A DNA stretch of 64,000 bases from a virus: positions 1 through 64,000 of the IMG/VR virus record IMGVR_UViG_3300037246_002669; one strand, given 5' to 3'. Below are positions 1 to 64,000 of this stretch, in pieces (positions within the stretch are counted from its first letter, which is position 1; each line of letters begins with the position of its first letter). The position numbers were made by a program, and so were the translations under genes. Under the pieces are notes generated by a model. The model had not been told where the DNA came from and did not search any database. It saw only the letters and a list, made by a program, of their open reading frames with translations.

Positions 1-919
1 GTACGTGCACCATGTATGTGTCCTATATATACCCTTATGTATGTGTGTGTGTTTGTTGTTACCTATCCTCCAAATTTCATGTCGTGAATACCCTATGTAT
101 GCTATGCGTGTTCATGTGTTGTGTTGTGTATATGTAACATGTCCTACTCTCCAAATTTCATATGCGTGTAATGTATGCGTGCGCATGTGCATCAGTGTAA
201 TGCATTGACTTGATGCATGTTCATGCGTGTATGTGTTATGCACAATGCAGCGTATGCATGTGTTGTGTATGTAGTACGTGCATGTCCTATCCTCCAATTT
301 TCATATACGTGTAATGTATGCATGTGCATGTGCATGGGGGGTGGGTACTTGCGTGTAATGTATGCATGCACATGTTCATGTGTCATAGAGGGTAACGTGT
401 CATATAGTGCAATGCAGTATGCATGTGCATGGGGGTGGGTACTGATGCAGTATGATACCCAATAACCATAGGCTTATCGGTATGCATGTGCAGGTAGAGT
501 ACATGGTGTATGCAGCATAGGGGAGTAGGTACTGTGAGCATGTATGGTATATAAGGTAAGATTGTCCTACTCTCCAATTTCGTATGCGTTACGCAGTAAG
601 GTTGCCCATGTAGGGGGATTGGATAAAGCATGGGCAATGATCGTTACACGACACAAGGCAGTTGCGTAGGCCAGGGTAGGTACTTCGTAGTGTTGTTGTA
701 TATGTCACAGTGCAGTATAGGGGAGGATACTCGCCCAAATTCATGTATATCGTGTATGCGCATATGCGGTGAGATACTGTACTGTCCCTGCATAGCACTT
801 ACTGCATACGTAGGATCACTGCTCTTGCCTCCCAATTTTAGGGCGAGAATATGTGTAAATGTCACTGATATGCATTTCACTGCAAAACACTGGCATGAGC
901 GTTCATGATACCGTTATTT

Positions 920-939
920 TCGTGCAATTTATTGCAAAT
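920..939. promoter_or_regulatory. Dispersed 20-bp palindrome, copy 1
   Basis: Right half TTGCAAAT is exact; the left half is degenerate (TCGTGCAA) with spacer TTTA. It belongs to a family with consensus ATTTGCAA-N4-TTGCAAAT found about 18 times in the window. This copy lies in the gene-free left-end region. Confidence 0.6.
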
Positions 940-1013
940 GGAGTGTAACCTATTGTAATCATTAGCCAACACACTCAGAAACTACTCTGTAGGCATGGTA
1001 CGGTTACCCTGGT

Positions 1014-1041
1014 GCATCGCATAACTTGTATGGGGTATAAT
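1014..1041 (+). promoter_or_regulatory. Weak possible plus-strand promoter
   Basis: A perfect TATAAT at 1036-1041 is preceded 17 bases upstream by a poor -35 (TGCATC). A ribosome-site-like AGGAGG follows near 1077, but the next ATG is followed within two codons by a stop. No gene is apparent downstream, so this is either a non-coding transcript start or chance. Confidence 0.2.
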
Positions 1042-1178
1042 GGGAACGTGGTCGCGGGAACGTTTGAGTGTTACTTAGGAGGGAATAGGTACCATGGCAT
1101 AGGGGCAACTGTGCCGGTACTTTGTGGCACTATATACCGATTAAGGGGGTTTATGTATTAGTAGCATCGTATGACTCA

Positions 1179-1658
1179 TCATGATTGTATCCTCCATCCT
1201 CGCCATTGTGCCTCCGTGACAAAGTTTAAGCAGTCCAGGAAGTGGGGGCACTCTCCGTACTTGGAACATCTGCCTGAACTTTTCCTCTCCACGATCCTGC
1301 ACCCATGGATCGTCACCGGTCCGACAATCTTGGACTTCTGATTTAGTACCTTGCCCCCCTGTAACCTGCCACAGTGTTGGCAACGGTACCGAACTTTACG
1401 CATTTCCTCGATGATTTCAGCACCCTTATCAATCGCATTTCGATACGTCTGAGCAGTAATGTTTCTTTCATCCCCACAGTCCGGGCATACTGCTTTGCAA
1501 CGCCGGGGAACTTTACCTGCATTGTTGCGCTTCATGCTACACGGCCCGCATATCACATTACGGGCATTGCCGTATTTCTTTAGCGCTTTTTTATACCCTT
1601 GTTTACTCTTCAGTGTCCTCTTCTTCTTACAGACAGGACACGACACTTGATAAGGCAT
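1179..1658 (-). CDS. Cys-rich putative zinc-binding protein
   Basis: A 159-residue basic protein with several CxxC pairs: CPVC near the N-terminus, CGPC, CPDC and CQHC in the middle, and further Cys in the last third (GRCSKYGEC, then HFLDC). This pattern suggests two or three zinc ribbons, hence nucleic-acid or protein binding. The start follows an AAGGAGG site and overlaps the stop of the upstream gene (ATGATG overlap); an ATG three bases earlier is equally possible. I do not recognise the family. It is the last gene of the leftward series before the gene-free end. Confidence 0.7.
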   Translation of the reverse strand: MPYQVSCPVCKKKRTLKSKQGYKKALKKYGNARNVICGPCSMKRNNAGKVPRRCKAVCPDCGDERNITAQTYRNAIDKGAEIIEEMRKVRYRCQHCGRLQGGKVLNQKSKIVGPVTIHGCRIVERKSSGRCSKYGECPHFLDCLNFVTEAQWRGWRIQS

Positions 1659-2095
1659 CATTCCTCCTTGTCCCGTCGGGCTTGCATTCGATGTTCCTTC
1701 AAAGACTCCCCAATTACGGACGGATAATAACTCCACCACATGACCTTCTCTCCGGGCAAATACAGCCTATCACCGGGCCGTTGCCAGACTCCACCACTAT
1801 CTCCCCTGTAATAAGCAAGCCGGTTGAGCGTCCCCCGGTCCGAAACTGTGACGACCGCAGCACTCCAGTGGTCCTGTGTCCCCTCCGGTTGTTCCTCGGA
1901 AGCCTTCTTCCATTCCGGCCGGTCACTGCCTTCCTCCCGAATGGCCCCCCTATCTTTCAGGTACTCGTGAAGTTCGTATGCTTTACACCAAACACAATAT
2001 CGTTTGTCGCCTAATCTCCTTGTGGCATCGTGTTCACACCCAATGGCGGCACAAAACTCACCCGACCGATACTGCCCTATTCTGGTATTCGTCAT
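1658..2095 (-). CDS. Hypothetical protein with N-terminal Cys motif
   Basis: A 145-residue protein. Its N-terminal 35 residues hold a Cys/His set (CAAIGC, an H, then CVWC) that looks like a small zinc knuckle. The rest is polar and contains a Trp/Tyr-rich stretch (VMWWSYYP) near the C-terminus. The start was chosen at the ATG nine bases after AAGGAG; an ATG directly abutting AAGGAG is too close. It is translationally coupled to the next Cys-rich gene. Family not recognised; a zinc-dependent nucleic-acid-binding role is only a guess. Confidence 0.65.
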   Translation of the reverse strand: MTNTRIGQYRSGEFCAAIGCEHDATRRLGDKRYCVWCKAYELHEYLKDRGAIREEGSDRPEWKKASEEQPEGTQDHWSAAVVTVSDRGTLNRLAYYRGDSGGVWQRPGDRLYLPGEKVMWWSYYPSVIGESLKEHRMQARRDKEE

Positions 2096-2119
2096 TGCTC
2101 TCATCTCCTTTATTGAAAA

Positions 2120-2311
2120 CTACGGCAGCATAGCCCGTACAAGACAGTCCTGTGCTTCCAGCAGTTTCCGCATCCCTGCATCTTTCTCCATTCCGTTTGG
2201 CAAATCAATATCCATTTGAAGGGCAAGATCCACAATTGGCTTACTGATTGCCTGTAAATGGGGTGGTAAATGTTTATAGACAAAATACTGTAAAAGGGGA
2301 TGGGGTTTCAT
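2120..2311 (-). CDS. Small conserved phage protein (LPPHLQ / LLEAxD type)
   Basis: A 63-residue, mostly helical protein with HLPPHLQAISKP in the first half and MRKLLEAQDCLVRAML at the end. Short phage proteins with this HLPPHLQ...LRKLLEAKDxxVRA layout are common in many phage genomes. The pattern (hydrophobic helix, Pro turn, second helix ending in an L-EA-A motif) resembles, in my recollection, the Acb2/Tad1 helical-hairpin proteins that sequester cyclic-nucleotide immune signals, but this protein is short and I could not test the match. It sits one base from the MazG-like gene upstream, so the two are co-transcribed. Confidence 0.7.
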   Translation of the reverse strand: MKPHPLLQYFVYKHLPPHLQAISKPIVDLALQMDIDLPNGMEKDAGMRKLLEAQDCLVRAMLP

Positions 2312-2312
2312 T

Positions 2313-2756
2313 CTATGTCTCCTTGTCGGTATCCTTCATTCGTATTTCAGAGAGCAGTCCTACATTTCCTTTGCAACATACTCCGTACTTGGATGTGGTG
2401 GGGAGAGCAGGCCAGCCTTTTTTGTACTCTCGCAGTTCCGGATGCCGGTTAGTAAATAAAAAGAAAGCAGTCAGGCATACGTCAACCGCCTCTTTCATTA
2501 CCAGTTTGTCCGACTCATCGGTCCTGCCTTTTCTGGGGAATAAGACCGGGAACAACTCTGACAGTTCTTCTGCCAATTTCATCCAAATTATCTCCGGGGT
2601 TTGATCCTCCCACGGTCCGTAAGACTTTCCTTCGTCGTCATCGCCACTCGCCACATCCCGTCTCTGTAGTTTCAACTCCATTTCCTTCATGAACACCGCA
2701 AGAGAAGGACGAACAATTACCCCGTCAATCTCGATTCCTCTAACTTTGAAGCCCAT
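2313..2756 (-). CDS. MazG-like nucleotide pyrophosphohydrolase-like protein
   Basis: A 147-residue protein. The middle shows a MazG/all-alpha NTP pyrophosphatase style pattern: a helix with KLAEELSEL (E-E-x2-E metal-binding type), a loop, then KEAVDVCLTAFF with the E-x2-D expected of the second metal-binding helix. Such enzymes hydrolyse non-canonical or surplus nucleotides and are frequent in phages. The N-terminal 50 residues and the Cys-containing tail are not typical, and the family assignment rests on this motif alone. A GGAGG site precedes the ATG. Confidence 0.5.
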   Translation of the reverse strand: MGFKVRGIEIDGVIVRPSLAVFMKEMELKLQRRDVASGDDDEGKSYGPWEDQTPEIIWMKLAEELSELFPVLFPRKGRTDESDKLVMKEAVDVCLTAFFLFTNRHPELREYKKGWPALPTTSKYGVCCKGNVGLLSEIRMKDTDKET

Positions 2757-2791
2757 TCATACCTCCTGAAATAACATAGCATAGTCCTTCG

Positions 2792-2834
2792 GGCCGGGAG
2801 GATCTTTGCGACCTCCACAGATGCGTTCCCGGCC
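2792..2834 (-). terminator. Hairpin between lysozyme and the next upstream gene
   Basis: The arms GGCCGGGA (2792-2799) and TCCCGGCC (2827-2834) are perfect inverted repeats in the 100-bp gap between the lysozyme and the MazG-like gene. There is no U-run, so it may be an mRNA stability or processing hairpin rather than a true terminator. Confidence 0.4.
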
Positions 2835-2856
2835 TTCGGACTCCTTTCGGTAAAGA

Positions 2857-3369
2857 CTACCCAGTGTAATACATTCCGTCACGGAATAACTCTATCGTTC
2901 GTTCCCTCCGATATGCAAGACCGTTACTTTTCTTCCCGCCCGCGTAGATCCATCTGCGCATCTCATGAGGAACAGCATCATAGCACGCGGCATTCACCCG
3001 CTGCAAAAGAGTACTATTCCGGAAGGCGGATCTTCCCACGTTGAAAGTGAAGATCACCAAAGCGTCAAACCGCCGTTGGCCCAGTAACTTCCAACCAGTG
3101 TAGCACCTGACGCAATCCTCATACCGGGCAAGATCATTTGAGAGCAAATCATAAGCTTCCTCCGAGGTGATTCCCCCGGAGCGGTAGTCTATGATATGCC
3201 CATTGGTGAGGATAATCTTTCCGGACCGCAGTTCACTTCGCGTCAGCAAGTGTCCTATCCCTATGGTAGGGCATCCCCCCTCATCCGGATAGACTGCAAG
3301 TTCGGTTCCTTCCAGTAGTGCAAGCATCCTCAGTCCGGTGGGACTTAACTTCATGGTGTTGTTGTCCAT
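2857..3369 (-). CDS. Endolysin, GH24 (T4-type) lysozyme
   Basis: A 170-residue muramidase that cleaves the MurNAc-GlcNAc bond of peptidoglycan at the end of infection. The T4 lysozyme triad is visible with exact spacing: E20, D29 and T35 within LLEGTEL...YPDEGG...PTIGIGH. Downstream are the expected FTFNVG and a late R-R-x-x-E segment (YRRERTIEL). Length matches the family. No signal peptide is visible, so export needs a holin; candidates lie far away near 41.6-42.2 kb. The start overlaps the stop of the preceding gene (TAATG). Confidence 0.92.
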   Translation of the reverse strand: MDNNTMKLSPTGLRMLALLEGTELAVYPDEGGCPTIGIGHLLTRSELRSGKIILTNGHIIDYRSGGITSEEAYDLLSNDLARYEDCVRCYTGWKLLGQRRFDALVIFTFNVGRSAFRNSTLLQRVNAACYDAVPHEMRRWIYAGGKKSNGLAYRRERTIELFRDGMYYTG

Positions 3370-3863
3370 TATTTACCTTTTCCTTTCCTGAATATATTAC
3401 CGATTCGAAGCAACCTGGACTTCCCTGTGAGATTCGGTGCTGGCTCACGAGGAGGTGAGATACTGGGTATCGCCACTGGGGAGATGAAATCGCCAGGAAC
3501 TGAAATAGGAGAATTTACCGCTGCACTATCTTCCTGTTCCCTCATATAATCATCCATTTCCTCCAACAAGGATCGCACTATATCTACCAGCAAAGATAAA
3601 ACGGAATCAGTGGAGTTCTGAAGTCCTGAGTATCCTTCAAGATACTCTTTTGTCACCCACCGATGCATCCTTGGCATCCGCCGTTCAGGGTGAGAGGTAC
3701 TTAAAGTGCGATAGTTCTGCTTCTCTACCGTAATGAGATACCGGCGACTGGCGATGTCGTAGTGCGCACCAGCCTTTATTCCCGACTCATCAGGAGGGAG
3801 GCCGGTCGCGCGCATGACAACTTCCCTCATCATATCAGAAGGGATCGACCTACTCGTAGCCAC
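3369..3863 (-). CDS. Hypothetical protein, GTG start
   Basis: A 164-residue protein starting with GTG after GAGGAAG, overlapping the previous gene by 14 bases and the lysozyme by the TAATG junction. It has a polar N-terminal half, a helix around residues 80-110 (SVLSLLVDIVRSLLEEMDDYM), a Pro/Ser-rich linker and a basic C-terminus rich in Lys, Arg and Gly. No transmembrane segment is convincing. Position directly before the lysozyme suggests a lysis or virion role, but nothing in the sequence proves it. Confidence 0.6.
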   Translation of the reverse strand: MATSRSIPSDMMREVVMRATGLPPDESGIKAGAHYDIASRRYLITVEKQNYRTLSTSHPERRMPRMHRWVTKEYLEGYSGLQNSTDSVLSLLVDIVRSLLEEMDDYMREQEDSAAVNSPISVPGDFISPVAIPSISPPREPAPNLTGKSRLLRIGNIFRKGKGK

Positions 3864-4233
3864 GATACTTCCTCACTTCCCTGGGAGGATAGCCATCTTC
3901 CCGTAAATACCATGGGGGTACCGGGCCGCAGTGTAAAAGTCTTGTGAGGTAAACTGCCCGTCTAAGCAATTTGTAAGTAGCGAATCCTCCTGCAATTTGC
4001 AAGTTATTGCAAATCTTGCGTTTCTCCTTGTACGTGTATCCCTCAGACTCCATTTTGAACACGAAGATGACGATTGTCTCCCATGAGTCAGGAGTGGTCC
4101 AGTTCTTCAGCCTCTCCTCTCTGTCCTTCTTCGCCCTCTTGATTCCCTGTTTAATCCTTTTCTTGGTGGACTTTGCCTCCAGCCGTTTCTTCAGACCGGG
4201 AACCTTCTCTTTCTTTCTCTTCTGTTTAGCCAC
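3850..4233 (-). CDS. Basic hypothetical protein
   Basis: A 127-residue protein starting at a GTG placed four bases after the strong site AGGAGGTGA; an in-frame ATG nearly 100 bases upstream would run into the preceding gene and lacks such a site. The first 45 residues are extremely Lys/Arg-rich (KQKRKKEK, KRIKQGIKRAKK), suggesting RNA or DNA contact; the remainder is mixed and ends in an aromatic, basic tail. A copy of the dispersed 20-bp palindrome lies inside the gene at 3994-4013. Family not recognised. Confidence 0.65.
   Translation of the reverse strand: MAKQKRKKEKVPGLKKRLEAKSTKKRIKQGIKRAKKDREERLKNWTTPDSWETIVIFVFKMESEGYTYKEKRKICNNLQIAGGFATYKLLRRAVYLTRLLHCGPVPPWYLREDGYPPREVRKYRGYE
3994..4013. 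promoter_or_regulatory. Dispersed 20-bp palindrome, copy 2
   Basis: Both half-sites are exact (ATTTGCAA and TTGCAAAT) with spacer GTTA. It lies inside the coding sequence of the basic hypothetical protein, where it encodes part of an N-N-L-Q-I stretch. Confidence 0.75.
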
Positions 4234-4252
4234 GCCGTCACCTCCTCGTTGA

Positions 4253-4558
4253 TTAAAGCATATTAAGGATACGTTCCCTGTCCTCGAACTCCTGCCGTTT
4301 GAACCAGACGACTGCAGCGGCCAGTGCAATCTCCAGTTCCTTATCCTTGCGGTCGTGCATACCTTTGCCTACCATTTTGACCAGTGCCCTTCTTGCGGCC
4401 AGCAAATCGGAACCTGCGCATTCCCTGATATTGTTCAATTCCCCCTTACCGCCTGCAGTTTCGAATGTCTGCTTGAGTTTTTCGATGAAAACTGCTGCCA
4501 ACTTGCGGACATCCCTTACATGGTCCTGATTGTGGTGTGTTATTTTGGGTCTTGGCAT
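4253..4558 (-). CDS. Small helical hypothetical protein
   Basis: A 101-residue, charged, predicted all-helical protein with alternating hydrophobic positions (VRKLAAVFIEKLKQTFE; LEIALAAAVVWFKRQEF). It begins 70 bases after the terminase stop and is followed closely by the Lys-rich gene. Small helical proteins beside the terminase are common in phages and may be packaging accessories. No family recognised. Confidence 0.6.
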   Translation of the reverse strand: MPRPKITHHNQDHVRDVRKLAAVFIEKLKQTFETAGGKGELNNIRECAGSDLLAARRALVKMVGKGMHDRKDKELEIALAAAVVWFKRQEFEDRERILNML

Positions 4559-4628
4559 TTGTTCCCTCCATTATGGTCCTGATTGTGAGTATAATGTACA
4601 ACCCCCACTATGTAATTTCAAACAGGAG

Positions 4629-7600
4629 TTACCGCCCGCCGCGAATACGTAGTTTCCGCCCGCTTCCCCGATTAAGGGATAGCCGACCTCCTCCTGCTTT
4701 GCCTCGACGTACTGCTCGTACTGGTTTCCCGAACGAAGCCAATCTGGTCTTCATGGTATGGGTTATCCCTGCCAGCGCATCCGAAACATCTTTGGTACCT
4801 CCTGGCGGGTGTTCAATTTTTTTTCCGTTATGGACGATTTCTCGAAGTTCCTTAGAAGCAGTGGCGTGCCGTGGAAGCAGAATGCGCTTATCTTTGATAC
4901 TATTCTTCACTTCCGCGTAAGGATCTACGGAGGTATCCACCGACAAAATCCCAGACTTTATCCGAGACTTTCGCCACGACTGCAGCATCATTGTGGACTG
5001 GAAACTATCCGCAGTTGCAAACTTCAAATTCATGATCCCCCGAAGGTAAAGTACCAGATCGCGCACTAACTCCAGATCAATTTCACCATTGGGGGGAGCA
5101 TTGAGACGGAGCAGCCCATCTACTGTGTAAATTGGCACCCGGGCATCTCTGATCTCCACAAAATCATTCCGTTTGTGGTCATAATATCGGGAGGGAGGCA
5201 GCAACTTATACCCTGAGATATGGCCTATACCGAACCCCGCAGCATCTCCAGTTACTCCAACGTCCACATGGGATGCAAACTCAATCGCAGGGTCCATTAT
5301 GTGATCATTGATGTAATCAATATTGACTAATTGGTCCCACACTGGATGGTCCGGATCACCTCCAGTTATGAGATCAATCACACACTCTTCGACAGTGAAA
5401 AGTGACTGCCCTTCAAACAGTTTTTCGTGTTCCTCTTGTGCCCATTGAATCTCTTCTCGGTAGGGAATAAATGGACTCTTGATACCTGCCGCAATCCCCG
5501 CGAAATCTCGGAGGGCATCCTCGATATTGCGTTCGAAGTCTGTCTTGTATTCCGTGGGAACCTCGATGACATCCTCCAGGTCAATCGCCTCTTCGCGAGT
5601 ATCAATGACTCGTGAGCGTTTTGCCTCGTTGCCAACTTCGACCAGGAACTTTTCCCCGCAGAACCTGTCAGCAGGAAGTGCCTCCCATTGGGACATTTTC
5701 ATGATAAAAATATTGGTCTTTCCGTTCTTACGAACTTCACTTGCAGCCTCTTCAATTTTTCTGGCAGTGAAATCCTCGGTGTGATTGACCGACGACACCA
5801 AAAGCAATTTCCCGGGCAGTTTTCCCTTCTGCTGGAAACGAGATTTCATTCGCCGAATCAATTGCATATAAACCTGTTCCGCTTGATCATAATCCGAGTC
5901 TCGGCGGTGCGCCGCTTTTTTTGAGTCCGTGGTGGTCGCCATGAAGTTCATCTCATCAATTGCGCCCCCGAAAACATTCATACCGATGGCTGCTGTATCG
6001 GCACCACCAACCGGGAGCACTTCTATATTCTTGGGAAACCGAAGTTCACTTTTGACCTTTGGGTCAAATGGAAAATGTTTTGCGAAGTAAGGACTCAACT
6101 TCAGACGGGCACAGAACTGGGTGAAAACAACCTTTTTTGCCAGTCGCTCACTGAGAGATTGCTGGATAAAAATGATAGAAGAACCTGGAGCCAAATCAAA
6201 CTCAATTTGGGGGTTGAAATAGGTACTAAGAGTGTACAGCATGTACCCCATTGCCATATCTGTGAAAAAGTTTTTACCTATCCCGATTGCCCCCGTATTC
6301 CGAGAACATACTGAATTTATTACGTATTCACTCTCTCCGAACGTTTGAATCATGAAGACACCGGGGCCGTCTACGGTCAGGCAGTACACGTCCTCTTCGT
6401 ATCCAAGGCACTCGACTTTCGCCACCACGTGGTTGCGGCCTTTATGTTTTTGCTTTGGAGATAACGGCATGTGGGTATCCCGGAACTCCTTGAAGGTCAG
6501 GCCTACTTGCTTCAGGAGACTATAAACCTTCGTCACCGAACAACCTAATGCGGCAGGCAGGTCTTTGAATACCCGGCACTGGGCAGCAGTTTCGAACAGA
6601 TCATCAGTGGTGATGTCATCTCGTTTATTCGGGTGTGTTTCGTTTACCTTGTGCATCCTATCAGCGCGAGCTATTTTCTCTTGGGTTCCTTCCTCCGAAT
6701 TCCAGTACTGATTTGCGTAGAAGGAAGCATGTCCAGAGTTATTCAGTTTGATCATTCTTTTGGACGCCTCAACTCGCTGGTTTGGATCATTCCACCGGAG
6801 GCACTTTCTTGCGTTCCGGGCAGCTATTACTGACCTCTCCTCCAGTGGTCGTGCGTTGTAATCGCCAATTGCCTTCAACGACTGGCACATGTGCATTTTC
6901 TTGTGATCAGGAATCCAGTACCAATCCATATTGGCGGGACTGTTGTTCAGGGAGTTGAAGTCTTCGTGATGGATGTCATATCCCTTTATGCGAGACTCCC
7001 CAGTGAGGTGCCTCATAACTGTTTTGTGAACGAACTCCCCCTTTCCTCCTTTCTGCCGGTGAACTTCCCTAAGATAGTAACTGCCCTGTTTGTTCGTTTT
7101 TTCCCGATTTGCATAGAATGAGGCCAGTCTGTCCCCGGATTGAAGGTTTTGTATCTGAACTTTCTCCCCATCGGTGTTAATGAACTGGTGACGTGCATTT
7201 CCTTTGACATGGGTTCCGTCTGTGAAGGTGACCCTCCAAATCTCATCAACTCCGGTCTTATGAGGGAGCCTTCCTTGCGCCGGGACCATCTCGCCCTGAA
7301 GATAGGAATACAGCCAAAACTCTTCTCCTTCTGGGATGGTTTCGGACAACTCCTTCAGTGTAGGCATGCTGCCGTCCAGCAACGGAACTACAGTGTCACC
7401 GGTCAGGCACAAGACTGCTTCCACATAATCCTGTTCTGGCTCATGGAACAGCCGCCACAACTCCTCTTTAATGGCCGGTCGGATATATCCTTTTTGTGCG
7501 AAAAATTCCTTACTCTCGGCAAACTCAATTACGTCCACAACACGCTTCACCCATCGGCCCCTTTGTTGTGTCAGGAAGGACGCATCTTTGGACTCCACAG

Positions 7601-7805
7601 CTTTTGCGAAATTGGAGATAAAGTTAAGGATATCTTCTTGGTTGAAGTATTTTTTTCCTTTGATCTTGAAGGTAGGGCAGGCTTTAACCATCCATTCCAG
7701 AAACCCTGCTTCTTGCTTTGACATACCCATCTGATGAACTGCCTTCGCCATACTGAGAAGGGCAGCATTGTAAGGGACTATATGCATCGACGATTTGTTA
7801 ATCAT
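4629..7805 (-). CDS. Terminase large subunit precursor, interrupted by an intein
   Basis: A 1058-residue precursor: DNA-packaging motor plus a 371-residue intein. The joined exteins (about 687 residues) pump DNA into the prohead and cut it. Numbering from ATG 7805: N-extein 1-132; intein 133-503; then the P-loop TGAIGIGKN at 504-512, Walker B GGAIDEMNF with D617 E618, an RNase H-type nuclease with D848 and D854 (VDVGVTGDAAG), TADSFQ with D933, and KDVSDALAG with D1009. These are hallmarks of the large terminase family. Start: GGAGG lies nine bases before this ATG and the gene overlaps the preceding one by eight bases; ATGs at 7814 and 7811 are closer to the site. The insertion splits the ATPase exactly at the P-loop, so the motor needs splicing to work. 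Confidence 0.93.
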   Translation of the reverse strand: MINKSSMHIVPYNAALLSMAKAVHQMGMSKQEAGFLEWMVKACPTFKIKGKKYFNQEDILNFISNFAKAVESKDASFLTQQRGRWVKRVVDVIEFAESKEFFAQKGYIRPAIKEELWRLFHEPEQDYVEAVLCLTGDTVVPLLDGSMPTLKELSETIPEGEEFWLYSYLQGEMVPAQGRLPHKTGVDEIWRVTFTDGTHVKGNARHQFINTDGEKVQIQNLQSGDRLASFYANREKTNKQGSYYLREVHRQKGGKGEFVHKTVMRHLTGESRIKGYDIHHEDFNSLNNSPANMDWYWIPDHKKMHMCQSLKAIGDYNARPLEERSVIAARNARKCLRWNDPNQRVEASKRMIKLNNSGHASFYANQYWNSEEGTQEKIARADRMHKVNETHPNKRDDITTDDLFETAAQCRVFKDLPAALGCSVTKVYSLLKQVGLTFKEFRDTHMPLSPKQKHKGRNHVVAKVECLGYEEDVYCLTVDGPGVFMIQTFGESEYVINSVCSRNTGAIGIGKNFFTDMAMGYMLYTLSTYFNPQIEFDLAPGSSIIFIQQSLSERLAKKVVFTQFCARLKLSPYFAKHFPFDPKVKSELRFPKNIEVLPVGGADTAAIGMNVFGGAIDEMNFMATTTDSKKAAHRRDSDYDQAEQVYMQLIRRMKSRFQQKGKLPGKLLLVSSVNHTEDFTARKIEEAASEVRKNGKTNIFIMKMSQWEALPADRFCGEKFLVEVGNEAKRSRVIDTREEAIDLEDVIEVPTEYKTDFERNIEDALRDFAGIAAGIKSPFIPYREEIQWAQEEHEKLFEGQSLFTVEECVIDLITGGDPDHPVWDQLVNIDYINDHIMDPAIEFASHVDVGVTGDAAGFGIGHISGYKLLPPSRYYDHKRNDFVEIRDARVPIYTVDGLLRLNAPPNGEIDLELVRDLVLYLRGIMNLKFATADSFQSTMMLQSWRKSRIKSGILSVDTSVDPYAEVKNSIKDKRILLPRHATASKELREIVHNGKKIEHPPGGTKDVSDALAGITHTMKTRLASFGKPVRAVRRGKAGGGRLSLNRGSGRKLRIRGGR
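6297..7409 (-). mobile_element. Intein with HNH homing endonuclease in terminase
   Basis: The insert begins with Cys in CLTGDT (splicing block A), has the block-B-like GNARHQF, an HNH-type endonuclease region (DIHHEDFNSLNNSPANM), block F (EDVYCLTVDGPGVF), and ends at the Asn of VCSRN before Thr+1. The right boundary was set because terminases of this type read TGAIGxGK in the P-loop, which is restored if the insert ends there. The usual penultimate His is Arg in this reading, and the nucleophile after the junction is Thr. An alternative end at VIN/S is less consistent with the host protein. The endonuclease likely drives homing into intein-free alleles. Confidence 0.85.
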
Positions 7806-8550
7806 GAGCATCATCCTCCATGTCTACTATTTCCCCGTCGAGGACATACACGCCTGTTTCAGGGTCGTACTCTAATGTCGTAGTAGCTTCCTCGATTAGC
7901 CCTGCCAAATTGTTAGCTGCAGCTACCATAATAGAACCGCGTTCGCCTATCTGTTCCATTACACCGGAAAAGGTACTGTGAATGGTGAGGGTGTGTTCAC
8001 TTGGTTTGGAGTCCAGGATACCCAACTCGATCTGTAGTTTGGTGTACTGATCCAGGGAATCCACTAATGCCTTGAAGACTGTATCTGTCTGTTTCAACGG
8101 CATCTTCATCTGCTTTTCTTTTTCCCTCAACATCACGAATCGGTCAGTCTGTTCCTCTATGAGCCACGCCATCCTCCCCAGACTGTCCAACTTCTCGGAA
8201 ACCCGTTTGGCCCTTCCATTCAAATCGGTTGACTTACTCTCCCCGCCCGCCTTTTCCATCGCCTGATTTGCCAACTGAATCTCGGGTAGAATTTTGGTTT
8301 TGAAATCCCTCAAAGGTCTTGCCAGCGACTTCGCTGAGGCACCACTTACGCCCCACTCTGTCATGGCAATTTTGGCTATGTGGGACGCAGACTGCCCCCG
8401 TCTCAGTCGGTAAAACACTTCGGCAAGTTGTTTGTCTGAGAGATGTTTTAACCATGATCCCCTCGTTTTCTTGGGAGTAACTGCGATCCGCAACTTTTTC
8501 AGTAGAGTTTTTGCAGCCTCGGACACGTCCCCTTCGATGGTACTGGCCAT
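7798..8550 (-). CDS. Probable terminase small subunit
   Basis: A 250-residue protein immediately upstream of, and overlapping, the large terminase, the usual place for the DNA-recognition subunit. Residues about 35-65 (LSDKQLAEVFYRLRRGQSASHIAKIAM) look like a helix-turn-helix; the middle is helical and charged, and the C-terminus is acidic (DGEIVDMEDDAHD), which could contact the large subunit. These features fit a small terminase, but sequence conservation in this family is poor and the call depends mainly on context. Confidence 0.6.
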   Translation of the reverse strand: MASTIEGDVSEAAKTLLKKLRIAVTPKKTRGSWLKHLSDKQLAEVFYRLRRGQSASHIAKIAMTEWGVSGASAKSLARPLRDFKTKILPEIQLANQAMEKAGGESKSTDLNGRAKRVSEKLDSLGRMAWLIEEQTDRFVMLREKEKQMKMPLKQTDTVFKALVDSLDQYTKLQIELGILDSKPSEHTLTIHSTFSGVMEQIGERGSIMVAAANNLAGLIEEATTTLEYDPETGVYVLDGEIVDMEDDAHD

Positions 8551-8553
8551 AGG

Positions 8554-9390
8554 TTACTCCTCCCCGAATATCTCTTCGTAAGAATCAGAATCATGAGTTG
8601 GGGGCAACTCCACCTGTTCCGCTTCGTCAAGTGTATCGCGGAACCGTTCGATGAAGCCGGGAGCATCCAACTTTGCAATAAATTGCAAAATTACGGAATC
8701 CATTGTCACTCCCTCGGCGAGGCATGTCCGGCCAAACTCCAGTACACGTTTGTAGTCATTGCGTCCAGCCATTTTAACCCATATGTGGTCCTTCCCCCCA
8801 AAATCTAAAACCATGAAATGAGCAGGAAGGGTGTCTCCGTACCTTGTAAACAGCCGATTAAGAATATTGGTCAAATCGTCCACCGTCTTGATGGCATCCT
8901 TCGCCCGGTCGAACTCCTTCTTCATGCCACTATCTGGGAGAGATTCCCTTGCACTGGCTATCATTCCTTCCAACTCTGACGCGTCCGAATAAGCGAGCCC
9001 GGCAGCAACTTCCTCTATGGATCGGTTTTCCATGAGGTGATTTACCATGCCCATAAGTTTCTTCTGGTTCGTGGTGCCCTTGATCTTGTTCATCCTGACA
9101 GTTTGGAACATCTGTTCGTCAATGTCGATGTCTCGGATGATACAGGGCAACTCCTGTTCCTCCAGAAACTCCATGGCAAGAAATCTATGCTCCCCATCGA
9201 TGATACTGTACTCGAATCCATCCGGTGAATTTTCCAGCGGAGCGACCAACACCGGTTGTACAAATCCCAGGTCCTCGAAATTCCCTACAAGAAAATCGAA
9301 TTCCTCGTTCCTCATCTCGTTAGGGTTCCAATCATTGGGCCTGATTTTATCTATACGGATCATCACTATTTCCGGCATTTCTATTGGCAT
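8554..9390 (-). CDS. ParB/Srx-fold protein
   Basis: A 278-residue protein with an N-terminal ParB/sulfiredoxin domain: IDKIRPNDWNPN at the start, then FVQPVLV and the nucleotide-binding motif IIDGEHR (about residues 61-67), as in ParB-type CTPases and nucleases. A helical middle segment follows, with an acidic C-terminus. Phage ParB-like genes often sit beside terminase genes, as here, and may act in packaging or partition. A copy of the dispersed palindrome lies inside this gene (8671-8690), which makes a link between the protein and the sites worth testing, though ParB-like proteins here may not bind DNA at all. Confidence 0.85.
   Translation of the reverse strand: MPIEMPEIVMIRIDKIRPNDWNPNEMRNEEFDFLVGNFEDLGFVQPVLVAPLENSPDGFEYSIIDGEHRFLAMEFLEEQELPCIIRDIDIDEQMFQTVRMNKIKGTTNQKKLMGMVNHLMENRSIEEVAAGLAYSDASELEGMIASARESLPDSGMKKEFDRAKDAIKTVDDLTNILNRLFTRYGDTLPAHFMVLDFGGKDHIWVKMAGRNDYKRVLEFGRTCLAEGVTMDSVILQFIAKLDAPGFIERFRDTLDEAEQVELPPTHDSDSYEEIFGEE
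8671..8690. promoter_or_regulatory. Dispersed 20-bp palindrome, copy 3
   Basis: CTTTGCAA-TAAA-TTGCAAAA, one mismatch per half. It lies within the coding sequence of the ParB-like protein. Confidence 0.65.
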
Positions 9391-9399
9391 GTTTCCCCC

Positions 9400-10899
9400 T
9401 TATTTCCTGACAAGTTCCCACGGTATGTGAGTTGTTTTCCATCCGAAATCTCTTCGTAACCTCCAGAACATCCTCCATCTCCATGGTAAGTGTTTGTGAT
9501 ACTTGGCCGACTTAAAATAGTCATACTTCAGGATATCCACCCCGGCCATGGAGGGCAACTTAACTTCAGCGGGCACTTTCATCAGATTAACTTTTTTGAT
9601 TTTCAGCCGATCAAGTTCCCCCATGAGAGTCTTGATGGTATTGGTGATCTTGTCCCCTTCGTTCTGTTCTCTGAAGAAATCCAGCATGCTACTTTCAAAC
9701 AGTTCATTCGTGTCAGCTTTCTGCAGAATATTAGGGATAAAGTAATCCTCATACCATGTGACGAACAAAAGATAGGCGTCCTCCCGGTTTTTATAAATCC
9801 AACTGATTTTCGCTATTGCCTCGACGGGGTTTTTAACATAAAAGGGATACTCAACCCCGCACAAACTTCGACTCCATTTGGCGTCTACCATAACACCAAT
9901 GACCCCTAACTTCAACAGTTCGACTAAGCCCTTGGGAAGCCCCTCCGTTCTGGAAAAAGAGATAAAAACATTAGCGTCTTTTGCCAATTCCCAGAACTCC
10001 TCGCGTTTGGGGTGTTCCACGTCCAAAAACTTGTAGTCATTGGCATACTCAGGGATCATGTTCAGACTGTTGGTAAACAGTTTCACTTTTAAATCATAAC
10101 CATCTGGGATCAACTTGGCATGGATAACTTTGAGGGTGTCATGTACCAGATCAAATCGTCGGGTGGTTATCTGCACGCGCTGTGAGAAAATAACTTTGAA
10201 GGGACTTTGCGCCATGAAAGAATCATACGCCTCATCACTGAGAGGATAATTATCATCTAAAGGATGGGATGGCCATGTCACAACCAGCTTCTTGTCAAGT
10301 TCCCTCACACGACTGGGAGAAAGCCACTTTTTAGCTTCCGTCATAATGCCCTGTTTCTCCCAGTCAGCCTGAATAAATGACTGATGGAATGCCATATAAC
10401 TGGAAAGCGTAGACAGGGAAAGCGTGGCCTCGTCGATAGTTCCCCGCTTGCACGCAATCGTTTCTTTGAATGGCAGAAACGGGAATGTTTCATATAGAAC
10501 CATATACTTCTGCAAGGGTCCGGTGGTGTTAGTGATTCTTCTCCACCACAGTGCGTTGTTCCGGTTGGTCAAGAGGACATCCCAATCTCCGTAAGGCCCC
10601 CACTCTTTAGCGAGGTTCTGCACTTCGTCGGTGGGAAGCCATGTTTCTCTGTAGCGGCAGGATCTGCGTTTTACGTAGAGAGGAGTTATGCGCGGATGAT
10701 CTATGTCCACATCCACAGTGAAGGAGTATTCAGGATCGGGTAGCAGGAGGTACACTCTTCTATTTTTGCCTTTCTCCAGCCATGCTCTTGCAATTTGCAG
10801 GCATGTGAAAGTAGGGGCACATTTACTGAGCACCGGGGATGTAAAAACCGGGTCCACAAGCATTTTCAGGTCGTCGGGCATCTTGAACTTTTTCACCAT
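9400..10899 (-). CDS. Glycosyltransferase, GT-B (GT4-like)
   Basis: A 499-residue protein. The C-terminal half has the GT-B donor-site signature SRTEGLPKGLVELLKLG, with the E-x7-E arrangement of GT4 enzymes, preceded by a VFISFS strand. The N-terminal half has alternating strands and helices expected of the acceptor domain. It would transfer an activated sugar to an unknown acceptor. Start: the ATG seven bases after AGGAGA was preferred over one 57 bases upstream. It stands apart from the other sugar genes (37-41 kb), between the ParB-like gene and a replication-side gene. Cytoplasmic; no membrane segment seen. Confidence 0.75.
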   Translation of the reverse strand: MVKKFKMPDDLKMLVDPVFTSPVLSKCAPTFTCLQIARAWLEKGKNRRVYLLLPDPEYSFTVDVDIDHPRITPLYVKRRSCRYRETWLPTDEVQNLAKEWGPYGDWDVLLTNRNNALWWRRITNTTGPLQKYMVLYETFPFLPFKETIACKRGTIDEATLSLSTLSSYMAFHQSFIQADWEKQGIMTEAKKWLSPSRVRELDKKLVVTWPSHPLDDNYPLSDEAYDSFMAQSPFKVIFSQRVQITTRRFDLVHDTLKVIHAKLIPDGYDLKVKLFTNSLNMIPEYANDYKFLDVEHPKREEFWELAKDANVFISFSRTEGLPKGLVELLKLGVIGVMVDAKWSRSLCGVEYPFYVKNPVEAIAKISWIYKNREDAYLLFVTWYEDYFIPNILQKADTNELFESSMLDFFREQNEGDKITNTIKTLMGELDRLKIKKVNLMKVPAEVKLPSMAGVDILKYDYFKSAKYHKHLPWRWRMFWRLRRDFGWKTTHIPWELVRK

Positions 10900-10926
10900 T
10901 TTTGGATCTCCTGTACTTGGTACAAA

Positions 10927-10951
10927 AAAGCCCCATGAGCATAGGGACTGC
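10927..10951 (-). terminator. Rho-independent terminator
   Basis: On the minus strand a short hairpin (CCCTAT...ATGGGG with one wobble pair) is followed by GC and a run of six T. It lies between the stop of the 11001-12014 gene and the start of the glycosyltransferase. Confidence 0.6.
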
Positions 10952-11000
10952 CGCACAGGGACTTCTTAGGTAGGTAACAATTTTTTAATGGAATGAACTG

Positions 11001-12014
11001 TTATTTTTCGGCGCGTTTTGTCAATAGCCATTCCACACAATCTTGAATTACTGGACCTACTTTAGCATCCCATGCATGTTTAACTTGCCGTGGAGCAAGT
11101 CCTCCTATTGCCAACTTTGCCCTTAATGCCGGCAGCCACCACAAAGTATCAATGCAGGAGGGTTGCCCTGTGGCATCCTCATCCGTAACATAATTGACTA
11201 TGTCCATGGGCATGTAAGCGGAAACAAGTAAAAACCACGTTGTTCGAAAAGTAACCAAGTCATTGCTAAACATACGAAACTTTGGCAGGTGGTTCCGTTC
11301 AAACATCCCCATGGCTGTTTTACCGGCAAAGGTATGCATGTCAAAGCAGTACCAGGGGATATCAACCGTGATTGGTTTCCGCCTTTCCCCCACTCTATTA
11401 ATCCATCGGGCAATGCCATCCTGAATATCCAGGGCAACTATCTTCGGGTCAATTCCTCGGAAAGCCGTCAAAAGCATTCCAGTCAAGCAAATGAACCGAT
11501 CCCCAAGCATACCGCCCTTGAAAACTCGCTCCTTCATTAGGTCCAGGGCAGCCAATTCGTACTCTGATGGATCGAATATAGATAGAGCATAGTCATATAC
11601 GGAGTTGGCCACGGAAGAGGGCTCACCGTCCCCCACCTCCTCCATGATGTGCCGGGCAGCTTCCAGTTCAGGGTGGTTGTTGCAGAAAGAACTTGAGGGT
11701 TCCCTCATCATAAAGTAAAGTCCATGAGTGTCTTTACTTTTTGTTGCCACCACCAGTTTGTAGATGAACTTCCTCAAATCATCATCTGATCGCATTCCGG
11801 GAGGGGTTTTCATAAACTCGGCATACTCACCTATCATATGCCATGCCTCTTCGACAACAAGAGTAACCATCCTCCACTCCAGCCACGACTTTTGTTTGTA
11901 ATCGGAAAATAACATATCCAGCGCCGTTTTAGCCAGATCCAGATCGCCCCGCCTGATAGCTTTTTGGATGGCCGACCGGGAACCATACATCATATCATCA
12001 TTGCATAACCTCAT
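11001..12014 (-). CDS. Putative clamp-loader/MgsA-type helical domain protein
   Basis: A 337-residue protein. Its N-terminus (YGSRSAIQKAIRRGDLDLAKTALDML, then WLEWRMVTLVVEEAW) resembles the C-terminal helical domain of MgsA/RarA-type AAA proteins (SALQKAIRRSD...). No Walker A is present, so it would be that helical module alone, possibly acting with a clamp or helicase. The remainder is helical and unassigned. Start: ATG after AAGGAGATG, 33 bases inside a TTG-initiated longer frame whose codons overlap a dispersed palindrome. It has its own promoter at 12067-12095. Confidence 0.5.
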   Translation of the reverse strand: MRLCNDDMMYGSRSAIQKAIRRGDLDLAKTALDMLFSDYKQKSWLEWRMVTLVVEEAWHMIGEYAEFMKTPPGMRSDDDLRKFIYKLVVATKSKDTHGLYFMMREPSSSFCNNHPELEAARHIMEEVGDGEPSSVANSVYDYALSIFDPSEYELAALDLMKERVFKGGMLGDRFICLTGMLLTAFRGIDPKIVALDIQDGIARWINRVGERRKPITVDIPWYCFDMHTFAGKTAMGMFERNHLPKFRMFSNDLVTFRTTWFLLVSAYMPMDIVNYVTDEDATGQPSCIDTLWWLPALRAKLAIGGLAPRQVKHAWDAKVGPVIQDCVEWLLTKRAEK

Positions 12015-12029
12015 TTCAAACTCATCTCC

Positions 12030-12049
12030 TTTTGCAATAAATTTCAAAT
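12030..12049. promoter_or_regulatory. Dispersed 20-bp palindrome, copy 4
   Basis: TTTTGCAA-TAAA-TTTCAAAT. It lies between the promoter at 12067-12095 and the ribosome site of the 11001-12014 gene, so a bound protein would cover the early transcribed region. Confidence 0.6.
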
Positions 12050-12066
12050 CCCGACTTGATATACCA

Positions 12067-12095
12067 GTTCTAATATATGGTCAATTTATTGTCAA
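12067..12095 (-). promoter_or_regulatory. Sigma70-type promoter
   Basis: On the minus strand TTGACA (12090-12095), a 17-base spacer, and TAGAAC (12067-12072). It drives the 11001-12014 gene leftward, with palindrome copy 4 about 18 bases downstream of the -10. Confidence 0.65.
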
Positions 12096-12118
12096 ACTTA
12101 ATAAGATAAAAAGAGCAC

Positions 12119-12150
12119 AAAAAAGGTGCCGCCCATGATAGACAGCACCT
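12119..12150 (-). terminator. Rho-independent terminator
   Basis: On the minus strand AGGTGC...GCACCT is followed by a run of T. It lies just after the stop of the H1-tailed protein and separates it from the next promoter. Confidence 0.75.
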
Positions 12151-12166
12151 TGCCTCGTGCCGGAAC

Positions 12167-13189
12167 TTACCCTTTGATTCCGAGAAGATCGTCGATTGAT
12201 TCTGACTTCTTCGATGCGGCTTTGTCGGGGGACTTCGCTGTTACCTTTCCCTTTGTCCGGGGAGGAACGGTCTTTTTCGCAGCAGTTCCCTTTTTCGCGG
12301 GCGGGGACTTCTTTGCCCCAGGGGACTTCTTTTTCGCGGGCGTGGACTTCTTTGTGGCATCCTTTGCGGCAGCAGTCTTTTCCTTTGCCAGGGACTCCTC
12401 CGCTTTGGCCTTCATGACCTCTGCGGATGACTCATCCCCCTCATCTTCGGAAGGGGACACGGCCAACTTCACCCCGTAGATTTTTTCGAGGAAGGCGATC
12501 TGGTTTTCCAGGGTCACTGTTTCCATATCGGTGCCGGAAGTCTGCATCCACTCCTGGGCAATGTACACGAGCGCGTTGACATCGTTCTCCGTGTCGAGTA
12601 CTTTTTTGGCAGTATTGATGGCTTCGGTCATGATGCTGCCTTCGTCGGAGTTCATGGTGAGTTTCATCACGACCGGGAGATTTTCCGGACCGCCAGACTC
12701 CCCGGTCTTTTTCTTTTTCCCAACATACATTTTCACTGCCTCGATCACCTCGTCGGTGGTCATGTCCTTGGCCTTATCCATCCACTGTTTGTGATTTGTC
12801 TTGTCGATGATGCGGGACAGTTCCTTCATCTTTGTCCAGCCCATCTTCTGAACTTCGTTGTCGTCAAGGTCCAACTCTTTCACGATGTCGGCGATATCCA
12901 CGAGATACATGGATTTGCGATAATGGATATCCAGTTCGTCTGACACGAATTCGGTAAACCCCTTGCGGCCCTTTTTATACCCCCACTGCTCGTGCATGTC
13001 GCTGTGGTACGCCTCGTACAGCAAATGGGCCAGTTTGATGTACCCCTGGGAGATATCCCTGTCAGCGGATTTGATCTCCTTGTAAACGACATCGTGGCGC
13101 TCATGGGTACTGATCTTGGTACCGGTGGCGGAAGTAGTTTTGGTTTTGGTACCGGTGGCGGAAGTAGTTTTGGTTCTCTTGGCAGACAT
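12167..13189 (-). CDS. Putative DNA-binding protein with histone-H1-like tail
   Basis: A 340-residue protein in three parts. Residues 1-35 hold two copies of TKTTSATGTK. Residues about 40-210 form a helical domain whose start (YIKLAHLLYEAYHSD...WGYKKGRKGFTEFVSDELDI) resembles phage domains with a wGy-SFeeyv pattern. Residues about 260-330 are a Lys/Ala/Pro-rich H1-like tail (AAAKDATKKST, PAKKKSPGAKK). The protein ends in SIDDLLGIKG, a motif shared with the SSB C-terminus. The tail suggests non-specific DNA binding; the role may be DNA compaction or assistance to replication. It follows the AAA ATPase gene. Confidence 0.7.
   Translation of the reverse strand: MSAKRTKTTSATGTKTKTTSATGTKISTHERHDVVYKEIKSADRDISQGYIKLAHLLYEAYHSDMHEQWGYKKGRKGFTEFVSDELDIHYRKSMYLVDIADIVKELDLDDNEVQKMGWTKMKELSRIIDKTNHKQWMDKAKDMTTDEVIEAVKMYVGKKKKTGESGGPENLPVVMKLTMNSDEGSIMTEAINTAKKVLDTENDVNALVYIAQEWMQTSGTDMETVTLENQIAFLEKIYGVKLAVSPSEDEGDESSAEVMKAKAEESLAKEKTAAAKDATKKSTPAKKKSPGAKKSPPAKKGTAAKKTVPPRTKGKVTAKSPDKAASKKSESIDDLLGIKG
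13118..13175. repeat. 30-bp tandem duplication in the H1-tailed gene
   Basis: The 28-base segments at 13118-13145 and 13148-13175 are identical with a period of 30 bases. They encode the duplicated T-K-T-T-S-A-T-G-T-K block at the N-terminus. The perfect identity indicates a recent duplication. Confidence 0.85.
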
Positions 13190-13252
13190 GACACATCTCC
13201 TTTAAATTAGGTACTTCTTTGTTGTGATTTACTCGGTTAAAATCAACAGGTA

Positions 13253-14851
13253 TTATTTTCCGCCGTTTTTCCTGCGGAGTTGTCGAACTTTACTATTTGC
13301 GTTCTTTTTGTCCAACACTTCAGGAGTGGACACACTCCGGGCACGAGCTGCACACCATTCCCGGATTGCCCTCACTTCCGTTTCATCCCGGGTGGACTGG
13401 GGAACTACCAGCGAAATGGCTTCCAGAATATGTTCGGATGTAAACTCTACCCCCTCATTGAATGCCTTAAACATAGCATCTTCAATGACACCCTCGATTT
13501 CAGCACCCACAAAACCATCGGTTTTTTTTGCGAGTAAAAGGGTTTTGTAATCGTCCGGATCACGACCTTTTTTACGGATGTGAATGCAGAAGATAACTTC
13601 ACGTTCCCCCTGCTGCGGAAGATCGGTTGCCCATACTTCATCCAATCGACCCCGACGATATAGCATGGATGGCAGGGTTTCCACATCGTTAGCAGTTGCC
13701 ACCAACATTACCGGTGAGGTAGTTTCCTGCCTCCACGTTAAAAGAGTGGTGACAACTCTCGACATGACGCCCCCGTCATTCTCCCCGGAACCATTTCCGC
13801 CCTTTAGACCCTTGTCGATTTCGTCGATCCAGAGGACAACCGGGGAGACTGCTTCGATTACATCCAGAGCCATTCGAATGGCTCTTTCGGACTCACCAAC
13901 AAGACTTTTCATGATCTTGCCCATGTCCATCCGAACCAGCGGAATTTTCAGGTGAGTACTGCAGGCTTTTGCGGTCAGACTCTTCCCGGTGCCGGCAGGG
14001 CCTACGATAAGCATACCCTTGGGATATGGCAGCCCGTACTCCCTTGCCTCATCAGTGAAAACCCGTTCCTTCAATTGCAGGTCAGCTTTAAGGGCATCGA
14101 ACCCGCCCACTGTCTCCATTGACTCGGCAGTGTCAATATATTCCAGCACATCTGATTTCCGAACCGCCTCCGCCTTTGCCATGTGAATGGCCTTAACATC
14201 CACTCCCTCATGCATGGCAATTGTCAGCGCCAAGGCGTTTTCAGCTCCGATCATGGTAAGCCCTACTGCCGCGTTGGCAGCACCAGCGACAAGAGCATCC
14301 ATTTCCTCACTGTCTTCCGGAAGTTCGATATCATCGGAATATGTGTCCAGGAGGGAGGCGAACTCTTCGGCGATTTGATCTTTGGTAGGTAGTTTGCAAC
14401 TGTGGTACGTAATAAGGTGCTGCAGTTCAGGCGGGAGTGTGACATGGGTTCCGATAAGAACGATACTATTTCCGGTGATACGGGCAGCTTCAATGGAGTC
14501 GGCCAACTGCTGGACAATTTGGAAGTTGTCAATAAACTGACGGACGTTATGACACACCAAAATGCAAGAGTGCCCCTCATGCTTTTCAGGATTCCATGCC
14601 TGCACAAATCCCAATGCTTCCAGAAAATCCTCGATGTCTTCGTGACTTTTCATATGTTCGTTGGCATCCCCGGCTAATCCGGATCGCAAACCAGTTGTAC
14701 ACTTCCATACTGCAAGGGTGGAAGATCCAAGGTTAAGTTCCACCATTGCCCGCCGTACTTCAGTTTCGGCAGCATTGGGTTCCTGTGTCTGCATGAGCAC
14801 ACAAGGGTAATTGGCGACAAGGTAATTCTTGATGGTAGGTTGCTCTGCCAT
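13253..14851 (-). CDS. AAA+ ATPase, Ycf46-like
   Basis: A 532-residue protein. Residues 1-240 form an N-terminal domain resembling the cyanobacterial/plastid Ycf46 family (VWKCTTGLR around 49-56, then WNP, ILVCHNVRQFIDN and LPPEL). The ATPase follows: Walker A GPAGTGKS at 284-291, the SLVGESERAIR segment, Walker B VVLWIDEID at 338-346, an ATAND sensor 1 and an RRGRLDE arginine-finger region. This is an FtsH/Cdc48-type AAA module that remodels partner proteins. Two likely partners, DUF1257 and DUF2997 proteins, lie at 28.3-28.9 kb. It has its own promoter (14966-14994). Substrate and purpose are unknown. Confidence 0.85.
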   Translation of the reverse strand: MAEQPTIKNYLVANYPCVLMQTQEPNAAETEVRRAMVELNLGSSTLAVWKCTTGLRSGLAGDANEHMKSHEDIEDFLEALGFVQAWNPEKHEGHSCILVCHNVRQFIDNFQIVQQLADSIEAARITGNSIVLIGTHVTLPPELQHLITYHSCKLPTKDQIAEEFASLLDTYSDDIELPEDSEEMDALVAGAANAAVGLTMIGAENALALTIAMHEGVDVKAIHMAKAEAVRKSDVLEYIDTAESMETVGGFDALKADLQLKERVFTDEAREYGLPYPKGMLIVGPAGTGKSLTAKACSTHLKIPLVRMDMGKIMKSLVGESERAIRMALDVIEAVSPVVLWIDEIDKGLKGGNGSGENDGGVMSRVVTTLLTWRQETTSPVMLVATANDVETLPSMLYRRGRLDEVWATDLPQQGEREVIFCIHIRKKGRDPDDYKTLLLAKKTDGFVGAEIEGVIEDAMFKAFNEGVEFTSEHILEAISLVVPQSTRDETEVRAIREWCAARARSVSTPEVLDKKNANSKVRQLRRKNGGK

Positions 14852-14965
14852 TAATATATACTCCTCAAGTTTAAGGTCAAACAGGCACCGAATTATTTCC
14901 CGACAAACCGTATGCCTATTGAAGGGGGGATGAATCGTATTTCCTGTTTCCCTCCATTCACGTAC

Positions 14966-14994
14966 AAGCTAACACTGGATGTTTTTTGTGTCAA
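14966..14994 (-). promoter_or_regulatory. Sigma70-type promoter
   Basis: On the minus strand TTGACA (14989-14994), a 17-base spacer ending GTGT, and TAGCTT (14966-14971). It drives the Ycf46-like ATPase. A dispersed palindrome lies 16 bases upstream of the -35. Confidence 0.75.
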
Positions 14995-15010
14995 GGAATT
15001 TCCATTAAAA

Positions 15011-15030
15011 ATTTGCAATTTGTTGCAAAT
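15011..15030. promoter_or_regulatory. Dispersed 20-bp palindrome, copy 5
   Basis: ATTTGCAA-TTTG-TTGCAAAT; both half-sites are exact. Intergenic, just upstream of the promoter of the Ycf46-like ATPase. Confidence 0.8.
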
Positions 15031-15060
15031 AGTTGGCAAATCACTGAAACCATACATAAA

Positions 15061-15621
15061 TCAAGAAGAAGGTTTGAAGAGCGCGTGTTGTTTATATATG
15101 GAAACTATAACATTTTTCTCGTAAACAGTGAGTTCCCGTTTCGGGAAGTCAGGATTGACCACATGATATCCCAGGTCCGCGAGAGCCAGCGAGAAAGTTT
15201 GGTCATTGTCAGGAAACTCCACTCCCCACTTCTTATAAACTGCGAGTGGCATTTGATCTTTCTTCATGTTACCTTTGCCACTTGCCCACTTTTTGATTGC
15301 GGAACTTGAGATAGGGAGGGGCGCTTTACCATTCCGTAACCATGCAAAAGTTTTCACTACACCACCCAGTTCAGCGAGGCCGGTGATGCTACTTGTGCCG
15401 CCTTTTCCGACTTTACCGAATGCATAATCTTCAACGAAGACCACATCTTCCGGTTGCGTGTTCTCCAAGAGCGTGTTAGCTATCTCCCGGTATCGAGCGA
15501 GGGATAACGTCTCCGGGGTAGTTTTCACATGTGTTGACCAGCAGTACACCTCATCCGGCCCCACTATGGTCATTCCTGTTCCAGCCAATGACAAATCAAG
15601 CCCTACTGCCCTTCGTACCAT
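15061..15621 (-). CDS. RuvC-like Holliday junction resolvase
   Basis: A 186-residue protein with an RNase H-like fold layout: first strand GLDLSLAGTGM with the catalytic Asp, a second acidic strand VVFVEDYAFG, and a later acidic site near ALADLGYH. The middle segment ITGLAELGGVVK and the block with SSSAIKKWASGKGNMKKDQM match the RuvC/poxvirus-resolvase style. It would cut branched DNA before packaging. It is closely preceded by the Cas4-like nuclease and belongs to the recombination operon. Confidence 0.8.
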   Translation of the reverse strand: MVRRAVGLDLSLAGTGMTIVGPDEVYCWSTHVKTTPETLSLARYREIANTLLENTQPEDVVFVEDYAFGKVGKGGTSSITGLAELGGVVKTFAWLRNGKAPLPISSSAIKKWASGKGNMKKDQMPLAVYKKWGVEFPDNDQTFSLALADLGYHVVNPDFPKRELTVYEKNVIVSIYKQHALFKPSS

Positions 15622-15632
15622 CGTATTCTCCT

Positions 15633-16688
15633 TTATTTACGTTCTTCCCGCCTTCGCACCTCAGCGAGTTTCATGCAGTCTTTCTTCACCGGGCAGGACT
15701 TACTCTGATAGCAGCCAAAATCGGATTTGTCACACTTTGCATTAACAGCAGGCAGTTGATGCGGATAGTTTTCTATGCCTCTACTGTATGAGCGCAACTT
15801 ATCTTGCATCCTCCCCATTAACTTTTCGTTCCTTTCCACCCGGAACATCTTCATGGGCAAAGTTTTAGCCATATACCCTTTCGAGATGTACAATATATAT
15901 CCCACTTCTTCGTCAATTTCAACAGGTAATCGCGACTTGCTGTGATTGCATGAGGACATGTACCCGCTAATTTGCCAAACATGCTCTATATCGGGTGCCT
16001 TCAACTTTGTGAAAAGATCCCCGGACAATGATTTAATCTCAGTAACTCGCAACTTGTTTCCCCAGGAGCGTTTTGCAAGAAACATATCAGGATGGCCGGT
16101 CATAGGGAACTCTCCGTGTGTTTCCAAACTATGTTCTTCGTAAACAAAAGCAGCAGAAAGTGCCCCGCAGTGGTCACACTTCCTTTTAGAGGAGGGAGGA
16201 GGGCCAAAGTACACTACCTTGCTGCACGCTAAACACTTCCACCACCCACGTCTTCTGTCCCCAAATATCGCATCCCCGTTTTGTGCCCAATAATGAAGTG
16301 CATCCCCGATACCGAATGTTATCTTCATTTTGAAGTTTGCGGACTTTTCAAACTCCACTTTATTGTGACTGCCGATGCAGCATTGTCGAATACAGGTTTT
16401 GTACAGTCCTGAAGCGCGGGGTTTTCGGATAAAGAGGGTTTCCACTCTGCCCAGCAGTTTTACATGATCACTGGCAAGAGTGAAAGGATCGTACTCCTTT
16501 TCATAATCATCATTACCAGTGACCCCCATCTGCGGCGGTTTCGGAGTCCCTTGCGACATATCCGGGAACAAATTCTGGGCCGGGAAATCCCCAAGATCTT
16601 CGGACAAATCGTTTTTTACTTGAGTAGATCCTTTTTCCGTAGATGCATTCCGTCGAAGGAGGCTACTTGCCGACTCTGCAAATGTCAT
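15633..16688 (-). CDS. PD-(D/E)XK exonuclease, Cas4/RecB-like
   Basis: A 351-residue protein. The nuclease core is visible as GHPDMFLA (Asp), RVTEIKS (E-x-K) and the QISGYM motif typical of RecB/Cas4 exonucleases. Cysteines near residues 100-110 (CIRQCC) and at the C-terminus (FGC, SCPVKKDC) fit the four-Cys iron-sulfur cluster of Cas4-like enzymes. Two extra CxxC pairs (CLAC, CDHC) in the middle suggest an inserted zinc ribbon. It probably resects DNA ends for recombination with the RecA and resolvase encoded nearby. Confidence 0.8.
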   Translation of the reverse strand: MTFAESASSLLRRNASTEKGSTQVKNDLSEDLGDFPAQNLFPDMSQGTPKPPQMGVTGNDDYEKEYDPFTLASDHVKLLGRVETLFIRKPRASGLYKTCIRQCCIGSHNKVEFEKSANFKMKITFGIGDALHYWAQNGDAIFGDRRRGWWKCLACSKVVYFGPPPSSKRKCDHCGALSAAFVYEEHSLETHGEFPMTGHPDMFLAKRSWGNKLRVTEIKSLSGDLFTKLKAPDIEHVWQISGYMSSCNHSKSRLPVEIDEEVGYILYISKGYMAKTLPMKMFRVERNEKLMGRMQDKLRSYSRGIENYPHQLPAVNAKCDKSDFGCYQSKSCPVKKDCMKLAEVRRREERK

Positions 16689-16707
16689 TTCCTTACATCT
16701 CCTCCAA

Positions 16708-17265
16708 TTAGATTATTTTCTTTAACTCTTTATACAGGGTAATTCCTTCGTCGGTCATCACTTCATCAGTCCCCTGAGTAGGATCAATCCACCTGTATAA
16801 TGACCCAACATTTTTCTCCATCCGGTACCAGTGCTCGGCCAGTTCCCGGTCCTTACTCTTTCTATGCAGATCGTACTGGATGTCATCCACCAAACACAAG
16901 AGGGCTGTAAGATACGAAGCAGACCGGTACTTAACTTCCGTGACCCGTTCCAGTATGAACTGCGCGATTTTCTTTATCTTTGACTGATATCTATCATATT
17001 TTTTCTGGGGCAGTATCGGGTCAACTGCACCTCTGAAGATACGTTTGCGGATATGGATATCTCTGCCACGTATCCCGACGATAATGGTTTTGACAGTAGG
17101 TGGAAGGGTATTTCCTCTGTCATGCCGAGTCACAAGTTCGTAAAGAAATGACTCTATTATATCGGCAGTTAAATACTGTTGTTCGATGGAGCGATTCCAT
17201 GGAGCAACACCTTGACCTTCTTTCATTTCACGTTTTCGCGGTTCCAGTAAATTACTCATTACCAT
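16708..17265 (-). CDS. Hypothetical helical protein
   Basis: A 185-residue charged protein, mostly helical (ITADIIESFLYELV-type segment near the N-terminus; ELAEHWYRMEKNVGSLYRW late). It overlaps the preceding nuclease gene by 14 bases. AAGGAG lies four bases before the first ATG and ten before a second one (17259), so the start is uncertain by two residues. No motif recognised. Its place in the recombination operon suggests a nucleic-acid accessory. Confidence 0.6.
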   Translation of the reverse strand: MVMSNLLEPRKREMKEGQGVAPWNRSIEQQYLTADIIESFLYELVTRHDRGNTLPPTVKTIIVGIRGRDIHIRKRIFRGAVDPILPQKKYDRYQSKIKKIAQFILERVTEVKYRSASYLTALLCLVDDIQYDLHRKSKDRELAEHWYRMEKNVGSLYRWIDPTQGTDEVMTDEGITLYKELKKII

Positions 17266-17740
17266 AAAACTCCTTGTTGAGAGTCCAGGGAATAACCAAT
17301 AATTTCAAATGAGGGAATGTCTGCCGGAAGTGAGCGAGTTTCTTTTTCTGTGACACTCCCCATTTCCCCTTAACTTCCAGAAAAACTCCATAATCGATCA
17401 GGAAGAAATCGGGCAGGTACGACTTTCCGTCAAACTTTATGGTAAACGGTTCAAAGTCAAACTTTATGTTGTTCTTCTGTAGCCATGTAGCCACATGATA
17501 TTCGTACAGTGACCGGAAAAAGCCATGCAGGAACGGCGTATCACCGGAAACCGTATCTTCGTGGGGGTGAGCGGAGCCCTTCGTGCGGTCAAACCATACT
17601 TTTTGCTGCGCGTTCCTTGTCGCCCATTTGATGATGCATTCCTTTGAGCAAACGTAATCTCCCTCATGATCCAGATATTTGAACTGGGAAGCCTCCACCA
17701 TTTGCAATTTATTGCAAAATTGACACAATTTCCTCGGCAT
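17252..17740 (-). CDS. Zinc-finger PD-(D/E)XK endonuclease
   Basis: A 162-residue protein. The N-terminus holds a Cys pair (CQFC) and, 25 residues on, CSKEC, forming a probable zinc finger. The C-terminal half has a compact nuclease motif: YLPDFFLIDYGVFLEVKGKW, giving the P-D and E-x-K catalytic set, like T7 endonuclease I or TnsA-type enzymes. It may act as a structure- or site-specific endonuclease in recombination. A dispersed palindrome overlaps the codons between the two Cys pairs. The start includes the finger and was kept for that reason. Confidence 0.75.
   Translation of the reverse strand: MPRKLCQFCNKLQMVEASQFKYLDHEGDYVCSKECIIKWATRNAQQKVWFDRTKGSAHPHEDTVSGDTPFLHGFFRSLYEYHVATWLQKNNIKFDFEPFTIKFDGKSYLPDFFLIDYGVFLEVKGKWGVSQKKKLAHFRQTFPHLKLLVIPWTLNKEFYGNE
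17700..17719. promoter_or_regulatory. Dispersed 20-bp palindrome, copy 6
   Basis: ATTTGCAA-TTTA-TTGCAAAA, one mismatch. It lies in the first codons of the zinc-finger endonuclease gene. Confidence 0.7.
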
Positions 17741-17774
17741 AACGTCATCTCCTCAAATATACGTATTCCGTATG

Positions 17775-18881
17775 TTACATCCGACTATCCATTTCTTCTT
17801 TGACGGCGTCGATAATAGCCCGTTGCGCAAGCCAGTAGTATTCCGGTTTTGTCTGCCACAACGTTTTGATCTGATCCAGCGTGGCAGCCTGAATGCCCAT
17901 CAACTGCCATTTACTCCCGACTTTCTCCACGATACCGAATTTCTTTGCATGGGTCATTACGGTAGCATAATCATCCACCTGTCCAATATTCAGCCCCAAC
18001 TCAGGGATAGGTTCGGTTGCCCTCACGTACTCTGCCACTCGCCCGAATGTCAGAACTTTTGACTTTCGGATTGCTACTGAATGACGGGTGGCCAGATCTT
18101 TACCCGAAGCAGTCCCAGCTTTGAACTTTTTCTTGTCAGGATCGGTAAGGGATTTTTTAGCACACCGGAATAGCAATGAAAACTCGTGTTTCATACCATG
18201 CCCGCCCGACATCGTTTCAGGATCTCCAAACATCTGGCCAATTTTCATACGTAATTGGTTAGTAAAAATTACAGTCACCGGGTGTCCGTTCTTCCGTTCT
18301 TGTATCATACGCTGTTTCAATTTCCGAACCATACGCCCAATCATTGCGGCCTGTTTTCCTATGAATCCCTGTTCTGCCTCGGAATCCATTTCTCCTGCAG
18401 GTACGAGAGCCGCCAGGGAATCTATCACTACAAGACCGCAGTCATCTGCAGTGATTGTCTGATCTGCAATATTGACGTGCTGTTCTCCGTAATCTGCATA
18501 CCCGATATGAACCCGGTCCATATCCATCCCCACCCGTTCGGCCCAGTCCCTGTCCAGGGTTCCCTCAACTTCCCCCCAGTAGGTATTCATACGCAAAGCA
18601 GATTCAGAACATGAGCAGAATTCAGCATGTTGAAAACATCGCCAGCATAACTTCCCTGCCATTGCCACTGCATTCATAGTCAAAGTGGTCTTCGAGCCGC
18701 CCTCCGGTCCCCAGAAACAACTTGAACCCCACAGTGGCAGTCCTCCTCCAGCTATCATGTCTACAGAAAACACTCCGGTAGGGAGACGTGGCGGATCACG
18801 TTGCAGTTCCTTGCCGGTTCGTATAGTGCCCATCCCGTACTTTTTGTTTTGCATCTCTCGCAGATCCGACATGTTCGCCAT
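17775..18881 (-). CDS. RecA-like recombinase with a Cys-cluster insertion
   Basis: A 368-residue strand-exchange protein. It has a RecA-type start (LPTGVFSVDMIAGGGLP), a P-loop GPEGGSKTT at 58-66, a Walker B-like strand GLVVIDSLAALVPAGEM, and the loop region VTVIFTNQLRMKIGQMFGDPE. Two unusual points: the P-loop reads GGSKT where RecA normally has SSGKT, and just after it C79, C82, C89 and C91 (CWRC...CSC) form a likely zinc site in place of ordinary RecA sequence. It would pair phage DNA for repair or concatemer formation alongside the neighbouring nucleases and SF2 helicase. Confidence 0.88.
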   Translation of the reverse strand: MANMSDLREMQNKKYGMGTIRTGKELQRDPPRLPTGVFSVDMIAGGGLPLWGSSCFWGPEGGSKTTLTMNAVAMAGKLCWRCFQHAEFCSCSESALRMNTYWGEVEGTLDRDWAERVGMDMDRVHIGYADYGEQHVNIADQTITADDCGLVVIDSLAALVPAGEMDSEAEQGFIGKQAAMIGRMVRKLKQRMIQERKNGHPVTVIFTNQLRMKIGQMFGDPETMSGGHGMKHEFSLLFRCAKKSLTDPDKKKFKAGTASGKDLATRHSVAIRKSKVLTFGRVAEYVRATEPIPELGLNIGQVDDYATVMTHAKKFGIVEKVGSKWQLMGIQAATLDQIKTLWQTKPEYYWLAQRAIIDAVKEEMDSRM

Positions 18882-18886
18882 TAGGA

Positions 18887-19180
18887 CTACTCCCTTGTTT
18901 CAGCTTCGTGTTTCTCGAATTCCATTGTTATCAATTTGTCCACCAACTTGTTCAAGGAATCATACGTGGAGCCGACTTCTTCCACGTAACAAGGAAGGGA
19001 AATTGTCACTGATCCCTTCACTGTTCCATAAGGAAATGAAAACCCCTTACTGACAGCAATACGGGCCGGGTCAGTAACGAACGGGCGGATGTTTATCTTT
19101 TCCACAGATCTCTTCAACCTGCCATTTACAGTTGCCGTAACCTCTATCTCACCATCCTCTTTAAATACCTGTCGTGCCAT
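18887..19180 (-). CDS. Hypothetical protein upstream of recA-like gene
   Basis: A 97-residue protein, five bases upstream of the recA-like gene and so surely co-transcribed. It is probably beta-rich in the first two-thirds (VTATVNGRL, VKGSVTISLPCYVEEV) with a helical acidic end. Short phage proteins with an RPF-x-T-x-PA...SLPCY-x-EE pattern are familiar to me, but I know no function. A RecA or ssDNA accessory role is suggested only by position. Confidence 0.6.
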   Translation of the reverse strand: MARQVFKEDGEIEVTATVNGRLKRSVEKINIRPFVTDPARIAVSKGFSFPYGTVKGSVTISLPCYVEEVGSTYDSLNKLVDKLITMEFEKHEAETRE

Positions 19181-19185
19181 TGAAT

Positions 19186-19614
19186 TTATTCCTCCCAGTT
19201 GGATTCTAAATAATTACCGACATCGGTTAATGATAAAAATTTACCCTCACCATACAGTTGGAAAGCTTTTTTAATCAGGATATACTGCCCCTCGGTGAAC
19301 ATCCTCCAATTCCGTGAAGACCTATGCCGGGGTTCCTGAATGATACCCTTTTCACAATACTTCCGAACAGTGATGACACTTTTACCGATGGACTTAGCCA
19401 CATTTCCTACGGAAAACAGGAGATTGCCATTTTCATCGACAGAACGCTTACCGTAATACTTTGGCGTATCGGCAGTCCGGCGGTGGTAAGACTGGCGGGA
19501 CTCTCTGGATATACGTTCCCTATACTGTTCGTCTGTTTCCCTCCTTTTCTTTCTCCGTTTTGCAATTTGTCTTCCCCCGCCTCTTTTATACCACTCTTTG
19601 TAGTCCCAGGTCAT
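19186..19614 (-). CDS. MerR/excisionase-like helix-turn-helix protein
   Basis: A 142-residue protein with a very basic N-terminal half (KRRKKRRETDEQYRERISRE) and a MerR-type winged-helix segment in the second half: LFSVGNVAKSIGKSVITVRKYCEKGIIQEPRH followed by RMFTEGQY, i.e. helix-turn-helix plus wing. Such proteins bind DNA as regulators or excisionases. Start: ATG after AAGGAGG and overlapping the stop of the upstream helicase (ATGA). It could be a regulator reading one of the repeated sites in this genome, but that is a guess. Confidence 0.7.
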   Translation of the reverse strand: MTWDYKEWYKRGGGRQIAKRRKKRRETDEQYRERISRESRQSYHRRTADTPKYYGKRSVDENGNLLFSVGNVAKSIGKSVITVRKYCEKGIIQEPRHRSSRNWRMFTEGQYILIKKAFQLYGEGKFLSLTDVGNYLESNWEE

Positions 19615-20996
19615 CTGTGTGTCCTCCTTACAATATCCAAACCTTCTGCATTGTACTTGCCACTTCGCATTCTCCACCAGTTGGTAGCATCACTGTGAGC
19701 CACATCCACAATATCTATGAGTACCGGTGATTTCTTTCCTGGTAACTTACGTTCGATACGTCCCTTTGTCTGGGTAACGTCTGACTGCGGAGTCGCCAAG
19801 ATCATACCGGCCAAATCAGCAATATCAGTTCCCAGAGACATTTTCCCATATGTAGCGAAGATAACTGAAGCATTTTTCTCCGTCCAAAGCAACGCAGCCT
19901 TGTTCACCTTGCGTTTCTTCAATAAGCCATCACTTCCCCTATGAGGAATCATATCTGCATAAAAGCCAGTTTCGGAAAATGGGATACTATGAACGGTAGA
20001 GCACATATGGCGTAGAATAACCAACTGTTCAGTTCTGTCAGATATGACGACACACCTTCTTCCTGATGCATGAATCATACTCACATACTCACATATAAGC
20101 ATATTTCTTTGGACATTGGATGCCAATCCAGACAAGAGCATTCCTCTCCGTTGCCGGGCGTCCATGAAGGGAGGGACATACCCACTAAACCCTTCGAACT
20201 CTTGTCGAATTACAGTAGTTCGCAATCTTCCAGAAGATGATCCTATCAATCTACACTGTTCCACATGTTTTTCAAAAATTATATGCTTCCCATCTCGACG
20301 TTTAGTGGTTGCACTTGCTCCGATCCGGTACTTTGCATAAAACATGGAAGCAGACTTGGAGTGAGTGGCAGGAGGGATAGAGGCGTGAACTTCATCATAT
20401 ACAACAACTCCAAAGCCTTCCTTGAAGTCACTGCCCCATCGATCCAGCACAACAGAGTGAATAAGTCCAATTACCACTTTTTTATTTCGCCATACACCCT
20501 TGCCTCCATCTATAACTCCAATGTCCTTTTCACGGAGACTGGAGTGTTCCACGAAGCGATCGATCCACTGCTTTACAAGGTTTTTGCGTGGCACAATAAT
20601 TATGGTACTCCGGTTGATATGTTCCAGCATCTTTATAATTGCATATGTTTTGCCCCATCCCGGTCGTGCTTCCAGCATGTACCCAGTGTATCCGGCAGCA
20701 TACTTCTCATAAAACACCTCGAATACTCCCACTTGTTCAGGCCGAGGTTCACTGCGAACTTTCATATTAATTGGTCTGCCGGTTGTGCGCTTATCCAGGA
20801 CATGGGGAATTTTTGATGCAAACTTTAGAGGGAAGAAATGGCGAGGGCAGCCCACCCACCCATTCCTCACTTGATACATCCGAATAACTTCATCAGAAAA
20901 AGTAGGTCTGAATTCCATATCCGCAAGTACACGGGCAGGAACTTCAGTTAATGGAAGCCATATCAGCGAATCTATTGCAGCTTTTGAAATTCTCAT
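19611..20996 (-). CDS. SF2 helicase (UvsW-like)
   Basis: A 461-residue superfamily 2 helicase/translocase. Motif I is ARPGWGKT, motif II VVYDEVHAS (DExH type), motif III GASATT, and motif VI ends in QTKGRIERK. This order matches UvsW/RadD-like branched-DNA helicases of phages, which resolve recombination intermediates and restart forks. Start: ATG (20996) preceded by AGGA was preferred to an upstream TTG that lies inside a dispersed palindrome. It lies directly downstream of the SSB terminator. Confidence 0.85.
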   Translation of the reverse strand: MRISKAAIDSLIWLPLTEVPARVLADMEFRPTFSDEVIRMYQVRNGWVGCPRHFFPLKFASKIPHVLDKRTTGRPINMKVRSEPRPEQVGVFEVFYEKYAAGYTGYMLEARPGWGKTYAIIKMLEHINRSTIIIVPRKNLVKQWIDRFVEHSSLREKDIGVIDGGKGVWRNKKVVIGLIHSVVLDRWGSDFKEGFGVVVYDEVHASIPPATHSKSASMFYAKYRIGASATTKRRDGKHIIFEKHVEQCRLIGSSSGRLRTTVIRQEFEGFSGYVPPFMDARQRRGMLLSGLASNVQRNMLICEYVSMIHASGRRCVVISDRTEQLVILRHMCSTVHSIPFSETGFYADMIPHRGSDGLLKKRKVNKAALLWTEKNASVIFATYGKMSLGTDIADLAGMILATPQSDVTQTKGRIERKLPGKKSPVLIDIVDVAHSDATNWWRMRSGKYNAEGLDIVRRTHR

Positions 20997-21012
20997 GAGA
21001 GTCCTGTCAGAA

Positions 21013-21032
21013 TTGTGCAATTTATTGCAAAA
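21013..21032. promoter_or_regulatory. Dispersed 20-bp palindrome, copy 7
   Basis: TTGTGCAA-TTTA-TTGCAAAA. It lies in the gap between the SSB terminator and the SF2 helicase start. Confidence 0.6.
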
Positions 21033-21073
21033 ATAATAATGCCGGAAAGATCCCGCAAGACCGATCCGGCATT
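21031..21073 (-). terminator. Rho-independent terminator after the SSB gene
   Basis: On the minus strand AATGCCGGA (arm 21065-21073) pairs with TCCGGCATT (arm 21039-21047), followed by ATTATTTTTG. A nine-base-pair perfect stem. Confidence 0.8.
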
Positions 21074-21109
21074 AGACTACCTACTTACAGCGGGAAGATA
21101 AGGGCCGTA

Positions 21110-22888
21110 CTAAATCAGGTCGTCGATACTTGTGACCTTTTCCTTACTCTTCTTCTTTGCCGGTTCTTCATCTCCCGGGTCGTCGCAGCCGTGTTCATCC
21201 TTGAGGCAAGACATGATACTCTTCACGATGGAAGACAGTTTGTCACTGGCCTTGACTTTCACGTCCAGGTCTTTGGATTTGATGAACCTCTTGAGATCGG
21301 TTTTGTTCATGTCCTCCAGGGCTTCCTGAACTGCCTCGAAGTCGACTGCATCGGCATCGCCGCACACGGTCTCGACGATCATGTCAACGATGGCACCGGA
21401 CTTGTCGGTTTTCTTGACTTCCACATCCAGGTCGTTGTCGGCGATGTAGTCCTTCAACTCGCCCTTACTCATTTCCCCCAACTGCTCCCGGAGAGCATCC
21501 GCGTCCACTTCGCCGGAACTGGGGGTCATGACCTCGACGATCATGTCCACGATGGCGCCAGACTTGTCGGTTTTCTTGACTTCCACATCCAGGTCGTTGT
21601 CGGCGATGTAGTCCTTCAACTCGCCCTTGGACATATCTCCCAGTTCCTCCCTGAGGGCTTCCTCGTCAAACTCTCCGCCGGGGTCTTCGGGCATGGCCTC
21701 GATGATGGCCTCGATGATGGCCTTGGGTTTGTCGGTGGCCTTGACTTTCACATCCAGGCCGTTTTCATCGATGAAATCTTTGAGTTCGCCCTTGCTCATC
21801 TCTTCCAGTTTCCCCCGGAGAGCATCCGCGTCCACTTCGCCGGAACTGTCGGAAGGCATGGCCTCCAGGACCAGTTTGATCAGGTCCTCTTTTTTGGTAC
21901 GGGAGGTGAACTTGATGTCCAGGTCATTCTCCTCGATGAAATCTTTGAGTTCCCCCTTGGACATGTCGTCCAGTTTCTCCCGGAGTTCGGAGTTGTCACT
22001 CCCCCCTTCGTCGCCGGGGTCTTCGGGCATGGCCTCGATGATGGCCTCGATGATGGCCTTGGGTTTGTCGGTGGCCTTGACTTTCACATCCAGGCCGTTT
22101 TCATCGATGAAATCTTTGAGTTCGCCCTTGCTCATCTCTTCCAACTGCTCTCTTAACTCGGTCATGTCGTTGTTACTCCTCTTTGATTTGGCATCGCTAC
22201 CGTAAAGTTCCTCAAACGGATCATCACTCTCGGACCCGCCACCAACTGCAGATGGGTAATTTCCTCCCATAGCCGCATTCATATCTTCCGGAGTCTTTGG
22301 CGCAAACATTTTGACATACCCGAAAGGTTTGATCCACTCGTTGGCCTCCGACCGTTTAGCATCGGGAACCAGTTTTTTGAGTTCAGACCGAGAAAGAGTT
22401 CTGATATACTCAAAATCCTCTCCGGTACCGCACTCTGTTTTACTGGCTCCCCTTGACATTTCAAACACACATCCTGTAAGATCTCCGTCTCTTCTTTCGG
22501 ATTTCTTGAGGACCAGTTCCCTTGCTTTTCCTTTCGCCACGAACAACATCTTTGTGACTTTGTGTTGGTTGTCATCCTTGTCAGTCCACTTCCTCAGTTT
22601 CACACAAGTTCCGACTACCACATATGAAGGGGTATCACCGTCTTCGCAAGCCGGGCAGGTATCGCCGTCCTTGATACAGGTAACGTGGTTACCAAACTTT
22701 CCATTCACCTCCAAATTGTGCTCGTAAAAGAAAAACTCGGGATTGTCCAGGAAAACTATCTTGCACGATTCATCATTTTTCAGATAAAACCGCCACGGCA
22801 TCCCTCCCTGTTCTCTACGCAGGCGCTGTTGCGTATCGACTTCCTTGGACTGTTTACGTCCCTCCGCTCCTTTCGCATGCCAGCTCAT
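21110..22888 (-). CDS. ssDNA-binding protein with six C-terminal SAP/HeH-like repeats
   Basis: A 592-residue protein. Residues 1-215 resemble phage gp32-type single-strand-binding proteins, with a Cys set (C71, C78 and C81 in CIKDGDTCPAC) for zinc. At 216-232 comes an acidic, aromatic segment (SESDDPFEELYG) that looks like a typical SSB tail now buried inside the chain. Residues 242-575 then hold six tandem repeats of about 55 residues, each built as LREQLEEMSKGELKDFI..LDVKVK..DK..AIIEAI, resembling SAP or HeH helix-extension-helix domains. The protein ends in SIDDLI, also found in the H1-tailed protein. It likely coats replication-fork DNA and recruits partners. It has its own promoter and terminator. 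Confidence 0.8.
   Translation of the reverse strand: MSWHAKGAEGRKQSKEVDTQQRLRREQGGMPWRFYLKNDESCKIVFLDNPEFFFYEHNLEVNGKFGNHVTCIKDGDTCPACEDGDTPSYVVVGTCVKLRKWTDKDDNQHKVTKMLFVAKGKARELVLKKSERRDGDLTGCVFEMSRGASKTECGTGEDFEYIRTLSRSELKKLVPDAKRSEANEWIKPFGYVKMFAPKTPEDMNAAMGGNYPSAVGGGSESDDPFEELYGSDAKSKRSNNDMTELREQLEEMSKGELKDFIDENGLDVKVKATDKPKAIIEAIIEAMPEDPGDEGGSDNSELREKLDDMSKGELKDFIEENDLDIKFTSRTKKEDLIKLVLEAMPSDSSGEVDADALRGKLEEMSKGELKDFIDENGLDVKVKATDKPKAIIEAIIEAMPEDPGGEFDEEALREELGDMSKGELKDYIADNDLDVEVKKTDKSGAIVDMIVEVMTPSSGEVDADALREQLGEMSKGELKDYIADNDLDVEVKKTDKSGAIVDMIVETVCGDADAVDFEAVQEALEDMNKTDLKRFIKSKDLDVKVKASDKLSSIVKSIMSCLKDEHGCDDPGDEEPAKKKSKEKVTSIDDLI
21200..22165. repeat. Tandem repeats coding the SSB C-terminal domains
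   Basis: Six units of about 160-170 bp on the coding strand. Two pairs are nearly identical at DNA level (the segments around 21400-21480 and 21560-21640; those around 21700-21800 and 22030-22130), indicating recent duplication or gene conversion within the gene. Confidence 0.75.
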
Positions 22889-22930
22889 TGTGTCCTCACT
22901 TTCGTTGATGTTTTTTCAGCCACATACCTA

Positions 22931-22959
22931 TAACTAACACCGATCAAAATTATTGTCAA
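22931..22959 (-). promoter_or_regulatory. Sigma70-type promoter for the SSB gene
   Basis: On the minus strand TTGACA (22954-22959), a 17-base spacer ending CGGTGT, and TAGTTA (22931-22936). The spacer end is shared with the promoters at 30207 and 14966. Confidence 0.75.
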
Positions 22960-22969
22960 ATAACCTTTT

Positions 22970-23992
22970 TTATGATGCATTACGGAGTGCTCTGCGAAAT
23001 TGTTTTTCAGTTTCAATATCACCCGGATCTTCCGGATACTCACCATTAGCGAGGATTCCAGCAGAAGTCCAGTCAATTTTTAAAACCTGAGAAGTTTTTT
23101 CTTTGTACCTCCGAACCCTGGCGCATGCCTTATCACCTGCCTTATCCGCATCGTATCCTGAAAAGATAATATCGGAATTTACTGCTCCTAATTGTGCAGC
23201 AGTAACCGAAGACGTGCAAGAGGCAATTACGTTCATAAATCCGAATCCCACTGTTGACATGGCATCAAACTCTCCCTCCACCGTCATCACTGGCCGGTCC
23301 CAGTCTATTAAATGTAGTCCAAACCATATGCCATTGTTCCGCAACTTAGGGAACTCCATATGGGGGTACCCTGCAAGTTTTGAAGAGATAGTCCAGATAC
23401 TCTTTTTTACTCGTGTTCTTTCCCGTAACAGAAAAATCCTGCCGTGAACGTCAGTCATGGGAAATACAAAAGAACTGTTTTCCGGGTTGCATCTAAGTTT
23501 GAATCGTTTCCATGCAAACTCCGGTATGTTTCGTTCCGCCAAAAATGCACGCAACTTTCTTCCTTCAACTCCCCTGGTAGCCTCCAGCAGGGGATACTGC
23601 TCGTACACAAAAGAGGGAAGTGGTTCTTTAGCGGTGTTTTCCCCAATTTCCCATTCATCTCGCAAAGTGATTCCTTCAGCATCGGAATCATGCACTTCGT
23701 AACTGGCATATATTTTGGCAGCTTCGAAAGGATACGGAGCCCCCAGGACCCACATGGCATGAAGTAAGCGCCCCAAAGGTTTTCCCTCATCAGAACAGCC
23801 GAAACAATAGTACACCGAAGACTCCTTGTCACTGACAGATACTCCAAAACTCGGTCTTGTGTCAGCGCCCCTCCGATGGGCATAAGGACTCATGGGACAC
23901 TTGCAGTTAAGCCAACCGCGCCCGGTGTCCAGAATATCTTGCTCACGAATGCCCAGTGCAATCAAAAACTTTGTGACTCCATATTTATCCAT
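22970..23992 (-). CDS. DnaG-type DNA primase
   Basis: A 340-residue primase that makes RNA primers at the fork. The N-terminus has a zinc-binding domain (CKCPMSPYAH, then YYCFGC), the middle FVFPMTDVHGRI resembles the RNA polymerase domain, and the TOPRIM core shows VEGEFDAM and SGYDADKAGDKA with the acidic metal ligands. It is shorter than cellular DnaG (about 580 residues) and lacks a helicase-binding domain, as is usual for phage primases. The gene is two bases downstream of the DnaB-like helicase. Confidence 0.9.
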   Translation of the reverse strand: MDKYGVTKFLIALGIREQDILDTGRGWLNCKCPMSPYAHRRGADTRPSFGVSVSDKESSVYYCFGCSDEGKPLGRLLHAMWVLGAPYPFEAAKIYASYEVHDSDAEGITLRDEWEIGENTAKEPLPSFVYEQYPLLEATRGVEGRKLRAFLAERNIPEFAWKRFKLRCNPENSSFVFPMTDVHGRIFLLRERTRVKKSIWTISSKLAGYPHMEFPKLRNNGIWFGLHLIDWDRPVMTVEGEFDAMSTVGFGFMNVIASCTSSVTAAQLGAVNSDIIFSGYDADKAGDKACARVRRYKEKTSQVLKIDWTSAGILANGEYPEDPGDIETEKQFRRALRNAS

Positions 23993-23994
23993 GA

Positions 23995-25248
23995 CTACTC
24001 TGCCGCCTCGTCAATGATAACTTCATCCTGTTCGATGACCGTCCGTTCAGTGTCAAACATAATCCGGACTTTGCCTTTTTCACCTTCCCTGCCCTTCAGA
24101 AATTCGAGAATTTTGTAATCTACGGAACTCCAACTTCCAATTGATGCCTCATCCGTGGCAGATTCAGTTTCAATGCCGATTACAATACTTGCCAACTGCC
24201 CTACGGAGTCCGCACCGCCGATATTGGCAAGACTGCCTCCGCCCTTACGGTTGAACTGGTAGGTGGAGATTACTGGAATGTCCAGCGTCAACGCAAGTGA
24301 CTTTAGATATTCAGCAGTATGGGAGATCCTTTCCCATTTACTGCCAAACTTCAGATTGGACATCATAAGGTAAGCGCCATCCACATAAAGGGCATCGGGC
24401 CTCATCTCCTTTGCAAAGTTCCCGACATCCTCCACAGTAGTCATAAGATTACCTTGCAGGATGTAAAACGGGTGCCCATCATTGTGGGCATTTTCCAGTG
24501 ATACAATCCCGTTCCGCAACTTCTGCTCTCCCCAATGGGATAACCGCCCTAATCGGATTTGAGTTACACTAACTTGTTCTAATAAACCGAGTTGCCTTCG
24601 CGCCAACTGTTTCGCACTCATCTCCATGGTTACCACCATTGGAACTTTGTGTTGCTGGTAACCTGCGACAACTGCCTTACTTAATACGTAAGTCTTGCCC
24701 GATCCTGGCCTTCCGCAGATGGCTATGGAGTCACCTCCCTGTGCCCCATCAGTAACTTCGTCCATGTAGGGAATACCAAAAGATATCCCTTTAATCCCCC
24801 CACTCATTTGGCGATCTTTCGTATCCTCAAGAACTCCTTTCCCCAATTCATGCAGAGGGAATAATTGACTGGACGGGTTTATAACTTCAATTTCGGAAAC
24901 TGTGGACTTCAGGACGGAACGGGCTTCCGCCAATTTTCCCTCGTTTAACAACTCTCTCACCGAATTAGTGCCATCAGCAATGAGTCTACTTTCCTGCCTA
25001 ACTCGGAGTCGTGTAATCCAATACTCGATAGGTTCATTTGGATAATCCGGGAATGACAACTCCAAACTACGTTCAACTGTTTCTGGTTGGGGGAGTATCC
25101 CATACTCACCGGCATGTTCGGTGAGAAATTCGAACACTCTTTTTTCCTTATCGCGGAAATTATCAGGCAGGATACTATTGCGACTTAGAAAAGAGATGTG
25201 CCGCCTGTCCACCATTAGTCTGTGCAGCAGTATTAATCCGACTGACAT
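23995..25248 (-). CDS. DnaB-like replicative helicase
   Basis: A 417-residue hexameric helicase. The N-terminal domain (about 1-100) has the DnaB-type helical layout. The RecA-like motor shows Walker A ICGRPGSGKTYVLS, VVTMEMSAKQLARR (motif H1a region), a Walker B-like DALYVDGAYLMM, and the late VISTYQFNRKGGG with a glutamine sensor. It would unwind template DNA with the primase encoded next to it. The operon reads initiator-like, unknown protein, helicase, primase. Confidence 0.9.
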   Translation of the reverse strand: MSVGLILLHRLMVDRRHISFLSRNSILPDNFRDKEKRVFEFLTEHAGEYGILPQPETVERSLELSFPDYPNEPIEYWITRLRVRQESRLIADGTNSVRELLNEGKLAEARSVLKSTVSEIEVINPSSQLFPLHELGKGVLEDTKDRQMSGGIKGISFGIPYMDEVTDGAQGGDSIAICGRPGSGKTYVLSKAVVAGYQQHKVPMVVTMEMSAKQLARRQLGLLEQVSVTQIRLGRLSHWGEQKLRNGIVSLENAHNDGHPFYILQGNLMTTVEDVGNFAKEMRPDALYVDGAYLMMSNLKFGSKWERISHTAEYLKSLALTLDIPVISTYQFNRKGGGSLANIGGADSVGQLASIVIGIETESATDEASIGSWSSVDYKILEFLKGREGEKGKVRIMFDTERTVIEQDEVIIDEAAE

Positions 25249-25250
25249 AT

Positions 25251-26012
25251 TTAGACTCCCGCATCGATTACACGCATACTTCTTTTCTCCATAGTGAAGT
25301 TCATCACAGTTGCCCCCTCTTCGACAAGCCCTGCCACTGGTTCCCCGTAGTTAGACACTATCTCCCCCATGATTTGAGCAACTACTTTCGCACCGAGGGA
25401 ACCACGATACTGTGCAGTGAATACCGTGCGCTTCTGATACGAGGTGCGGAAGTTCAGAAGATTATGGAAGTCGGTCTGCATTTTCGTGCATCCGCCTTTT
25501 TGCACATTGATGTTTTCCCATACCAGCAAACCGGTTGCCCGGTACTCCCCTATAAGATCGCCGACAGGATCGTTCGAGAAATCATCGGAAGGACGACTAC
25601 TCGTGAAAAGGTTCATAAGTTCGGAACTATCTGTGGTAGCCACTGGACTGTTGGTGGTCAGTGAGAACACTACCGGGAGCAAACTGGACACATTTTTAAG
25701 AAAAGTTTGGTTGTTACTCAGCACCAGGAGCCACGGCATTATCTCAGCATCGGAGGGTTCCGTGCCTCCGGTGTTGAAGTTCTGGAAGATAACATCATCT
25801 CTCGAACAGATAACATGTTCGGCGATCTTTGTGACAGCGGAAACGACTTTGTCGTTGGTTTGCAGCCTTTCCAAATTCTTGAGTGGATAACCCAGTCGGT
25901 TAAGGTTACGGAGTATCGCGGTAAGATCGCGTTTGGATCTTGTGTACTCCTCTAATTTCCAGGGAAAGATAAGTTCCTTTGCAGCATTGGGGTTCTTACG
26001 TAAAATCGTCAC
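25251..26012 (-). CDS. Hypothetical protein, possible helicase loader
   Basis: A 253-residue protein between the initiator-like gene (4-bp overlap) and the replicative helicase, where helicase loaders usually lie. The C-terminal half contains GLLVWENI, then LLNFRTSYQKRTVFTAQYRG, reminiscent of the Walker B and sensor 1 strands of DnaC-like AAA proteins. No Walker A P-loop is visible, so if it is an AAA relative it is degenerate. I do not recognise the family; the loader idea rests on position and this weak likeness. Confidence 0.55.
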   Translation of the reverse strand: MTILRKNPNAAKELIFPWKLEEYTRSKRDLTAILRNLNRLGYPLKNLERLQTNDKVVSAVTKIAEHVICSRDDVIFQNFNTGGTEPSDAEIMPWLLVLSNNQTFLKNVSSLLPVVFSLTTNSPVATTDSSELMNLFTSSRPSDDFSNDPVGDLIGEYRATGLLVWENINVQKGGCTKMQTDFHNLLNFRTSYQKRTVFTAQYRGSLGAKVVAQIMGEIVSNYGEPVAGLVEEGATVMNFTMEKRSMRVIDAGV

Positions 26013-27040
26013 TGTTGATGATCCTCCATGTCCATGTAAAAAATCCGATCTTTTTTGCCAGAAGTCGGAAAGTCTTGATCACTGCACCCGTCCTCCTCCG
26101 TGAATTTGCAAGAAATTGCAAAATTATCGTTATTCTCGTTTTCGTCGAGCCATGCCTCTATGTCCATCCGGTAAGTATAGAACAACTCGAAACTAAATGA
26201 CTCGGTAAGCACCGCCGATTTCTGCAGCCGGGCGCAAGCGACGGAATGGTAAAACAAATGCCATTTGTGGATTGCCCTTTCCAGCAGACTCCTTGCCCCG
26301 TCAGTCCCTTTCTCCTTTAGGAAATTCTTGGCCATCCCGTTAACCTTACCGGTCCTGCGTTCCCTGTACGGCAACTCACAATCTTCACAAAAGCCGACGA
26401 TAACCCTAAACATATCCGGAACTGTTAACTCCCGTTTCCCCTGCAACTTATTAATCTTCTTCTTTCGGGAGGCAGCACTCATTGCAAGTGCCTTTCGCAT
26501 TTTGTCTTTAATCGTTTGGGTTGACATAGGTAGCGTGACTCCTTGCTCTTTTATCCCACTATGTTGGTAATGTTCGACAACGAGACTTAGCATAGGTAAA
26601 AAGTCCTTTGCAATAGAAGCCCCTCTCATCTCTGCAGTTTCCGGAGTGCAAAAATGTCGTTCGTACTCAAATAATTCAAGTACTACTTTGGAAATGCCGG
26701 GCAGGTTCACGGTAATTCGAGTTTCCTGATATCGGTTACCTTGACGTTTAATCAGAAGACCCGCCTTTACCATTCGGGAAACTGCCTTCTTCACAGTGTC
26801 AGGTTCATAATATTGAAATCTGGAATCTACTGTCATAATTTGCCCATCGTCCGTAAAGTACTGTCCAGGATCTCCAAATCGCATTCCGGTAGGAACATAA
26901 AATCCGGTACTTCCCCGATAGAGAGATAATCTGACCGCATGCTCCATTACCGCAAGTTCGAGTTGCCCTATCATGTAGGGCAGATAGTCCAACGCAAATC
27001 CGTGCCATAATTTGAACATAATCTCCGATGCGCCCGACAC
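26009..27040 (-). CDS. Replication-initiator-like winged-helix protein
   Basis: A 343-residue protein. The N-terminal 120 residues (LPYMIGQLELAVMEHAVRLSLYRGSTGF... then TVKKAVSRMVKAGLLIKRQG) form a winged-helix domain like that of phage and plasmid replication initiators. The middle has a basic helix, and the C-terminus is acidic with aromatics. Position at the head of the helicase-primase operon and directly beside a gene-free 840-bp repeat region supports an initiator role. Start: GTG at 27040 after GAGGGG; an ATG at 27019 after GGAG is the alternative. A dispersed palindrome lies inside the gene. Confidence 0.65.
   Translation of the reverse strand: MSGASEIMFKLWHGFALDYLPYMIGQLELAVMEHAVRLSLYRGSTGFYVPTGMRFGDPGQYFTDDGQIMTVDSRFQYYEPDTVKKAVSRMVKAGLLIKRQGNRYQETRITVNLPGISKVVLELFEYERHFCTPETAEMRGASIAKDFLPMLSLVVEHYQHSGIKEQGVTLPMSTQTIKDKMRKALAMSAASRKKKINKLQGKRELTVPDMFRVIVGFCEDCELPYRERRTGKVNGMAKNFLKEKGTDGARSLLERAIHKWHLFYHSVACARLQKSAVLTESFSFELFYTYRMDIEAWLDENENNDNFAISCKFTEEDGCSDQDFPTSGKKDRIFYMDMEDHQQ
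26104..26123. promoter_or_regulatory. Dispersed 20-bp palindrome, copy 8
   Basis: ATTTGCAA-GAAA-TTGCAAAA. It lies within the 3' part of the initiator-like gene. Confidence 0.6.
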
Positions 27041-27067
27041 AATCGATACCCCTCACCCTCGTGAAAG

Positions 27068-27096
27068 ATAATCTCACAAGATTTAATTATTATCAA
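27068..27096 (-). promoter_or_regulatory. Sigma70-type promoter for the replication operon
   Basis: On the minus strand TTGATA (27091-27096), a 17-base spacer, and GATTAT (27068-27073). It precedes the initiator-like gene; a palindrome copy lies 25 bases upstream of the -35. Confidence 0.6.
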
Positions 27097-27121
27097 ACAA
27101 GCATTACCCTGAAGTAATTCA

Positions 27122-27141
27122 CATTGCAATAAATTGCAAAT
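27122..27141. promoter_or_regulatory. Dispersed 20-bp palindrome, copy 9
   Basis: CATTGCAA-TAAA-TTGCAAAT. It lies upstream of the promoter of the replication operon. Confidence 0.65.
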
Positions 27142-27398
27142 TTAGAAACAGCCCCGACAGCTAAGATCAAGAAACGCCAGTCATGTAATGGTTATCTCAC
27201 TCCTCCCATTTATTTTCAAATAGCGTTATTGCAGTGCAGATAATCACAAGAGCATGGCAGTAGAAATATTCCTTGCTGCCTGCGTGGAGTGTAACGACTC
27301 GCTCTCTTTTGAACATCATGCTTGCTTATATATTATAATAAATAATACTACACGGAGTGTAGTACTATGTTATAAGAGATGGGTGAGAATGGTGTAAG

Positions 27399-27501
27399 GG
27401 GGCATCCCAGTACCCCTATAGAACGTTTTTGAACTGTTTTTACACCTAAGTTACTGTGATCATTACATCACCTATAGGGGCATCCCAGTACCCCTATAGA
27501 A
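27399..27501. repeat. 25-bp direct repeats and inverted repeat
   Basis: A 25-base sequence beginning GGGGCATCCCAGTACC occurs exactly at 27399-27423 and 27477-27501. The second copy also forms an inverted repeat, CTATAGGGG (27472-27480) against CCCCTATAG (27491-27499). Candidate initiator-binding iterons or regulatory hairpins in the suspected origin. Confidence 0.85.
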
Positions 27502-27547
27502 TTGCCTTTTCCCGTATTTAAGACTAATACCGTTGCCAAATTTCGCC

Positions 27548-27567
27548 ATTTGCAAGTTATTGCACTA
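27548..27567. promoter_or_regulatory. Dispersed 20-bp palindrome, degenerate copy 10
   Basis: Left half ATTTGCAA exact, spacer GTTA, right half TTGCACTA degenerate. Intergenic, in the candidate origin. Confidence 0.4.
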
Positions 27568-27661
27568 CTGCGGTTATAGGAAGTGCGTCTAATTTTGCCT
27601 GTTTGACGATAATCTATTTTCACGATAATATAAAAGTAAACTGCATGATTTTTATTTACAC

Positions 27662-27690
27662 TTGACAACTCTGAAATCAATATGTATATT
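27662..27690 (+). promoter_or_regulatory. Plus-strand sigma70-type promoter
   Basis: TTGACA (27662-27667), a 17-base spacer ending in ATG, and TATATT (27685-27690). It is the best promoter facing rightward in the window, where all genes face leftward. Its transcript would start near 27697 and run antisense into the 27881-28186 gene; no plus-strand coding sequence follows. Confidence 0.5.
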
Positions 27691-27802
27691 ACCTAACAAC
27701 GGCAGCACACTCTGCTTCGTGTACCAAACTGGCAAGTTTTCATCTCCTCACGATCGATAATGGTGCCCCGACCGCCACTATCGGTATGATCAATGCCAGA
27801 AC

Positions 27803-27851
27803 AAAAAAAGGGGTTTTTGGAGATCTCGCCCGGTCCCCATCTACCCCTTTT
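27803..27851 (-). terminator. Terminator-like inverted repeat after 27881 gene
   Basis: On the minus strand AAAAGGGGT...ACCCCTTTT (arms 27843-27851 and 27806-27814), continuing into TTT. The loop is about 28 bases. It ends the leftward series of small genes before the candidate origin. Confidence 0.6.
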
Positions 27852-27880
27852 CCATTGCCTTATTTCCTGCCTGATTCCCT

Positions 27881-28186
27881 TTATGAATAAGCCGCGATCA
27901 TCTTATCCACGTATCCTGGATCGGTCAATCTGGGAACCAGCATCATCACTTCGTACTCGATCGCCTCACTCCTTGCTGAGAATCCATCCCCCCTTTCTTC
28001 CGTGGTGAAGTCTGGAAGTATCTCCCACACCCTCCACAGTGCACTTTTACAGTCAAACCTTACATCGGATGCCCGGACTATTTTCGCGGTCCCCATTTCG
28101 CCCATTTCAGCCGCGATAGGGTTTGCCTCGTCGTACATAAACAGGACCCCACCTTCTGGATTTATAACTATCTCGTAATTCGGCAT
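27881..28186 (-). CDS. Small hypothetical protein
   Basis: A 101-residue protein starting at ATG eight bases after AAGGAGG; a longer frame upstream lacks a ribosome site. It begins MPNYEIVINPEGGVLFMYDE, contains a predicted strand-rich middle (TAKIVRASDVRF), and ends in a helix. The N-terminus resembles the short E-I-x-I-x-P-E-G start of the DUF2997 protein next door, hinting at a related fold. Family not recognised. Confidence 0.65.
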   Translation of the reverse strand: MPNYEIVINPEGGVLFMYDEANPIAAEMGEMGTAKIVRASDVRFDCKSALWRVWEILPDFTTEERGDGFSARSEAIEYEVMMLVPRLTDPGYVDKMIAAYS

Positions 28187-28262
28187 AAGACAATCCTCCT
28201 TACCTTTTAGACGAACTTGCAGTGGTCCAGGCCGATGCAGATAGACCCGGACCGAATTTAGA

Positions 28263-28451
28263 CTACGTGCGGACTGTAGCCTTTGTAGTGCCTTTATGGT
28301 AAAATTCCTGTTTCTTTTTGCACTCACTTACGGAACCCAGCGAGTTTTCCAGTTTTTTGGTGAACTCGGTACACTCCGTCCCTTTCCAGCCGGACTTCAT
28401 ATCGGTTGCCACTTCACCTTCAGGGGAAATGGTGATTTCCATGGTTTTCAT
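28263..28451 (-). CDS. DUF2997-type protein
   Basis: A 62-residue protein: MEITISPEGEV, then WKGTECTEFTKKLENSLGSV and a C-terminal KKQEFY. This matches the layout of the small DUF2997 family (I-x-I-x-P-x-G, then a Cys and a helix ending E-x-ALG). In bacteria such proteins are, to my recollection, encoded next to DUF1257 proteins and Ycf46-like AAA ATPases; here the DUF1257-type gene is immediately upstream and the ATPase is at 13.3-14.9 kb. Function unknown. An AAAGGAG site precedes the ATG. Confidence 0.75.
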   Translation of the reverse strand: MKTMEITISPEGEVATDMKSGWKGTECTEFTKKLENSLGSVSECKKKQEFYHKGTTKATVRT

Positions 28452-28482
28452 GTTTACAACTCCTTTCCCGCAGCGGGGAGGA

Positions 28483-28896
28483 CTACCCGTTAACAGCCAC
28501 CTTCAGTACGATACTTCCATCCGAATTCACCTGCCGTTTGGTTACCATGGCCCCGGCGCGACTCAGGGATTTTTTGACGATGGCTTCCGAATAGTCCCGC
28601 ATAAGGATACCCCCATTTTTCCCTAACCGTCTTGCAAGGGAATTGTAATTGACATCGTTATCCCCAATGTACTGGGAGGCTCCCGCCACTTTGTCGTGTT
28701 TTGCCAGATAAGCAGTCCGACTGCCTCTCCCGGTGGCATCCATGTCCGTCAAGGTAGCGGTGGCCATAACTCCCTGCATGGTAGGTACACGGATCAGGTT
28801 CCCGTGTTCCTGAACTGTGACATTGTGTTTCGCGCATATACGTTTGAACAGCCCCACATCTTTGATCGCTACATCAATTTTCGTGTAATGACTCAT
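28483..28896 (-). CDS. DUF1257 (Ycf35-like) protein
   Basis: A 137-residue protein starting MSHYTKIDVAIKDVGLFKRI, the characteristic start of the DUF1257/Ycf35 family (MSHFTT...). The C-terminal part DYSEAIVKKSLSRAG...NSDGSIVLKV also fits the family end (the Y-A-x-x-x-V...G-x-x-L segment). Ycf35 is conserved in cyanobacteria and plastids without a firmly known role. Its presence with a DUF2997 neighbour and a Ycf46-like ATPase in the same phage suggests a transferred functional module. Confidence 0.78.
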   Translation of the reverse strand: MSHYTKIDVAIKDVGLFKRICAKHNVTVQEHGNLIRVPTMQGVMATATLTDMDATGRGSRTAYLAKHDKVAGASQYIGDNDVNYNSLARRLGKNGGILMRDYSEAIVKKSLSRAGAMVTKRQVNSDGSIVLKVAVNG

Positions 28897-28931
28897 AGTA
28901 CTTCATCTCCTTTTATGCATTTACCCTGCCG

Positions 28932-29426
28932 TTATTTATGATTGATACGGATGAGGCGCTTACCTTTCCGCATTTTGGACTTGTCAACCGATATCAGGGA
29001 TTTGATCACTTTCACGGGCAGCACTTTTTGATTCCTGACGAACGAAGCTGACCGTCCGTCCGGGGGGAGCATACTCAAGATTTCGTTCCTTTGCAAAAAA
29101 GAAATTTGACCCCGGAATCGCATTCCAGTTTCAGACTGTGAGAAGGGGGTAATGGTGACATCAGCGCCCTCACTCAGTAGCGTAAAGTAAAACGACTGAA
29201 ACATAGATTGTTTCCCGAAAGCCGACCGCGACACAAACACTTTGCCAACTCTCAGATTAGTGGAGAATTCACCGGGATTTTGAAGGGACTCTTGCACCAG
29301 TCCTTCATTTCTGACTTTGTAAAAAGGAACTTCCTCCCCGTTTCGCACAAAAAATAACAGAAATTTTTCGGTGTCATGCCGGTTTTCATGCCGGTGGACT
29401 CCTCCCTTAAACGTAAAGATTGCCAT
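28932..29426 (-). CDS. Hypothetical protein, basic C-terminus
   Basis: A 164-residue protein with mixed strands and helices (FLLFFVRNGEEVPFYKVRNEGLV; RVGKVFVSRSAFGKQSMFQSFYFTLL) and a Lys/Arg-rich end. AAAGGAGG precedes the ATG. No motif recognised. It belongs to a run of short genes at 28-30 kb typical of phage early or moron-type loci. Confidence 0.6.
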   Translation of the reverse strand: MAIFTFKGGVHRHENRHDTEKFLLFFVRNGEEVPFYKVRNEGLVQESLQNPGEFSTNLRVGKVFVSRSAFGKQSMFQSFYFTLLSEGADVTITPFSQSETGMRFRGQISFLQRNEILSMLPPDGRSASFVRNQKVLPVKVIKSLISVDKSKMRKGKRLIRINHK

Positions 29427-29450
29427 GATATTTACCTCCTTTCAAGATTA

Positions 29451-29480
29451 TAAAAGAGGGGATATCCGAAAATATCCCCT
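29451..29480 (-). terminator. Rho-independent terminator
   Basis: On the minus strand AGGGGATAT...ATATCCCCT (arms 29472-29480 and 29457-29465) followed by CTTTTAT. It ends the 29486-29719 gene. Confidence 0.85.
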
Positions 29481-29485
29481 GATAA

Positions 29486-29719
29486 TTATCCCCATTTAAT
29501 AGTCATGACTCGACGGGGTCCTATCTCCCAGTGTTTCCCATTGTCAACAGCGAGGCGTTCAAAAGAATCCGCCTTGTCCTTTATTATCAGGACACGTGCC
29601 CATTGACCGTATGCCTTACCCAGCCACGCCTCTAACTTATGGATATTACCGATTTGTTCCTTGTTGGAAAATTCCCCGTTCGCATCCAATTTATAAACAG
29701 TGTATGTGTTGCCAGTCAT
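29486..29719 (-). CDS. Small hypothetical protein
   Basis: A 77-residue protein (MTGNTYTVYKLDANGEFSNK...), apparently a small alpha/beta domain with a C-terminal strand RRVMTIKWG. It is a single-gene unit with its own promoter (29777-29805) and terminator. Strong AAAGGA ribosome site. No family recognised; such isolated units are typical of accessory genes. Confidence 0.65.
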   Translation of the reverse strand: MTGNTYTVYKLDANGEFSNKEQIGNIHKLEAWLGKAYGQWARVLIIKDKADSFERLAVDNGKHWEIGPRRVMTIKWG

Positions 29720-29776
29720 GATCGTATCCTTTCAAAAAGGTTAGGGCTGTGGGCCATTTCCTGCCCTGTTAGATAT

Positions 29777-29805
29777 AAGATACCACCGGGTAAAATCATT
29801 GTCAA
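29777..29805 (-). promoter_or_regulatory. Sigma70-type promoter
   Basis: On the minus strand TTGACA (29800-29805), 17-base spacer containing CCCGGTGG, and TATCTT (29777-29782). It drives the 29486-29719 gene. Palindrome copy 11 abuts the -35 upstream side. Confidence 0.8.
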
Positions 29806-29810
29806 GGTAT

Positions 29811-29830
29811 TCGTGCAATTTATTGCAAAT
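29811..29830. promoter_or_regulatory. Dispersed 20-bp palindrome, copy 11
   Basis: TCGTGCAA-TTTA-TTGCAAAT. It sits between a terminator and the -35 element of the promoter at 29777-29805. Confidence 0.65.
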
Positions 29831-29856
29831 AAAAAAGGGATACCCGAAAGTATCCC
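29831..29856 (-). terminator. Rho-independent terminator
   Basis: On the minus strand GGGATAC...GTATCCC arms (29850-29856, 29837-29843) with a CTTTCG loop, followed by six T. It ends the 29871-30158 gene. Confidence 0.85.
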
Positions 29857-29870
29857 CCTTGGAAGTGGTA

Positions 29871-30158
29871 TTATTTGACCGGTTTCATATCGGCAGTGAC
29901 ACATGTATAGGATTTTTTTACCTTAACGAAAAGCCGGTAATTGTTACCAGCAGCAGCCATCGTTATTGCGAAGGGCCGTTTGCCTGCCTTGACGAATTTG
30001 AACCCTTTAGGAGTGAGTTTCCGGAGGACCTTGACATAATTGGCCCAATCCTCATATTCCTTTTCATCGTCCCAACGTTCCTTCAGGTTTAATAAGGTTG
30101 TCGCCACGTCACCATTGATCATTTCGATTATTGCCTTGTGTGCGGTTGCGTTGTCCAT
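29871..30158 (-). CDS. Small hypothetical protein
   Basis: A 95-residue protein. An N-terminal helical part (AHKAIIEMINGDVATTLLNLKERW) is followed by a C-terminal alpha/beta segment (GFKFVKAGKRPFAITMAAAGNNYRLFVKVKKSY). The ATG at 30158 lies after GGAGGACACT; an ATG 12 bases earlier overlaps that site. It has its own promoter and terminator. No family recognised. Confidence 0.65.
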   Translation of the reverse strand: MDNATAHKAIIEMINGDVATTLLNLKERWDDEKEYEDWANYVKVLRKLTPKGFKFVKAGKRPFAITMAAAGNNYRLFVKVKKSYTCVTADMKPVK

Positions 30159-30206
30159 AGTGTCCTCCATTAAGGTTTGGGGTTGATTTCCTGCCGTGTT
30201 AAATAC

Positions 30207-30235
30207 AATCTAACACCGGTTAAAATCATTGTCAA
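30207..30235 (-). promoter_or_regulatory. Sigma70-type promoter
   Basis: On the minus strand TTGACA (30230-30235), a 17-base spacer ending CCGGTGT, and TAGATT (30207-30212). It drives the 29871-30158 gene and is one of the best promoter matches in the window. Confidence 0.85.
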
Positions 30236-30255
30236 GGGAAAATATGCCGAATAAT

Positions 30256-30345
30256 AAAAAAGGCCCTTATAATAAGAGATGCCCTTTTTGCAATAAATTG
30301 CAAATAAAAAAAGGACCAGAAAAATTAATTTCCAGTCCCCTTTTT
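30256..30345 (-). terminator. Two consecutive terminator-like hairpins
   Basis: On the minus strand, two AAAAAGG...CCTTTTTT type hairpins lie in series (30345-30307 and 30283-30256), each ending in a T-run, with a dispersed palindrome between them. They would stop the transcript that starts near 30518. Confidence 0.6.
30286..30305. promoter_or_regulatory. Dispersed 20-bp palindrome, copy 12
   Basis: TTTTGCAA-TAAA-TTGCAAAT, one mismatch. It lies between two terminator-like hairpins and upstream of the promoter at 30207-30235. Confidence 0.7.
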
Positions 30346-30518
30346 AAAATACGGTATCATCATGCCGCTTTTCCTGTTAACCTATAATTTTATAGCATCA
30401 CCTCCCCCTACCAAACAAATGAATGTTGTATATAAAAGATAATAGCATCATGCCCCGTTTCCTGTTGCCCTACAGTTTTATAGCATCACCTCCCTTAAAC
30501 AAACAAAATGAATGTTGT
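30307..30518 (-). ncRNA. Candidate small RNA of two ~90-nt repeats
   Basis: A promoter at 30525-30553 and terminators from 30345 leftward enclose about 200 bases without a normal gene. The interior is two imperfect copies of a 88-92-bp unit (about 30352-30443 and 30444-30531). On the RNA strand both keep GGGAGGTGATGCTATAA, a Shine-Dalgarno-like run touching a start-stop trio AUG CUA UAA, followed by a conserved ...AACAGGAAA. This may be a regulatory RNA, a ribosome-binding decoy or a minigene. Confidence 0.45.
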
Positions 30519-30524
30519 ATATAA

Positions 30525-30553
30525 AAGATAACACCTTCCTTAATTATTATCAA
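30525..30553 (-). promoter_or_regulatory. Sigma70-type promoter of the small RNA unit
   Basis: On the minus strand TTGATA (30548-30553), a 17-base spacer ending GGTGT, and TATCTT (30525-30530). Transcription would begin near 30518 and read the two repeats. Confidence 0.75.
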
Positions 30554-30560
30554 GGGACCA

Positions 30561-30710
30561 TTATTCATCCTTCCTGTCGGGACGATGCTCCTCGTCCCCC
30601 TTCCATGCAGTTTCTTCTATGTCAGGCAGTGAAGTTGAAAGGATACTTTCCATCCCAGGGTCGACTTTCCACATTTTCTCGGCGGTTTTCTTTTCCTCCG
30701 GAGCACTCAT
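30561..30710 (-). CDS. Small acidic protein, 49 residues
   Basis: A 49-residue open frame starting MSAPEEKKTAEKMW and ending RPDRKDE, with the strong site AAGGAGGG seven bases before its ATG. It is highly charged, without membrane segment or Cys. It lies directly downstream of the minor head gene and upstream of the small-RNA promoter. The ribosome site and clean gap make it likely real; function unknown. Confidence 0.6.
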   Translation of the reverse strand: MSAPEEKKTAEKMWKVDPGMESILSTSLPDIEETAWKGDEEHRPDRKDE

Positions 30711-30732
30711 AAAACTTCCCTCCTTTATCTTG

Positions 30733-30750
30733 GCTCTTTACCTAAAGAGC
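30733..30750 (-). terminator. Hairpin after the minor head gene
   Basis: Perfect inverted repeat GCTCTTTA (30733-30740) / TAAAGAGC (30743-30750) just after the stop of the head morphogenesis gene. There is no T-run, so it is a weak terminator candidate or an RNA stability element. Confidence 0.4.
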
Positions 30751-30761
30751 ATGACAGTATC

Positions 30762-31700
30762 TCAGCGGCAGTGGGGATGATATACCGGCAGTCGAAACTG
30801 TGCTTCCCTATCAGCAACGGACATGTTGTCAAGATCAGCATACCTGGGAAACGGGATCACTCCAACGGTTTGAGCAGTGGGATCAACTGCCGGATCTGCA
30901 AGGGCCTCCTGGTACCTGTTAATGGCCTCGTTGATCTCGTAGATCATACCGTCCAGCAATTCACACACTGGGCATACTCGCCTGTCATTCATTGCGACGA
31001 CTTGCACTGTCTTGACCCCATTTCGAATACCTTCTTGCAAGGCAGCATGATGCCAACAATAGCCAGACTGCACTTCACAGTTGGCCTCATGGTAAAAAGC
31101 AGGCATGAGCGGGATGCGGGCAATTCGGGCTTGGAGTGCCGCCTTATCCACTAATCGTTTGGTCGGATCGGTACGCACTATCTCTTCCAGCCGCGTTATC
31201 TCATTTGTCATAGCATCGGCGAGACCATATGCCATGATGGAATGCACGTTAACAGCATACGCCCTTGCTACGTAATCTTCCCATTCTTCCAGCGTAATTT
31301 TGGCTGCCTTGCCTGATTGCACACGAACCCGTTCTTGTGACTTAATAATCACTTTCCGAAACACACCGGCCATTTCATCCCGGGCCGCATATCCAATGGA
31401 TAATCCCATGTCGAAAGGAATAGCAGCCAATGCCCCAGCTATGATCTGTGAATTCACTGAGAAGGTGTCACCGTCAACAATGAATGCATTTTTCACAGCA
31501 TCCAGCGCCTCCCCTATGACTTCGTTCGTCAGCCTGGAGAGTAGCATGGACAGTAGAATGGCTTCCGGTCCCCAGAACTTAATAGCCGGGTTGTCTTTCA
31601 GTGCCTCTTCTGCCAGTTTGCCCACATTTCCTGATTTGATAGTGAACATGAGATCCACCGGGGTCATCTTGACAAATGACTCTTCAGTGGCTAATTTCAT
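30762..31700 (-). CDS. Phage head morphogenesis (minor head) protein
   Basis: A 312-residue protein of the SPP1 gp7/Mu F-like minor head family, usually encoded right after the portal. The C-terminus carries the family signature VVAMNDRRVCPVCELLDG...LPVYHPHCR, a Cys/His set likely binding metal. The N-terminal two-thirds is helical. Start: ATG overlapping the portal stop (ATGA) after AAGGGAG. It acts inside the prohead, probably on portal assembly or DNA ejection. Confidence 0.85.
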   Translation of the reverse strand: MKLATEESFVKMTPVDLMFTIKSGNVGKLAEEALKDNPAIKFWGPEAILLSMLLSRLTNEVIGEALDAVKNAFIVDGDTFSVNSQIIAGALAAIPFDMGLSIGYAARDEMAGVFRKVIIKSQERVRVQSGKAAKITLEEWEDYVARAYAVNVHSIMAYGLADAMTNEITRLEEIVRTDPTKRLVDKAALQARIARIPLMPAFYHEANCEVQSGYCWHHAALQEGIRNGVKTVQVVAMNDRRVCPVCELLDGMIYEINEAINRYQEALADPAVDPTAQTVGVIPFPRYADLDNMSVADREAQFRLPVYHPHCR

Positions 31701-33448
31701 GCGACTACTCCCTTCTGTGCCGTTTCTTGCAGAAGGCACAAAGTTTTGTAAATGGTGATATCTTCAGAAGTGAATAGTGTACCTTCGGTTTTTTCGGCAG
31801 CATTCGAGGGAAGCGTGAGCAGACTGGAAGAGGTGGTGTCAATCTTTTCAGCAATTTCCTCAATTCCTTTCAGTCTTCCCTGTTTTGCCAGTTCAAGGAC
31901 AATAGGGAGGGGGTAACTTGCCCATTCCTGGTCGAAAATACTCATCTCCAGTCCGAATGCTTCGTTTGCCCTGGCAATGGCGTGGTTGACAGTGAAAGCC
32001 CCAACGTCAGCAAATGACTTTACACCGGCACTTGTATCTTTGGAGCCGACAATACGCGGTCCCATGGAGCAGAACTTCCAGTCGAGGACGTTAAACTCCT
32101 TAAAGACAAGATGAAGGTTCACCCATGTATCGAAGTCTTCACGTTCCGGAATGAACACCTGTTCTTCAGCAACGGTCTGCGCAGCCTGTGCAGTTGCATG
32201 GGTATAACCATCACTCTGCCCAAGGTAAAGATCAGGAAGACGAAAACGGTACCGGATAGTCTTGTAGGTGTCAGTTAAATACCGGTTAAACATGCCGTCT
32301 TCTGCCCTGTACTCCCCGAGGGGTTTGATCTCGATTTTAGCCTGTCCCTTGTCATCCAACCCGACACTTTCTACATTCGATTCAAGCAGGAGGACTTTGT
32401 TCCAGTTTTCCACTCCCCTCATGCCCAGGATCATGCTTTCCAGATCTTCTACGGATTCATCCGTAAGCGTTCCTCCACTTACAGTGATAACCATGGGAGG
32501 AATGCCTTGGGAATCGAAAAGATCGTAGTTAACATACTGTGCCTTTCTTCTGCCTTTGATATCCAAAACAGCGCCGATCCACCGGGGAACCCCATAAGAA
32601 CTTGTGCCGAAGTCCTCCCGGAAGTGTTTGATTTCTGAAGCAATGAAGAGTGGTTTCTTTTCTTTTTTGATGAGACTGATGTCTTCGGGAGTCAGGTACT
32701 TCCCTGTCATATAGTCCATCACGCGCGGATCTCCATATTCCTTGAACCAGCGCAGCGTTCTCCCGTCTGGGCCAATCTGTGCAAATTTCCGGAAGGATTT
32801 ACGCATCGTAATACGGACCACTTCCCCGTTACGACGAAGTGGAACTGTAACCTCTATGCGATTTCTGTCCACTCTGGTAAGCCGAATGTTCTTGAAAGGC
32901 AGGCGGAACATCATCTGTATTTCTCCAACTGCGTTCCTCACAATTTCCACAGTAGAGTTACCTGTGCGCTCCAGATCCTTACGCAGTTTTTTGCGCACGG
33001 CCTTAAAATCTTCAGCATCGTTCACCTGCCCAAAGAAGTCAGCAAGTTTAACCCTGTTCTTCTTAGCGTTAGGTTCCTCTGCCATTTTCGTGTCTTCTCC
33101 CAGATAATGGAAGGTGTGCCCGAATCCGTCAACATTTTGCACCATGGCATCAATGTTTGACTGCAGGGCATCAGACTCTTCGTAGATTTCGAACAAACGA
33201 CTGATATTGTAGGGAGGTTCAATCAAATTTTGAGCACCGTAGAAATCTACAAAAAGATCCTCGTCGAAATCTACAGCGCGGGAAAAAATTCCAGGAGTAC
33301 CGGCATCCCCGTATGCCTGTTCCAGTTTCTGAGCAATTCGCATTCGCATAGCTCTCAATTTTTGCCGGTTATCCTTACTGGTTGTGCCTGATATTTGCAC
33401 TCCCGGCACAGGAGGGGCGTTTTTGGTTTTTACTACTTTCTCTGGCAT
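31697..33448 (-). CDS. Portal protein
   Basis: A 583-residue protein forming the dodecameric DNA channel at the capsid vertex. Recognisable segments include NISRLFEIYEESDALQSNID near residue 82, GTSSYGVPRWIGAVLDIKGRRKAQYVNYDLFDSQGIPPMVI around 290-335 (typical of PBSX/HK97-type portals), and a long C-terminal helical region. Length fits the family. It is coupled to the minor head gene but lies about 24 kb from terminase and 29 kb from the capsid gene, an unusual arrangement. Confidence 0.92.
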   Translation of the reverse strand: MPEKVVKTKNAPPVPGVQISGTTSKDNRQKLRAMRMRIAQKLEQAYGDAGTPGIFSRAVDFDEDLFVDFYGAQNLIEPPYNISRLFEIYEESDALQSNIDAMVQNVDGFGHTFHYLGEDTKMAEEPNAKKNRVKLADFFGQVNDAEDFKAVRKKLRKDLERTGNSTVEIVRNAVGEIQMMFRLPFKNIRLTRVDRNRIEVTVPLRRNGEVVRITMRKSFRKFAQIGPDGRTLRWFKEYGDPRVMDYMTGKYLTPEDISLIKKEKKPLFIASEIKHFREDFGTSSYGVPRWIGAVLDIKGRRKAQYVNYDLFDSQGIPPMVITVSGGTLTDESVEDLESMILGMRGVENWNKVLLLESNVESVGLDDKGQAKIEIKPLGEYRAEDGMFNRYLTDTYKTIRYRFRLPDLYLGQSDGYTHATAQAAQTVAEEQVFIPEREDFDTWVNLHLVFKEFNVLDWKFCSMGPRIVGSKDTSAGVKSFADVGAFTVNHAIARANEAFGLEMSIFDQEWASYPLPIVLELAKQGRLKGIEEIAEKIDTTSSSLLTLPSNAAEKTEGTLFTSEDITIYKTLCLLQETAQKGVVA

Positions 33449-33474
33449 ATGACCGTATCTCCTTTATCTTCTGT

Positions 33475-33507
33475 AAAAAAAATGACTGCTACTTGTAGGT
33501 AACAGCC
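33475..33507 (-). terminator. Rho-independent terminator
   Basis: On the minus strand GGCTGTTAC (33499-33507) pairs with GTAGCAGTC (33484-33492), nine pairs including two G-T, loop CTACAA, followed by eight T. It lies between the polymerase stop and the portal start. Confidence 0.85.
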
Positions 33508-33527
33508 ACACTATAACTCAGGTTGCC

Positions 33528-36212
33528 TTACAGGTCAAAGTCTTTCATATCTGCCAAATTGGGGCCTATGGAAACATCGGAAAGTAATGGGACACTCAAC
33601 TTTATTCCAAAATCCCTTTCGATGGGAGGATTCTCCAATGCGGTTTTGATAATTCTTGCGTAGTATGGTAGATCAGCATCGGCCTTGACTTCGTAAACAA
33701 GTTCATCATGAATGAACAGGATAGGACGGAAAATCTCAGGGTCATGGCCTTGTTTCCGAATTTCATTTGCTGCCATGAGTACCACATCCGACGAAGGGGC
33801 CTGTATAGGATGGTTAATCGCCTGCCGTTCAGCCTCCCCCCTTATGTAGGGATCATTTGAATTGATTTCAGGCAATCTACGTTTCCGTCCCAATGGAGAG
33901 ATAACATAACCATGACGCCTGCAAAAATCAATGGTATCCCGGTGAAAAGTTTTAATACGTTTGTAGTTCCCAAAGAATTTGGCGATCCATGACTCCGCTT
34001 GATCTATGGTAAGGGCAAGTCCGTACTCTTGTTTTGCATATTGCACAAAACCCTTTGCGCTCATTCCGAACACTAATCCAAAGTTAACCGGCTTGGCATT
34101 CTGCCGGGCCTTTTTCTTTTCCTTGTCATTCATATTATTCCACTTGGCACCACTTAGTACTTTGCCAGTAGCCACATGAATGTCCTCCCCGGACCGGAAT
34201 ACTTTAATCATGGCAGGATCGCGGGACTGGTGGGCAAGCCACCTCAACTCAGACTGGGATTCATCAGCAGCTAACAGAACGTATCCTGGTTTGGCGGCAA
34301 TAAGACTTCGGACAATTCGCGCGGAAGGGCCTCGCTTGGGTATGTTCATTAAATTTGGGTCCGATGAATTTATTCTCCCGGTAACTGCCATGCACATACC
34401 GTATCTGGTATGAATACGCCCATCTGCCTTGATCGCTTTTTTGAATCCCCGTAGGTAGCGACTCCACAAAGTATGGTACATTTTGAACAACTCAAGGTTT
34501 TCCAGGAATGTTCTTGCTTTGGGAGGCAAGCGCATATCCAGCAGTAACTTTCTAACATTCTTATCAACACTGGGTTCTTTGGCCTTAGTGCGTTTGATTA
34601 CTTTCAGCCCGTATCCCTCGTCGGAAAACAGAATATCCCGCACTAACGTATCCCTCGTGAACTTTATGCCTTTGGCCTGATGGACTTCTTTCTCCAGTAC
34701 CTCCCTGGGAATGCATCCTGAGCACTGTACAGCAGCATCCTCCATGAGTAAAGCAACTTCTTTGGTGGCAATGGGGAGTTGATCCTTATCCACATATGCG
34801 CCGATTTCCTCCATTTCGAAAAGGGTATGTAGCGTAGGCATGGCAAATGTCTTAAAATAGTGTAGTGCCTCGGTCTCGTTTCGTTCTTTGAGAAACCGCA
34901 TCATGTTATGATAAGCCTGAAAGGTCACATCGGTATCGGCGCACGCGTACTGGGTTCTCTCATCCAGGGGAACGGCTATCATGTCCCCCTTTTCGTACTT
35001 GGCCCCAAATTCGGAGTTATAGTTCCCTTTCATGGTCGTGAAACTTTTTTGCACCTGTTCCAGACTCGCCATCTTGTAGATATTTTCTTCTATCAAATGG
35101 GCAAGCACCTGCAACTCTGCCTCCCATCCCCTAATAGGAATACTGACTTTCGAAATTCGACGGAAGAGAGTCCGAAAAACATGATAATCGAATGCACCAT
35201 TGAGGAAGGACTTCTTTATATCCTCATTCAGGAGCAACTGTGCCAACTCCCTTACTTTTTGCGCGAAGTCGGGTGTCTGTCTTGCCCCGATTGTAACCTC
35301 CTCTTTCTTCCGTTTGCCTTTCTCGTTAATTGCCCACCGATCCTGTTGCCACTGGATCACACACTCGTCGGAGTTGGGATCACATTCTTCATAAAATGTG
35401 ATACTGTATCCGGTTCCGGTTTCGTAAGTCAGACTGTAACTGATCATGACATATTCGGGATTTGCCCAGTCGAGCCCCTGCCCCTCAGTATCCAGGCCGA
35501 TTAATTTCCCTTCGAGAAAATCAGCCCAGTCTTCTCCCATCGGGCGTTCACTGTCAGTTCGGACCATCCGTACTCCGGGTTTTGGTTTCTTTTTTGGACG
35601 GTGCATCTCCGCCAGCGAAGTTATCTCACGGTAGGATGAATTGGTTTCGATTACTGGCGGTTGAAAGTCATTCTCTATCAGTTCCGATAACATCCGGATG
35701 TCTTCAATCAACTGGGCTTCCATCGCCATGTTGCGCATAATGAAATTGGGGTGCAAGGTAGCGATCACCCAGCAGGCGAACTCCTCGTTCCAGAACCACT
35801 GCCCGCGATTTTTCTTAATGCCGGACTTTCTCATGATCTGCCTGAATGCGAAATCTCCTGCACACAAAATAACCTTGGGTTTCACTTGATAGATAACCGA
35901 TTCGATGTAATGGCGGCAACTACTCAGTGTAGCAGTGACTTCTTTCCCGGATAATGTCCTTTTGTCCATTACACACCTGGACGCGGTCACGATAAACATT
36001 TCTCGCCAGTTGATACCATGTTGCTGGAGACGACTTTTCATCATCTCCCCACTATCTCCCTGTAAATGACCATCCCTTCCATGACTGCCACGCCCAAAAA
36101 AAGCGGGGGAATCGTCCACCAGTAATATATCGGCAGTGCGACTCCCCATGTAATACTTCTTCTGTACAGCTCCATGAAGGGGGCAATCGTGAAATTTACA
36201 CTCTCTACTCAT
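33528..36212 (-). CDS. Family A DNA polymerase fused to a uracil-DNA-glycosylase-like domain
   Basis: An 894-residue replicative polymerase. Residues 1-180 match the UDG family 4/5 layout: C5, C10, C80 and C99 spaced for a 4Fe-4S cluster, KPKVILCAGDFA, and TLHPNFIMR in place of the usual HPS motif. Residues about 235-400 are a 3'-5' exonuclease with GLDTEGQGL (D241, E243). The polymerase has motif A LAADESQSELRW, motif B RQNAKPVNFGLVFGMS and motif C HDE at 835-837. Motif B reads VFG where E. coli Pol I has IYG. UDG-PolA fusions exist in some phages, probably coupling uracil detection to synthesis. Start: ATG after GAGGAG; a GTG lies just before. Confidence 0.93.
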   Translation of the reverse strand: MSRECKFHDCPLHGAVQKKYYMGSRTADILLVDDSPAFFGRGSHGRDGHLQGDSGEMMKSRLQQHGINWREMFIVTASRCVMDKRTLSGKEVTATLSSCRHYIESVIYQVKPKVILCAGDFAFRQIMRKSGIKKNRGQWFWNEEFACWVIATLHPNFIMRNMAMEAQLIEDIRMLSELIENDFQPPVIETNSSYREITSLAEMHRPKKKPKPGVRMVRTDSERPMGEDWADFLEGKLIGLDTEGQGLDWANPEYVMISYSLTYETGTGYSITFYEECDPNSDECVIQWQQDRWAINEKGKRKKEEVTIGARQTPDFAQKVRELAQLLLNEDIKKSFLNGAFDYHVFRTLFRRISKVSIPIRGWEAELQVLAHLIEENIYKMASLEQVQKSFTTMKGNYNSEFGAKYEKGDMIAVPLDERTQYACADTDVTFQAYHNMMRFLKERNETEALHYFKTFAMPTLHTLFEMEEIGAYVDKDQLPIATKEVALLMEDAAVQCSGCIPREVLEKEVHQAKGIKFTRDTLVRDILFSDEGYGLKVIKRTKAKEPSVDKNVRKLLLDMRLPPKARTFLENLELFKMYHTLWSRYLRGFKKAIKADGRIHTRYGMCMAVTGRINSSDPNLMNIPKRGPSARIVRSLIAAKPGYVLLAADESQSELRWLAHQSRDPAMIKVFRSGEDIHVATGKVLSGAKWNNMNDKEKKKARQNAKPVNFGLVFGMSAKGFVQYAKQEYGLALTIDQAESWIAKFFGNYKRIKTFHRDTIDFCRRHGYVISPLGRKRRLPEINSNDPYIRGEAERQAINHPIQAPSSDVVLMAANEIRKQGHDPEIFRPILFIHDELVYEVKADADLPYYARIIKTALENPPIERDFGIKLSVPLLSDVSIGPNLADMKDFDL

Positions 36213-36244
36213 CACGCTGTCTCCTCATTAATCAACTGCAGCCA

Positions 36245-36955
36245 TTACTCTACGGGACACGGAAGCCCGGATCTGTCAACGCACCCCAGCATACTAACCA
36301 CATTCATATCTGTTACTCCGTGGTTAGTTACCCTGCCGATAAGGATGTTATTTTCCAGGGAACCGTACTCGGCGAAAAAACGAACTGACTTGAACCGTAA
36401 TTTCAAGTAATCCGTGTAGTATGCATTCACCAGAACTCCTGTCTCTCTCTCTTCATCACATAGCCACACATAATCGGGGTACGCATATCGAGAAACCACC
36501 CACATATGGGGCGTGACTTCGACCAACTTCTTTTTCATGACCTCCGTACTCAACTTGTCCGTAATACGAGAAAGTGTCCCAACGGGGGTTTTGATGGCCT
36601 TCATCTTTGTAATATGTCGGGCGAAGATAACCATGCCAAGATTAGCGCAGAAGTGCTTCTGCTGGAAGGTGCCCTTCCACCACTTGTTATCAGGGTGGTC
36701 TTCGAATAGTGCCGTAAGGATCTCCTCTTTGGTACGTGCCCTTCTGGTATCCCATGCAACTCCTTTCTTGAGATTTTCCAGCCGCTCCGCCAATTTTACT
36801 GAGATCTCGATCCCAAAGGGAGTCAATTTACCAAGACCGCAAATTAAATCCTGTCTGTGCAAATTTTTGGTGATTTCATCCTCTGACAACTGGGGACTCT
36901 CCTCAGTATGGGAAGCAAGTGCGTCCATTTCCATACGAGACAATTTTAAACTCAT
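36245..36955 (-). CDS. Hypothetical protein
   Basis: A 236-residue alpha/beta protein. The ATG at 36955 follows GGAGG with ten bases between; an upstream ATG lies inside the promoter at 36986-37014. Contains a possible winged-helix-like start (SEDEITKNLHRQDLICGLGKLTPFGIEIS) and a WWKGTFQQKHFCANLG segment. No family recognised. It is placed between the glycan cassette and the polymerase, with its own promoter and a palindrome abutting the -35. Confidence 0.6.
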   Translation of the reverse strand: MSLKLSRMEMDALASHTEESPQLSEDEITKNLHRQDLICGLGKLTPFGIEISVKLAERLENLKKGVAWDTRRARTKEEILTALFEDHPDNKWWKGTFQQKHFCANLGMVIFARHITKMKAIKTPVGTLSRITDKLSTEVMKKKLVEVTPHMWVVSRYAYPDYVWLCDEERETGVLVNAYYTDYLKLRFKSVRFFAEYGSLENNILIGRVTNHGVTDMNVVSMLGCVDRSGLPCPVE

Positions 36956-36985
36956 TATATTTATTCCTCCATTGGGTTTTACCCC

Positions 36986-37014
36986 ATCATAGCCCCGGTT
37001 CAAAGTAATTTCAA
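36986..37014 (-). promoter_or_regulatory. Sigma70-type promoter
   Basis: On the minus strand TTGAAA (37009-37014), a 17-base spacer with AACCGGGGC, and TATGAT (36986-36991). It drives the 36245-36955 gene and probably the polymerase. Palindrome copy 13 directly touches the -35. Confidence 0.8.
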
Positions 37015-37034
37015 ATTTGCAATTTATTGCAAAT
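37015..37034. promoter_or_regulatory. Dispersed 20-bp palindrome, copy 13
   Basis: Exact ATTTGCAA-TTTA-TTGCAAAT. It abuts the -35 of the promoter at 36986-37014 and includes the TAA stop codon of the epimerase gene. Confidence 0.85.
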
Positions 37035-38001
37035 AACTCGCAACTGTTGCCCCAAGTCCTTCCGTAAATCCTACCTGCGGGCGATATTTGAGTTGATCTT
37101 TGGCCTTATAGATATCAGCCTTGGAATGTTTGATATCCCCGATTCTATCCGATGTATGTTCGAATTTCCGGTCAACTCCAGTTATGCTGGAAATGGCAGA
37201 CACAAGGTCATTCAATGTATGAGATTCTCCCATAGCAATATTATAGGATTCTCCACTGGGTAACCCTGCTATTGTCAGCATAGCTTTGAGATTTGCGTGA
37301 ACTACATTGTCCACATAGGTAAAATCGCGGGACTGTTTTCCGTCTCCATGGATCTTAAACTTGTAATCCCCATCACGGCACGCCCGGATGATTTTGGGAA
37401 TCACGGCAGCGTACTCGGACTGGTCCGACTGTCGGGGACCAAACACATTGAAGTAACGCAAACACACTGTGGACAGTCCATGCATCTTCCAGTACATGTG
37501 CATGTACTCTTCAGATATGCACTTCTGCGCGGCATAGGGTGTTTTGGGGTTGAATGGCAGGGTTTCCATTTTGAATTCACAGTCCACATCTCCATACACC
37601 GAAGAGGACGAAGAGAACACAACTCTCTGCACTCCTGCAGACTTACAAGCATGCAATAGGGCAAGTGTACTTGTGGAGTTCGCCTTGTGGCTGTCCATGG
37701 GTTCCACAATGGACCTGGGAACCGAACCCAATGCAGCTACATGAAATACATAGCGACATCCGGACACTGCCAGTGCCGTGGCAACTTCATCTTCCACGTT
37801 GCCTATAATCACTCGGGGAGAGGAAACATCAAGTCTTTTTCCGTCCTCGCCCATCATTGCAGCCTCGACGTTCTCCATACTTCCGGTGGATAAATTGTCC
37901 AGTATGACAACTTCATATCCATACTTCAGCAAATGGTGCACCAAATGAGAGCCAATGAACCCGGCCCCTCCGGTAACGAGAACTTTTATATTATCACTCA
38001 T
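37024..38001 (-). CDS. NAD-dependent nucleotide-sugar epimerase/dehydratase
   Basis: A 325-residue short-chain dehydrogenase of the GalE type. The NAD-binding fold begins VLVTGGAGFIGSHLVHHLL, followed by ILDNLSTG; the active site shows the SSSSSVYG strand and Y-A-A-Q-K (YxxxK). It would interconvert or modify a nucleotide sugar, supplying the glycosyltransferases beside it. Start: ATG after GAGGATAAAG, two bases after the GT2 stop. Substrate not predictable from sequence. Confidence 0.88.
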   Translation of the reverse strand: MSDNIKVLVTGGAGFIGSHLVHHLLKYGYEVVILDNLSTGSMENVEAAMMGEDGKRLDVSSPRVIIGNVEDEVATALAVSGCRYVFHVAALGSVPRSIVEPMDSHKANSTSTLALLHACKSAGVQRVVFSSSSSVYGDVDCEFKMETLPFNPKTPYAAQKCISEEYMHMYWKMHGLSTVCLRYFNVFGPRQSDQSEYAAVIPKIIRACRDGDYKFKIHGDGKQSRDFTYVDNVVHANLKAMLTIAGLPSGESYNIAMGESHTLNDLVSAISSITGVDRKFEHTSDRIGDIKHSKADIYKAKDQLKYRPQVGFTEGLGATVASYLQ

Positions 38002-38003
38002 CT

Positions 38004-38933
38004 TTATCCTCTTTTCCATGTATCGGCCCACTCTCGAATGTCGTAAATGGCCTGTTTCTTGATATACTCGCGGTGTTCTCCACATTTACGAGTTACTTCC
38101 TCCAATACGGAACGGTGATGTCGGTTACTTCCACGCATACTGTCCGCGTGCTTTGCCGCCAAGGACTTTCCACCAAAGAGGTAAGTGGCGATAAGGCGAT
38201 TTCTGTTAAAATCATCGGCATTCCACGAGTATCCCCTTTTCTCCCCGTGGTGGTGCAATGGAAGAGAATTAACGATCCACTTCCGCATCCCGAGAACTGC
38301 CATGGTAAAGTTAATGAAGTTTTCCCCACCTCCATAGATGCCAAACTCCGGGTGCCATCCACCTAACTTCTCATAAATGGAACGGTGCATCATCATACCG
38401 CAGGTACTCATGCAGGGCACTTCTGTAACGGAATTGCCGGGATCTCTGAAACTGCAGAAAGTATAATGGAAGACTCCCTCATTCCTTTTATCCACGAGAG
38501 AATACTGCAGCCGCTTCTCCTCCATGATGTGATAAGTTAAGGGCAAATGGAAGGTGCCATTCATGTAATACTTTTTGTCACTCAGGTACGCATGGAACAT
38601 GTTCCGCAAGACTCCGCGTGGGACATAGCAATGAGCATCACAAAACCAGAATACATCACCGGTTGCATGTTGTATGGCAAAGTTCTTTGCTTGCCAGTGA
38701 GACAACTTGTCGGTATACCGGAGGTTGATGATGTTCTTGTGTTGCCTTTTTATCTCCTCCATGTAAGGCCAGCACCGATCAGACTCCCTGCCGATATTGG
38801 GACAGTGAGAATTATCAACTGCAATCAACTCCCACTCAAAAGGAGCCTCCCTCAGTTCCTCGATTATACTACGCAAGGTGAACGGAAGAACTGGCCACTC
38901 GTTAGCGTAAGGCACTATCACTGATAGTTTCAA
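38004..38933 (-). CDS. Glycosyltransferase family 2
   Basis: A 309-residue GT-A enzyme. It begins KLSVIVPYANEWPVLPFTLRSI, the GT2 start, with IAVDNSH, then KNFAIQHATGDVFWFCDAH, in which DAH takes the place of the metal-binding DxD. The C-terminal part (FGIYGGGENFINFTMAVLGMRKW) resembles polypeptide/N-acetylgalactosaminyl-type GT2 ends. Starts at TTG after AAAGGAGGAG. It transfers sugars to an unknown acceptor; threonine-rich virion tails are one possibility. Confidence 0.85.
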   Translation of the reverse strand: MKLSVIVPYANEWPVLPFTLRSIIEELREAPFEWELIAVDNSHCPNIGRESDRCWPYMEEIKRQHKNIINLRYTDKLSHWQAKNFAIQHATGDVFWFCDAHCYVPRGVLRNMFHAYLSDKKYYMNGTFHLPLTYHIMEEKRLQYSLVDKRNEGVFHYTFCSFRDPGNSVTEVPCMSTCGMMMHRSIYEKLGGWHPEFGIYGGGENFINFTMAVLGMRKWIVNSLPLHHHGEKRGYSWNADDFNRNRLIATYLFGGKSLAAKHADSMRGSNRHHRSVLEEVTRKCGEHREYIKKQAIYDIREWADTWKRG

Positions 38934-39339
38934 AATTTGCTCCTCCTTTTCTTAATCCTCTCAACTGCAGCAGGGCAGCTTTGAATGCGGGAAATCCCAT
39001 TATAAGGGAGGGAGTTCCCAGTGCAGCAATATCTTCAATGCGAAGTGATGCAAAATGCACTACAGTTGTCTGAATACCCCTTATCTGATAAGGAGCCATG
39101 TACTTTCCTTTGTGATACTTTAGGAAACCCTTACTTTTCTTGTAGTGCCCGTAATAGTCAATTGCAAATGAAATTTCATGGGGATGTACTTCGCCAATTT
39201 TCTTCCCGAATGCAGTTACGGCAAGTTTTCCCTGGCGCACGGATAGCATCTCCACTTTGCCAAGTTTCCCAGTAGCAATACCGTCAATTATCATGTTTTC
39301 CAGTTTCTGCAGATACTCCTCGAATGACATGGTATTCAT
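38902..39339 (-). CDS. Hypothetical protein in glycan cassette
   Basis: A 145-residue protein starting MNTMSFEEYLQKLENM after AAAGGAG. It has two halves: helical start, then strand-rich core (GKLAVTAFGKKIGEVHPHEISFAIDYYG). It overlaps the GT2 start by 32 bases and follows the GT9 gene, so it is part of the same transcript. No family recognised. Confidence 0.6.
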   Translation of the reverse strand: MNTMSFEEYLQKLENMIIDGIATGKLGKVEMLSVRQGKLAVTAFGKKIGEVHPHEISFAIDYYGHYKKSKGFLKYHKGKYMAPYQIRGIQTTVVHFASLRIEDIAALGTPSLIMGFPAFKAALLQLRGLRKGGANFETISDSALR

Positions 39340-39353
39340 TAGATTTACTCCTT

Positions 39354-40112
39354 TTACAGATGCAGACCGAACTCTTCTGCATAGTCCTCCACTTCCTGTG
39401 TTACACGGTCCACGGTAATCTCTTTCATACATATTTTGTCACTGATACAAGGACGGGGACTGTAACATCCCTCGGAGCACGACTTTGTGTTGACGATATT
39501 CCGGTGTACTGAATATCCCGACCACATGGGCAACGCAAATCCGCCGAAAATTACCACTGCAGGAGTTTCTACAGCACGGGCGATGTGCGAGATGGCCCCT
39601 TCCGCACATACTACCATTTTCAAGGAGGAAATGTGCTGCACAAGTTGTTTGACATCGTGGAACTTCGGGATGGGAGCGAAGCCGGTCTGTACTGCCAGTT
39701 CGTCAAATTCATCCCATACTTTTTTACCATGCCACTGTCTCTTATGCATAACCTGAACTCCAACATTTTTGAACTTGTCCCTCTCCTCCCGATAGCAGTA
39801 TATCTCAGGTCTAAGCACGGGATCGCAGTTGAAGAGCAGATCATATGCTTCTTTCACAATGCAAAAATCTGATATGATATGATGCACCCCGGGAGCTACT
39901 GCATGGATTGGATCTGGGTATCCCAGAAATACGCCAGCGTTAACTCTCCCCACTTGATCCACATAGGGATTTCTTTCCAGCAACTGTGGATAATTGGTGT
40001 TAACCACCACTTTGCAATCGGGATAGACTTCCTTAACCCGTCGCAGAGTAGGGGTAACGAAAAGAAGATCACCGATACCATTGAATGATTTAATCGTAAC
40101 TACCTTACCCAT
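39354..40112 (-). CDS. Glycosyltransferase family 9 (heptosyltransferase-like)
   Basis: A 252-residue protein. The start SFNGIGDLLFVTPTLRRVKEVYPDCKVVVNT is the typical GT9 N-terminus (GIGDxLxxTPxxRxLK). The C-terminal part has VVCAEGAISHIARAVETPAVVIFGG, the conserved GT9 donor-site motif. It is shorter than cellular heptosyltransferases (about 320-350 residues) and ends in a Cys-rich stretch. It likely transfers a heptose or other ADP/GDP sugar in the glycan cassette. Confidence 0.82.
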   Translation of the reverse strand: MGKVVTIKSFNGIGDLLFVTPTLRRVKEVYPDCKVVVNTNYPQLLERNPYVDQVGRVNAGVFLGYPDPIHAVAPGVHHIISDFCIVKEAYDLLFNCDPVLRPEIYCYREERDKFKNVGVQVMHKRQWHGKKVWDEFDELAVQTGFAPIPKFHDVKQLVQHISSLKMVVCAEGAISHIARAVETPAVVIFGGFALPMWSGYSVHRNIVNTKSCSEGCYSPRPCISDKICMKEITVDRVTQEVEDYAEEFGLHL

Positions 40113-40141
40113 AATAGGAACTCCTCCTGCGTGCGGTTAGT

Positions 40142-41455
40142 TTATTTCTGGAATGTACTGCCGATCACTGGAAGGTAGTAGTTGCGATATATGGCGTCCC
40201 AGTTGTAGGTCACTCTCGCATGAGTTTTGGCCGTAAGGGAATTGTCGTTGTGCATACTGCCGAGGATCACCTGCACCACATCAGAATAGTACTGATTCTC
40301 GTCGGACGGTTGATGATGCATGTGATAGGAACCGAAGTCAAAATACAGTCCAGTCCCCCCATTGACTTCGGCCTGCATACATAAAGACTTGTTCAGGACC
40401 ATGAGTACCCCTGACATTGCAGCTTCAGGAGCCACCAGACCGAAACTTTCTTCTCTCGTGGGGAATATGAATAGATTGGACAGCACAAACAGTTTGTTCA
40501 GCATGCCACGCGGAATGCCAGTCTCGTACCGGGCACACCACATCGAAGTGAAAATCACTTCCTCATGGGGAATGAGGCCGCACCTCTTCGCAATTTTGAG
40601 ATACTTATCAACATTTTCCTTGCCATTTCTACCAGTGGCCCACTGGTTGGCGATCACCAGACATACAGACTTTCCACTGGCTTTGATTTGAGCAAACATT
40701 TTTATGATAACGTCTACTCTTTTCGCAGTGAGTCGGTCAGAACTTGCGGGATATATTTGCACCACATCGGCGGACAGGACTTTAGGGAACTCCCATACGA
40801 ATGCGCAAGTTTCCGAATCAAATTCAAACCATGTGCGAGGGTCTTTGATATGAGGGATCACAACCACATCTTCAATAGCCCCGTGATACTGTTCTGCAAC
40901 TCGCAATCTGTCGGTAGCATTGGGATACACTATCTTGTGGTTCGGGCGTAGCCCCTGTATTCTCCACCAGTCCCGACTTGCGGAAGGAACGGAGTGCACC
41001 CAGTGAAACCATCTGCAGTCAGCCACTTCCTGATTTCTTGAAGTCTCGATACAGCCCATGCCGTAAGGGAGAAACCAGCCAGTGAAAAGAAAGTCATGTG
41101 TGAATATGACATCTCCCGGTTTCAGGAAATCCAGAAGAACTTTTTCGGTTTTCTTCACCACTTCCAAGTGTTCCGGGGTGACATCGTTAATGGAAGTATA
41201 ATCCTTGAGATGAGCGAAAGGGATCTTCTGGTGAAGATTAATAGGAACCATGCCCCGTTCCTTATCTTCGGGCGTGAAGGGGGGAAAGAGACTGGAAACG
41301 TTGGAAGCATTGAACTTTTCATTCACGAAAATATGAACCTCATGCCCAAACTGCTGCAGCATTTTCGCTTGATCCACGACAATCCCGGTAAGACTGTAGC
41401 CAGGATTGAATTCCATGAAATTTGTGAGGATGGCAATTCTCTTCTTCTTAATCAT
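40142..41455 (-). CDS. Glycosyltransferase family 4
   Basis: A 437-residue GT-B enzyme. N-terminal domain starts RIAILTNFMEFNPGYSLTGIVVDQAKML with HEVHIFV; the C-terminal domain has LFIFPTREESFGLVAPEAAMSG, giving the E-x7-E donor motif. Start: ATG after GGAGGACCGA; a TTG four codons upstream overlaps this site. First gene of the glycan cassette, under the promoter at 41557-41585. Confidence 0.85.
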   Translation of the reverse strand: MIKKKRIAILTNFMEFNPGYSLTGIVVDQAKMLQQFGHEVHIFVNEKFNASNVSSLFPPFTPEDKERGMVPINLHQKIPFAHLKDYTSINDVTPEHLEVVKKTEKVLLDFLKPGDVIFTHDFLFTGWFLPYGMGCIETSRNQEVADCRWFHWVHSVPSASRDWWRIQGLRPNHKIVYPNATDRLRVAEQYHGAIEDVVVIPHIKDPRTWFEFDSETCAFVWEFPKVLSADVVQIYPASSDRLTAKRVDVIIKMFAQIKASGKSVCLVIANQWATGRNGKENVDKYLKIAKRCGLIPHEEVIFTSMWCARYETGIPRGMLNKLFVLSNLFIFPTREESFGLVAPEAAMSGVLMVLNKSLCMQAEVNGGTGLYFDFGSYHMHHQPSDENQYYSDVVQVILGSMHNDNSLTAKTHARVTYNWDAIYRNYYLPVIGSTFQK

Positions 41456-41518
41456 TCGGTCCTCCAATCATTGTGGTTACGCTATTGCGCCCACTTTTTA
41501 TGAAAAAATGGATACCCT

Positions 41519-41538
41519 ATTTGCAATTTATTGCAAAT
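41519..41538. promoter_or_regulatory. Dispersed 20-bp palindrome, copy 14
   Basis: Exact ATTTGCAA-TTTA-TTGCAAAT. It lies about 18 bases downstream of the -10 of the glycan-cassette promoter, where a bound protein could block elongation. Confidence 0.85.
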
Positions 41539-41556
41539 TTATTCAGATACCCATCT

Positions 41557-41585
41557 TTATTAGTACATATTCCATTTATTGTCAA
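41557..41585 (-). promoter_or_regulatory. Sigma70-type promoter of the glycan cassette
   Basis: On the minus strand TTGACA (41580-41585), a 17-base spacer, and TAATAA (41557-41562). It drives the GT4-GT9-GT2-epimerase genes. The -35 overlaps the last part of the preceding membrane-protein gene region. Confidence 0.75.
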
Positions 41586-41587
41586 AC

Positions 41588-41887
41588 TCAGTGGGGTTTT
41601 TTCACTACATAGGTGGCGCACAAATAATGTGCCAAATACCCTACTGCAGCGTCCACTGGAACAAGTGCGAGTGTAATTGCCAGTATACTGGGGAAATCAG
41701 GTGATGAAGAACCTTCAAAAAACAGCAGTCTGATGCTCAGTATTGCAGCACACCATGCAACTGCAGCAAAAAATGCTATCATGCCAATTCTCAATTTTCC
41801 ATTGCGTGATATGAAAAAAACCCACGACACGGTTAGGGAGAAGATAATCAGCATCCCCAGCAGGATCTCCACGAGCAGAAACTCCAT
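41588..41887 (-). CDS. Small membrane protein, holin candidate
   Basis: A 99-residue protein with three probable transmembrane segments: residues about 3-25 (LVEILLGMLIIFSLTVSWVF), 34-55 (IGMIAFFAAVAWCAAIL) and 68-90 (ILAITLALVPVDAAVGYLAHY). Size and topology fit a class I holin, but holins cannot be recognised by sequence alone. It pairs with a single-pass coiled-coil protein just upstream. The lysozyme is at the other end of the window. Confidence 0.55.
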   Translation of the reverse strand: MEFLLVEILLGMLIIFSLTVSWVFFISRNGKLRIGMIAFFAAVAWCAAILSIRLLFFEGSSSPDFPSILAITLALVPVDAAVGYLAHYLCATYVVKKPH

Positions 41888-41902
41888 TCCACTAATCTCC
41901 TT

Positions 41903-42217
41903 TTAATTGTTATTGATACGGCGTTCAATGGTTTCAAGGGTTGCCTTTAAATCGGAAACCACTGAAGTCCCTTTTTCGGTCACTTCAATCAGGGAAGTAA
42001 ATTGCTTTGAGGCAATCTTCGCGGCTTCGTCCCTGTCATCCTTCGCAAACTTTCTAAGTTCCTCCCTTTCAGATTTGTGATTTTTAAGCAGTTCCACCCT
42101 TTCTTTGTTGTGGGTGGTTTGTAATGTTTTTATGTAAAAGCCGAGAGCCAGTATCATTACTCCCAGAATCCCATATTCCATAAACTTTTCGACTATCGTA
42201 ATCTCTACGCTTGCCAT
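41903..42217 (-). CDS. Single-pass coiled-coil protein, holin/BhlA-like
   Basis: A 104-residue protein with one transmembrane helix near the N-terminus (YGILGVMILALGFYI, about 14-28) followed by a long charged coiled coil (KERVELLKNHKSEREELRKFAKDDRDEA). This topology matches small phage lysis proteins of the BhlA/holin type and some spanins. Likely works with the three-helix membrane protein encoded next. No signal peptide cleavage site or lipobox seen. Confidence 0.6.
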   Translation of the reverse strand: MASVEITIVEKFMEYGILGVMILALGFYIKTLQTTHNKERVELLKNHKSEREELRKFAKDDRDEAAKIASKQFTSLIEVTEKGTSVVSDLKATLETIERRINNN

Positions 42218-42258
42218 AGTGTCTCACCTCTATATGCTGCACTATACGAAAGGCCCAT

Positions 42259-42441
42259 CTATGCAGCGTTTACATTGTAAACTGTCCCCCCGATTCGAAC
42301 CCTGACTCTTGAAGCGGCAGTATTCACCCATAAGTTGACATCATCCGGGACATCTGCATCATCATCGGCGAAGGGAACTCTCGGAACTCTACTCTTGACA
42401 TCCCCCGATCGTGCGGGAACTTTTACAACTCCGGTCTTCAT
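42259..42441 (-). CDS. Small hypothetical protein
   Basis: A 60-residue protein starting MKTGVVKVPARSG after AAAGGAG. It has an acidic middle (FADDDADVPDD) and a strand-like end (ASRVRVRIGGTVYNVNAA). It lies between tail-region structural genes and the membrane proteins, preceded by a hairpin terminator. Probably a minor virion component, but no evidence beyond location. Confidence 0.55.
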   Translation of the reverse strand: MKTGVVKVPARSGDVKSRVPRVPFADDDADVPDDVNLWVNTAASRVRVRIGGTVYNVNAA

Positions 42442-42473
42442 AATTTTCTCCTTTGCAATTAATGGGTAAAATA

Positions 42474-42501
42474 TCTCCCTCCTTAGTCACGAGGAGGGAG
42501 A
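42474..42501 (-). terminator. Hairpin terminator
   Basis: Perfect 10-bp inverted repeat TCTCCCTCCT (42474-42483) / AGGAGGGAGA (42492-42501), loop of eight, followed on the minus strand by TATTTTA. It separates the Thr-rich genes from the lysis region. Confidence 0.65.
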
Positions 42502-42521
42502 CTTGGCACACTTAAATTACG

Positions 42522-42947
42522 TTAGGTTGTCGTTGTGGTGGTCGGTGCCGCAGTTGTCGTCGTTGTGGTCGGAGCAACTGTCGTCGTCGTTGTGGTCGGA
42601 GCTACCGTTGTTGTCGTAGTGGTCGTCGGGGGTAAAGTAGTGGTAGTGGTCGTCGGGGGTAAAGTAGTGGTAGTGGTCGTAGGTGCCACTGTCGTCGTGG
42701 TCGTTGCAGCAGAAACCTCCGTCAAATTGAAGGCCACTACTGCCCCATCGGGTTTTCTTATTTTCAACTTTTTCTGTGGATCATTTAGCCACATGGAAAG
42801 CCATTTCTGCGTCGATGCATCCGGATCTGACTGCAAAACCGGCAAGGTAGCGGTATGTTCTTTAGGATCTCCCGAGAAAGTTTTATAGGGTGCCGTCCCT
42901 CCCTCCCGGACAGTAGCGGACTCGTTGTACACTTGTTTCTTCATCAC
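42522..42947 (-). CDS. Virion-type protein with threonine-run C-terminal tail
   Basis: A 141-residue protein. Residues 1-80 form a small beta-rich domain (ATVREGGTAPYKTF; LKIRKPDGAVVAFNL); residues 81-141 are nearly all threonine, in runs of five to seven separated by VAP, LPP and AAP, ending in six Thr. A 29-bp stretch at its end is identical to the end of the gene at 60821-61207. It overlaps the LamG gene stop; ATG at 42944 or GTG at 42947 may start it. The head domain resembles phage proteins with a KxYNESxTVR start, possibly a tail or head decoration. Confidence 0.75.
   Translation of the reverse strand: MMKKQVYNESATVREGGTAPYKTFSGDPKEHTATLPVLQSDPDASTQKWLSMWLNDPQKKLKIRKPDGAVVAFNLTEVSAATTTTTVAPTTTTTTLPPTTTTTTLPPTTTTTTTVAPTTTTTTVAPTTTTTTAAPTTTTTT
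42535..42705. repeat. Threonine-codon repeat tract
   Basis: Degenerate tandem ACN repeats with spacers, 24-30 bp units, encoding the Thr-rich tail of the 42522-42947 gene. On the plus strand it reads GTGGT/GTCGT runs, giving false valine-rich frames. Confidence 0.85.
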
Positions 42948-44284
42948 TCCTCCGTTCCCAGCAGACTGACCGGGCCTATGTGCAAACGATTAGTGGAAGT
43001 TGCAATCCATATTTGGTCATCTTCCGTCTCACTCACAATCTCAGTCACCCCGATCACTATTACATTACCTTGAGGTACCCCACTAAATACTGCCTCTCCA
43101 TTTTCAATCTCTCGCGGCACTGTTATTTCAATACCCGTTAAATCCAAGGTCGTCGTTGTCGTGGTGGGTCCTACTGTGGTGGTTGTGGTGGGTCCTACTG
43201 TCGTTGTGGTGGTAGGCGCGACTGTTGTGGTTGTGGTCGGCGGTAAAGTGGTCGTGGTTGTGGTCGGCGGTAAAGTGGTCGTGGTTGGAGCCACTGTCGT
43301 TGTAGTCGTAGTCGGTGCCACTGTTGTAGTCGTAGTAGTGCCGGGAATTGTGGTGGTCGTAGTGGTGGGGGCCACTGTAGTAGTGGTTGTGGTGGGGGCC
43401 ACTGTGGTCGTAGTAGTGCCGGGAATTGTGGTGGTCGTAGTGGTGGGGGCCACTGTAGTAGTGGTTGTGGTGGGGGCCACTGTGGTCGTAGTAGTGCCGG
43501 TAATTGTGGTAGTAGTGGTCGTGGCCGGTGCCACTGTGGTCGTAGTAGTGGCCGGGGGACTTTGGTAGGGAGTTGTCGGAGGAGTAAAATTTTCTGACCA
43601 AACGGCTTCCCCTGTCACGACACGGAATTGATCCATAAACCCGTTGAGGTAGCCATTTCCTCCAATTTGCCTTCCAAGACGCAAGTAAGTAGGGCATACA
43701 TTAGAGGAAGTATTTAACCAAGTACCGTCAGCAATCCCATCAATATATAGGGTAACTGTGGCAGCTTTCCGGACTACGGCAATGTGATGGAAAACATCAT
43801 CAGTTATATCAATTGTGCCCTCTATTTTACGGGCACTGCGGTAATAAACAATAACTCCGCCAGTTATGTTGTTAATATTTGCCTGGGTTGCGTCTTCGGA
43901 GTTCTCTCCGAAAGCCCAAATCCTTCTGTGGTTACCTCCCGAAGTAGATTTTACGGCAGTTTTGAGCCAACACTCGACAGTGTAATCTCCGGTGGCTAAG
44001 ACGAATAAAGGATCAGTGGGGACATCTATATAAGAGTTAGTGCCATCGAAGTGAATGGATGATGTGCCAAACTTGGCAGCGGCAGTGGCGTGCTGCACGT
44101 CTCCATAAAGAGAGAGAATATGAGCATGAGGGGAACTGTCAACAATGTCTGTAGATCCGTCTGTAGTATCTGACTGAATGCATATACTACCTAATTCATA
44201 CATGTCAATGGTAGTGGTGGTAGTGGTAGTGGTAGGGGGTAACGTTGTCGTTGTTGTCGGCCCTACTGTAGTTGTCGTTGTCAT
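42944..44284 (-). CDS. LamG-like domain protein with threonine-run segments
   Basis: A 446-residue protein. It begins MTTTTTVGPTTTTT, directly after a strong GGGAGGGG site. Residues about 28-240 form a laminin-G/concanavalin-like domain: ALYG-type strands, GTSSIHFDGTNSYIDVP, DYTVECWLKTA, HHIAVVRKAATVTLYIDG, YLRLGRQIGG..FMDQFRVVTGEAVW. Residues about 245-385 are threonine runs with VAP, IPG and LPP spacers. A final 60-residue beta domain follows. LamG domains in phage tails bind glycans; the Thr runs probably act as extended stalks. Likely a tail-tip or fibre protein. Confidence 0.85.
   Translation of the reverse strand: MTTTTTVGPTTTTTLPPTTTTTTTTIDMYELGSICIQSDTTDGSTDIVDSSPHAHILSLYGDVQHATAAAKFGTSSIHFDGTNSYIDVPTDPLFVLATGDYTVECWLKTAVKSTSGGNHRRIWAFGENSEDATQANINNITGGVIVYYRSARKIEGTIDITDDVFHHIAVVRKAATVTLYIDGIADGTWLNTSSNVCPTYLRLGRQIGGNGYLNGFMDQFRVVTGEAVWSENFTPPTTPYQSPPATTTTTVAPATTTTTTITGTTTTTVAPTTTTTTVAPTTTTTTIPGTTTTTVAPTTTTTTVAPTTTTTTIPGTTTTTTVAPTTTTTTVAPTTTTLPPTTTTTTLPPTTTTTVAPTTTTTVGPTTTTTVGPTTTTTTLDLTGIEITVPREIENGEAVFSGVPQGNVIVIGVTEIVSETEDDQIWIATSTNRLHIGPVSLLGTEE
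43150..43560. repeat. Threonine-codon repeat tract in LamG gene
   Basis: About 400 bp of Thr-coding repeats. A 78-bp unit is repeated nearly exactly starting at 43371 and 43449, indicating recent tandem duplication inside the tract. Confidence 0.85.
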
Positions 44285-44301
44285 CTATCTTCCCCTCCCA
44301 T

Positions 44302-44321
44302 GATTTGCAATAAATTGCAAA
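44302..44321. promoter_or_regulatory. Dispersed 20-bp palindrome, copy 15
   Basis: Exact ATTTGCAA-TAAA-TTGCAAAT in the 40-bp gap between the LamG gene and the next structural gene. Confidence 0.85.
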
Positions 44322-44324
44322 TTT

Positions 44325-44849
44325 TTAGATGAGACCGGCATTCAGGGTAACCCCATTAGAGGTACCGGCAATACTACTGATATGTAGGGCGATTTTCTCC
44401 GTTCCTTGGGTTTTCCATACTAATGTGGGGGATAGATAATTACCGGAAGATGACCCTTTACGAAAAGCAACTGATCCTATGCCCGAAGATTTTGACTCCA
44501 AAACTGCAATAACTGTAGTGCCTGTGGAATCAAACACAAGAGGAGTCACCACTACATCTCCGTCCACGGCAGAATGTTCCGGGTGTACCACGAGAACACT
44601 GTTGTCTCCCACATCCAGCACATTGTCAGTAAGATCAGCCGACAGGTTGGTGAGATCTACCCCATCCGCAACAGTGACTGGGGTACTGCCTCGATTAGCC
44701 TCAGGGACGAACTGCCTGGACGCGGTATCTACCACCTGTATATGCCTTGTGTTAGCACTCCCGTCCAATTCTGCCGCCTCGCGTGTTGCTATGTTGGGGC
44801 CAGTGGTAGCTTCTCTGACTTGAACTGATGTATTACTCTCAAGTGTCAT
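44325..44849 (-). CDS. Probable virion structural protein
   Basis: A 174-residue beta-rich protein (VVVHPEHSAVDGDVVVTPLVFDSTGTTVIAVLES) of low Cys content, typical of phage head or tail decoration proteins. The start MTLESNTSVQVREATTG and segment REAAELDGSANTRHIQVVDTASRQF are unassigned. It sits in the distal-tail gene cluster. No enzymatic motif. Confidence 0.6.
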   Translation of the reverse strand: MTLESNTSVQVREATTGPNIATREAAELDGSANTRHIQVVDTASRQFVPEANRGSTPVTVADGVDLTNLSADLTDNVLDVGDNSVLVVHPEHSAVDGDVVVTPLVFDSTGTTVIAVLESKSSGIGSVAFRKGSSSGNYLSPTLVWKTQGTEKIALHISSIAGTSNGVTLNAGLI

Positions 44850-44903
44850 GTCTGTATTCTCCTTGATTAAGATTCACGCTATGTAGATTAAATACCATAT
44901 TAT

Positions 44904-45344
44904 CTACTGCCGGTCAATTGCCTCTTGCTGGGCAAGACTATACTCCTCCTCGATGTCCTCTGTACTGTACACCTCGAAAGAACAGGCCATACATTCCCAC
45001 ACACTTTTGTAGCCGTAGATGTTTTGCCTTCCTTTCGGGCGAGTTACTTTTCTGAGCCACATATCAGAGTCACACTTTTCGCAGTATTTTGCGGCTGAAG
45101 TATCATTGTGTACTGGAGGGTTTAAGTTTAAGCCGGAATCAGGTAAAACTGTTCCTTCAGGAATTTTTGCCAGTTCCTCATTGTACATTTCCTTTCGGTT
45201 AACGATGTACTGTTGCAATTCTCCCACTGTCACTCCCCTGGTCAGAATACCCTCCAGCATGGTAATCATATCTTCAACTTTCCCGAAGGAATAAGGAGCG
45301 AGTACCATTTCTATGATTTTCAATTTTTCTTTATGTAATTCCAT
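44904..45344 (-). CDS. Hypothetical protein with zinc ribbon
   Basis: A 146-residue protein starting at ATG after AAAGGAATACTG; a longer frame overlaps the giant repeat gene and lacks a ribosome site. N-terminal half helical; C-terminal half has CEKC and, about 28 residues later, CMAC, a probable zinc ribbon. Placed in the tail cluster, but a zinc ribbon could equally suggest regulation. Family not recognised. Confidence 0.6.
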   Translation of the reverse strand: MELHKEKLKIIEMVLAPYSFGKVEDMITMLEGILTRGVTVGELQQYIVNRKEMYNEELAKIPEGTVLPDSGLNLNPPVHNDTSAAKYCEKCDSDMWLRKVTRPKGRQNIYGYKSVWECMACSFEVYSTEDIEEEYSLAQQEAIDRQ

Positions 45345-45357
45345 CAGTATTCCTTTC

Positions 45358-48300
45358 TTAGTCACACCACCACTCATAAACGGAAAGAGATGCCTGCGGT
45401 TTTCTACAACCAGTGCCCATTGTACACTGTGAATCGGAAGCACAGTGCCCGAAGCCGCCACACGAGGCGCAATACCCATCTGGCCACGTATTAGGTAGAC
45501 ACTGAGTCCTTCTGACAACTCGTTTACCTGCCTCTACAGTATCAGAATGGAATCCTGGGCCAGCGCCTCCGCAGCCTGCGGTGCGGCCATCAGAACATAT
45601 CCAATGCCAACTTCCGCCAACTGTTAGTATGTAACCATGGGCTAATTTGCCACACCTATCAGTAACGGTCACATGCGCCACTCCGCAATATCCCTCTACC
45701 GTACTAACTGTGTTATATCCCGAAGCGCCGGTATATTCAGATCCAATTGCAAATCCAGCGGATACTTCCCAGCGCAAAGGAGCTGTTCCTCCTATTACGT
45801 GGACACTACAAATGCCCTCTATAGTTTCGGGGCCATCCCACTCCATAGTTGGGAGTGTTTTCTCCATTGATTTAGAATCAGAATACCCGCAAGCCCCTTC
45901 CGCAGAAACTGTTACTAACTCAGTACAGGGATCTTCTTCCGCAATTTGGTTGGATTGACCCCCGGTCACCTCCTGGCCTAACGTCCATCCATCACTAACA
46001 TCCCACACGTAATTTGGCCTGCCTCCCACTATGCTAACACCCTGTTTGTCTCCACTGTAAGTTTCAGGCAATGTCATTACCATGTCCTCAATGGGAATTA
46101 TAGGAATTTCCAAGTCAACAACCTCTTCGCAGTAGTCAACGACAGTAACTGTCACATCCCCTTCAGTACATTCCTCAGTACCATGCATTTTGTTGGTGGT
46201 ACGGTTGGTTATTGGCATATCAAATTCAAATCCATTGGTGGCAGACCACTCATATGGGGGCCTCCCGCTACCTTCGAGGAGTAACTTTACAACTTGCAAA
46301 GCAGATACTTCGTCAGAAGAAGATGAGAGGACCAAAGGACCGTCTTCCCCCTCCACCTGTATTGCGAGGGAATCACTTTCATCGCAATCATCCGTAGCGG
46401 TAACTGTAATCTGGTCACTTATAGAACAGTCCTCGTTCGGAATTATTGTGTTTATCCTGCCATCTGCATCTGGTTCAGCCAGTTCAAACCCAGATCCTGA
46501 GAGGTCCCATTCAAAAGGTTCCATGCCCCCTCTCACACTAACTGCTTTACTAATTCCGTGAAATATAGTCTTCGGTCCCTTAACTACCACTTTCGGTTCT
46601 GGAGGTTGAACAGTGAATACCACTTCGGTATTACAGGCATCGGTGACGGTTACCTCACATATATCATACTGACTGCACGTACCATCCAGGGTAATATAAT
46701 TGGTATTCCCCATGGTTTGCGCGAAAGCTACGTTAAATCCCGCACTGACTGACCAGTTGAGAGGTTTCTTGCCTCCAACTGTGCCTACAGATACCCCTGC
46801 CGATGACGGAAACTTCGATGGGTTACCTGGAGATGCTGCAAATTGGGGGTTACCTCCCAACTGGACCGTACATGATACCGAATCATCGCAAATATCAGTA
46901 ACTGTAATTGTTACTTCTTCGCCTTCCGCACCAGTGCACCCAGAGGGAGCATGTAAAATATTTGTTCGATAACTTGTCGTAACATGTGCTAAAGTGCAGT
47001 TACCCCCACTTACTTCCCACGTAAAAGGGCCTGTACCGTAGATAATGGAAATGTCCTCCGATGCATTGGGCGCGATAAGTTCCGGGTTGGAATCACTGCA
47101 CTCTATTGGGAGAGATTCCGGAACGTTGAGGGTGGTGGATATTGTATCAAAGCAGGCATCTTCACATTCTACTGTGATATTTCCTTCAGCACAGATATCT
47201 CGGAATACCACATTATGGCGATCCCATGTCTCCAGCGTAACTATGTGTCCGTCTCCAGAAACCACACTCCACTGGAACGGTGGCACTCCATTTTCCAAAT
47301 ACAGTTCGGCATACCCGAAACCGTAAGTCCCAGTCCATGTGTCTTCATGCCATTTAAACTCCAGGGGCTCCGAAGTAACATGACAGTTCAACTGCGATTC
47401 GCAGGCATCTGTAGCCGCCAAATCGAAACCACCGGATGCCGCGCTACAGGGATCATCGGCCACGACTGTCACTTCCCGCCCTACTGGTAATGGGCCAGTT
47501 TCGGGGTTCTCCGGGTCAGAAGATACAATGTGGAAATCATCAGATCCACTCAGTTCCCATATTATATCCAAAGCTCCCCCAACTACCCTAAAAATAGCGG
47601 AACCGGAGGGAGGGAATTCTGTCGGGTTGTCGGGGTACCATTTAAATTCCTGTTCGTCTACTTCCACAGTAATACTTGCAGTCTGGTCACAGGCGTCTGT
47701 CAGCGTAACACTACATGTGGGTTCTATGCACTTTACGCTACTGGGAGTAATATAGTTGGTAGGGGCACTGGTGGAAGGCCACTTTAATACCCATCCAGGA
47801 GCACCGGGAGTTACTTCCCAGGAGTAGGGAGGTTTTCCCCCTCTAAAGTCCACCCGGTATTCTTCTCCGCGTTCTGCTTTATACTCTACCTCGAATACAG
47901 ACTCACTACTCGGTTCAGGGGAACTATAATGGATGCAGCACGTGTTTCTGGGAATTTCTGTGACAGGTATGTCGCATACTCTTGCACACTCATCTTCACA
48001 TCTGACCACAATTGGGCCACATAACTCCGCATCTGACCTATGTAAACACACAACTGGCCCAGTGTCATGATCCCTAAACTCCACACCCGATCCTTCTTCC
48101 ACTGACCAACTGTATCCTGTACAAGTCGGACCGTCCACAGGGAGCACGCCCACGAAATCGACGGATTCCGGATTATCGTGTATCTCAACCGGCAGGTAAC
48201 TCCTGTCTACCTTCAAATCCCCCACACAGCACAGTTTGGAAATTTGAATTCTTACAATGCAATCAGTGCCGCAATCATCTGTCACTGTCACACTTCCTTC

Positions 48301-49140
48301 AGCCCCTTCATTAGGATCACGGCAGGCACACTCACTTGCCCGCAATGTATTAGACATATCAAAAGAAGGGGGGCCGGGAAGCCACTCAATAGGATCGGTT
48401 TCGAAATGGCGAGGGGCTTCCACATCAGTAGCCATCCGCAGCCAGCCACCACTTGCGGTCCATGTGTAAGGAGGACATCCCCCGGTGATAGTAAGCAGCA
48501 CTCCCCTTGCAGGATCTACTTCCACCACCAGATTAGTTACGAGTTCTGTTTGGTGATATATGTCGATGACTTCGGAGTCACATTGATCGCAGCACGTCTT
48601 TTCCTTCACTTCATAAGAATCCGTGGTGACCAGATTCCCTTGACATACTTGAATGTGTGCAGGAGTAGGTTCGTGCGCATCCGGAGTGGCCTGCACTTCC
48701 ATATACTCCTTGTCATATTCTATCACCAAAACACCAGTCACAGGTCGGGATAATGACACTTTAAGTCCCTGGATTACGGGAGGGGGTTCAAATCCATCCA
48801 CAGTGCCTTTCCACCAGTACGCTATTACAGCAGTGACTAAATTACTCAGGACTCCGGTGTCCTCTTCAATGAAGACAACTTCGCAGGCGGATTCCTCTAT
48901 TTGGATCACCTCATTTACCACTATGGCCCCGTTGGTGGTACCTGCCGTGACAGGGAGTTCTGGCATATTGGTATAGTAACGAAAACGGGCAGTCTCCCCT
49001 ACGTCATAGGGAGGCCCGTTGATCCCGTTTTCTTCACAATTTTCTAAAACTGAACTTAGGTGAGCGGACAATTCAGCATAGATGTCTTCCTCTTCATCAG
49101 GAATATATGCCCGGAAAATGATGTCCAGAGTTTTCAGCAC
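45358..49140 (-). CDS. Giant Cys-rich Ig-like repeat protein, probable tail adhesin
   Basis: A 1260-residue protein. Residues about 1-200 share a beta module (YWWKG...TGVLVIEY) with the neighbouring tail genes. About 11 modules of 80-95 residues follow (roughly 205-1180), each with a GG-x-PPY-x-W start and a TVTDACDxx end; paired Cys in many modules suggest disulfides, so it would fold outside the cell. The last 70 residues are a separate Cys-rich domain (CGGAG, CASCGGFGHC, CTMGTGC). This looks like an extended receptor-binding or adhesive fibre. Repeat family resembles Ig/PKD-like folds, not firmly identified. Confidence 0.75.
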   Translation of the reverse strand: MLKTLDIIFRAYIPDEEEDIYAELSAHLSSVLENCEENGINGPPYDVGETARFRYYTNMPELPVTAGTTNGAIVVNEVIQIEESACEVVFIEEDTGVLSNLVTAVIAYWWKGTVDGFEPPPVIQGLKVSLSRPVTGVLVIEYDKEYMEVQATPDAHEPTPAHIQVCQGNLVTTDSYEVKEKTCCDQCDSEVIDIYHQTELVTNLVVEVDPARGVLLTITGGCPPYTWTASGGWLRMATDVEAPRHFETDPIEWLPGPPSFDMSNTLRASECACRDPNEGAEGSVTVTDDCGTDCIVRIQISKLCCVGDLKVDRSYLPVEIHDNPESVDFVGVLPVDGPTCTGYSWSVEEGSGVEFRDHDTGPVVCLHRSDAELCGPIVVRCEDECARVCDIPVTEIPRNTCCIHYSSPEPSSESVFEVEYKAERGEEYRVDFRGGKPPYSWEVTPGAPGWVLKWPSTSAPTNYITPSSVKCIEPTCSVTLTDACDQTASITVEVDEQEFKWYPDNPTEFPPSGSAIFRVVGGALDIIWELSGSDDFHIVSSDPENPETGPLPVGREVTVVADDPCSAASGGFDLAATDACESQLNCHVTSEPLEFKWHEDTWTGTYGFGYAELYLENGVPPFQWSVVSGDGHIVTLETWDRHNVVFRDICAEGNITVECEDACFDTISTTLNVPESLPIECSDSNPELIAPNASEDISIIYGTGPFTWEVSGGNCTLAHVTTSYRTNILHAPSGCTGAEGEEVTITVTDICDDSVSCTVQLGGNPQFAASPGNPSKFPSSAGVSVGTVGGKKPLNWSVSAGFNVAFAQTMGNTNYITLDGTCSQYDICEVTVTDACNTEVVFTVQPPEPKVVVKGPKTIFHGISKAVSVRGGMEPFEWDLSGSGFELAEPDADGRINTIIPNEDCSISDQITVTATDDCDESDSLAIQVEGEDGPLVLSSSSDEVSALQVVKLLLEGSGRPPYEWSATNGFEFDMPITNRTTNKMHGTEECTEGDVTVTVVDYCEEVVDLEIPIIPIEDMVMTLPETYSGDKQGVSIVGGRPNYVWDVSDGWTLGQEVTGGQSNQIAEEDPCTELVTVSAEGACGYSDSKSMEKTLPTMEWDGPETIEGICSVHVIGGTAPLRWEVSAGFAIGSEYTGASGYNTVSTVEGYCGVAHVTVTDRCGKLAHGYILTVGGSWHWICSDGRTAGCGGAGPGFHSDTVEAGKRVVRRTQCLPNTWPDGYCASCGGFGHCASDSQCTMGTGCRKPQASLSVYEWWCD

Positions 49141-49154
49141 GATTTCTTCCTCCT

Positions 49155-49766
49155 CTACTCTTCCTCGGCGGCACCAACTGCAAATTGATAAGTGGTTTGT
49201 TTGTACTTTTCACCCTGGTCAGGAATTATCTGGCGCACTACCAGCAAAGCAGTAGCATCATACTCGTCCGGCAATACGGTAGGTTTGGGGTCGAATATCA
49301 CCATAATGGCAGTTGCCCTGGTCAGATAGGTTACTTTTACAATGCCTGTTACTACTGATGAAGTATTCGCAACCACAGAATTTGCGACAGCGTCATACAA
49401 AATGGGAGGTTGTGGCCGCATAGGTTCACAGCCAGTTATAACTTCTCCGATCCATTCCATGGAAGTAGGAGGTTCGAATGGTACTTGTGTTAATTCTCCT
49501 CCAGTTCCCTGAGTGATAGCGACTACTTCCTCAACTAATACTCCGGACGTGTACAGAATCCTGGCGGTTCCTCCTATCAGACTAACTTGCACAGGAGTGG
49601 CAAGTGGGGTTGTGTACAAGACCTCATATTCAACACCATCCACATAAGGACCTTCGACAGTAGGTTCGAGTGACGTGTGAATTTCATCTACTGTCAGAAC
49701 CCCATCATCAACTTCGATGACTGTCTTTCTAAACACTACAGTAGTTACATCGGTAATCTTTGCCAT
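49155..49766 (-). CDS. Distal tail protein with EWIG module
   Basis: A 203-residue beta-rich protein. The second half contains SMEWIGEVITG...VVTGIVKVTYLTRATAIMVIF, a module also visible in the next two upstream genes (EWIG in 49775-50317, EWFG in 50555-52501) and the giant repeat protein (YWWKG). Near the C-terminus is DEYDATALLVVRQI, a strand-rich end. Probably part of the tail tip or baseplate. No enzymatic motif. Confidence 0.6.
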   Translation of the reverse strand: MAKITDVTTVVFRKTVIEVDDGVLTVDEIHTSLEPTVEGPYVDGVEYEVLYTTPLATPVQVSLIGGTARILYTSGVLVEEVVAITQGTGGELTQVPFEPPTSMEWIGEVITGCEPMRPQPPILYDAVANSVVANTSSVVTGIVKVTYLTRATAIMVIFDPKPTVLPDEYDATALLVVRQIIPDQGEKYKQTTYQFAVGAAEEE

Positions 49767-49774
49767 GACAGTAT

Positions 49775-50317
49775 CTACCCTCCGATTACCATAACGATCA
49801 CTGTAAACTCATCTTGCGATTTAGTTGAAATGGATAAAGAGTAGCGGGAGAAAGCGGCTTTATAATTTAAATCCAGTACTCCCAGGGCCGACTTGGAAGC
49901 AGTCACAGTGGTCCCTTCAGTGGCAATGGCCCCAAGGTTATCCCCGATCCATTCATAGTCTACAACCGACTTTATCGGTTTGGTAGCCGATACAGAATTA
50001 ACCCCGGAAGTAGTTGTAAACTGCAGTGTGTCATTGGAGGCAGCCAGTCCTCCCTCCCCCGTCACTCCACTCCCTTCGGAACGGATTGCACCCGGATCAG
50101 TGCTACTCACACTTGTCTTGATGACGATAGGCATATCTGCAGGGTATTTATATACACGAAAATACGCCTTCTCCCCGTAAAGGAATGTACTTTTTTCCTC
50201 TCCGTAGATTTCAATATGTTTTTCCGCGTCCAGTTCCACCACCAGTATTTGACCTTCTTCCAATGTTGTGGTACCGAACGTTACGACTATACTCTGTTTT
50301 GCCCCTATATCAACCAT
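49775..50317 (-). CDS. Distal tail protein with EWIG module
   Basis: A 180-residue beta-rich protein. N-terminal half: GTTTLEEGQILVVELDAEKHIEIYG and AYFRVYKYP; C-terminal half: VDYEWIGDNLG...LGVLDLNYKAAFSRYSLSI, the shared tail module. It overlaps the following gene's upstream neighbour by eight bases. Likely a tail-tip subunit; function otherwise unknown. Confidence 0.6.
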   Translation of the reverse strand: MVDIGAKQSIVVTFGTTTLEEGQILVVELDAEKHIEIYGEEKSTFLYGEKAYFRVYKYPADMPIVIKTSVSSTDPGAIRSEGSGVTGEGGLAASNDTLQFTTTSGVNSVSATKPIKSVVDYEWIGDNLGAIATEGTTVTASKSALGVLDLNYKAAFSRYSLSISTKSQDEFTVIVMVIGG

Positions 50318-50567
50318 CGATTATGACCTCCATTTTGGCATTTTGAGACGCCAAAGATAGCACATTAAGAATCACATTCTCGCCCCCCACAACCAGTGCA
50401 TAGGTAACTTCTGAATTAACTGAGATCTTCTCATAAGATCTCGCTATTGTCAAACTGGTTCCAGTACGAATCCTGTACCGAAGGTTTCCTATATCTCCCT
50501 CAACAACTCCAGTGTGTACTTGCCGACTGTTCGGGGAATCATTTACTAAGAAGTCTATACCTGCCAT
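50310..50567 (-). CDS. Small tail-region protein
   Basis: An 85-residue beta-rich protein (GIDFLVNDSPNSRQVHTGVVEGDIGNL; VTYALVVGGENVILNVLS). It overlaps both neighbours slightly, indicating translational coupling. Presumably a small tail or baseplate component. Family not recognised. Confidence 0.6.
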   Translation of the reverse strand: MAGIDFLVNDSPNSRQVHTGVVEGDIGNLRYRIRTGTSLTIARSYEKISVNSEVTYALVVGGENVILNVLSLASQNAKMEVIIDG

Positions 50568-52501
50568 TGTGTCACCTCCATAGTATGCAGTACTTTCGGT
50601 CCTGTTATCGCGACGACTACACTTTTTACCTGAAAGTTCCCCAATGCGGATATTTCGGCATCGTCTACGTGAACTATGTCCCCGTCCATTATTGAGATTT
50701 CGTAAGGGGCAGAAATAGATACAGTCTTCCGGTCATACCTGACAGTATCCAGGGCAGCAGTACCTGCAACCACTGCAATGGCTGGAGCGGCCAACAATTC
50801 ATCATGAAGGGGCGGAGCTGCCACATCCCCCGGGGGAATTGTAACATTCAGCGCCACATCTGTTTCTCCTGAAATACTCAATACTGCTAAAAGAACTTCC
50901 ACTGAATGACCCGTCAGGAGAAGGCGTTCGTACTCAGTGGTGTAAGTCAACTTGCACACTCCGTCTTGATTGTCAGGAATGGCGATTTCTCTACTGTTCA
51001 CATTAAAAACTGGTTGGCCGTACTGCTTACCGAACCACTCCACTCCCCCAGGTTCAAGAGTTTTTATCGGTCGGGTAGTTTCGCCAATGCCATTCCGGAC
51101 TATGACAGTCTCATCCTCAATTTCTTCGATGAGTCCGCTCCCGAGACCCTGAACTGTCCCATCGGTGACAAACTGCACCGGGCCTCCAGGTGGACGATTG
51201 CCTGCCCAATATAGGCGCACGTGCGTAGGTTCCCCCACATCAGGACTTTCTTCCTCTATTCGGTAATCTGGCAACTCAATCGCTGTTGTCTGACGAGATA
51301 CTTCAATCGTGTTTGCCCCTGTCCCTCTTTCGTAATCAGTGGACACAGTTATCATGTTGGATCTGTCATATCGGGCAACTGCAGCAGTCGTGGGAATATG
51401 GATGGGCCGGGCAGTAAATTTACTTCTCACAATTAAAGTGCCGTCTGGTTGTGAACGAACAACGGCACCAATGGCTTCCGCAATTTCTGAAATTCCGGCA
51501 AGTGGTTGCCCGTTATATGAATAAGTTTGAGGAAGTACCCAATCTTCGCAATCCCATACAATGACTACGGGGTCCATTCCCGAATTATCGTTCAACAGAG
51601 TGGTAGCCACTGCACTTGCGAGTGCGGGAACTTCCAATGCCAAGGCAATTTCTTCGCGGTAGGGAGCATCCCATAATGCAGACTTACTTCTTCCCCACAA
51701 ACTGAATAGATCCTCGGTACCATGTTGGTCTTCCAGTATGTAATCGTACACTTCCTCATTCAATATAATTTGGAGAGTATGCGCCCCCTCCGTAAGACTA
51801 CTTTTCCGGAACAGGTCACTGGAAATAGAAGCCAGTTCTATTTGATTGTGGATGTCGTCTTCGGTGAAGGACATGGACATGGATGTCACTTGATTTGTGA
51901 TGTCCCCTCCGTCCAGTAATATACTCCATGTAACATTCGGGGTAATAGGGATCACGTTTTGCAGGGCATTTATACTTCGCCGAGTACCTGAGATATAATC
52001 CACTAATGCCAGATCATTAAGATGACTGAATATGTTAGATATGGGATTGCCGGACATTGCATTCCTGAACTCATGGATACCCCCGACACCTTCTGATAGT
52101 GTCAGCAGCGAAGACTTCAGCCCGGTTAATTCCCCTGATAGGTTATTTGCAATAAATTGCAAATTTCCAATAGGATCTCCCTTCAGAAGAGAGGACATTA
52201 CCAGTTCAATTCCAGTAATGGCTTCCGATAGTTTATTAATGTGTACTTGTTGTCCGGAAAGATCTCCGGAAAGGGAACTTCTTATGACACGATCTCCGGA
52301 AACAGGATCGCCGTATAGTAGAGAATTGATCGCCTTGCGAAAACTACCAGTGGCCTCCAATAGACCAAGGGGGATAGATTGGTTCCCCTGCAATCCAAAT
52401 CCTACCATAATTACAGGGGAGCCACTGGTTCCTAAAGGTCGGAACACTATACGACTTCCCGTGTACTGTTCACCTGTATTGAATAAAAGTACAAGGGACA
52501 T
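50555..52501 (-). CDS. Large distal tail / baseplate protein
   Basis: A 648-residue protein. Residues about 35-185 hold a helical, repetitive leader of L-S-G-D/E-L-x-G-type segments (LSGDLSGQQVHINKLSEAI; LSGELTGLKSSLLTLSEGV). The middle (VTWSILLDGGDITNQVTSM...) resembles baseplate hub/tail-associated proteins. The C-terminal third has the shared module GVEWFGKQYGQ...DGVCKLTYTTEYERLLLTG. A dispersed palindrome lies inside the leader-coding region. Likely a baseplate hub or tail-tip protein that connects the tape measure end to the fibres. Confidence 0.65.
   Translation of the reverse strand: MSLVLLFNTGEQYTGSRIVFRPLGTSGSPVIMVGFGLQGNQSIPLGLLEATGSFRKAINSLLYGDPVSGDRVIRSSLSGDLSGQQVHINKLSEAITGIELVMSSLLKGDPIGNLQFIANNLSGELTGLKSSLLTLSEGVGGIHEFRNAMSGNPISNIFSHLNDLALVDYISGTRRSINALQNVIPITPNVTWSILLDGGDITNQVTSMSMSFTEDDIHNQIELASISSDLFRKSSLTEGAHTLQIILNEEVYDYILEDQHGTEDLFSLWGRSKSALWDAPYREEIALALEVPALASAVATTLLNDNSGMDPVVIVWDCEDWVLPQTYSYNGQPLAGISEIAEAIGAVVRSQPDGTLIVRSKFTARPIHIPTTAAVARYDRSNMITVSTDYERGTGANTIEVSRQTTAIELPDYRIEEESPDVGEPTHVRLYWAGNRPPGGPVQFVTDGTVQGLGSGLIEEIEDETVIVRNGIGETTRPIKTLEPGGVEWFGKQYGQPVFNVNSREIAIPDNQDGVCKLTYTTEYERLLLTGHSVEVLLAVLSISGETDVALNVTIPPGDVAAPPLHDELLAAPAIAVVAGTAALDTVRYDRKTVSISAPYEISIMDGDIVHVDDAEISALGNFQVKSVVVAITGPKVLHTMEVTQWQV
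52145..52164. promoter_or_regulatory. Dispersed 20-bp palindrome, copy 16
   Basis: Exact ATTTGCAA-TAAA-TTGCAAAT inside the coding sequence of the 648-residue tail protein, where it encodes N-L-Q-F-I-A-N. Confidence 0.85.
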
Positions 52502-52513
52502 ATTGAGTTCTCC

Positions 52514-53938
52514 TTACTCTGCGTACCATCCAGCTACGGTCAAGTTGTCAGGTTCGGCACCTGTGCCTGCAGGGACATCTTCCTTCCACCAAATAGGCAA
52601 GGCTGCAGGACTGGTGGTGAATGTCACGGTATCACCTTCAAGCCACGTTCCACCCCATACTGCAGAAAGTACTGTGAAATATGGGGTTCCTGATTCGGGA
52701 TTATTGGGAGCGAAATTGGAGCCGGTACTTCCAGACCCCACACTTCCTGATTTGATGCCAGCACATGAGAAGGTACTACCCGTCAGAAAAGTGAGCGTGA
52801 AATCATCCTGTTCCGTTCCCTTGTTACTCAGCGTCAAGGGATTCGTGGTATCGTCGAAAGTTCCGGAGGCAGAAGTCACTACCCCGGAGGTTACTTCCGG
52901 AGACAACTCCGCCTGGGAGACACATCCAGCAACAAAGGTGTCCGCGATGTCGTAACTGCCAGCTACCTGTGCGGCCAGTTCCACGATGACATCATTGGTG
53001 GCAGGAGTGTACAGAAAGCAGTTCTCACGATATGTGACCACTACATCCGAGGCACTGTCGGGAGCGGCCAGCCAATTGATATCGACGGTCCATACTCCTG
53101 TCGCCATATTCAACTGTCCTGCATCACAGTATCCGGAGCACAACCCGTTGTGATCCACGTTCACGGTTTTCTCCACCGCCCCGATAGTGGCAGTAACAAC
53201 CGGGAGACTCCCTTCCTGCGTGCATACTCCGTTGGTCACATTGGCCAAGGTGGTTAGCGGAAGGTTTGTGGTGGCACCATTTCCAGTGGCAATCACTTCT
53301 CCAACGGTTTCCTTTTCCGCCAACTGAATCCACTCCTCGTCGGCGGAAGCATGAAAAGTCATCACCATATCGTTCCCGATATAAATACCGTTGGGATAAG
53401 TGATATCGTCCGTCTGCGCAATTTTGAGCCATGTGTCCACGGTGTACTGTACTGAATCTCCTGCTCGCACACCGGAATCGATAGTCTGTCCCGTCAAAAA
53501 CTTGTTACTGAGATGGACGATGCCTCCATTGGTAAATTCCGCATCGTTATTTTCCATAGTAAGGGAAAGGGAGGACTCCCCTCCCTCTAAGGCAACTTTT
53601 AAAATGCCTGTCCCTACCCATGTATAGTTCCCGGTGGCCAAATCTGCCTGGGTGTCCGTATGGGTGCCCCTTGCCTGCAGAAAGGAGTCCCCGCCGTTGG
53701 ACTTCATTTCCTGAAAGTACAGAGGATCATAAGCGGGGTCGTCATCTGCATTTTCATTTGTCATAAATTCCTTGCGATAGCGGTCGAGCCCGGCGATTCG
53801 CTGTGCTTTGGATACTCTCGGAAACAAGGAATGCCGAGCACCGGATATAACTTCCGATCGTGATTTTCTCCCGCCATTTGAAGCGGAATCCGTGACCACT
53901 TCTGACTTGTAAAATTTGATGTCACTCGCAGTTAACAT
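52514..53938 (-). CDS. Tail protein, beta-rich
   Basis: A 474-residue protein starting at ATG after GGAGG. N-terminal part (MLTASDIKFYKSEVVTDSASNGGRKS...) is typical of phage tail subunits with a structured head; the rest is beta-rich (VTDTWLKIAQTDDITYPNGIYIGNDMVM-type strands; repeated DVVVTY, TVTFTT segments). The start IKFYKS-x-x-x-x-D-x-x-x-NGG is a pattern I associate with phage tail proteins, without a certain function. Placed between the tape measure side and the baseplate. Confidence 0.65.
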   Translation of the reverse strand: MLTASDIKFYKSEVVTDSASNGGRKSRSEVISGARHSLFPRVSKAQRIAGLDRYRKEFMTNENADDDPAYDPLYFQEMKSNGGDSFLQARGTHTDTQADLATGNYTWVGTGILKVALEGGESSLSLTMENNDAEFTNGGIVHLSNKFLTGQTIDSGVRAGDSVQYTVDTWLKIAQTDDITYPNGIYIGNDMVMTFHASADEEWIQLAEKETVGEVIATGNGATTNLPLTTLANVTNGVCTQEGSLPVVTATIGAVEKTVNVDHNGLCSGYCDAGQLNMATGVWTVDINWLAAPDSASDVVVTYRENCFLYTPATNDVIVELAAQVAGSYDIADTFVAGCVSQAELSPEVTSGVVTSASGTFDDTTNPLTLSNKGTEQDDFTLTFLTGSTFSCAGIKSGSVGSGSTGSNFAPNNPESGTPYFTVLSAVWGGTWLEGDTVTFTTSPAALPIWWKEDVPAGTGAEPDNLTVAGWYAE

Positions 53939-53940
53939 CG

Positions 53941-54318
53941 TTAAACCTCCATGAGTTTGAGCCATACGTTATTGTAATTATCCGTACCCTCCGGGTTTGG
54001 GCGACCTACGACCGGATCTGCTTCGATCACAGGATGGTTTTCATGCCGAAATCTCACAGTGTAGGTTGTACCTTCATAAACTAATGAGTAGACCGCACGG
54101 GCAACACTGGCAAGTGCCCATAAACTGTCGAGAGTAGATTTGTCAATCCATCCACTGTCATTTCCTCCCAAAAGATCAATAAGAGTACCGCCCACGGAAC
54201 TCTGTTCCCATATAATCGGAGTACCATCCATCGCGGTCTCCGTTACTGCCTTTACCGGGGCAGCGCCCGTAACTGATCGGATCAGATCCGGCAGGGTTAT
54301 TCCTTCCAGTGCTATCAT
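53941..54318 (-). CDS. Minor tail protein
   Basis: A 125-residue protein encoded directly after the tape measure (4-bp ATGA overlap). The C-terminal half (LVYEGTTYTVRFRHENHPVIEADPV) resembles distal-tail-type beta folds. By position, it is a minor tail or distal tail (Dit-like) subunit that caps the tube. No catalytic motif. Confidence 0.6.
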   Translation of the reverse strand: MIALEGITLPDLIRSVTGAAPVKAVTETAMDGTPIIWEQSSVGGTLIDLLGGNDSGWIDKSTLDSLWALASVARAVYSLVYEGTTYTVRFRHENHPVIEADPVVGRPNPEGTDNYNNVWLKLMEV

Positions 54319-57300
54319 CTTTTCCTCCCATTTGCCAGCCCTTTCCGTTTTAGGGCAATTCCCAGTGCTGATAATACATCAGTGTTACCTGCTACTGGAT
54401 ATTCGTTTCCGTCCACATGCAGTTTCATTATCCCCATGTTTTGCAGTTCAGGAATCTCCACAGAAGTGGCACGATTAGAAGTCGGGGCCATTGCCAGTGC
54501 GGGTACTTTAACGTCCGGAATATTAAAGGCAGGAGTAAGGGGACCTCCTTCTCGTAATTTCATTATTCCTGGAAATTGACTTGCAGATACGGCCATCCTG
54601 TTGAGCATGTCAAAGAATCCCATACCGTATCGTCTAACAGCTTCTTTCCGAATCATGAACTCCCCGGATTCCCCAAGAAACGGAATCTTGTCGCCCCCGC
54701 CATAGCCGCCCCCGGTCTTTCCTCCTCCGGTAATGTCCCGCCCTGTGGAAAGTGGTCCACCAGTTTTCAAGCCGGTAGGTTTACCTGTTGTCTTGTACCT
54801 TGTGGTGATAGTGATGGTTTTACTCCGCAGTCCGTCAATTTCTCGTTTCAACTTTCTCAGGGTAGTTAGAATATTGGAAGGAGTCAGAACCACCCTGACA
54901 CGAGAAGTACTATTTTGAGGGAGAGCGCGAATCAGTTTCTTCAACTCCTTAACTTTTTCAGAACCGGTGGTCTCTGCAACAACGTCAATAGACCTGTCCA
55001 TAACGGACAGGATAAGTTCCTGCAGGTACTCTACATCGTCATCTCCTCGCACGTTAGCAACTACGGCAATTTCCTTTCCATCCGGAAGATCATCTATAAG
55101 GGTTTTCGCCTGTTTGAGATCATCTTCACCGTCCACCCTGATATCGACAGCAACTTCTGCATCTTCGATATCGTCGAGTTGGTTCGCCACTTCCTTAAGA
55201 GTCTTTGTAACCTCCCTTCCGTCCACATTAATTTTCAGTTTCTCGCCGGTCACGCTATCGGTGAATTCTTTATATTTTCCCTTAATCTCATCAAGTTTTT
55301 CGATAAGAGGTTTCTCGGAAGAGGCAGTGCCAGTAAATTCAATAACTGCCTTTAGATCTTTTTCCTCCAGGGACTTGTGAAGTGCAGTGATCTCACTCAT
55401 GGCCTTTTCGAAATCTTCTATGGAAACCCGGACCTCCACATCGCTGAGTTTCTTCGACATCTCATCCCATTTGGCCATGATTTTATTGGCGGCAGATTCA
55501 AAAGCCTCCGCGCCTTCTTCTGCGGCTTTCTTCTGCGGTTGCAGTACATTGACAAGGATCTCTTCCCGAAGAACTTTGTACTGTCTGATTGCTTTCTCGT
55601 TGTTGATTTCCAGAGGCACGACAACGGTATCTGTGCCTTCTTTGATTTCCGTTGCCTGTTGCATGATCAGGTTCTGGACTTTGTTGTAGTACTGTTGGGC
55701 AATTTGGAAATCTTTAGCAGCCGCAAGTTTACGGGCCTGAGTAGTAAGACGGGCGATCTCTTTTTCCCTACTTGCATACTGTTCTACATCGGTCATGGTA
55801 CGGCGTTTGTATTCCTGGATGGAAGTTTCCGTTGATAGGTTGAAGGAAGCAATAACCTCGCCAAGTTTCTCGGCTACCTTTTTGTAATTCTCGGCAGCCT
55901 TCATCGCCTCTTTGTAGGATTTAACAGCTTGCTTTTCGAATGACTTCAACCCTTCTTCCACATTCATCAGCGGTTTGTTCAGGTCACCTACTGCACCACC
56001 CGCCTTCTCCACTTCTTTTTGCATTTCGATGAAAGCTCTTCTCAGCGGATCTGCCAAATCTGCCAAACCAGGGAAGGCGGAAACCAGTTGGATAAAGTCC
56101 TCAACGTTGTCAGTGAGATCTATGTTCCCAATTTTTACTCCCTGTTTTACAAAGTCTTCTGCAAAACGATTTATGGCAGCCTGTGCAGCTTCGGGTCGGT
56201 TGTTGAATTCGTCCCAGTAAGCAGAGATTTCACCCTTGGAACCCATGATCTGCAATTTTACCTGCGCAAGTTTGTCTCCCAACGTACCTACGGTCTTGCC
56301 GGTTCTCGTACCACTCTCCGATACTTCCCGCAACTTTTCTGCCAGTAACTCAGCAGCAGCCGCGCCTTCTTGGAACTGTACTCTACCAAGAACAGTTTCA
56401 TACTCTTCAAGGGCCTTTCCCCCATCTTTCAATTCCCCGGTAATACTGTTGATGGATGCCGCAGCGTTACTTGCAGCAACTCCAAGTGATCCTTCGGTAG
56501 TATCGGCCACCGCTATCAAATTATCACGAAGTTTTAATGCAGTGGTCCCGAATAGGACATTGTTGCCTCTCGCGATGTCAAGGGCTTTTGTGAAGGAAAG
56601 AAAAGCATCAGCAGCATCTCTCGTTTTTGCAGCCACTTTACCTTGTACTTCAATCTGTTCATCGGTACTTTTACCCAAAATGGCAAAAGCAGCAACCACT
56701 ACGCCGACTGCGGCAGCAATGGCGAAAAATGGGTGAGCGATTATCAATGCCCACAGGCCAGCCAAAGCAGTCTTTACCACCGCAACTGCTCCAAGAGCGA
56801 AAGCTATCAATTTCGCCTTTAGAGCACCTATCACTAAGCCGAATGCCTGAAACATACCGGCTCCTTGAATCAGGAAAGTGAATCCCATTTCTGCTACAAG
56901 GAAAGCAAATGCCTTCTGCAGACTACCCACTGCGAGTGCCACAGTTCCAATGGATATCACAAGCAATCCCAGTCCCCCAATGAGTCCGGTTATAAGTCCC
57001 GCGATCAATGGAAACTCATTTGCCAAATCAGCCAGGAGGGACAAGAAATTTGAAATGGTGTTCATGACTTTCGATAAAACTCCGAGCAGGGGTTTACCCA
57101 AGGCAGTCAGTAACCCGTCCAGTGCTGACTGAAACAGCGTGAAAGATCCAATCAGGTTATCTTCCATCACCATTGCCATGGTCTTCGCAGCACCGGCTGA
57201 AACATGATTTGCCACAGTGAGTTCTGTCAACTTCTCGATAGAGACTGACATTGCAAGAGCACCAGCGGCGGCAGTACGGCGGAAAATGGCAGCAGCAGAT

Positions 57301-58184
57301 GCCAAGTCCAGGTTGGCATCTCCGAGTCTTCTCATCGTCTCAGTGAGATTTATAGATCCATCTGCATTTTTGGCAACGGTCACTCCCAGTTTATCCATCG
57401 CCTCTCTTGCTTTTTTGGTGGGATCGGATAGTGATATCATGATACCACGTAACTGAGTTCCTGCAGAACTTGCTTGAATACCGTTGTCACCCAGAATACC
57501 AATGGCGGCGGCAACTTCCTCCAGTGGTACTTTAGCGGCAGCAGCAGCCGGTCCTACGTAAACCATTGCTTCTGCCATTTGAGTGATATCAGTATTTGCG
57601 CTTGAAGCAGTGTTTGCAAGTACATCTACGACATGCCCCAACTCCTCCACTGGGAGTCGCATTGCTGACAAGATATTTGAGGCAATATCTGCAGCGGACG
57701 CAAGATCAAGGCCACCTGCGGCTGCAAGTTCCAGGGAAGGACCAATGGTCTTTATAACTTCATTGGCCGTAAATCCTGCCTGTCCGAGAAATCGCATACC
57801 ATCTGCTGCTTCGGACGCGGAAAACTTTGTGGTCCTTCCAAGTTCTGCGGCTTTTTTGGATAGGGCATCAAATTCACGTTCAGCATCGGTGGTTACTGCC
57901 AGCACTCCTGACATTGACTTTTCGAAGGTGGCTGCGGCTTTAATGGGGAAAAATGCTGCGGTGGCAAGTCCGGCTCCTACAGCCACGAGGTTTCTGCCCA
58001 TCGTGAGCAAATTATCACCGGACTGCCTTAATTCGTCTATCTTCTTTTTTGCTTTGGCTGAAGAATCCCCAAAACCATCCATTCCCTTCTGAAGACCGGT
58101 GATCCTTTTCCGCAACAACTGAAGGGAACGTTCGGCTTTATCTTGCGCCGTAATAAGAAGTTCTAACTTTGCTTGAACTGTCAT
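54315..58184 (-). CDS. Tail tape measure protein
   Basis: A 1289-residue protein, the longest gene in the window. Residues about 90-350 match the TP901-type tape-measure core: FEKSMSGVLAVTTD, ELGRTTKFSASEAADGMRFLGQAGFT and AADIASNILSAM. Hydrophobic helices lie at about 390-425 and 460-515 (GLITGLIGGLGLLVISIGTV and ALIIAHPFFAIAAAVGVVV). The C-terminal half is coiled-coil rich, ending in a basic, Gly-rich part. By the usual scaling of about 1.5 angstrom per residue, the tail would be long (near 190 nm), an inference only. The ATG lies within the frameshifted chaperone reading frame. Confidence 0.92.
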   Translation of the reverse strand: MTVQAKLELLITAQDKAERSLQLLRKRITGLQKGMDGFGDSSAKAKKKIDELRQSGDNLLTMGRNLVAVGAGLATAAFFPIKAAATFEKSMSGVLAVTTDAEREFDALSKKAAELGRTTKFSASEAADGMRFLGQAGFTANEVIKTIGPSLELAAAGGLDLASAADIASNILSAMRLPVEELGHVVDVLANTASSANTDITQMAEAMVYVGPAAAAAKVPLEEVAAAIGILGDNGIQASSAGTQLRGIMISLSDPTKKAREAMDKLGVTVAKNADGSINLTETMRRLGDANLDLASAAAIFRRTAAAGALAMSVSIEKLTELTVANHVSAGAAKTMAMVMEDNLIGSFTLFQSALDGLLTALGKPLLGVLSKVMNTISNFLSLLADLANEFPLIAGLITGLIGGLGLLVISIGTVALAVGSLQKAFAFLVAEMGFTFLIQGAGMFQAFGLVIGALKAKLIAFALGAVAVVKTALAGLWALIIAHPFFAIAAAVGVVVAAFAILGKSTDEQIEVQGKVAAKTRDAADAFLSFTKALDIARGNNVLFGTTALKLRDNLIAVADTTEGSLGVAASNAAASINSITGELKDGGKALEEYETVLGRVQFQEGAAAAELLAEKLREVSESGTRTGKTVGTLGDKLAQVKLQIMGSKGEISAYWDEFNNRPEAAQAAINRFAEDFVKQGVKIGNIDLTDNVEDFIQLVSAFPGLADLADPLRRAFIEMQKEVEKAGGAVGDLNKPLMNVEEGLKSFEKQAVKSYKEAMKAAENYKKVAEKLGEVIASFNLSTETSIQEYKRRTMTDVEQYASREKEIARLTTQARKLAAAKDFQIAQQYYNKVQNLIMQQATEIKEGTDTVVVPLEINNEKAIRQYKVLREEILVNVLQPQKKAAEEGAEAFESAANKIMAKWDEMSKKLSDVEVRVSIEDFEKAMSEITALHKSLEEKDLKAVIEFTGTASSEKPLIEKLDEIKGKYKEFTDSVTGEKLKINVDGREVTKTLKEVANQLDDIEDAEVAVDIRVDGEDDLKQAKTLIDDLPDGKEIAVVANVRGDDDVEYLQELILSVMDRSIDVVAETTGSEKVKELKKLIRALPQNSTSRVRVVLTPSNILTTLRKLKREIDGLRSKTITITTRYKTTGKPTGLKTGGPLSTGRDITGGGKTGGGYGGGDKIPFLGESGEFMIRKEAVRRYGMGFFDMLNRMAVSASQFPGIMKLREGGPLTPAFNIPDVKVPALAMAPTSNRATSVEIPELQNMGIMKLHVDGNEYPVAGNTDVLSALGIALKRKGLANGRKR

Positions 58185-58778
58185 TTTTGGCCTGTCCTTT
58201 GTCTTCGGCGACTTTATTAGCGGTGATAATCCGGGAGGATGTCAAGTGCACGAAAAGAACAAGTTGAGGAAGACTGTACTCCCGGATATCAGACAGGAAG
58301 TGGCCGTTCGAAATAAGGAACTCTATACTTTCGGCAATTCCCCATTCGAACCCTTTGTTCCTGTTTTGCTTGCCGTCTTTTTTATGTCTTTGGTTGCGTT
58401 GTCGACCCTGACCGTGAGATCTTCCACTACCGTCTCGATCAGGGTTGTCCAGTTTTTTATTGTTTCGTCCGTCAAGTTCATGGAAAGAAACATCTGGAAG
58501 AACTTCGGCGCATCCGTAAAACTGATGTTCTCCACGGGATAGTCAGTGCAAAAAGGCAGAATTTCCAGGAAGGAGGCAAGTCCCTTCTGAATCATCTTAT
58601 CAAGGCCCAGTCCCTGTTTCCGCAACTCCCACAATTCCTTCATCTGTGGGATCAGAGGAGCGACATGGATCAACTTTAGGGTATGCATGGTGACTTCGGT
58701 GCCATCGGCTGCGGTAAACTGGTGATCGACCGCCAGTAGAGTGGAGAGTACTGCAGTATCCTTCTTCTGGTCAGACAT
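58138..58778 (-). CDS. Tail assembly chaperone, -1 frameshift fusion (G-T type)
   Basis: The chaperone frame contains A-AAA-AAG (58383-58377) in the correct phase for -1 slippage. After it the -1 frame stays open for 79 codons: ...ESIEFLISNGHFLSDIREYSLPQLVLFVHL... to a TAA at 58138-58140, overlapping the tape-measure start by 47 bases. The fusion would be about 213 residues: the first 134 of the short form plus 79 new ones. This matches lambda gpG/gpGT, where a few per cent of ribosomes shift. The extension has no start codon of its own. Confidence 0.8.
58323..58778 (-). CDS. Tail assembly chaperone, short form (G type)
   Basis: A 151-residue protein encoded between tail tube and tape measure, the fixed place of the lambda gpG-like chaperone. 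N-terminal part is beta-rich (FTAADGTEVTMHTLKLIHV), the rest helical; the last 20 residues are Lys/Thr/Gly-rich. It would coat the tape measure during tail assembly. See the -1 frameshift product on the same DNA. Confidence 0.8.
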   Translation of the reverse strand: MSDQKKDTAVLSTLLAVDHQFTAADGTEVTMHTLKLIHVAPLIPQMKELWELRKQGLGLDKMIQKGLASFLEILPFCTDYPVENISFTDAPKFFQMFLSMNLTDETIKNWTTLIETVVEDLTVRVDNATKDIKKTASKTGTKGSNGELPKV

Positions 58779-58804
58779 ATTATGGAACCTCCATTATTAG
58801 CATT

Positions 58805-58820
58805 CTACATTTGCATGTAG
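58805..58820 (-). other. Small stem-loop between tail tube and chaperone
   Basis: Perfect hairpin CTACAT (58805-58810) / ATGTAG (58815-58820) with a four-base loop (TTGC). No T-run. It may set the expression ratio between the abundant tail tube and the scarce chaperone. Confidence 0.4.
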
Positions 58821-58854
58821 TGCATAAGTTAATGTTACTCAAAGACTGCAAAAA

Positions 58855-59463
58855 CTATGTGGTAGTCGTCGTGGTCGGTGTCGCAGTAGTCGTCGTGGTC
58901 GGTGTCGCAGTAGTCGTCGTGGTCGCATCAGGGTCCACTAAGGTCACGTCAAAGTACGGAGATGTGGGATGGTTGGTGAGATCGGCCAGACCTGAACCAC
59001 TGAATCCCATTTCTGACCACTCATCACTGATAAGTGACAGACTGCCATCTGGAGACAGTTTGACTCTCCATAAAGCCCATATTTCATTGAGACCTTCAGC
59101 GTTATCGGAAGTAAATCTGACAGCATACTCCGCCGCAAGATTCGTGTTCGCGGAGATAACATTCCCGACGATTGTCCCCTTCAGAAACATGGCAAGGTTG
59201 TAGAGGGACTTCTCGTCCAGGGTAAGAGCGAGGTCATATCCGGACTCGATAATCACTGTCTTATCCAGGAGACGGGTGCCGGAACGTGTTGTGAAGTGTT
59301 CCTTTATCTCCTCCGTGACGGTGACGGTAAAATCTGTCACATTACCCACATCCGTAAATTCTGCGGGATATGCTGGAGGCGTGGTTCCATCCCACTCGCC
59401 TATTTCCACCACTCCTCGTCCGAGGGCATAAAGTGCGGTTGATGGACTTGCGGGTATAGCCAT
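58855..59463 (-). CDS. Major tail tube protein with threonine-run tail
   Basis: A 202-residue protein in the position of the tail tube gene, upstream of the chaperone. It starts MAIPASPSTALYALGRGVVEIGEW and has the layout of siphovirus tube proteins (VGNVTDFTVTVTEEIKEHFTTRSG; GYDLALTLDEKSLYNLAMFLKG). The last 25 residues are threonine runs separated by ATP (ATTTTTATPTTTTT...), ending in six Thr. Such a C-terminus on the tube subunit would be repeated hundreds of times along the tail. Confidence 0.82.
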   Translation of the reverse strand: MAIPASPSTALYALGRGVVEIGEWDGTTPPAYPAEFTDVGNVTDFTVTVTEEIKEHFTTRSGTRLLDKTVIIESGYDLALTLDEKSLYNLAMFLKGTIVGNVISANTNLAAEYAVRFTSDNAEGLNEIWALWRVKLSPDGSLSLISDEWSEMGFSGSGLADLTNHPTSPYFDVTLVDPDATTTTTATPTTTTTATPTTTTTT

Positions 59464-59480
59464 ATCTAAACTCCTTTCCT

Positions 59481-59500
59481 TTTTGCAATAAATTGCAAAT
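59481..59500. promoter_or_regulatory. Dispersed 20-bp palindrome, copy 17
   Basis: TTTTGCAA-TAAA-TTGCAAAT, one mismatch, in the gap between the tail tube gene and the tail terminator gene, overlapping the stop codon of the latter. Confidence 0.8.
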
Positions 59501-59949
59501 TAGTTAAACAGGGTTTCTAAGTCATCCATGAACTGTATTTCAAATACCAGCCCAATACCAGCCACTGGAGCGCCGATGGGAGGCCGCAAGACTCTACTGG
59601 TCTCCTTCTCGATGATAGATGTGCAGATACCATCAAGAGTTGCGTTCCTGCCTGCATAGATCACTTTTTTAACTTCCTTCACAAAGGCATATAGTGCCTT
59701 CGTACTCGCAGGTTCCGAAGTAGCAAGCGCAAAGCACTCAACGATCACTTCCATTTCTTTGAACAGAAGGGGAAGTTTGTTGCCCCGAGTTTTAATGTTG
59801 ATGGTCTTCTCGGGAAATTCAAAGATATGAATGCAATCAAAGTCATCTGCAGTAGGATGGTCTTTCGGATTTCTCGCTACCATCCCAACTCCAGGAACAG
59901 TTACCATCCGTTTGTGCAACTCCGACAAAATGTTATCTCTCTGAATCAT
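59500..59949 (-). CDS. Tail terminator/completion-like protein
   Basis: A 149-residue alpha/beta protein (EMEVIVECFALATSEPAS; GIGLVFEIQFMDDLETLFN) just upstream of the tail tube. Its position and length fit the tail terminator that caps the tube before head joining. The N-terminus ILSELHKRMVTVPGVG is helical as in that family. The call depends mostly on synteny. Confidence 0.6.
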   Translation of the reverse strand: MIQRDNILSELHKRMVTVPGVGMVARNPKDHPTADDFDCIHIFEFPEKTINIKTRGNKLPLLFKEMEVIVECFALATSEPASTKALYAFVKEVKKVIYAGRNATLDGICTSIIEKETSRVLRPPIGAPVAGIGLVFEIQFMDDLETLFN

Positions 59950-60401
59950 CGCTGCAGTGCCCTTTCTATCATCTCCACAATATTCTGCGCAATATCTGCG
60001 CGTAAAGTTTCATCTTCTATCAGTGGTTGGAGTATTCCACCAACAGCTTGCCTTGAATAAACATTGTCACCACTTCGGGCGGTACGAGGACCAACACCCG
60101 GATATCTACCTTCTTCGAGCACTTCACTATAGGGTACTGTGTTATCGAAGGTGAACCCTCCTTGCACCATACTGACTGCAGACCAATCCTGCTTCATCTG
60201 GCCTGCGTGGGGATCTCGCCGCATAGTTCTTGACCTTCGCCCGGAATATCCCCGAGGGGTGTTCCTCTTTGCAAGGGCACGAATTGTTTTAGCTCCGTCT
60301 TCCATCCCGGCATAAACTGCCTCCGGGACATTAGCCAGTGCCTCAAACAGCGGCGGGTCTCCTATCAATTCTATGTGAAGTATATTGTCTCGTATCGGCA
60401 T
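59946..60401 (-). CDS. HK97 gp10-like neck/tail-completion protein
   Basis: A 151-residue protein. It starts with an amphipathic helix region (ALANVPEAVYAGMEDGAKTIRALAKRNTPRGYSG) typical of HK97 gp10-like proteins, then VPYSEVLEEGR, the usual Y-x-x-x-x-E-x-G segment, and a C-terminal helix. Encoded with the connector genes and overlapping its neighbours by 1-4 bases. Probable role: head-tail joining or tail completion. Confidence 0.7.
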   Translation of the reverse strand: MPIRDNILHIELIGDPPLFEALANVPEAVYAGMEDGAKTIRALAKRNTPRGYSGRRSRTMRRDPHAGQMKQDWSAVSMVQGGFTFDNTVPYSEVLEEGRYPGVGPRTARSGDNVYSRQAVGGILQPLIEDETLRADIAQNIVEMIERALQR

Positions 60402-60799
60402 CAGGTGAAGTCTCCCTTAACGGTGACACTGATTAGCAAGTCGAAGATGAAGTCCACGTGAAAGACCTTGTACTTGTCGCCGGTCGCTACAACTTCAATG
60501 AGATCCTTACTCCCGGCATTCATAAGGTCTGCGGAATACTGCAGCAAAATGTTCATATCCCCAATTTCCACTTCAGAATTTGAGGATGCCGCTACAGATT
60601 CCTTGGTGTGTCTTAACTTCAGCATACGGGTGGAAATGTCTTGGGTCAAAGTAGGTTGATATCCAAGGACATCATCATACTCACCTTTCCCCAGGAACAT
60701 CTTGTACAGGATGTCAACTGCCAGCACTTGGTCCTTAAACAGCCCATCAATTACCGGTGCTACAGTCTTCTTTGCCATCCCATAAAGATTAGTAAGCAT
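60401..60799 (-). CDS. Head-tail joining protein
   Basis: A 132-residue protein (MAKKTVAPVIDGLFKDQVLAVDILYKMFLGKGEYDD...) in the stopper/neck position between the adaptor and the gp10-like protein. Predicted beta-rich centre (LIEVVATGDKYKVFHVDFIFDLLISVTV). Function inferred from synteny only. Confidence 0.55.
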   Translation of the reverse strand: MLTNLYGMAKKTVAPVIDGLFKDQVLAVDILYKMFLGKGEYDDVLGYQPTLTQDISTRMLKLRHTKESVAASSNSEVEIGDMNILLQYSADLMNAGSKDLIEVVATGDKYKVFHVDFIFDLLISVTVKGDFT

Positions 60800-60820
60800 T
60801 TCTCACTCCCGTTACCTGCG

Positions 60821-61207
60821 TTAGGTTGTCGTTGTGGTGGTCGGTGCAACTGTGGTTGTGGTGGTCGGTGCAACTGTGGTTGTGGTGGTCGGAGCAACTG
60901 TCGTCGTCGTTGTGGTTGTCGGTGCAACTGTGGTTGTGGTGGTCGGTGCAACTGTGGTTGTGGTGGTCGGTGCAACTGTGGTTGTGGTGGTCGGAGCAAC
61001 TGTCGTCGTCGTTGTGGTTGTCGGAGCAACTGTCGTCGTCGTGGTTGCGGTAATTGTCGTCGTAGTGGTTGTCGGAGCCACAGTGGTTGTGGTAGTTGTT
61101 GGATAAAACACCTTGCACCGGTCAGTTCCTGGTGAAATCGCGGAACCAGACCGTGACTTTCTCCTGCCGATACTGCTGGTGATTTTCGTACTCCTGCCTA
61201 TAGGCAT
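60821..61207 (-). CDS. Small basic protein with long threonine-run tail
   Basis: A 128-residue protein. The first 36 residues are basic (GRSTKITSSIGRRKSRSGS) with one Cys; the remaining 92 are threonine runs separated by VAP, with one ITA. A good AGGAGA site precedes the ATG. It lies inside the head-tail connector cluster, not among fibres. Its end shares 29 identical bases with the end of the 42522 gene. Probably a virion surface protein anchored by its N-terminus. Confidence 0.7.
   Translation of the reverse strand: MPIGRSTKITSSIGRRKSRSGSAISPGTDRCKVFYPTTTTTTVAPTTTTTTITATTTTTVAPTTTTTTTVAPTTTTTVAPTTTTTVAPTTTTTVAPTTTTTTTVAPTTTTTVAPTTTTTVAPTTTTTT
60826..61106. repeat. Threonine-codon repeat tract
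   Basis: About 280 bp of near-identical 24-30-bp units coding T(5-7)-VAP. Several adjacent units are identical, consistent with slippage or recombination. On the plus strand it creates false Val-rich and Cys/Gly-rich frames. Confidence 0.9.
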
Positions 61208-61219
61208 GAGGAATTTCTC

Positions 61220-61807
61220 CTATGTTGTGGTAGTCGTGGACTGGGCTACGGTCGTGGTAGTCGTTAACAATGTGGTGTCACGTGTATCAACCGTTCGCCC
61301 TCGAACTTGGGTGATATACTTTTGCAATTTCAAACTTGTGGTAAACACCAATGAACGGGTGATTTTCTCCACTGCAGACCCAGCGGAAGAGGACTTTCCA
61401 GAAAGACTGACCATCAGAACCCCACCGAGGGAAATCTGGGTAGGACGAAGTCCCTCGTTGTCTCCTTCCGATACTTTAGCCATGTTGACCAATTCACGGT
61501 GAATTAGGTTATAAGCAAGTTCCACTTGCGCCTGTTTCACCACATCTGGTACGATCCTTGGATCATCTTGCGCGGTGCGAGGAAAAACTAACGCCTGTCC
61601 CTGATAAGCACGCCATCCCCGAAGCCGGAAAAATCCCAGAGCCTTTGCCCCAAGAATTAAGCGTTGTTCCTTCCCGGAAATGGTAAGTGCTAACCACTCT
61701 GTCGCATCATCAGGAAACAACTCCGCTATGAGCACATCAGCTTCTTCAACTGTCACGAAACTGTTGGACTCCCTTCCTCCGGTATTCGTAAATAGGTTCG
61801 TGCTCAT
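61220..61807 (-). CDS. Head-tail adaptor with threonine-run tail
   Basis: A 195-residue protein. The N-terminal 110 residues (SFVTVEEADVLIAELFPDDATEWLAL; KEQRLILGAKALGFFRLRGWRAY; VPDVVKQAQVELAYNLIH) match the helical layout of phage head-tail adaptor proteins (DnaT-like/gp6-type). The last 20 residues are TTLLTTTTTVAQSTTTTT, i.e. the tail type seen in other virion genes. It joins the portal to the neck. Confidence 0.72.
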   Translation of the reverse strand: MSTNLFTNTGGRESNSFVTVEEADVLIAELFPDDATEWLALTISGKEQRLILGAKALGFFRLRGWRAYQGQALVFPRTAQDDPRIVPDVVKQAQVELAYNLIHRELVNMAKVSEGDNEGLRPTQISLGGVLMVSLSGKSSSAGSAVEKITRSLVFTTSLKLQKYITQVRGRTVDTRDTTLLTTTTTVAQSTTTTT

Positions 61808-61810
61808 TGT

Positions 61811-62089
61811 TTAGATCCCCAGTGCATTTTGAGTAGGTCGTCCGCTTACATTCTGCCCTACTTCCGCCAGCGCATTCTCTTCCGGCCCGTAGGCTTCCTT
61901 CGGCAGGTTCACCGGAGCCGGTTCAGGGATCTCAGCCTTGAAGACAGGTTGCCCGTTTTCTCGTAAACGCAACAAAGCCTTTGCTTCTTCGTCTGTAACT
62001 TCCTGAGAATGACCCCCAGTGAAGTTGATCTTCCGGGCGGGAAGCATCATGATACGCTTGTCGTTTGTCAGCAGTGTAACTTTCGGCAT
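61811..62089 (-). CDS. Small head-region protein
   Basis: A 92-residue protein following the major capsid gene. It starts MPKVTLLTNDKRIMMLPARKINFTGG and has a short helix VTDEEAKALLRLRENG, then a Pro/Ala-rich extended end. Small proteins at this place are often head-fibre, decoration or connector subunits. No family recognised. Confidence 0.55.
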   Translation of the reverse strand: MPKVTLLTNDKRIMMLPARKINFTGGHSQEVTDEEAKALLRLRENGQPVFKAEIPEPAPVNLPKEAYGPEENALAEVGQNVSGRPTQNALGI

Positions 62090-62121
62090 AACTCTATTCC
62101 CCCTACAATTGGAACTTTAAC

Positions 62122-63084
62122 TTACGTAGTCGTGGTGGTGGCACCGAGGGGGTTCAGCCCGATACACTTGACCACAGCATCGACTTCCTCGTACTTCACG
62201 TCGAGACGCATGGTAAGAACGACGATGAGAACACGGGCACGGATGTCACGGTCGGTTTCCATGGAGATCTTTCTCTGTACACCCATGATCAGGTTCTTCG
62301 GGTGGGTAAAAAGAAAACTGTTATCGGGCATGAGCGCCACATCCCGCAGGGGAATGCCGAAGGGAGAGTTGCCCTGCCAGTCGGACTTGACATTTTTGTC
62401 ACCGAGGGTACTGAGCCTATCGCCCAGGTAATCCGCGTACTCCAGTTCCGTTGCCGGGGAGGAGAAGAAGGACATCTTTTTTCTGTTGCGAAGATATTTG
62501 TTCGGCATCGCATGAATGCCTTCTTTAAAGACCGCCCTGGAGATAGCCACGGGGGAAGCGGAATAATCCACCACATGACTTGTGGCCTGTTTGAGCATAC
62601 CGTCCAGAAGGGCAAGGTAATCATCGAGGGAGTCGGTATCACCGAGGAGAAGGAGTTCTTCGAGATCCAGAGCGGCACGCTCCGCGATCAGGGACATGAT
62701 GGTATCTTCGATGTTACCTCGTTCGATGTTGTCTTCCAGAACATCATAAGGAATGTGAACTTCGGCGATAACTTCCTTGGTAGTTAGTTCCACCTTATCG
62801 GTGGTGGGAGCGGAGCGGTCACCGGAAGCGAGGGCAGTGCCTGAAACCGGGGCCTTCTTCAAAATCCTCTGTCCGAAGCCGATCTTGTTGATCTGCATCT
62901 GGGGAGAATTCATGGGAACGGTGCGAATCTGGTTGATGAGCGTGGGCTGATCAATCAGCATCCTGAGAAAGGTGTTGGTTTGGGCGGGGTTAAGGTAACC
63001 GCCATTGGATACGAGCTGACTTACCGCCAAATCCGCTTTCTCAACTGCGGAACGGGCGTTGACGATGGTAAGGTTGGTAGACAT
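62122..63084 (-). CDS. Major capsid protein ending in five threonines
   Basis: A 320-residue HK97-fold-type capsid protein. Typical segments: LVSNGGYLNPAQTNTFLRMLIDQPTLINQIRTVPM near the N-terminus, VHIPYDVLEDNIERGNIEDTIMSLIAERAALDLEELLLLGD (spine helix region), and FLFTHPKNLIMGVQRKISMETDRD...RLDVKYEEVDAVVKCIGLNP near the C-terminus. The protein ends ATTTTT, the minimal form of the threonine tail, so hundreds of capsid subunits would show it. Encoded beside a scaffold/protease-like gene. Confidence 0.88.
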   Translation of the reverse strand: MSTNLTIVNARSAVEKADLAVSQLVSNGGYLNPAQTNTFLRMLIDQPTLINQIRTVPMNSPQMQINKIGFGQRILKKAPVSGTALASGDRSAPTTDKVELTTKEVIAEVHIPYDVLEDNIERGNIEDTIMSLIAERAALDLEELLLLGDTDSLDDYLALLDGMLKQATSHVVDYSASPVAISRAVFKEGIHAMPNKYLRNRKKMSFFSSPATELEYADYLGDRLSTLGDKNVKSDWQGNSPFGIPLRDVALMPDNSFLFTHPKNLIMGVQRKISMETDRDIRARVLIVVLTMRLDVKYEEVDAVVKCIGLNPLGATTTTT

Positions 63085-63126
63085 ATAAAAATCTCCTGTA
63101 CTTTAGGGTGAAATTCAAACTGGTAA

Positions 63127-63146
63127 ATTTGCAATTTATTGCAAAT
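63127..63146. promoter_or_regulatory. Dispersed 20-bp palindrome, copy 18
   Basis: Exact ATTTGCAA-TTTA-TTGCAAAT in the gap upstream of the major capsid gene. Confidence 0.85.
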
Positions 63147-63162
63147 CACTTGGAACCGAATA

Positions 63163-63999
63163 CTACCCTGCCCCACCCATGGAATTGTCGAAGCCTTCAG
63201 CTCCATTGAACATTCCGGAAAAAACAGACCCGCGCTCACCCTTCTCGGCGACATTTACCTTTGCCGGGGGAATGTCGTCTGTAACGCCTTCGGTGCCTGC
63301 GGGAACGGTTCCGAGTTGTTCGGACTTTTCAGCCACACCGGTCAGTTTCTCGCCCATTTTCTCCACGGTGGAAGCCAGGGTGGTCACGGTGTCGGTCAGT
63401 TTCTCCATATCGGTCTTCTCGGACTTCTCAGCGGAACCGCCGAGGATAGCGCCCAGTTCGGTTTTTACGGCAGGACCGGTGGCTTTTACTACGGCATCCG
63501 TGATAAAAGTTGCCATTTCTTCCTTGGTGGCAAACAGATCTTTACTCATGTCTGATTCTCCTTTTGTTGCAGGAATAACGGGGGTACTGTTACCTGCGGG
63601 TTTAGGATCGGTCTTGACTGCGACTGATCTATCCTGTTTTTGTACATCAACTTTCTCAGTGCCCGCAGCAGTCAAGCCGAGTTCCACAAAATTCCGGAAC
63701 CCATCAATGGCCGCAAGTACAGCGGCTTTACGTGCGGCGGGATCAGTTGCCGATTGATTCAGAAGGGACATCACTGCGTCCTCCATGTCCCACAACTCTC
63801 CGTAAAACTGGTCCCTGAACGCGTTTGCCATCTGTGTCGTTGCGTCCGTATTATAGGACAGCGGAGACACAGGCATACCATCTGCCTTTTCCGCCTGGGC
63901 AGCACTTATCATCAGGGGATTTTCAACTCCCGTGACATCAGTTTTCAGTGCTCCCACCAGTACGTGACCAGCTCCCCCTTCGAGTTTCATCAATACCAT
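63163..63999 (-). CDS. Prohead protease/scaffold-like protein, cut by window edge
   Basis: At least 278 residues; the frame runs to the right edge and the apparent ATG at 63999 may be internal. The visible part has ENPLMISAAQAEKADGMPVSPLSY, a helix with RDQFYGELWDMEDAVMSLLNQS...FVELGL (like the C-terminal part of XkdF/DUF2213-type serine protease-scaffold proteins), then a long coiled-coil, Lys/Glu-rich scaffold (TVTTLASTVEKMGEKLTGVAEKSEQL). It would cleave and/or scaffold the prohead built from the next gene's product. The protease domain, if present, is outside the window. Confidence 0.65.
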   Translation of the reverse strand: MVLMKLEGGAGHVLVGALKTDVTGVENPLMISAAQAEKADGMPVSPLSYNTDATTQMANAFRDQFYGELWDMEDAVMSLLNQSATDPAARKAAVLAAIDGFRNFVELGLTAAGTEKVDVQKQDRSVAVKTDPKPAGNSTPVIPATKGESDMSKDLFATKEEMATFITDAVVKATGPAVKTELGAILGGSAEKSEKTDMEKLTDTVTTLASTVEKMGEKLTGVAEKSEQLGTVPAGTEGVTDDIPPAKVNVAEKGERGSVFSGMFNGAEGFDNSMGGAG

Positions 64000-64000
64000 T

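What the first reader, a model, noticed from the sequence alone, without database searches (positions are those of the whole stretch)
13253..28896. Phage carries a Ycf46-AAA / DUF1257 (Ycf35) / DUF2997 set
The AAA protein (13253-14851) has a Ycf46-like N-domain, and 28483-28896 and 28263-28451 look like DUF1257 and DUF2997 proteins. As I recall, these three families are neighbours in many bacterial and cyanobacterial genomes with no settled function. A phage holding all three, with the two small ones adjacent and the ATPase 13 kb away under a similar promoter, suggests a conserved functional unit that is useful in infection: protein remodelling, host takeover, or defence/counter-defence.
Basis: partly seen in the sequence, partly recalled or inferred. 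Interest (0 to 1): 0.75.

Follow-up and report, generated by a model that had tools for sequence, protein, structure and literature searches.

The report
Phage-borne AAA–DUF1257–DUF2997 motor module
This phage carries a full set of three proteins (a ring ATPase and two small partners of unknown function) whose genes also sit side by side in many unrelated phages, plasmids, bacteria and an archaeal virus, so it is a widespread, undescribed molecular machine rather than a photosynthesis gene.

Summary
The AAA protein (13253-14851) is a full-length relative of the Ycf46-type AAA proteins of cyanobacteria. 28263-28451 is a clear DUF2997 protein. 28483-28896 misses the Pfam DUF1257 model but is a remote DUF1257 homologue by profiles built without it (E 1e-5, top of 786 window ORFs).

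In other large siphophages (Pseudomonas UF_RH6/SM1, Aeromonas HJ05, Rhizobium I4/L338C, Rhodobacter, Agrobacterium) the order is AAA–X–DUF1257–DUF2997–phrog_38408, just before the replication genes. The window has the same block, with the AAA moved about 13 kb to the far side of its replication block, under a matching promoter. The trio also clusters in plasmids of Bacillota, Actinomycetota, Nitrospirota and cyanobacteria, in small non-photosynthetic-type cyanobacterial genomes, and in an archaeal virus.

New anatomical facts: the AAA N-domain is itself a degenerate AAA tier; DUF2997 has one cysteine conserved in 31/31 sequence clusters; cellular copies often sit beside a radical-SAM 4Fe-4S gene.

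Best reading: a two-tier AAA+ protein-remodelling machine with two dedicated small partners, expressed from an early-type promoter. The target is unknown. A role in infection or defence is untested.

The parts
13253..14851 (-). AAA+ ATPase, 532 aa, Ycf46-type (phrog_8638 full length)
   Evidence: Pfam AAA 1.4e-27, AAA_lid_3 5.6e-8; phrog_8638 3.8e-117; catalytic residues invariant in 9 phage homologues
14132..14851 (-). N-terminal tier (residues 1-240): degenerate AAA domain without Walker A
   Evidence: profile-profile alignment to the family's own ATPase domain, E 9.3e-7 (global) and 1.6e-5 (local); reversed control 0.24
13397..14119 (-). active AAA domain plus lid (residues 245-485)
   Evidence: closest solved structures are Cdc48/p97-type ATPases
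13979..14002 (-). Walker A GPAGTGKS (residues 284-291); Walker B D343/E344, sensor N388 and R399/R402 lie downstream
   Evidence: invariant columns
14966..14994 (-). promoter-like TTGACA-N14-TGTTAGCTT upstream of the AAA gene
   Evidence: exact match to the shared window pattern
28483..28896 (-). DUF1257-like protein, 137 aa (MSH start)
   Evidence: leave-out HMM E 9.7e-6; hhalign 6.7e-6; AF2 model pLDDT 70.6 whose only significant viral structural match is a 147-aa phage protein, E 4.7e-4
28263..28451 (-). DUF2997 protein, 62 aa
   Evidence: PF11211 5.8e-10; leave-out HMM 3.1e-11
28371..28373 (-). codon of Cys27 of the DUF2997 protein, invariant in 31 of 31 sequence clusters
27881..28186 (-). 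phrog_38408-like protein, 101 aa, fourth gene of the phage block (start at the internal ATG with its own Shine-Dalgarno)
   Evidence: leave-out HMM E 0.0023, best of 786 ORFs; hhalign 1.9e-5 over 52 columns; sequence
28932..29426 (-). 164-aa protein in the place of phage protein X; homology NOT shown, positional only
   Evidence: no significant HMM or hhalign match; same position and a basic C-terminal tail
29777..29805 (-). promoter-like TTGACA-N14-TGGTATCTT upstream of the small-gene block
29457..29480 (-). terminator-like hairpin between that promoter and the block

Best explanation
The phage carries one copy of a widespread three-protein module: a two-tier AAA+ ATPase (inactive N-terminal AAA tier, active Cdc48-like C-terminal tier) plus two dedicated small partners, DUF1257 and DUF2997. 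Shown: the module's conservation, the degenerate N-tier, the intact ATPase motifs, the invariant DUF2997 cysteine, and the shared promoter type. Inferred: the AAA forms a hexamer that remodels or unfolds a protein client; the N-tier is the docking platform for the DUF1257-DUF2997 pair; the pair acts as adaptor, with the DUF2997 cysteine as its chemically essential point. In phages the module is made from host-type promoters around the time of genome replication and acts on a phage or host protein. Its place next to the replication genes in all related siphophages makes replication-associated or early host proteins the likeliest clients.
For: Gene order AAA-X-DUF1257-DUF2997-p38408 in UF_RH6, SM1, HJ05, RHph_I4, L338C, IMG/VR L019 and Rhizobium p7, with the RcMenchie and JP1 equivalents. 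Whole-record searches: all three proteins in 8 of 10 viral records with an AAA of this ~530-aa type (ATSV included), and neither small protein in 4 of 4 records with only a short AAA. Trio clustered in plasmids of Paenibacillus, Bacillus, Nitrospirota, Nostoc, Planktothrix and Rhodococcus and in the archaeal virus ATSV (gp08-gp09-gp10; 2.8e-5 and 1.8e-7). Small non-photosynthetic-type cyanobacterial genomes: AAA - divergent DUF1257-like - DUF2997. Cyanobacteria: 62 of 85 DUF2997 genes lie within 2.5 kb of a DUF1257, 61 on the same strand, and 57 of 125 DUF1257 genes within 2.5 kb of such an AAA, all same-strand. AAA, DUF1257 and DUF2997 distance matrices correlate across 20 taxa (r 0.59-0.76, permutation p < 0.001; 17 taxa dereplicated r 0.40-0.62, p <= 0.0012). 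N-tier is a degenerate AAA. Invariant Cys, 31/31 clusters. Promoter pattern 6 against 0.42 expected.
Against: No physical interaction, ATPase activity or client has been shown here. Two full-length AAA carriers (JangDynasty, Javan368) lack both small proteins, and cyanophages P-SSM2 and P-SSM7 carry the small pair without an AAA, so the parts can separate. In the window the AAA gene is 13 kb from its partners, and a terminator-like hairpin precedes the small-gene block. The DUF1257 assignment of the window protein is remote.
Confidence: 0.55

Rival explanations
1. Redox or Fe-S chemistry module: DUF2997 is a small thiol protein whose invariant cysteine carries, receives or is modified by a sulfur, radical or Fe-S chemistry, and the AAA loads or unloads it. 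In cells the electron or radical partner is the neighbouring radical-SAM 4Fe-4S protein or a ferredoxin; a phage would borrow the host's.
For: Invariant Cys in 31/31 clusters of an otherwise fast-evolving small protein. Radical-SAM Fer4_12 protein encoded within the module in Paenibacillus and Rhodococcus, beside the AAA in Treponema, and beside it in two small non-photosynthetic-type cyanobacterial genomes; one also a few kb upstream in B. paralicheniformis. Cyanobacterial cluster duf2997-ycf35-fed7 (PMC4284462).
Against: No Fer4_12 protein in any of the 12 viral records tested or on the Nostoc, Planktothrix, Manganitrophus or Calditerrivibrio plasmids, so it is not part of the core. No chemistry shown.
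Confidence: 0.2
2. Replication or partition accessory of mobile elements: the AAA ring remodels replisome or partition complexes, like loader or unfoldase factors.
For: In all related siphophages the block lies directly before the HTH-DnaB-PolA-primase genes; in the window the small genes also precede helicase and primase genes and the AAA follows RecA, Cas4-like and RuvC genes. Frequent on plasmids.
Against: Cyanobacteria carry these families widely, not only on mobile elements; position in phages may only reflect timing of expression. The plasmid search could by design find only plasmids.
Confidence: 0.15
3. Conflict system: counter-defence, superinfection exclusion or a defence device.
For: Carried by phages and plasmids, and the AAA also by a satellite phage; AAA domain resembles IetA models (PADLOC 9.2e-26).
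Against: IetA similarity covers the AAA domain only and is far under the NCBIfam cut-off (79.7 against 510 bits); DUF1257 and DUF2997 match no PADLOC model; presence in many cyanobacterial genomes points to a housekeeping role.
Confidence: 0.1
4. Unlinked auxiliary genes picked up by chance, or a photosynthesis gene set.
For: Ycf35 is described as suspected of a role in photosynthesis (PMC13131479); cyanophage P-SSM7 has the pair near psbA and a ferredoxin gene.
Against: Same genes clustered in phages of Pseudomonas, Aeromonas and Rhizobium, in plasmids of heterotrophs, in small non-photosynthetic-type cyanobacterial genomes and in an archaeal virus.
Confidence: 0.02

Closest known systems
Cyanobacterial DUF2997-ycf35(DUF1257)-fed7 cluster and Ycf46-type AAA
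   Same: Same three families; cyanobacterial AAAs match at E down to 7e-155 over both tiers; DUF2997 and DUF1257 both present in 79 of 80 fetched loci, DUF2997 just upstream.
   Different: In most cyanobacteria the DUF2997-DUF1257 pair and the AAA (which has its own DUF1257 paralogue beside it) sit at separate loci; the phages add X and phrog_38408 instead of a ferredoxin.
AAA-X-DUF1257-DUF2997-phrog_38408 block of large siphophages (SM1/UF_RH6, HJ05, L338C/RHph_I4)
   Same: Same families next to the replication genes; four of the five window genes match by profile (X by position only).
   Different: Window AAA lies downstream of the replication block; window proteins are highly diverged (AAA about 30% identical, DUF1257 about 20%).
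Cdc48/p97 (two-tier AAA+)
   Same: Best solved-structure match of the active domain; tandem AAA tiers.
   Different: N-tier has no Walker A; no sign of the p97 N-domain; DUF1257 and DUF2997 have no solved relatives.
IetAS defence ATPase IetA
   Same: AAA domain similarity.
   Different: Far below the family cut-off; no match of the N-tier.

Membership tests
DUF2997 (PF11211) | match above the curated Pfam cut-off (24.1 bits) | tested here: met
   39.3 bits, E 5.8e-10
DUF1257 / Ycf35 (PF06868) | match above the curated Pfam cut-off (22.2 bits) | tested here: not met
   no hit for the window protein; so it is called 'DUF1257-like', not a Pfam member
DUF1257 / Ycf35 (PF06868) | homology through intermediates, MSH start, conserved C-terminal Y and G | tested here: met
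   leave-out HMM 9.7e-6; hhalign 6.7e-6; M1 S2 H3 Y102 G115 invariant
Ycf46-type AAA | AAA domain plus lid with intact Walker A/B | tested here: met
Ycf46-type AAA | N-terminal domain shared with cyanobacterial homologues | tested here: met
   profile of phage AAAs matches cyanobacterial AAAs from about position 13 to 536, E down to 7e-155; a plastid Ycf46 itself was not available to test
phrog_38408 | PHROG profile match | tested here: inconclusive
   0.076 to the PHROG; leave-out HMM 0.0023 and hhalign 1.9e-5
phage protein X (before DUF1257) | profile match | tested here: not met
   no significant match; same position only
IetA | NCBIfam NF042959 cut-off 510 bits | tested here: not met
   79.7 bits
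Protein-remodelling AAA+ machine with adaptors | binding of the small proteins to the AAA and ATP-driven remodelling | not testable with these tools
   needs biochemistry

The most novel reading that the evidence does not exclude
The trio is an undescribed class of ATP-driven machine shared by viruses of bacteria and archaea, plasmids and cells, in which a small protein with a catalytic or cofactor-bearing cysteine (DUF2997) is delivered or recycled by a two-tier AAA ring through DUF1257, with radical-SAM or ferredoxin chemistry in cells; phages use the same chemistry on a host or phage target during infection.
Probability: 0.15. Interest if true: 0.88.

Novelty: new variant of a known kind. 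Interest (0 to 1): 0.64.

Why it matters
Three protein families that are common in cyanobacteria and occur in some plastids have no settled function; Ycf35 is usually guessed to serve photosynthesis. Finding the same clustered trio in phages of heterotrophs, in plasmids, in small non-photosynthetic-type cyanobacterial genomes and in an archaeal virus removes that guess as the general function, and points to small, genetically tractable phage systems (HJ05, SM1, L338C) in which the question can be answered by deletion and pull-down.

Tried and rejected
Direct pattern scans of viral contigs with the window's own three proteins found no relatives: too diverged; solved by working through GenBank phages. 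A 10-row and a 5-row DUF1257 alignment were too diverse for pattern scans. AF2 of the AAA without an alignment was useless (pLDDT 37); a mistake that cost one job. Fold search of the DUF1257 model against PDB gave nothing significant. A shared 'I.I.PDG' hairpin in DUF2997, phrog_38408 and the tail of the radical-SAM proteins looked striking by eye but is weak at best (best E 0.001 over 14 columns), so it is not used. ATV p529, a biochemically studied archaeal-virus AAA, was considered as a functional guide: its active ATPase domain is N-terminal (PMC4124505), unlike ours, and no gene of DUF1257 or DUF2997 size follows it on its strand, so it was dropped. The AAA counts used an incomplete AAA list and are replaced. 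Monophyly of the nine AAAs from the trio-bearing siphophages is neither shown nor rejected (p-AU 0.66).
Full report
Identity of the parts. The window is 64 kb of a 94,912-bp virus record. Pfam gives AAA (1.4e-27) and AAA_lid_3 (5.6e-8) for 13253-14851(-) and DUF2997 (5.8e-10) for 28263-28451(-), and nothing for 28483-28896(-). PHROGs gives a full-length match of the AAA to phrog_8638, function unknown. Profiles built from relatives without the window protein recover, among 786 window ORFs, the DUF1257-like protein (E 9.7e-6), DUF2997 (3.1e-11), the AAA (1.8e-127), and a fourth gene, 27881-28186, like phrog_38408 (0.0023), each as top hit. hhalign agrees for DUF1257 (6.7e-6, whole length) and phrog_38408 (1.9e-5), and finds nothing for the 164-aa protein at 28932-29426.

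The same block in other phages. tblastn with the AAA led to large siphophages. Next to their AAA stand, in order, a 200-240 aa protein (X), DUF1257, DUF2997 and (in most) a 113-123 aa phrog_38408 protein: Pseudomonas UF_RH6 and SM1, Aeromonas HJ05, Rhizobium I4 and L338C, IMG/VR L019, a Rhizobium phage-plasmid, and with DUF1257 found by alignment Rhodobacter RcMenchie and Agrobacterium JP1. GenBank itself labels the I4 pair DUF1257 and DUF2997. The block precedes HTH, DnaB, PolA and primase genes. The window keeps the block in that place relative to its DnaB and primase genes but has the AAA beyond RuvC, at the other end of the replication genes; its PolA-like gene lies elsewhere (33528-36215, read by eye). 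So the 13-kb gap is a displacement, not a lack of linkage.

Does the AAA come alone? In whole records, DUF1257 and DUF2997 accompany the AAA in the window phage, L019's phage, UF_RH6, RcMenchie, JP1, HJ05, I4 and (by more sensitive profiles) ATSV. They are absent with JangDynasty and Javan368, whose AAAs are full length, and with DLP_5, RHph_TM16, SIO-2 and Vibrio 1.215.B, whose AAAs are short and lack the N-tier. P-SSM2 and P-SSM7 have the pair and no AAA. The records were chosen through AAA or DUF hits, so these are not unbiased rates.

Outside phages. Plasmids show AAA-DUF1257-DUF2997 in direct succession in Paenibacillus and Nitrospirota, and near succession in Bacillus, Nostoc, Planktothrix and Rhodococcus (profile tests). 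Treponema has DUF2997 on the same plasmid but about 20 kb away. The archaeal virus ATSV has gp08 AAA, gp09 DUF1257-like (2.8e-5) and gp10 DUF2997-like (1.8e-7) in a row. In three small cyanobacterial genomes (1.8-1.9 Mb) that lack a Pfam-level DUF1257, the order is AAA, a protein with a weak DUF1257-like C-terminus (E 0.005-0.06), DUF2997, with a radical-SAM gene directly before the AAA in two of them; that these genomes are non-photosynthetic is inferred from size and content, not tested. Among 117 cyanobacterial genomes, 59 have DUF1257, 58 of these also the AAA; 62 of 85 DUF2997 genes lie within 2.5 kb of a DUF1257.

Anatomy. The AAA's catalytic residues are invariant and its closest solved relatives are Cdc48-type. 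The N-domain aligns in register to the family's own ATPase domain (global E 9.3e-7; reversed control 0.24) yet has no Walker A: a degenerate first tier. DUF2997 has one residue invariant in 31 of 31 clusters, a cysteine in G..G..C...T. DUF1257 keeps an N-terminal MSH (23 of 24 clusters have His3). The AF2 model of the window DUF1257-like protein (pLDDT 70.6) has no PDB match; its one significant viral match is a 147-aa phage protein, the length of the I4 DUF1257 protein, though the accession's identity was not verified. Distances of the three proteins correlate across 20 taxa, which shared descent of the carriers alone could partly explain.

Expression. A TTGACA-N14-TGNTANNTT element occurs upstream of the AAA, of the small-gene block and of neighbouring small genes, far above chance: an extended -10 promoter set read by host polymerase, probably early. 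A terminator-like hairpin (29457-29480) before the block means read-through or another start must be assumed.

Mechanism. Shown: conserved module, two-tier motor, invariant cysteine, common promoter type. Inferred: hexamer, docking of the small pair on the N-tier, protein client. The Fe-S link of cellular copies (radical-SAM; ferredoxin in PMC4284462) suggests redox or radical chemistry as a rival or addition, but no viral record tested has the Fer4_12 protein.

Literature. In 5.39 million open papers, DUF1257 or its Pfam number appears in 3 and DUF2997 in 2, and none holds DUF1257 together with 'phage'. PMC13131479 remarks that DUF2997 is found in several phyla, archaea and some viruses. Subscription papers are not held, so an earlier description cannot be excluded.

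Noticed in passing
window 4629-7814 (-): A 1061-aa protein (by eye a large terminase; not confirmed by Pfam) carries an intein with an HNH-type endonuclease (Intein_splicing 1.4e-7, HNH PHROG 5.7e-8).
   Followed up: partly
window 21110-22888 (-): Putative ssDNA-binding protein with six tandem copies of a ~55-residue SAP/PADR1-like helical repeat (132-nt repeats, two copies identical).
   Followed up: partly
window 22931-22959, 29777-29805, 30207-30235, 30525-30553 (-): A set of near-identical extended -10 promoters (TTGACAATgATTTTnnnCGGTGTTA), some followed by a small ORF and a strong terminator; looks like the phage's early promoter family.
   Followed up: partly
L017 (Acidianus tailed spindle virus) 3350-5580: AAA, DUF1257-like and DUF2997-like genes in a row in an archaeal virus; annotated only as AAA and hypothetical proteins.
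   Followed up: yes
L102 (Treponema succinifaciens pTRESU01) 3348-7572: Radical-SAM protein and Ycf46-type AAA directly upstream of a baseplate assembly protein V gene: possible link to a contractile injection system or prophage.
   Followed up: no
L011, L012, L013, L016: In DLP_5, RHph_TM16, SIO-2 and Vibrio 1.215.B a short AAA (about 400 aa) without the N-tier occupies the same place before the replication genes, without DUF1257 and DUF2997.
   Followed up: partly
L008 7989-8568 and L014 5832-6384 (cyanophages P-SSM2, P-SSM7): DUF2997-DUF1257 pair without an AAA; in P-SSM7 close to psbA, hli genes and a ferredoxin gene.
   Followed up: partly
L141 2-466 and L104 5973-6809: A helix-hairpin-helix protein also accompanies the radical-SAM/AAA module in a small cyanobacterial genome and in a Rhodococcus plasmid.
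   Followed up: no
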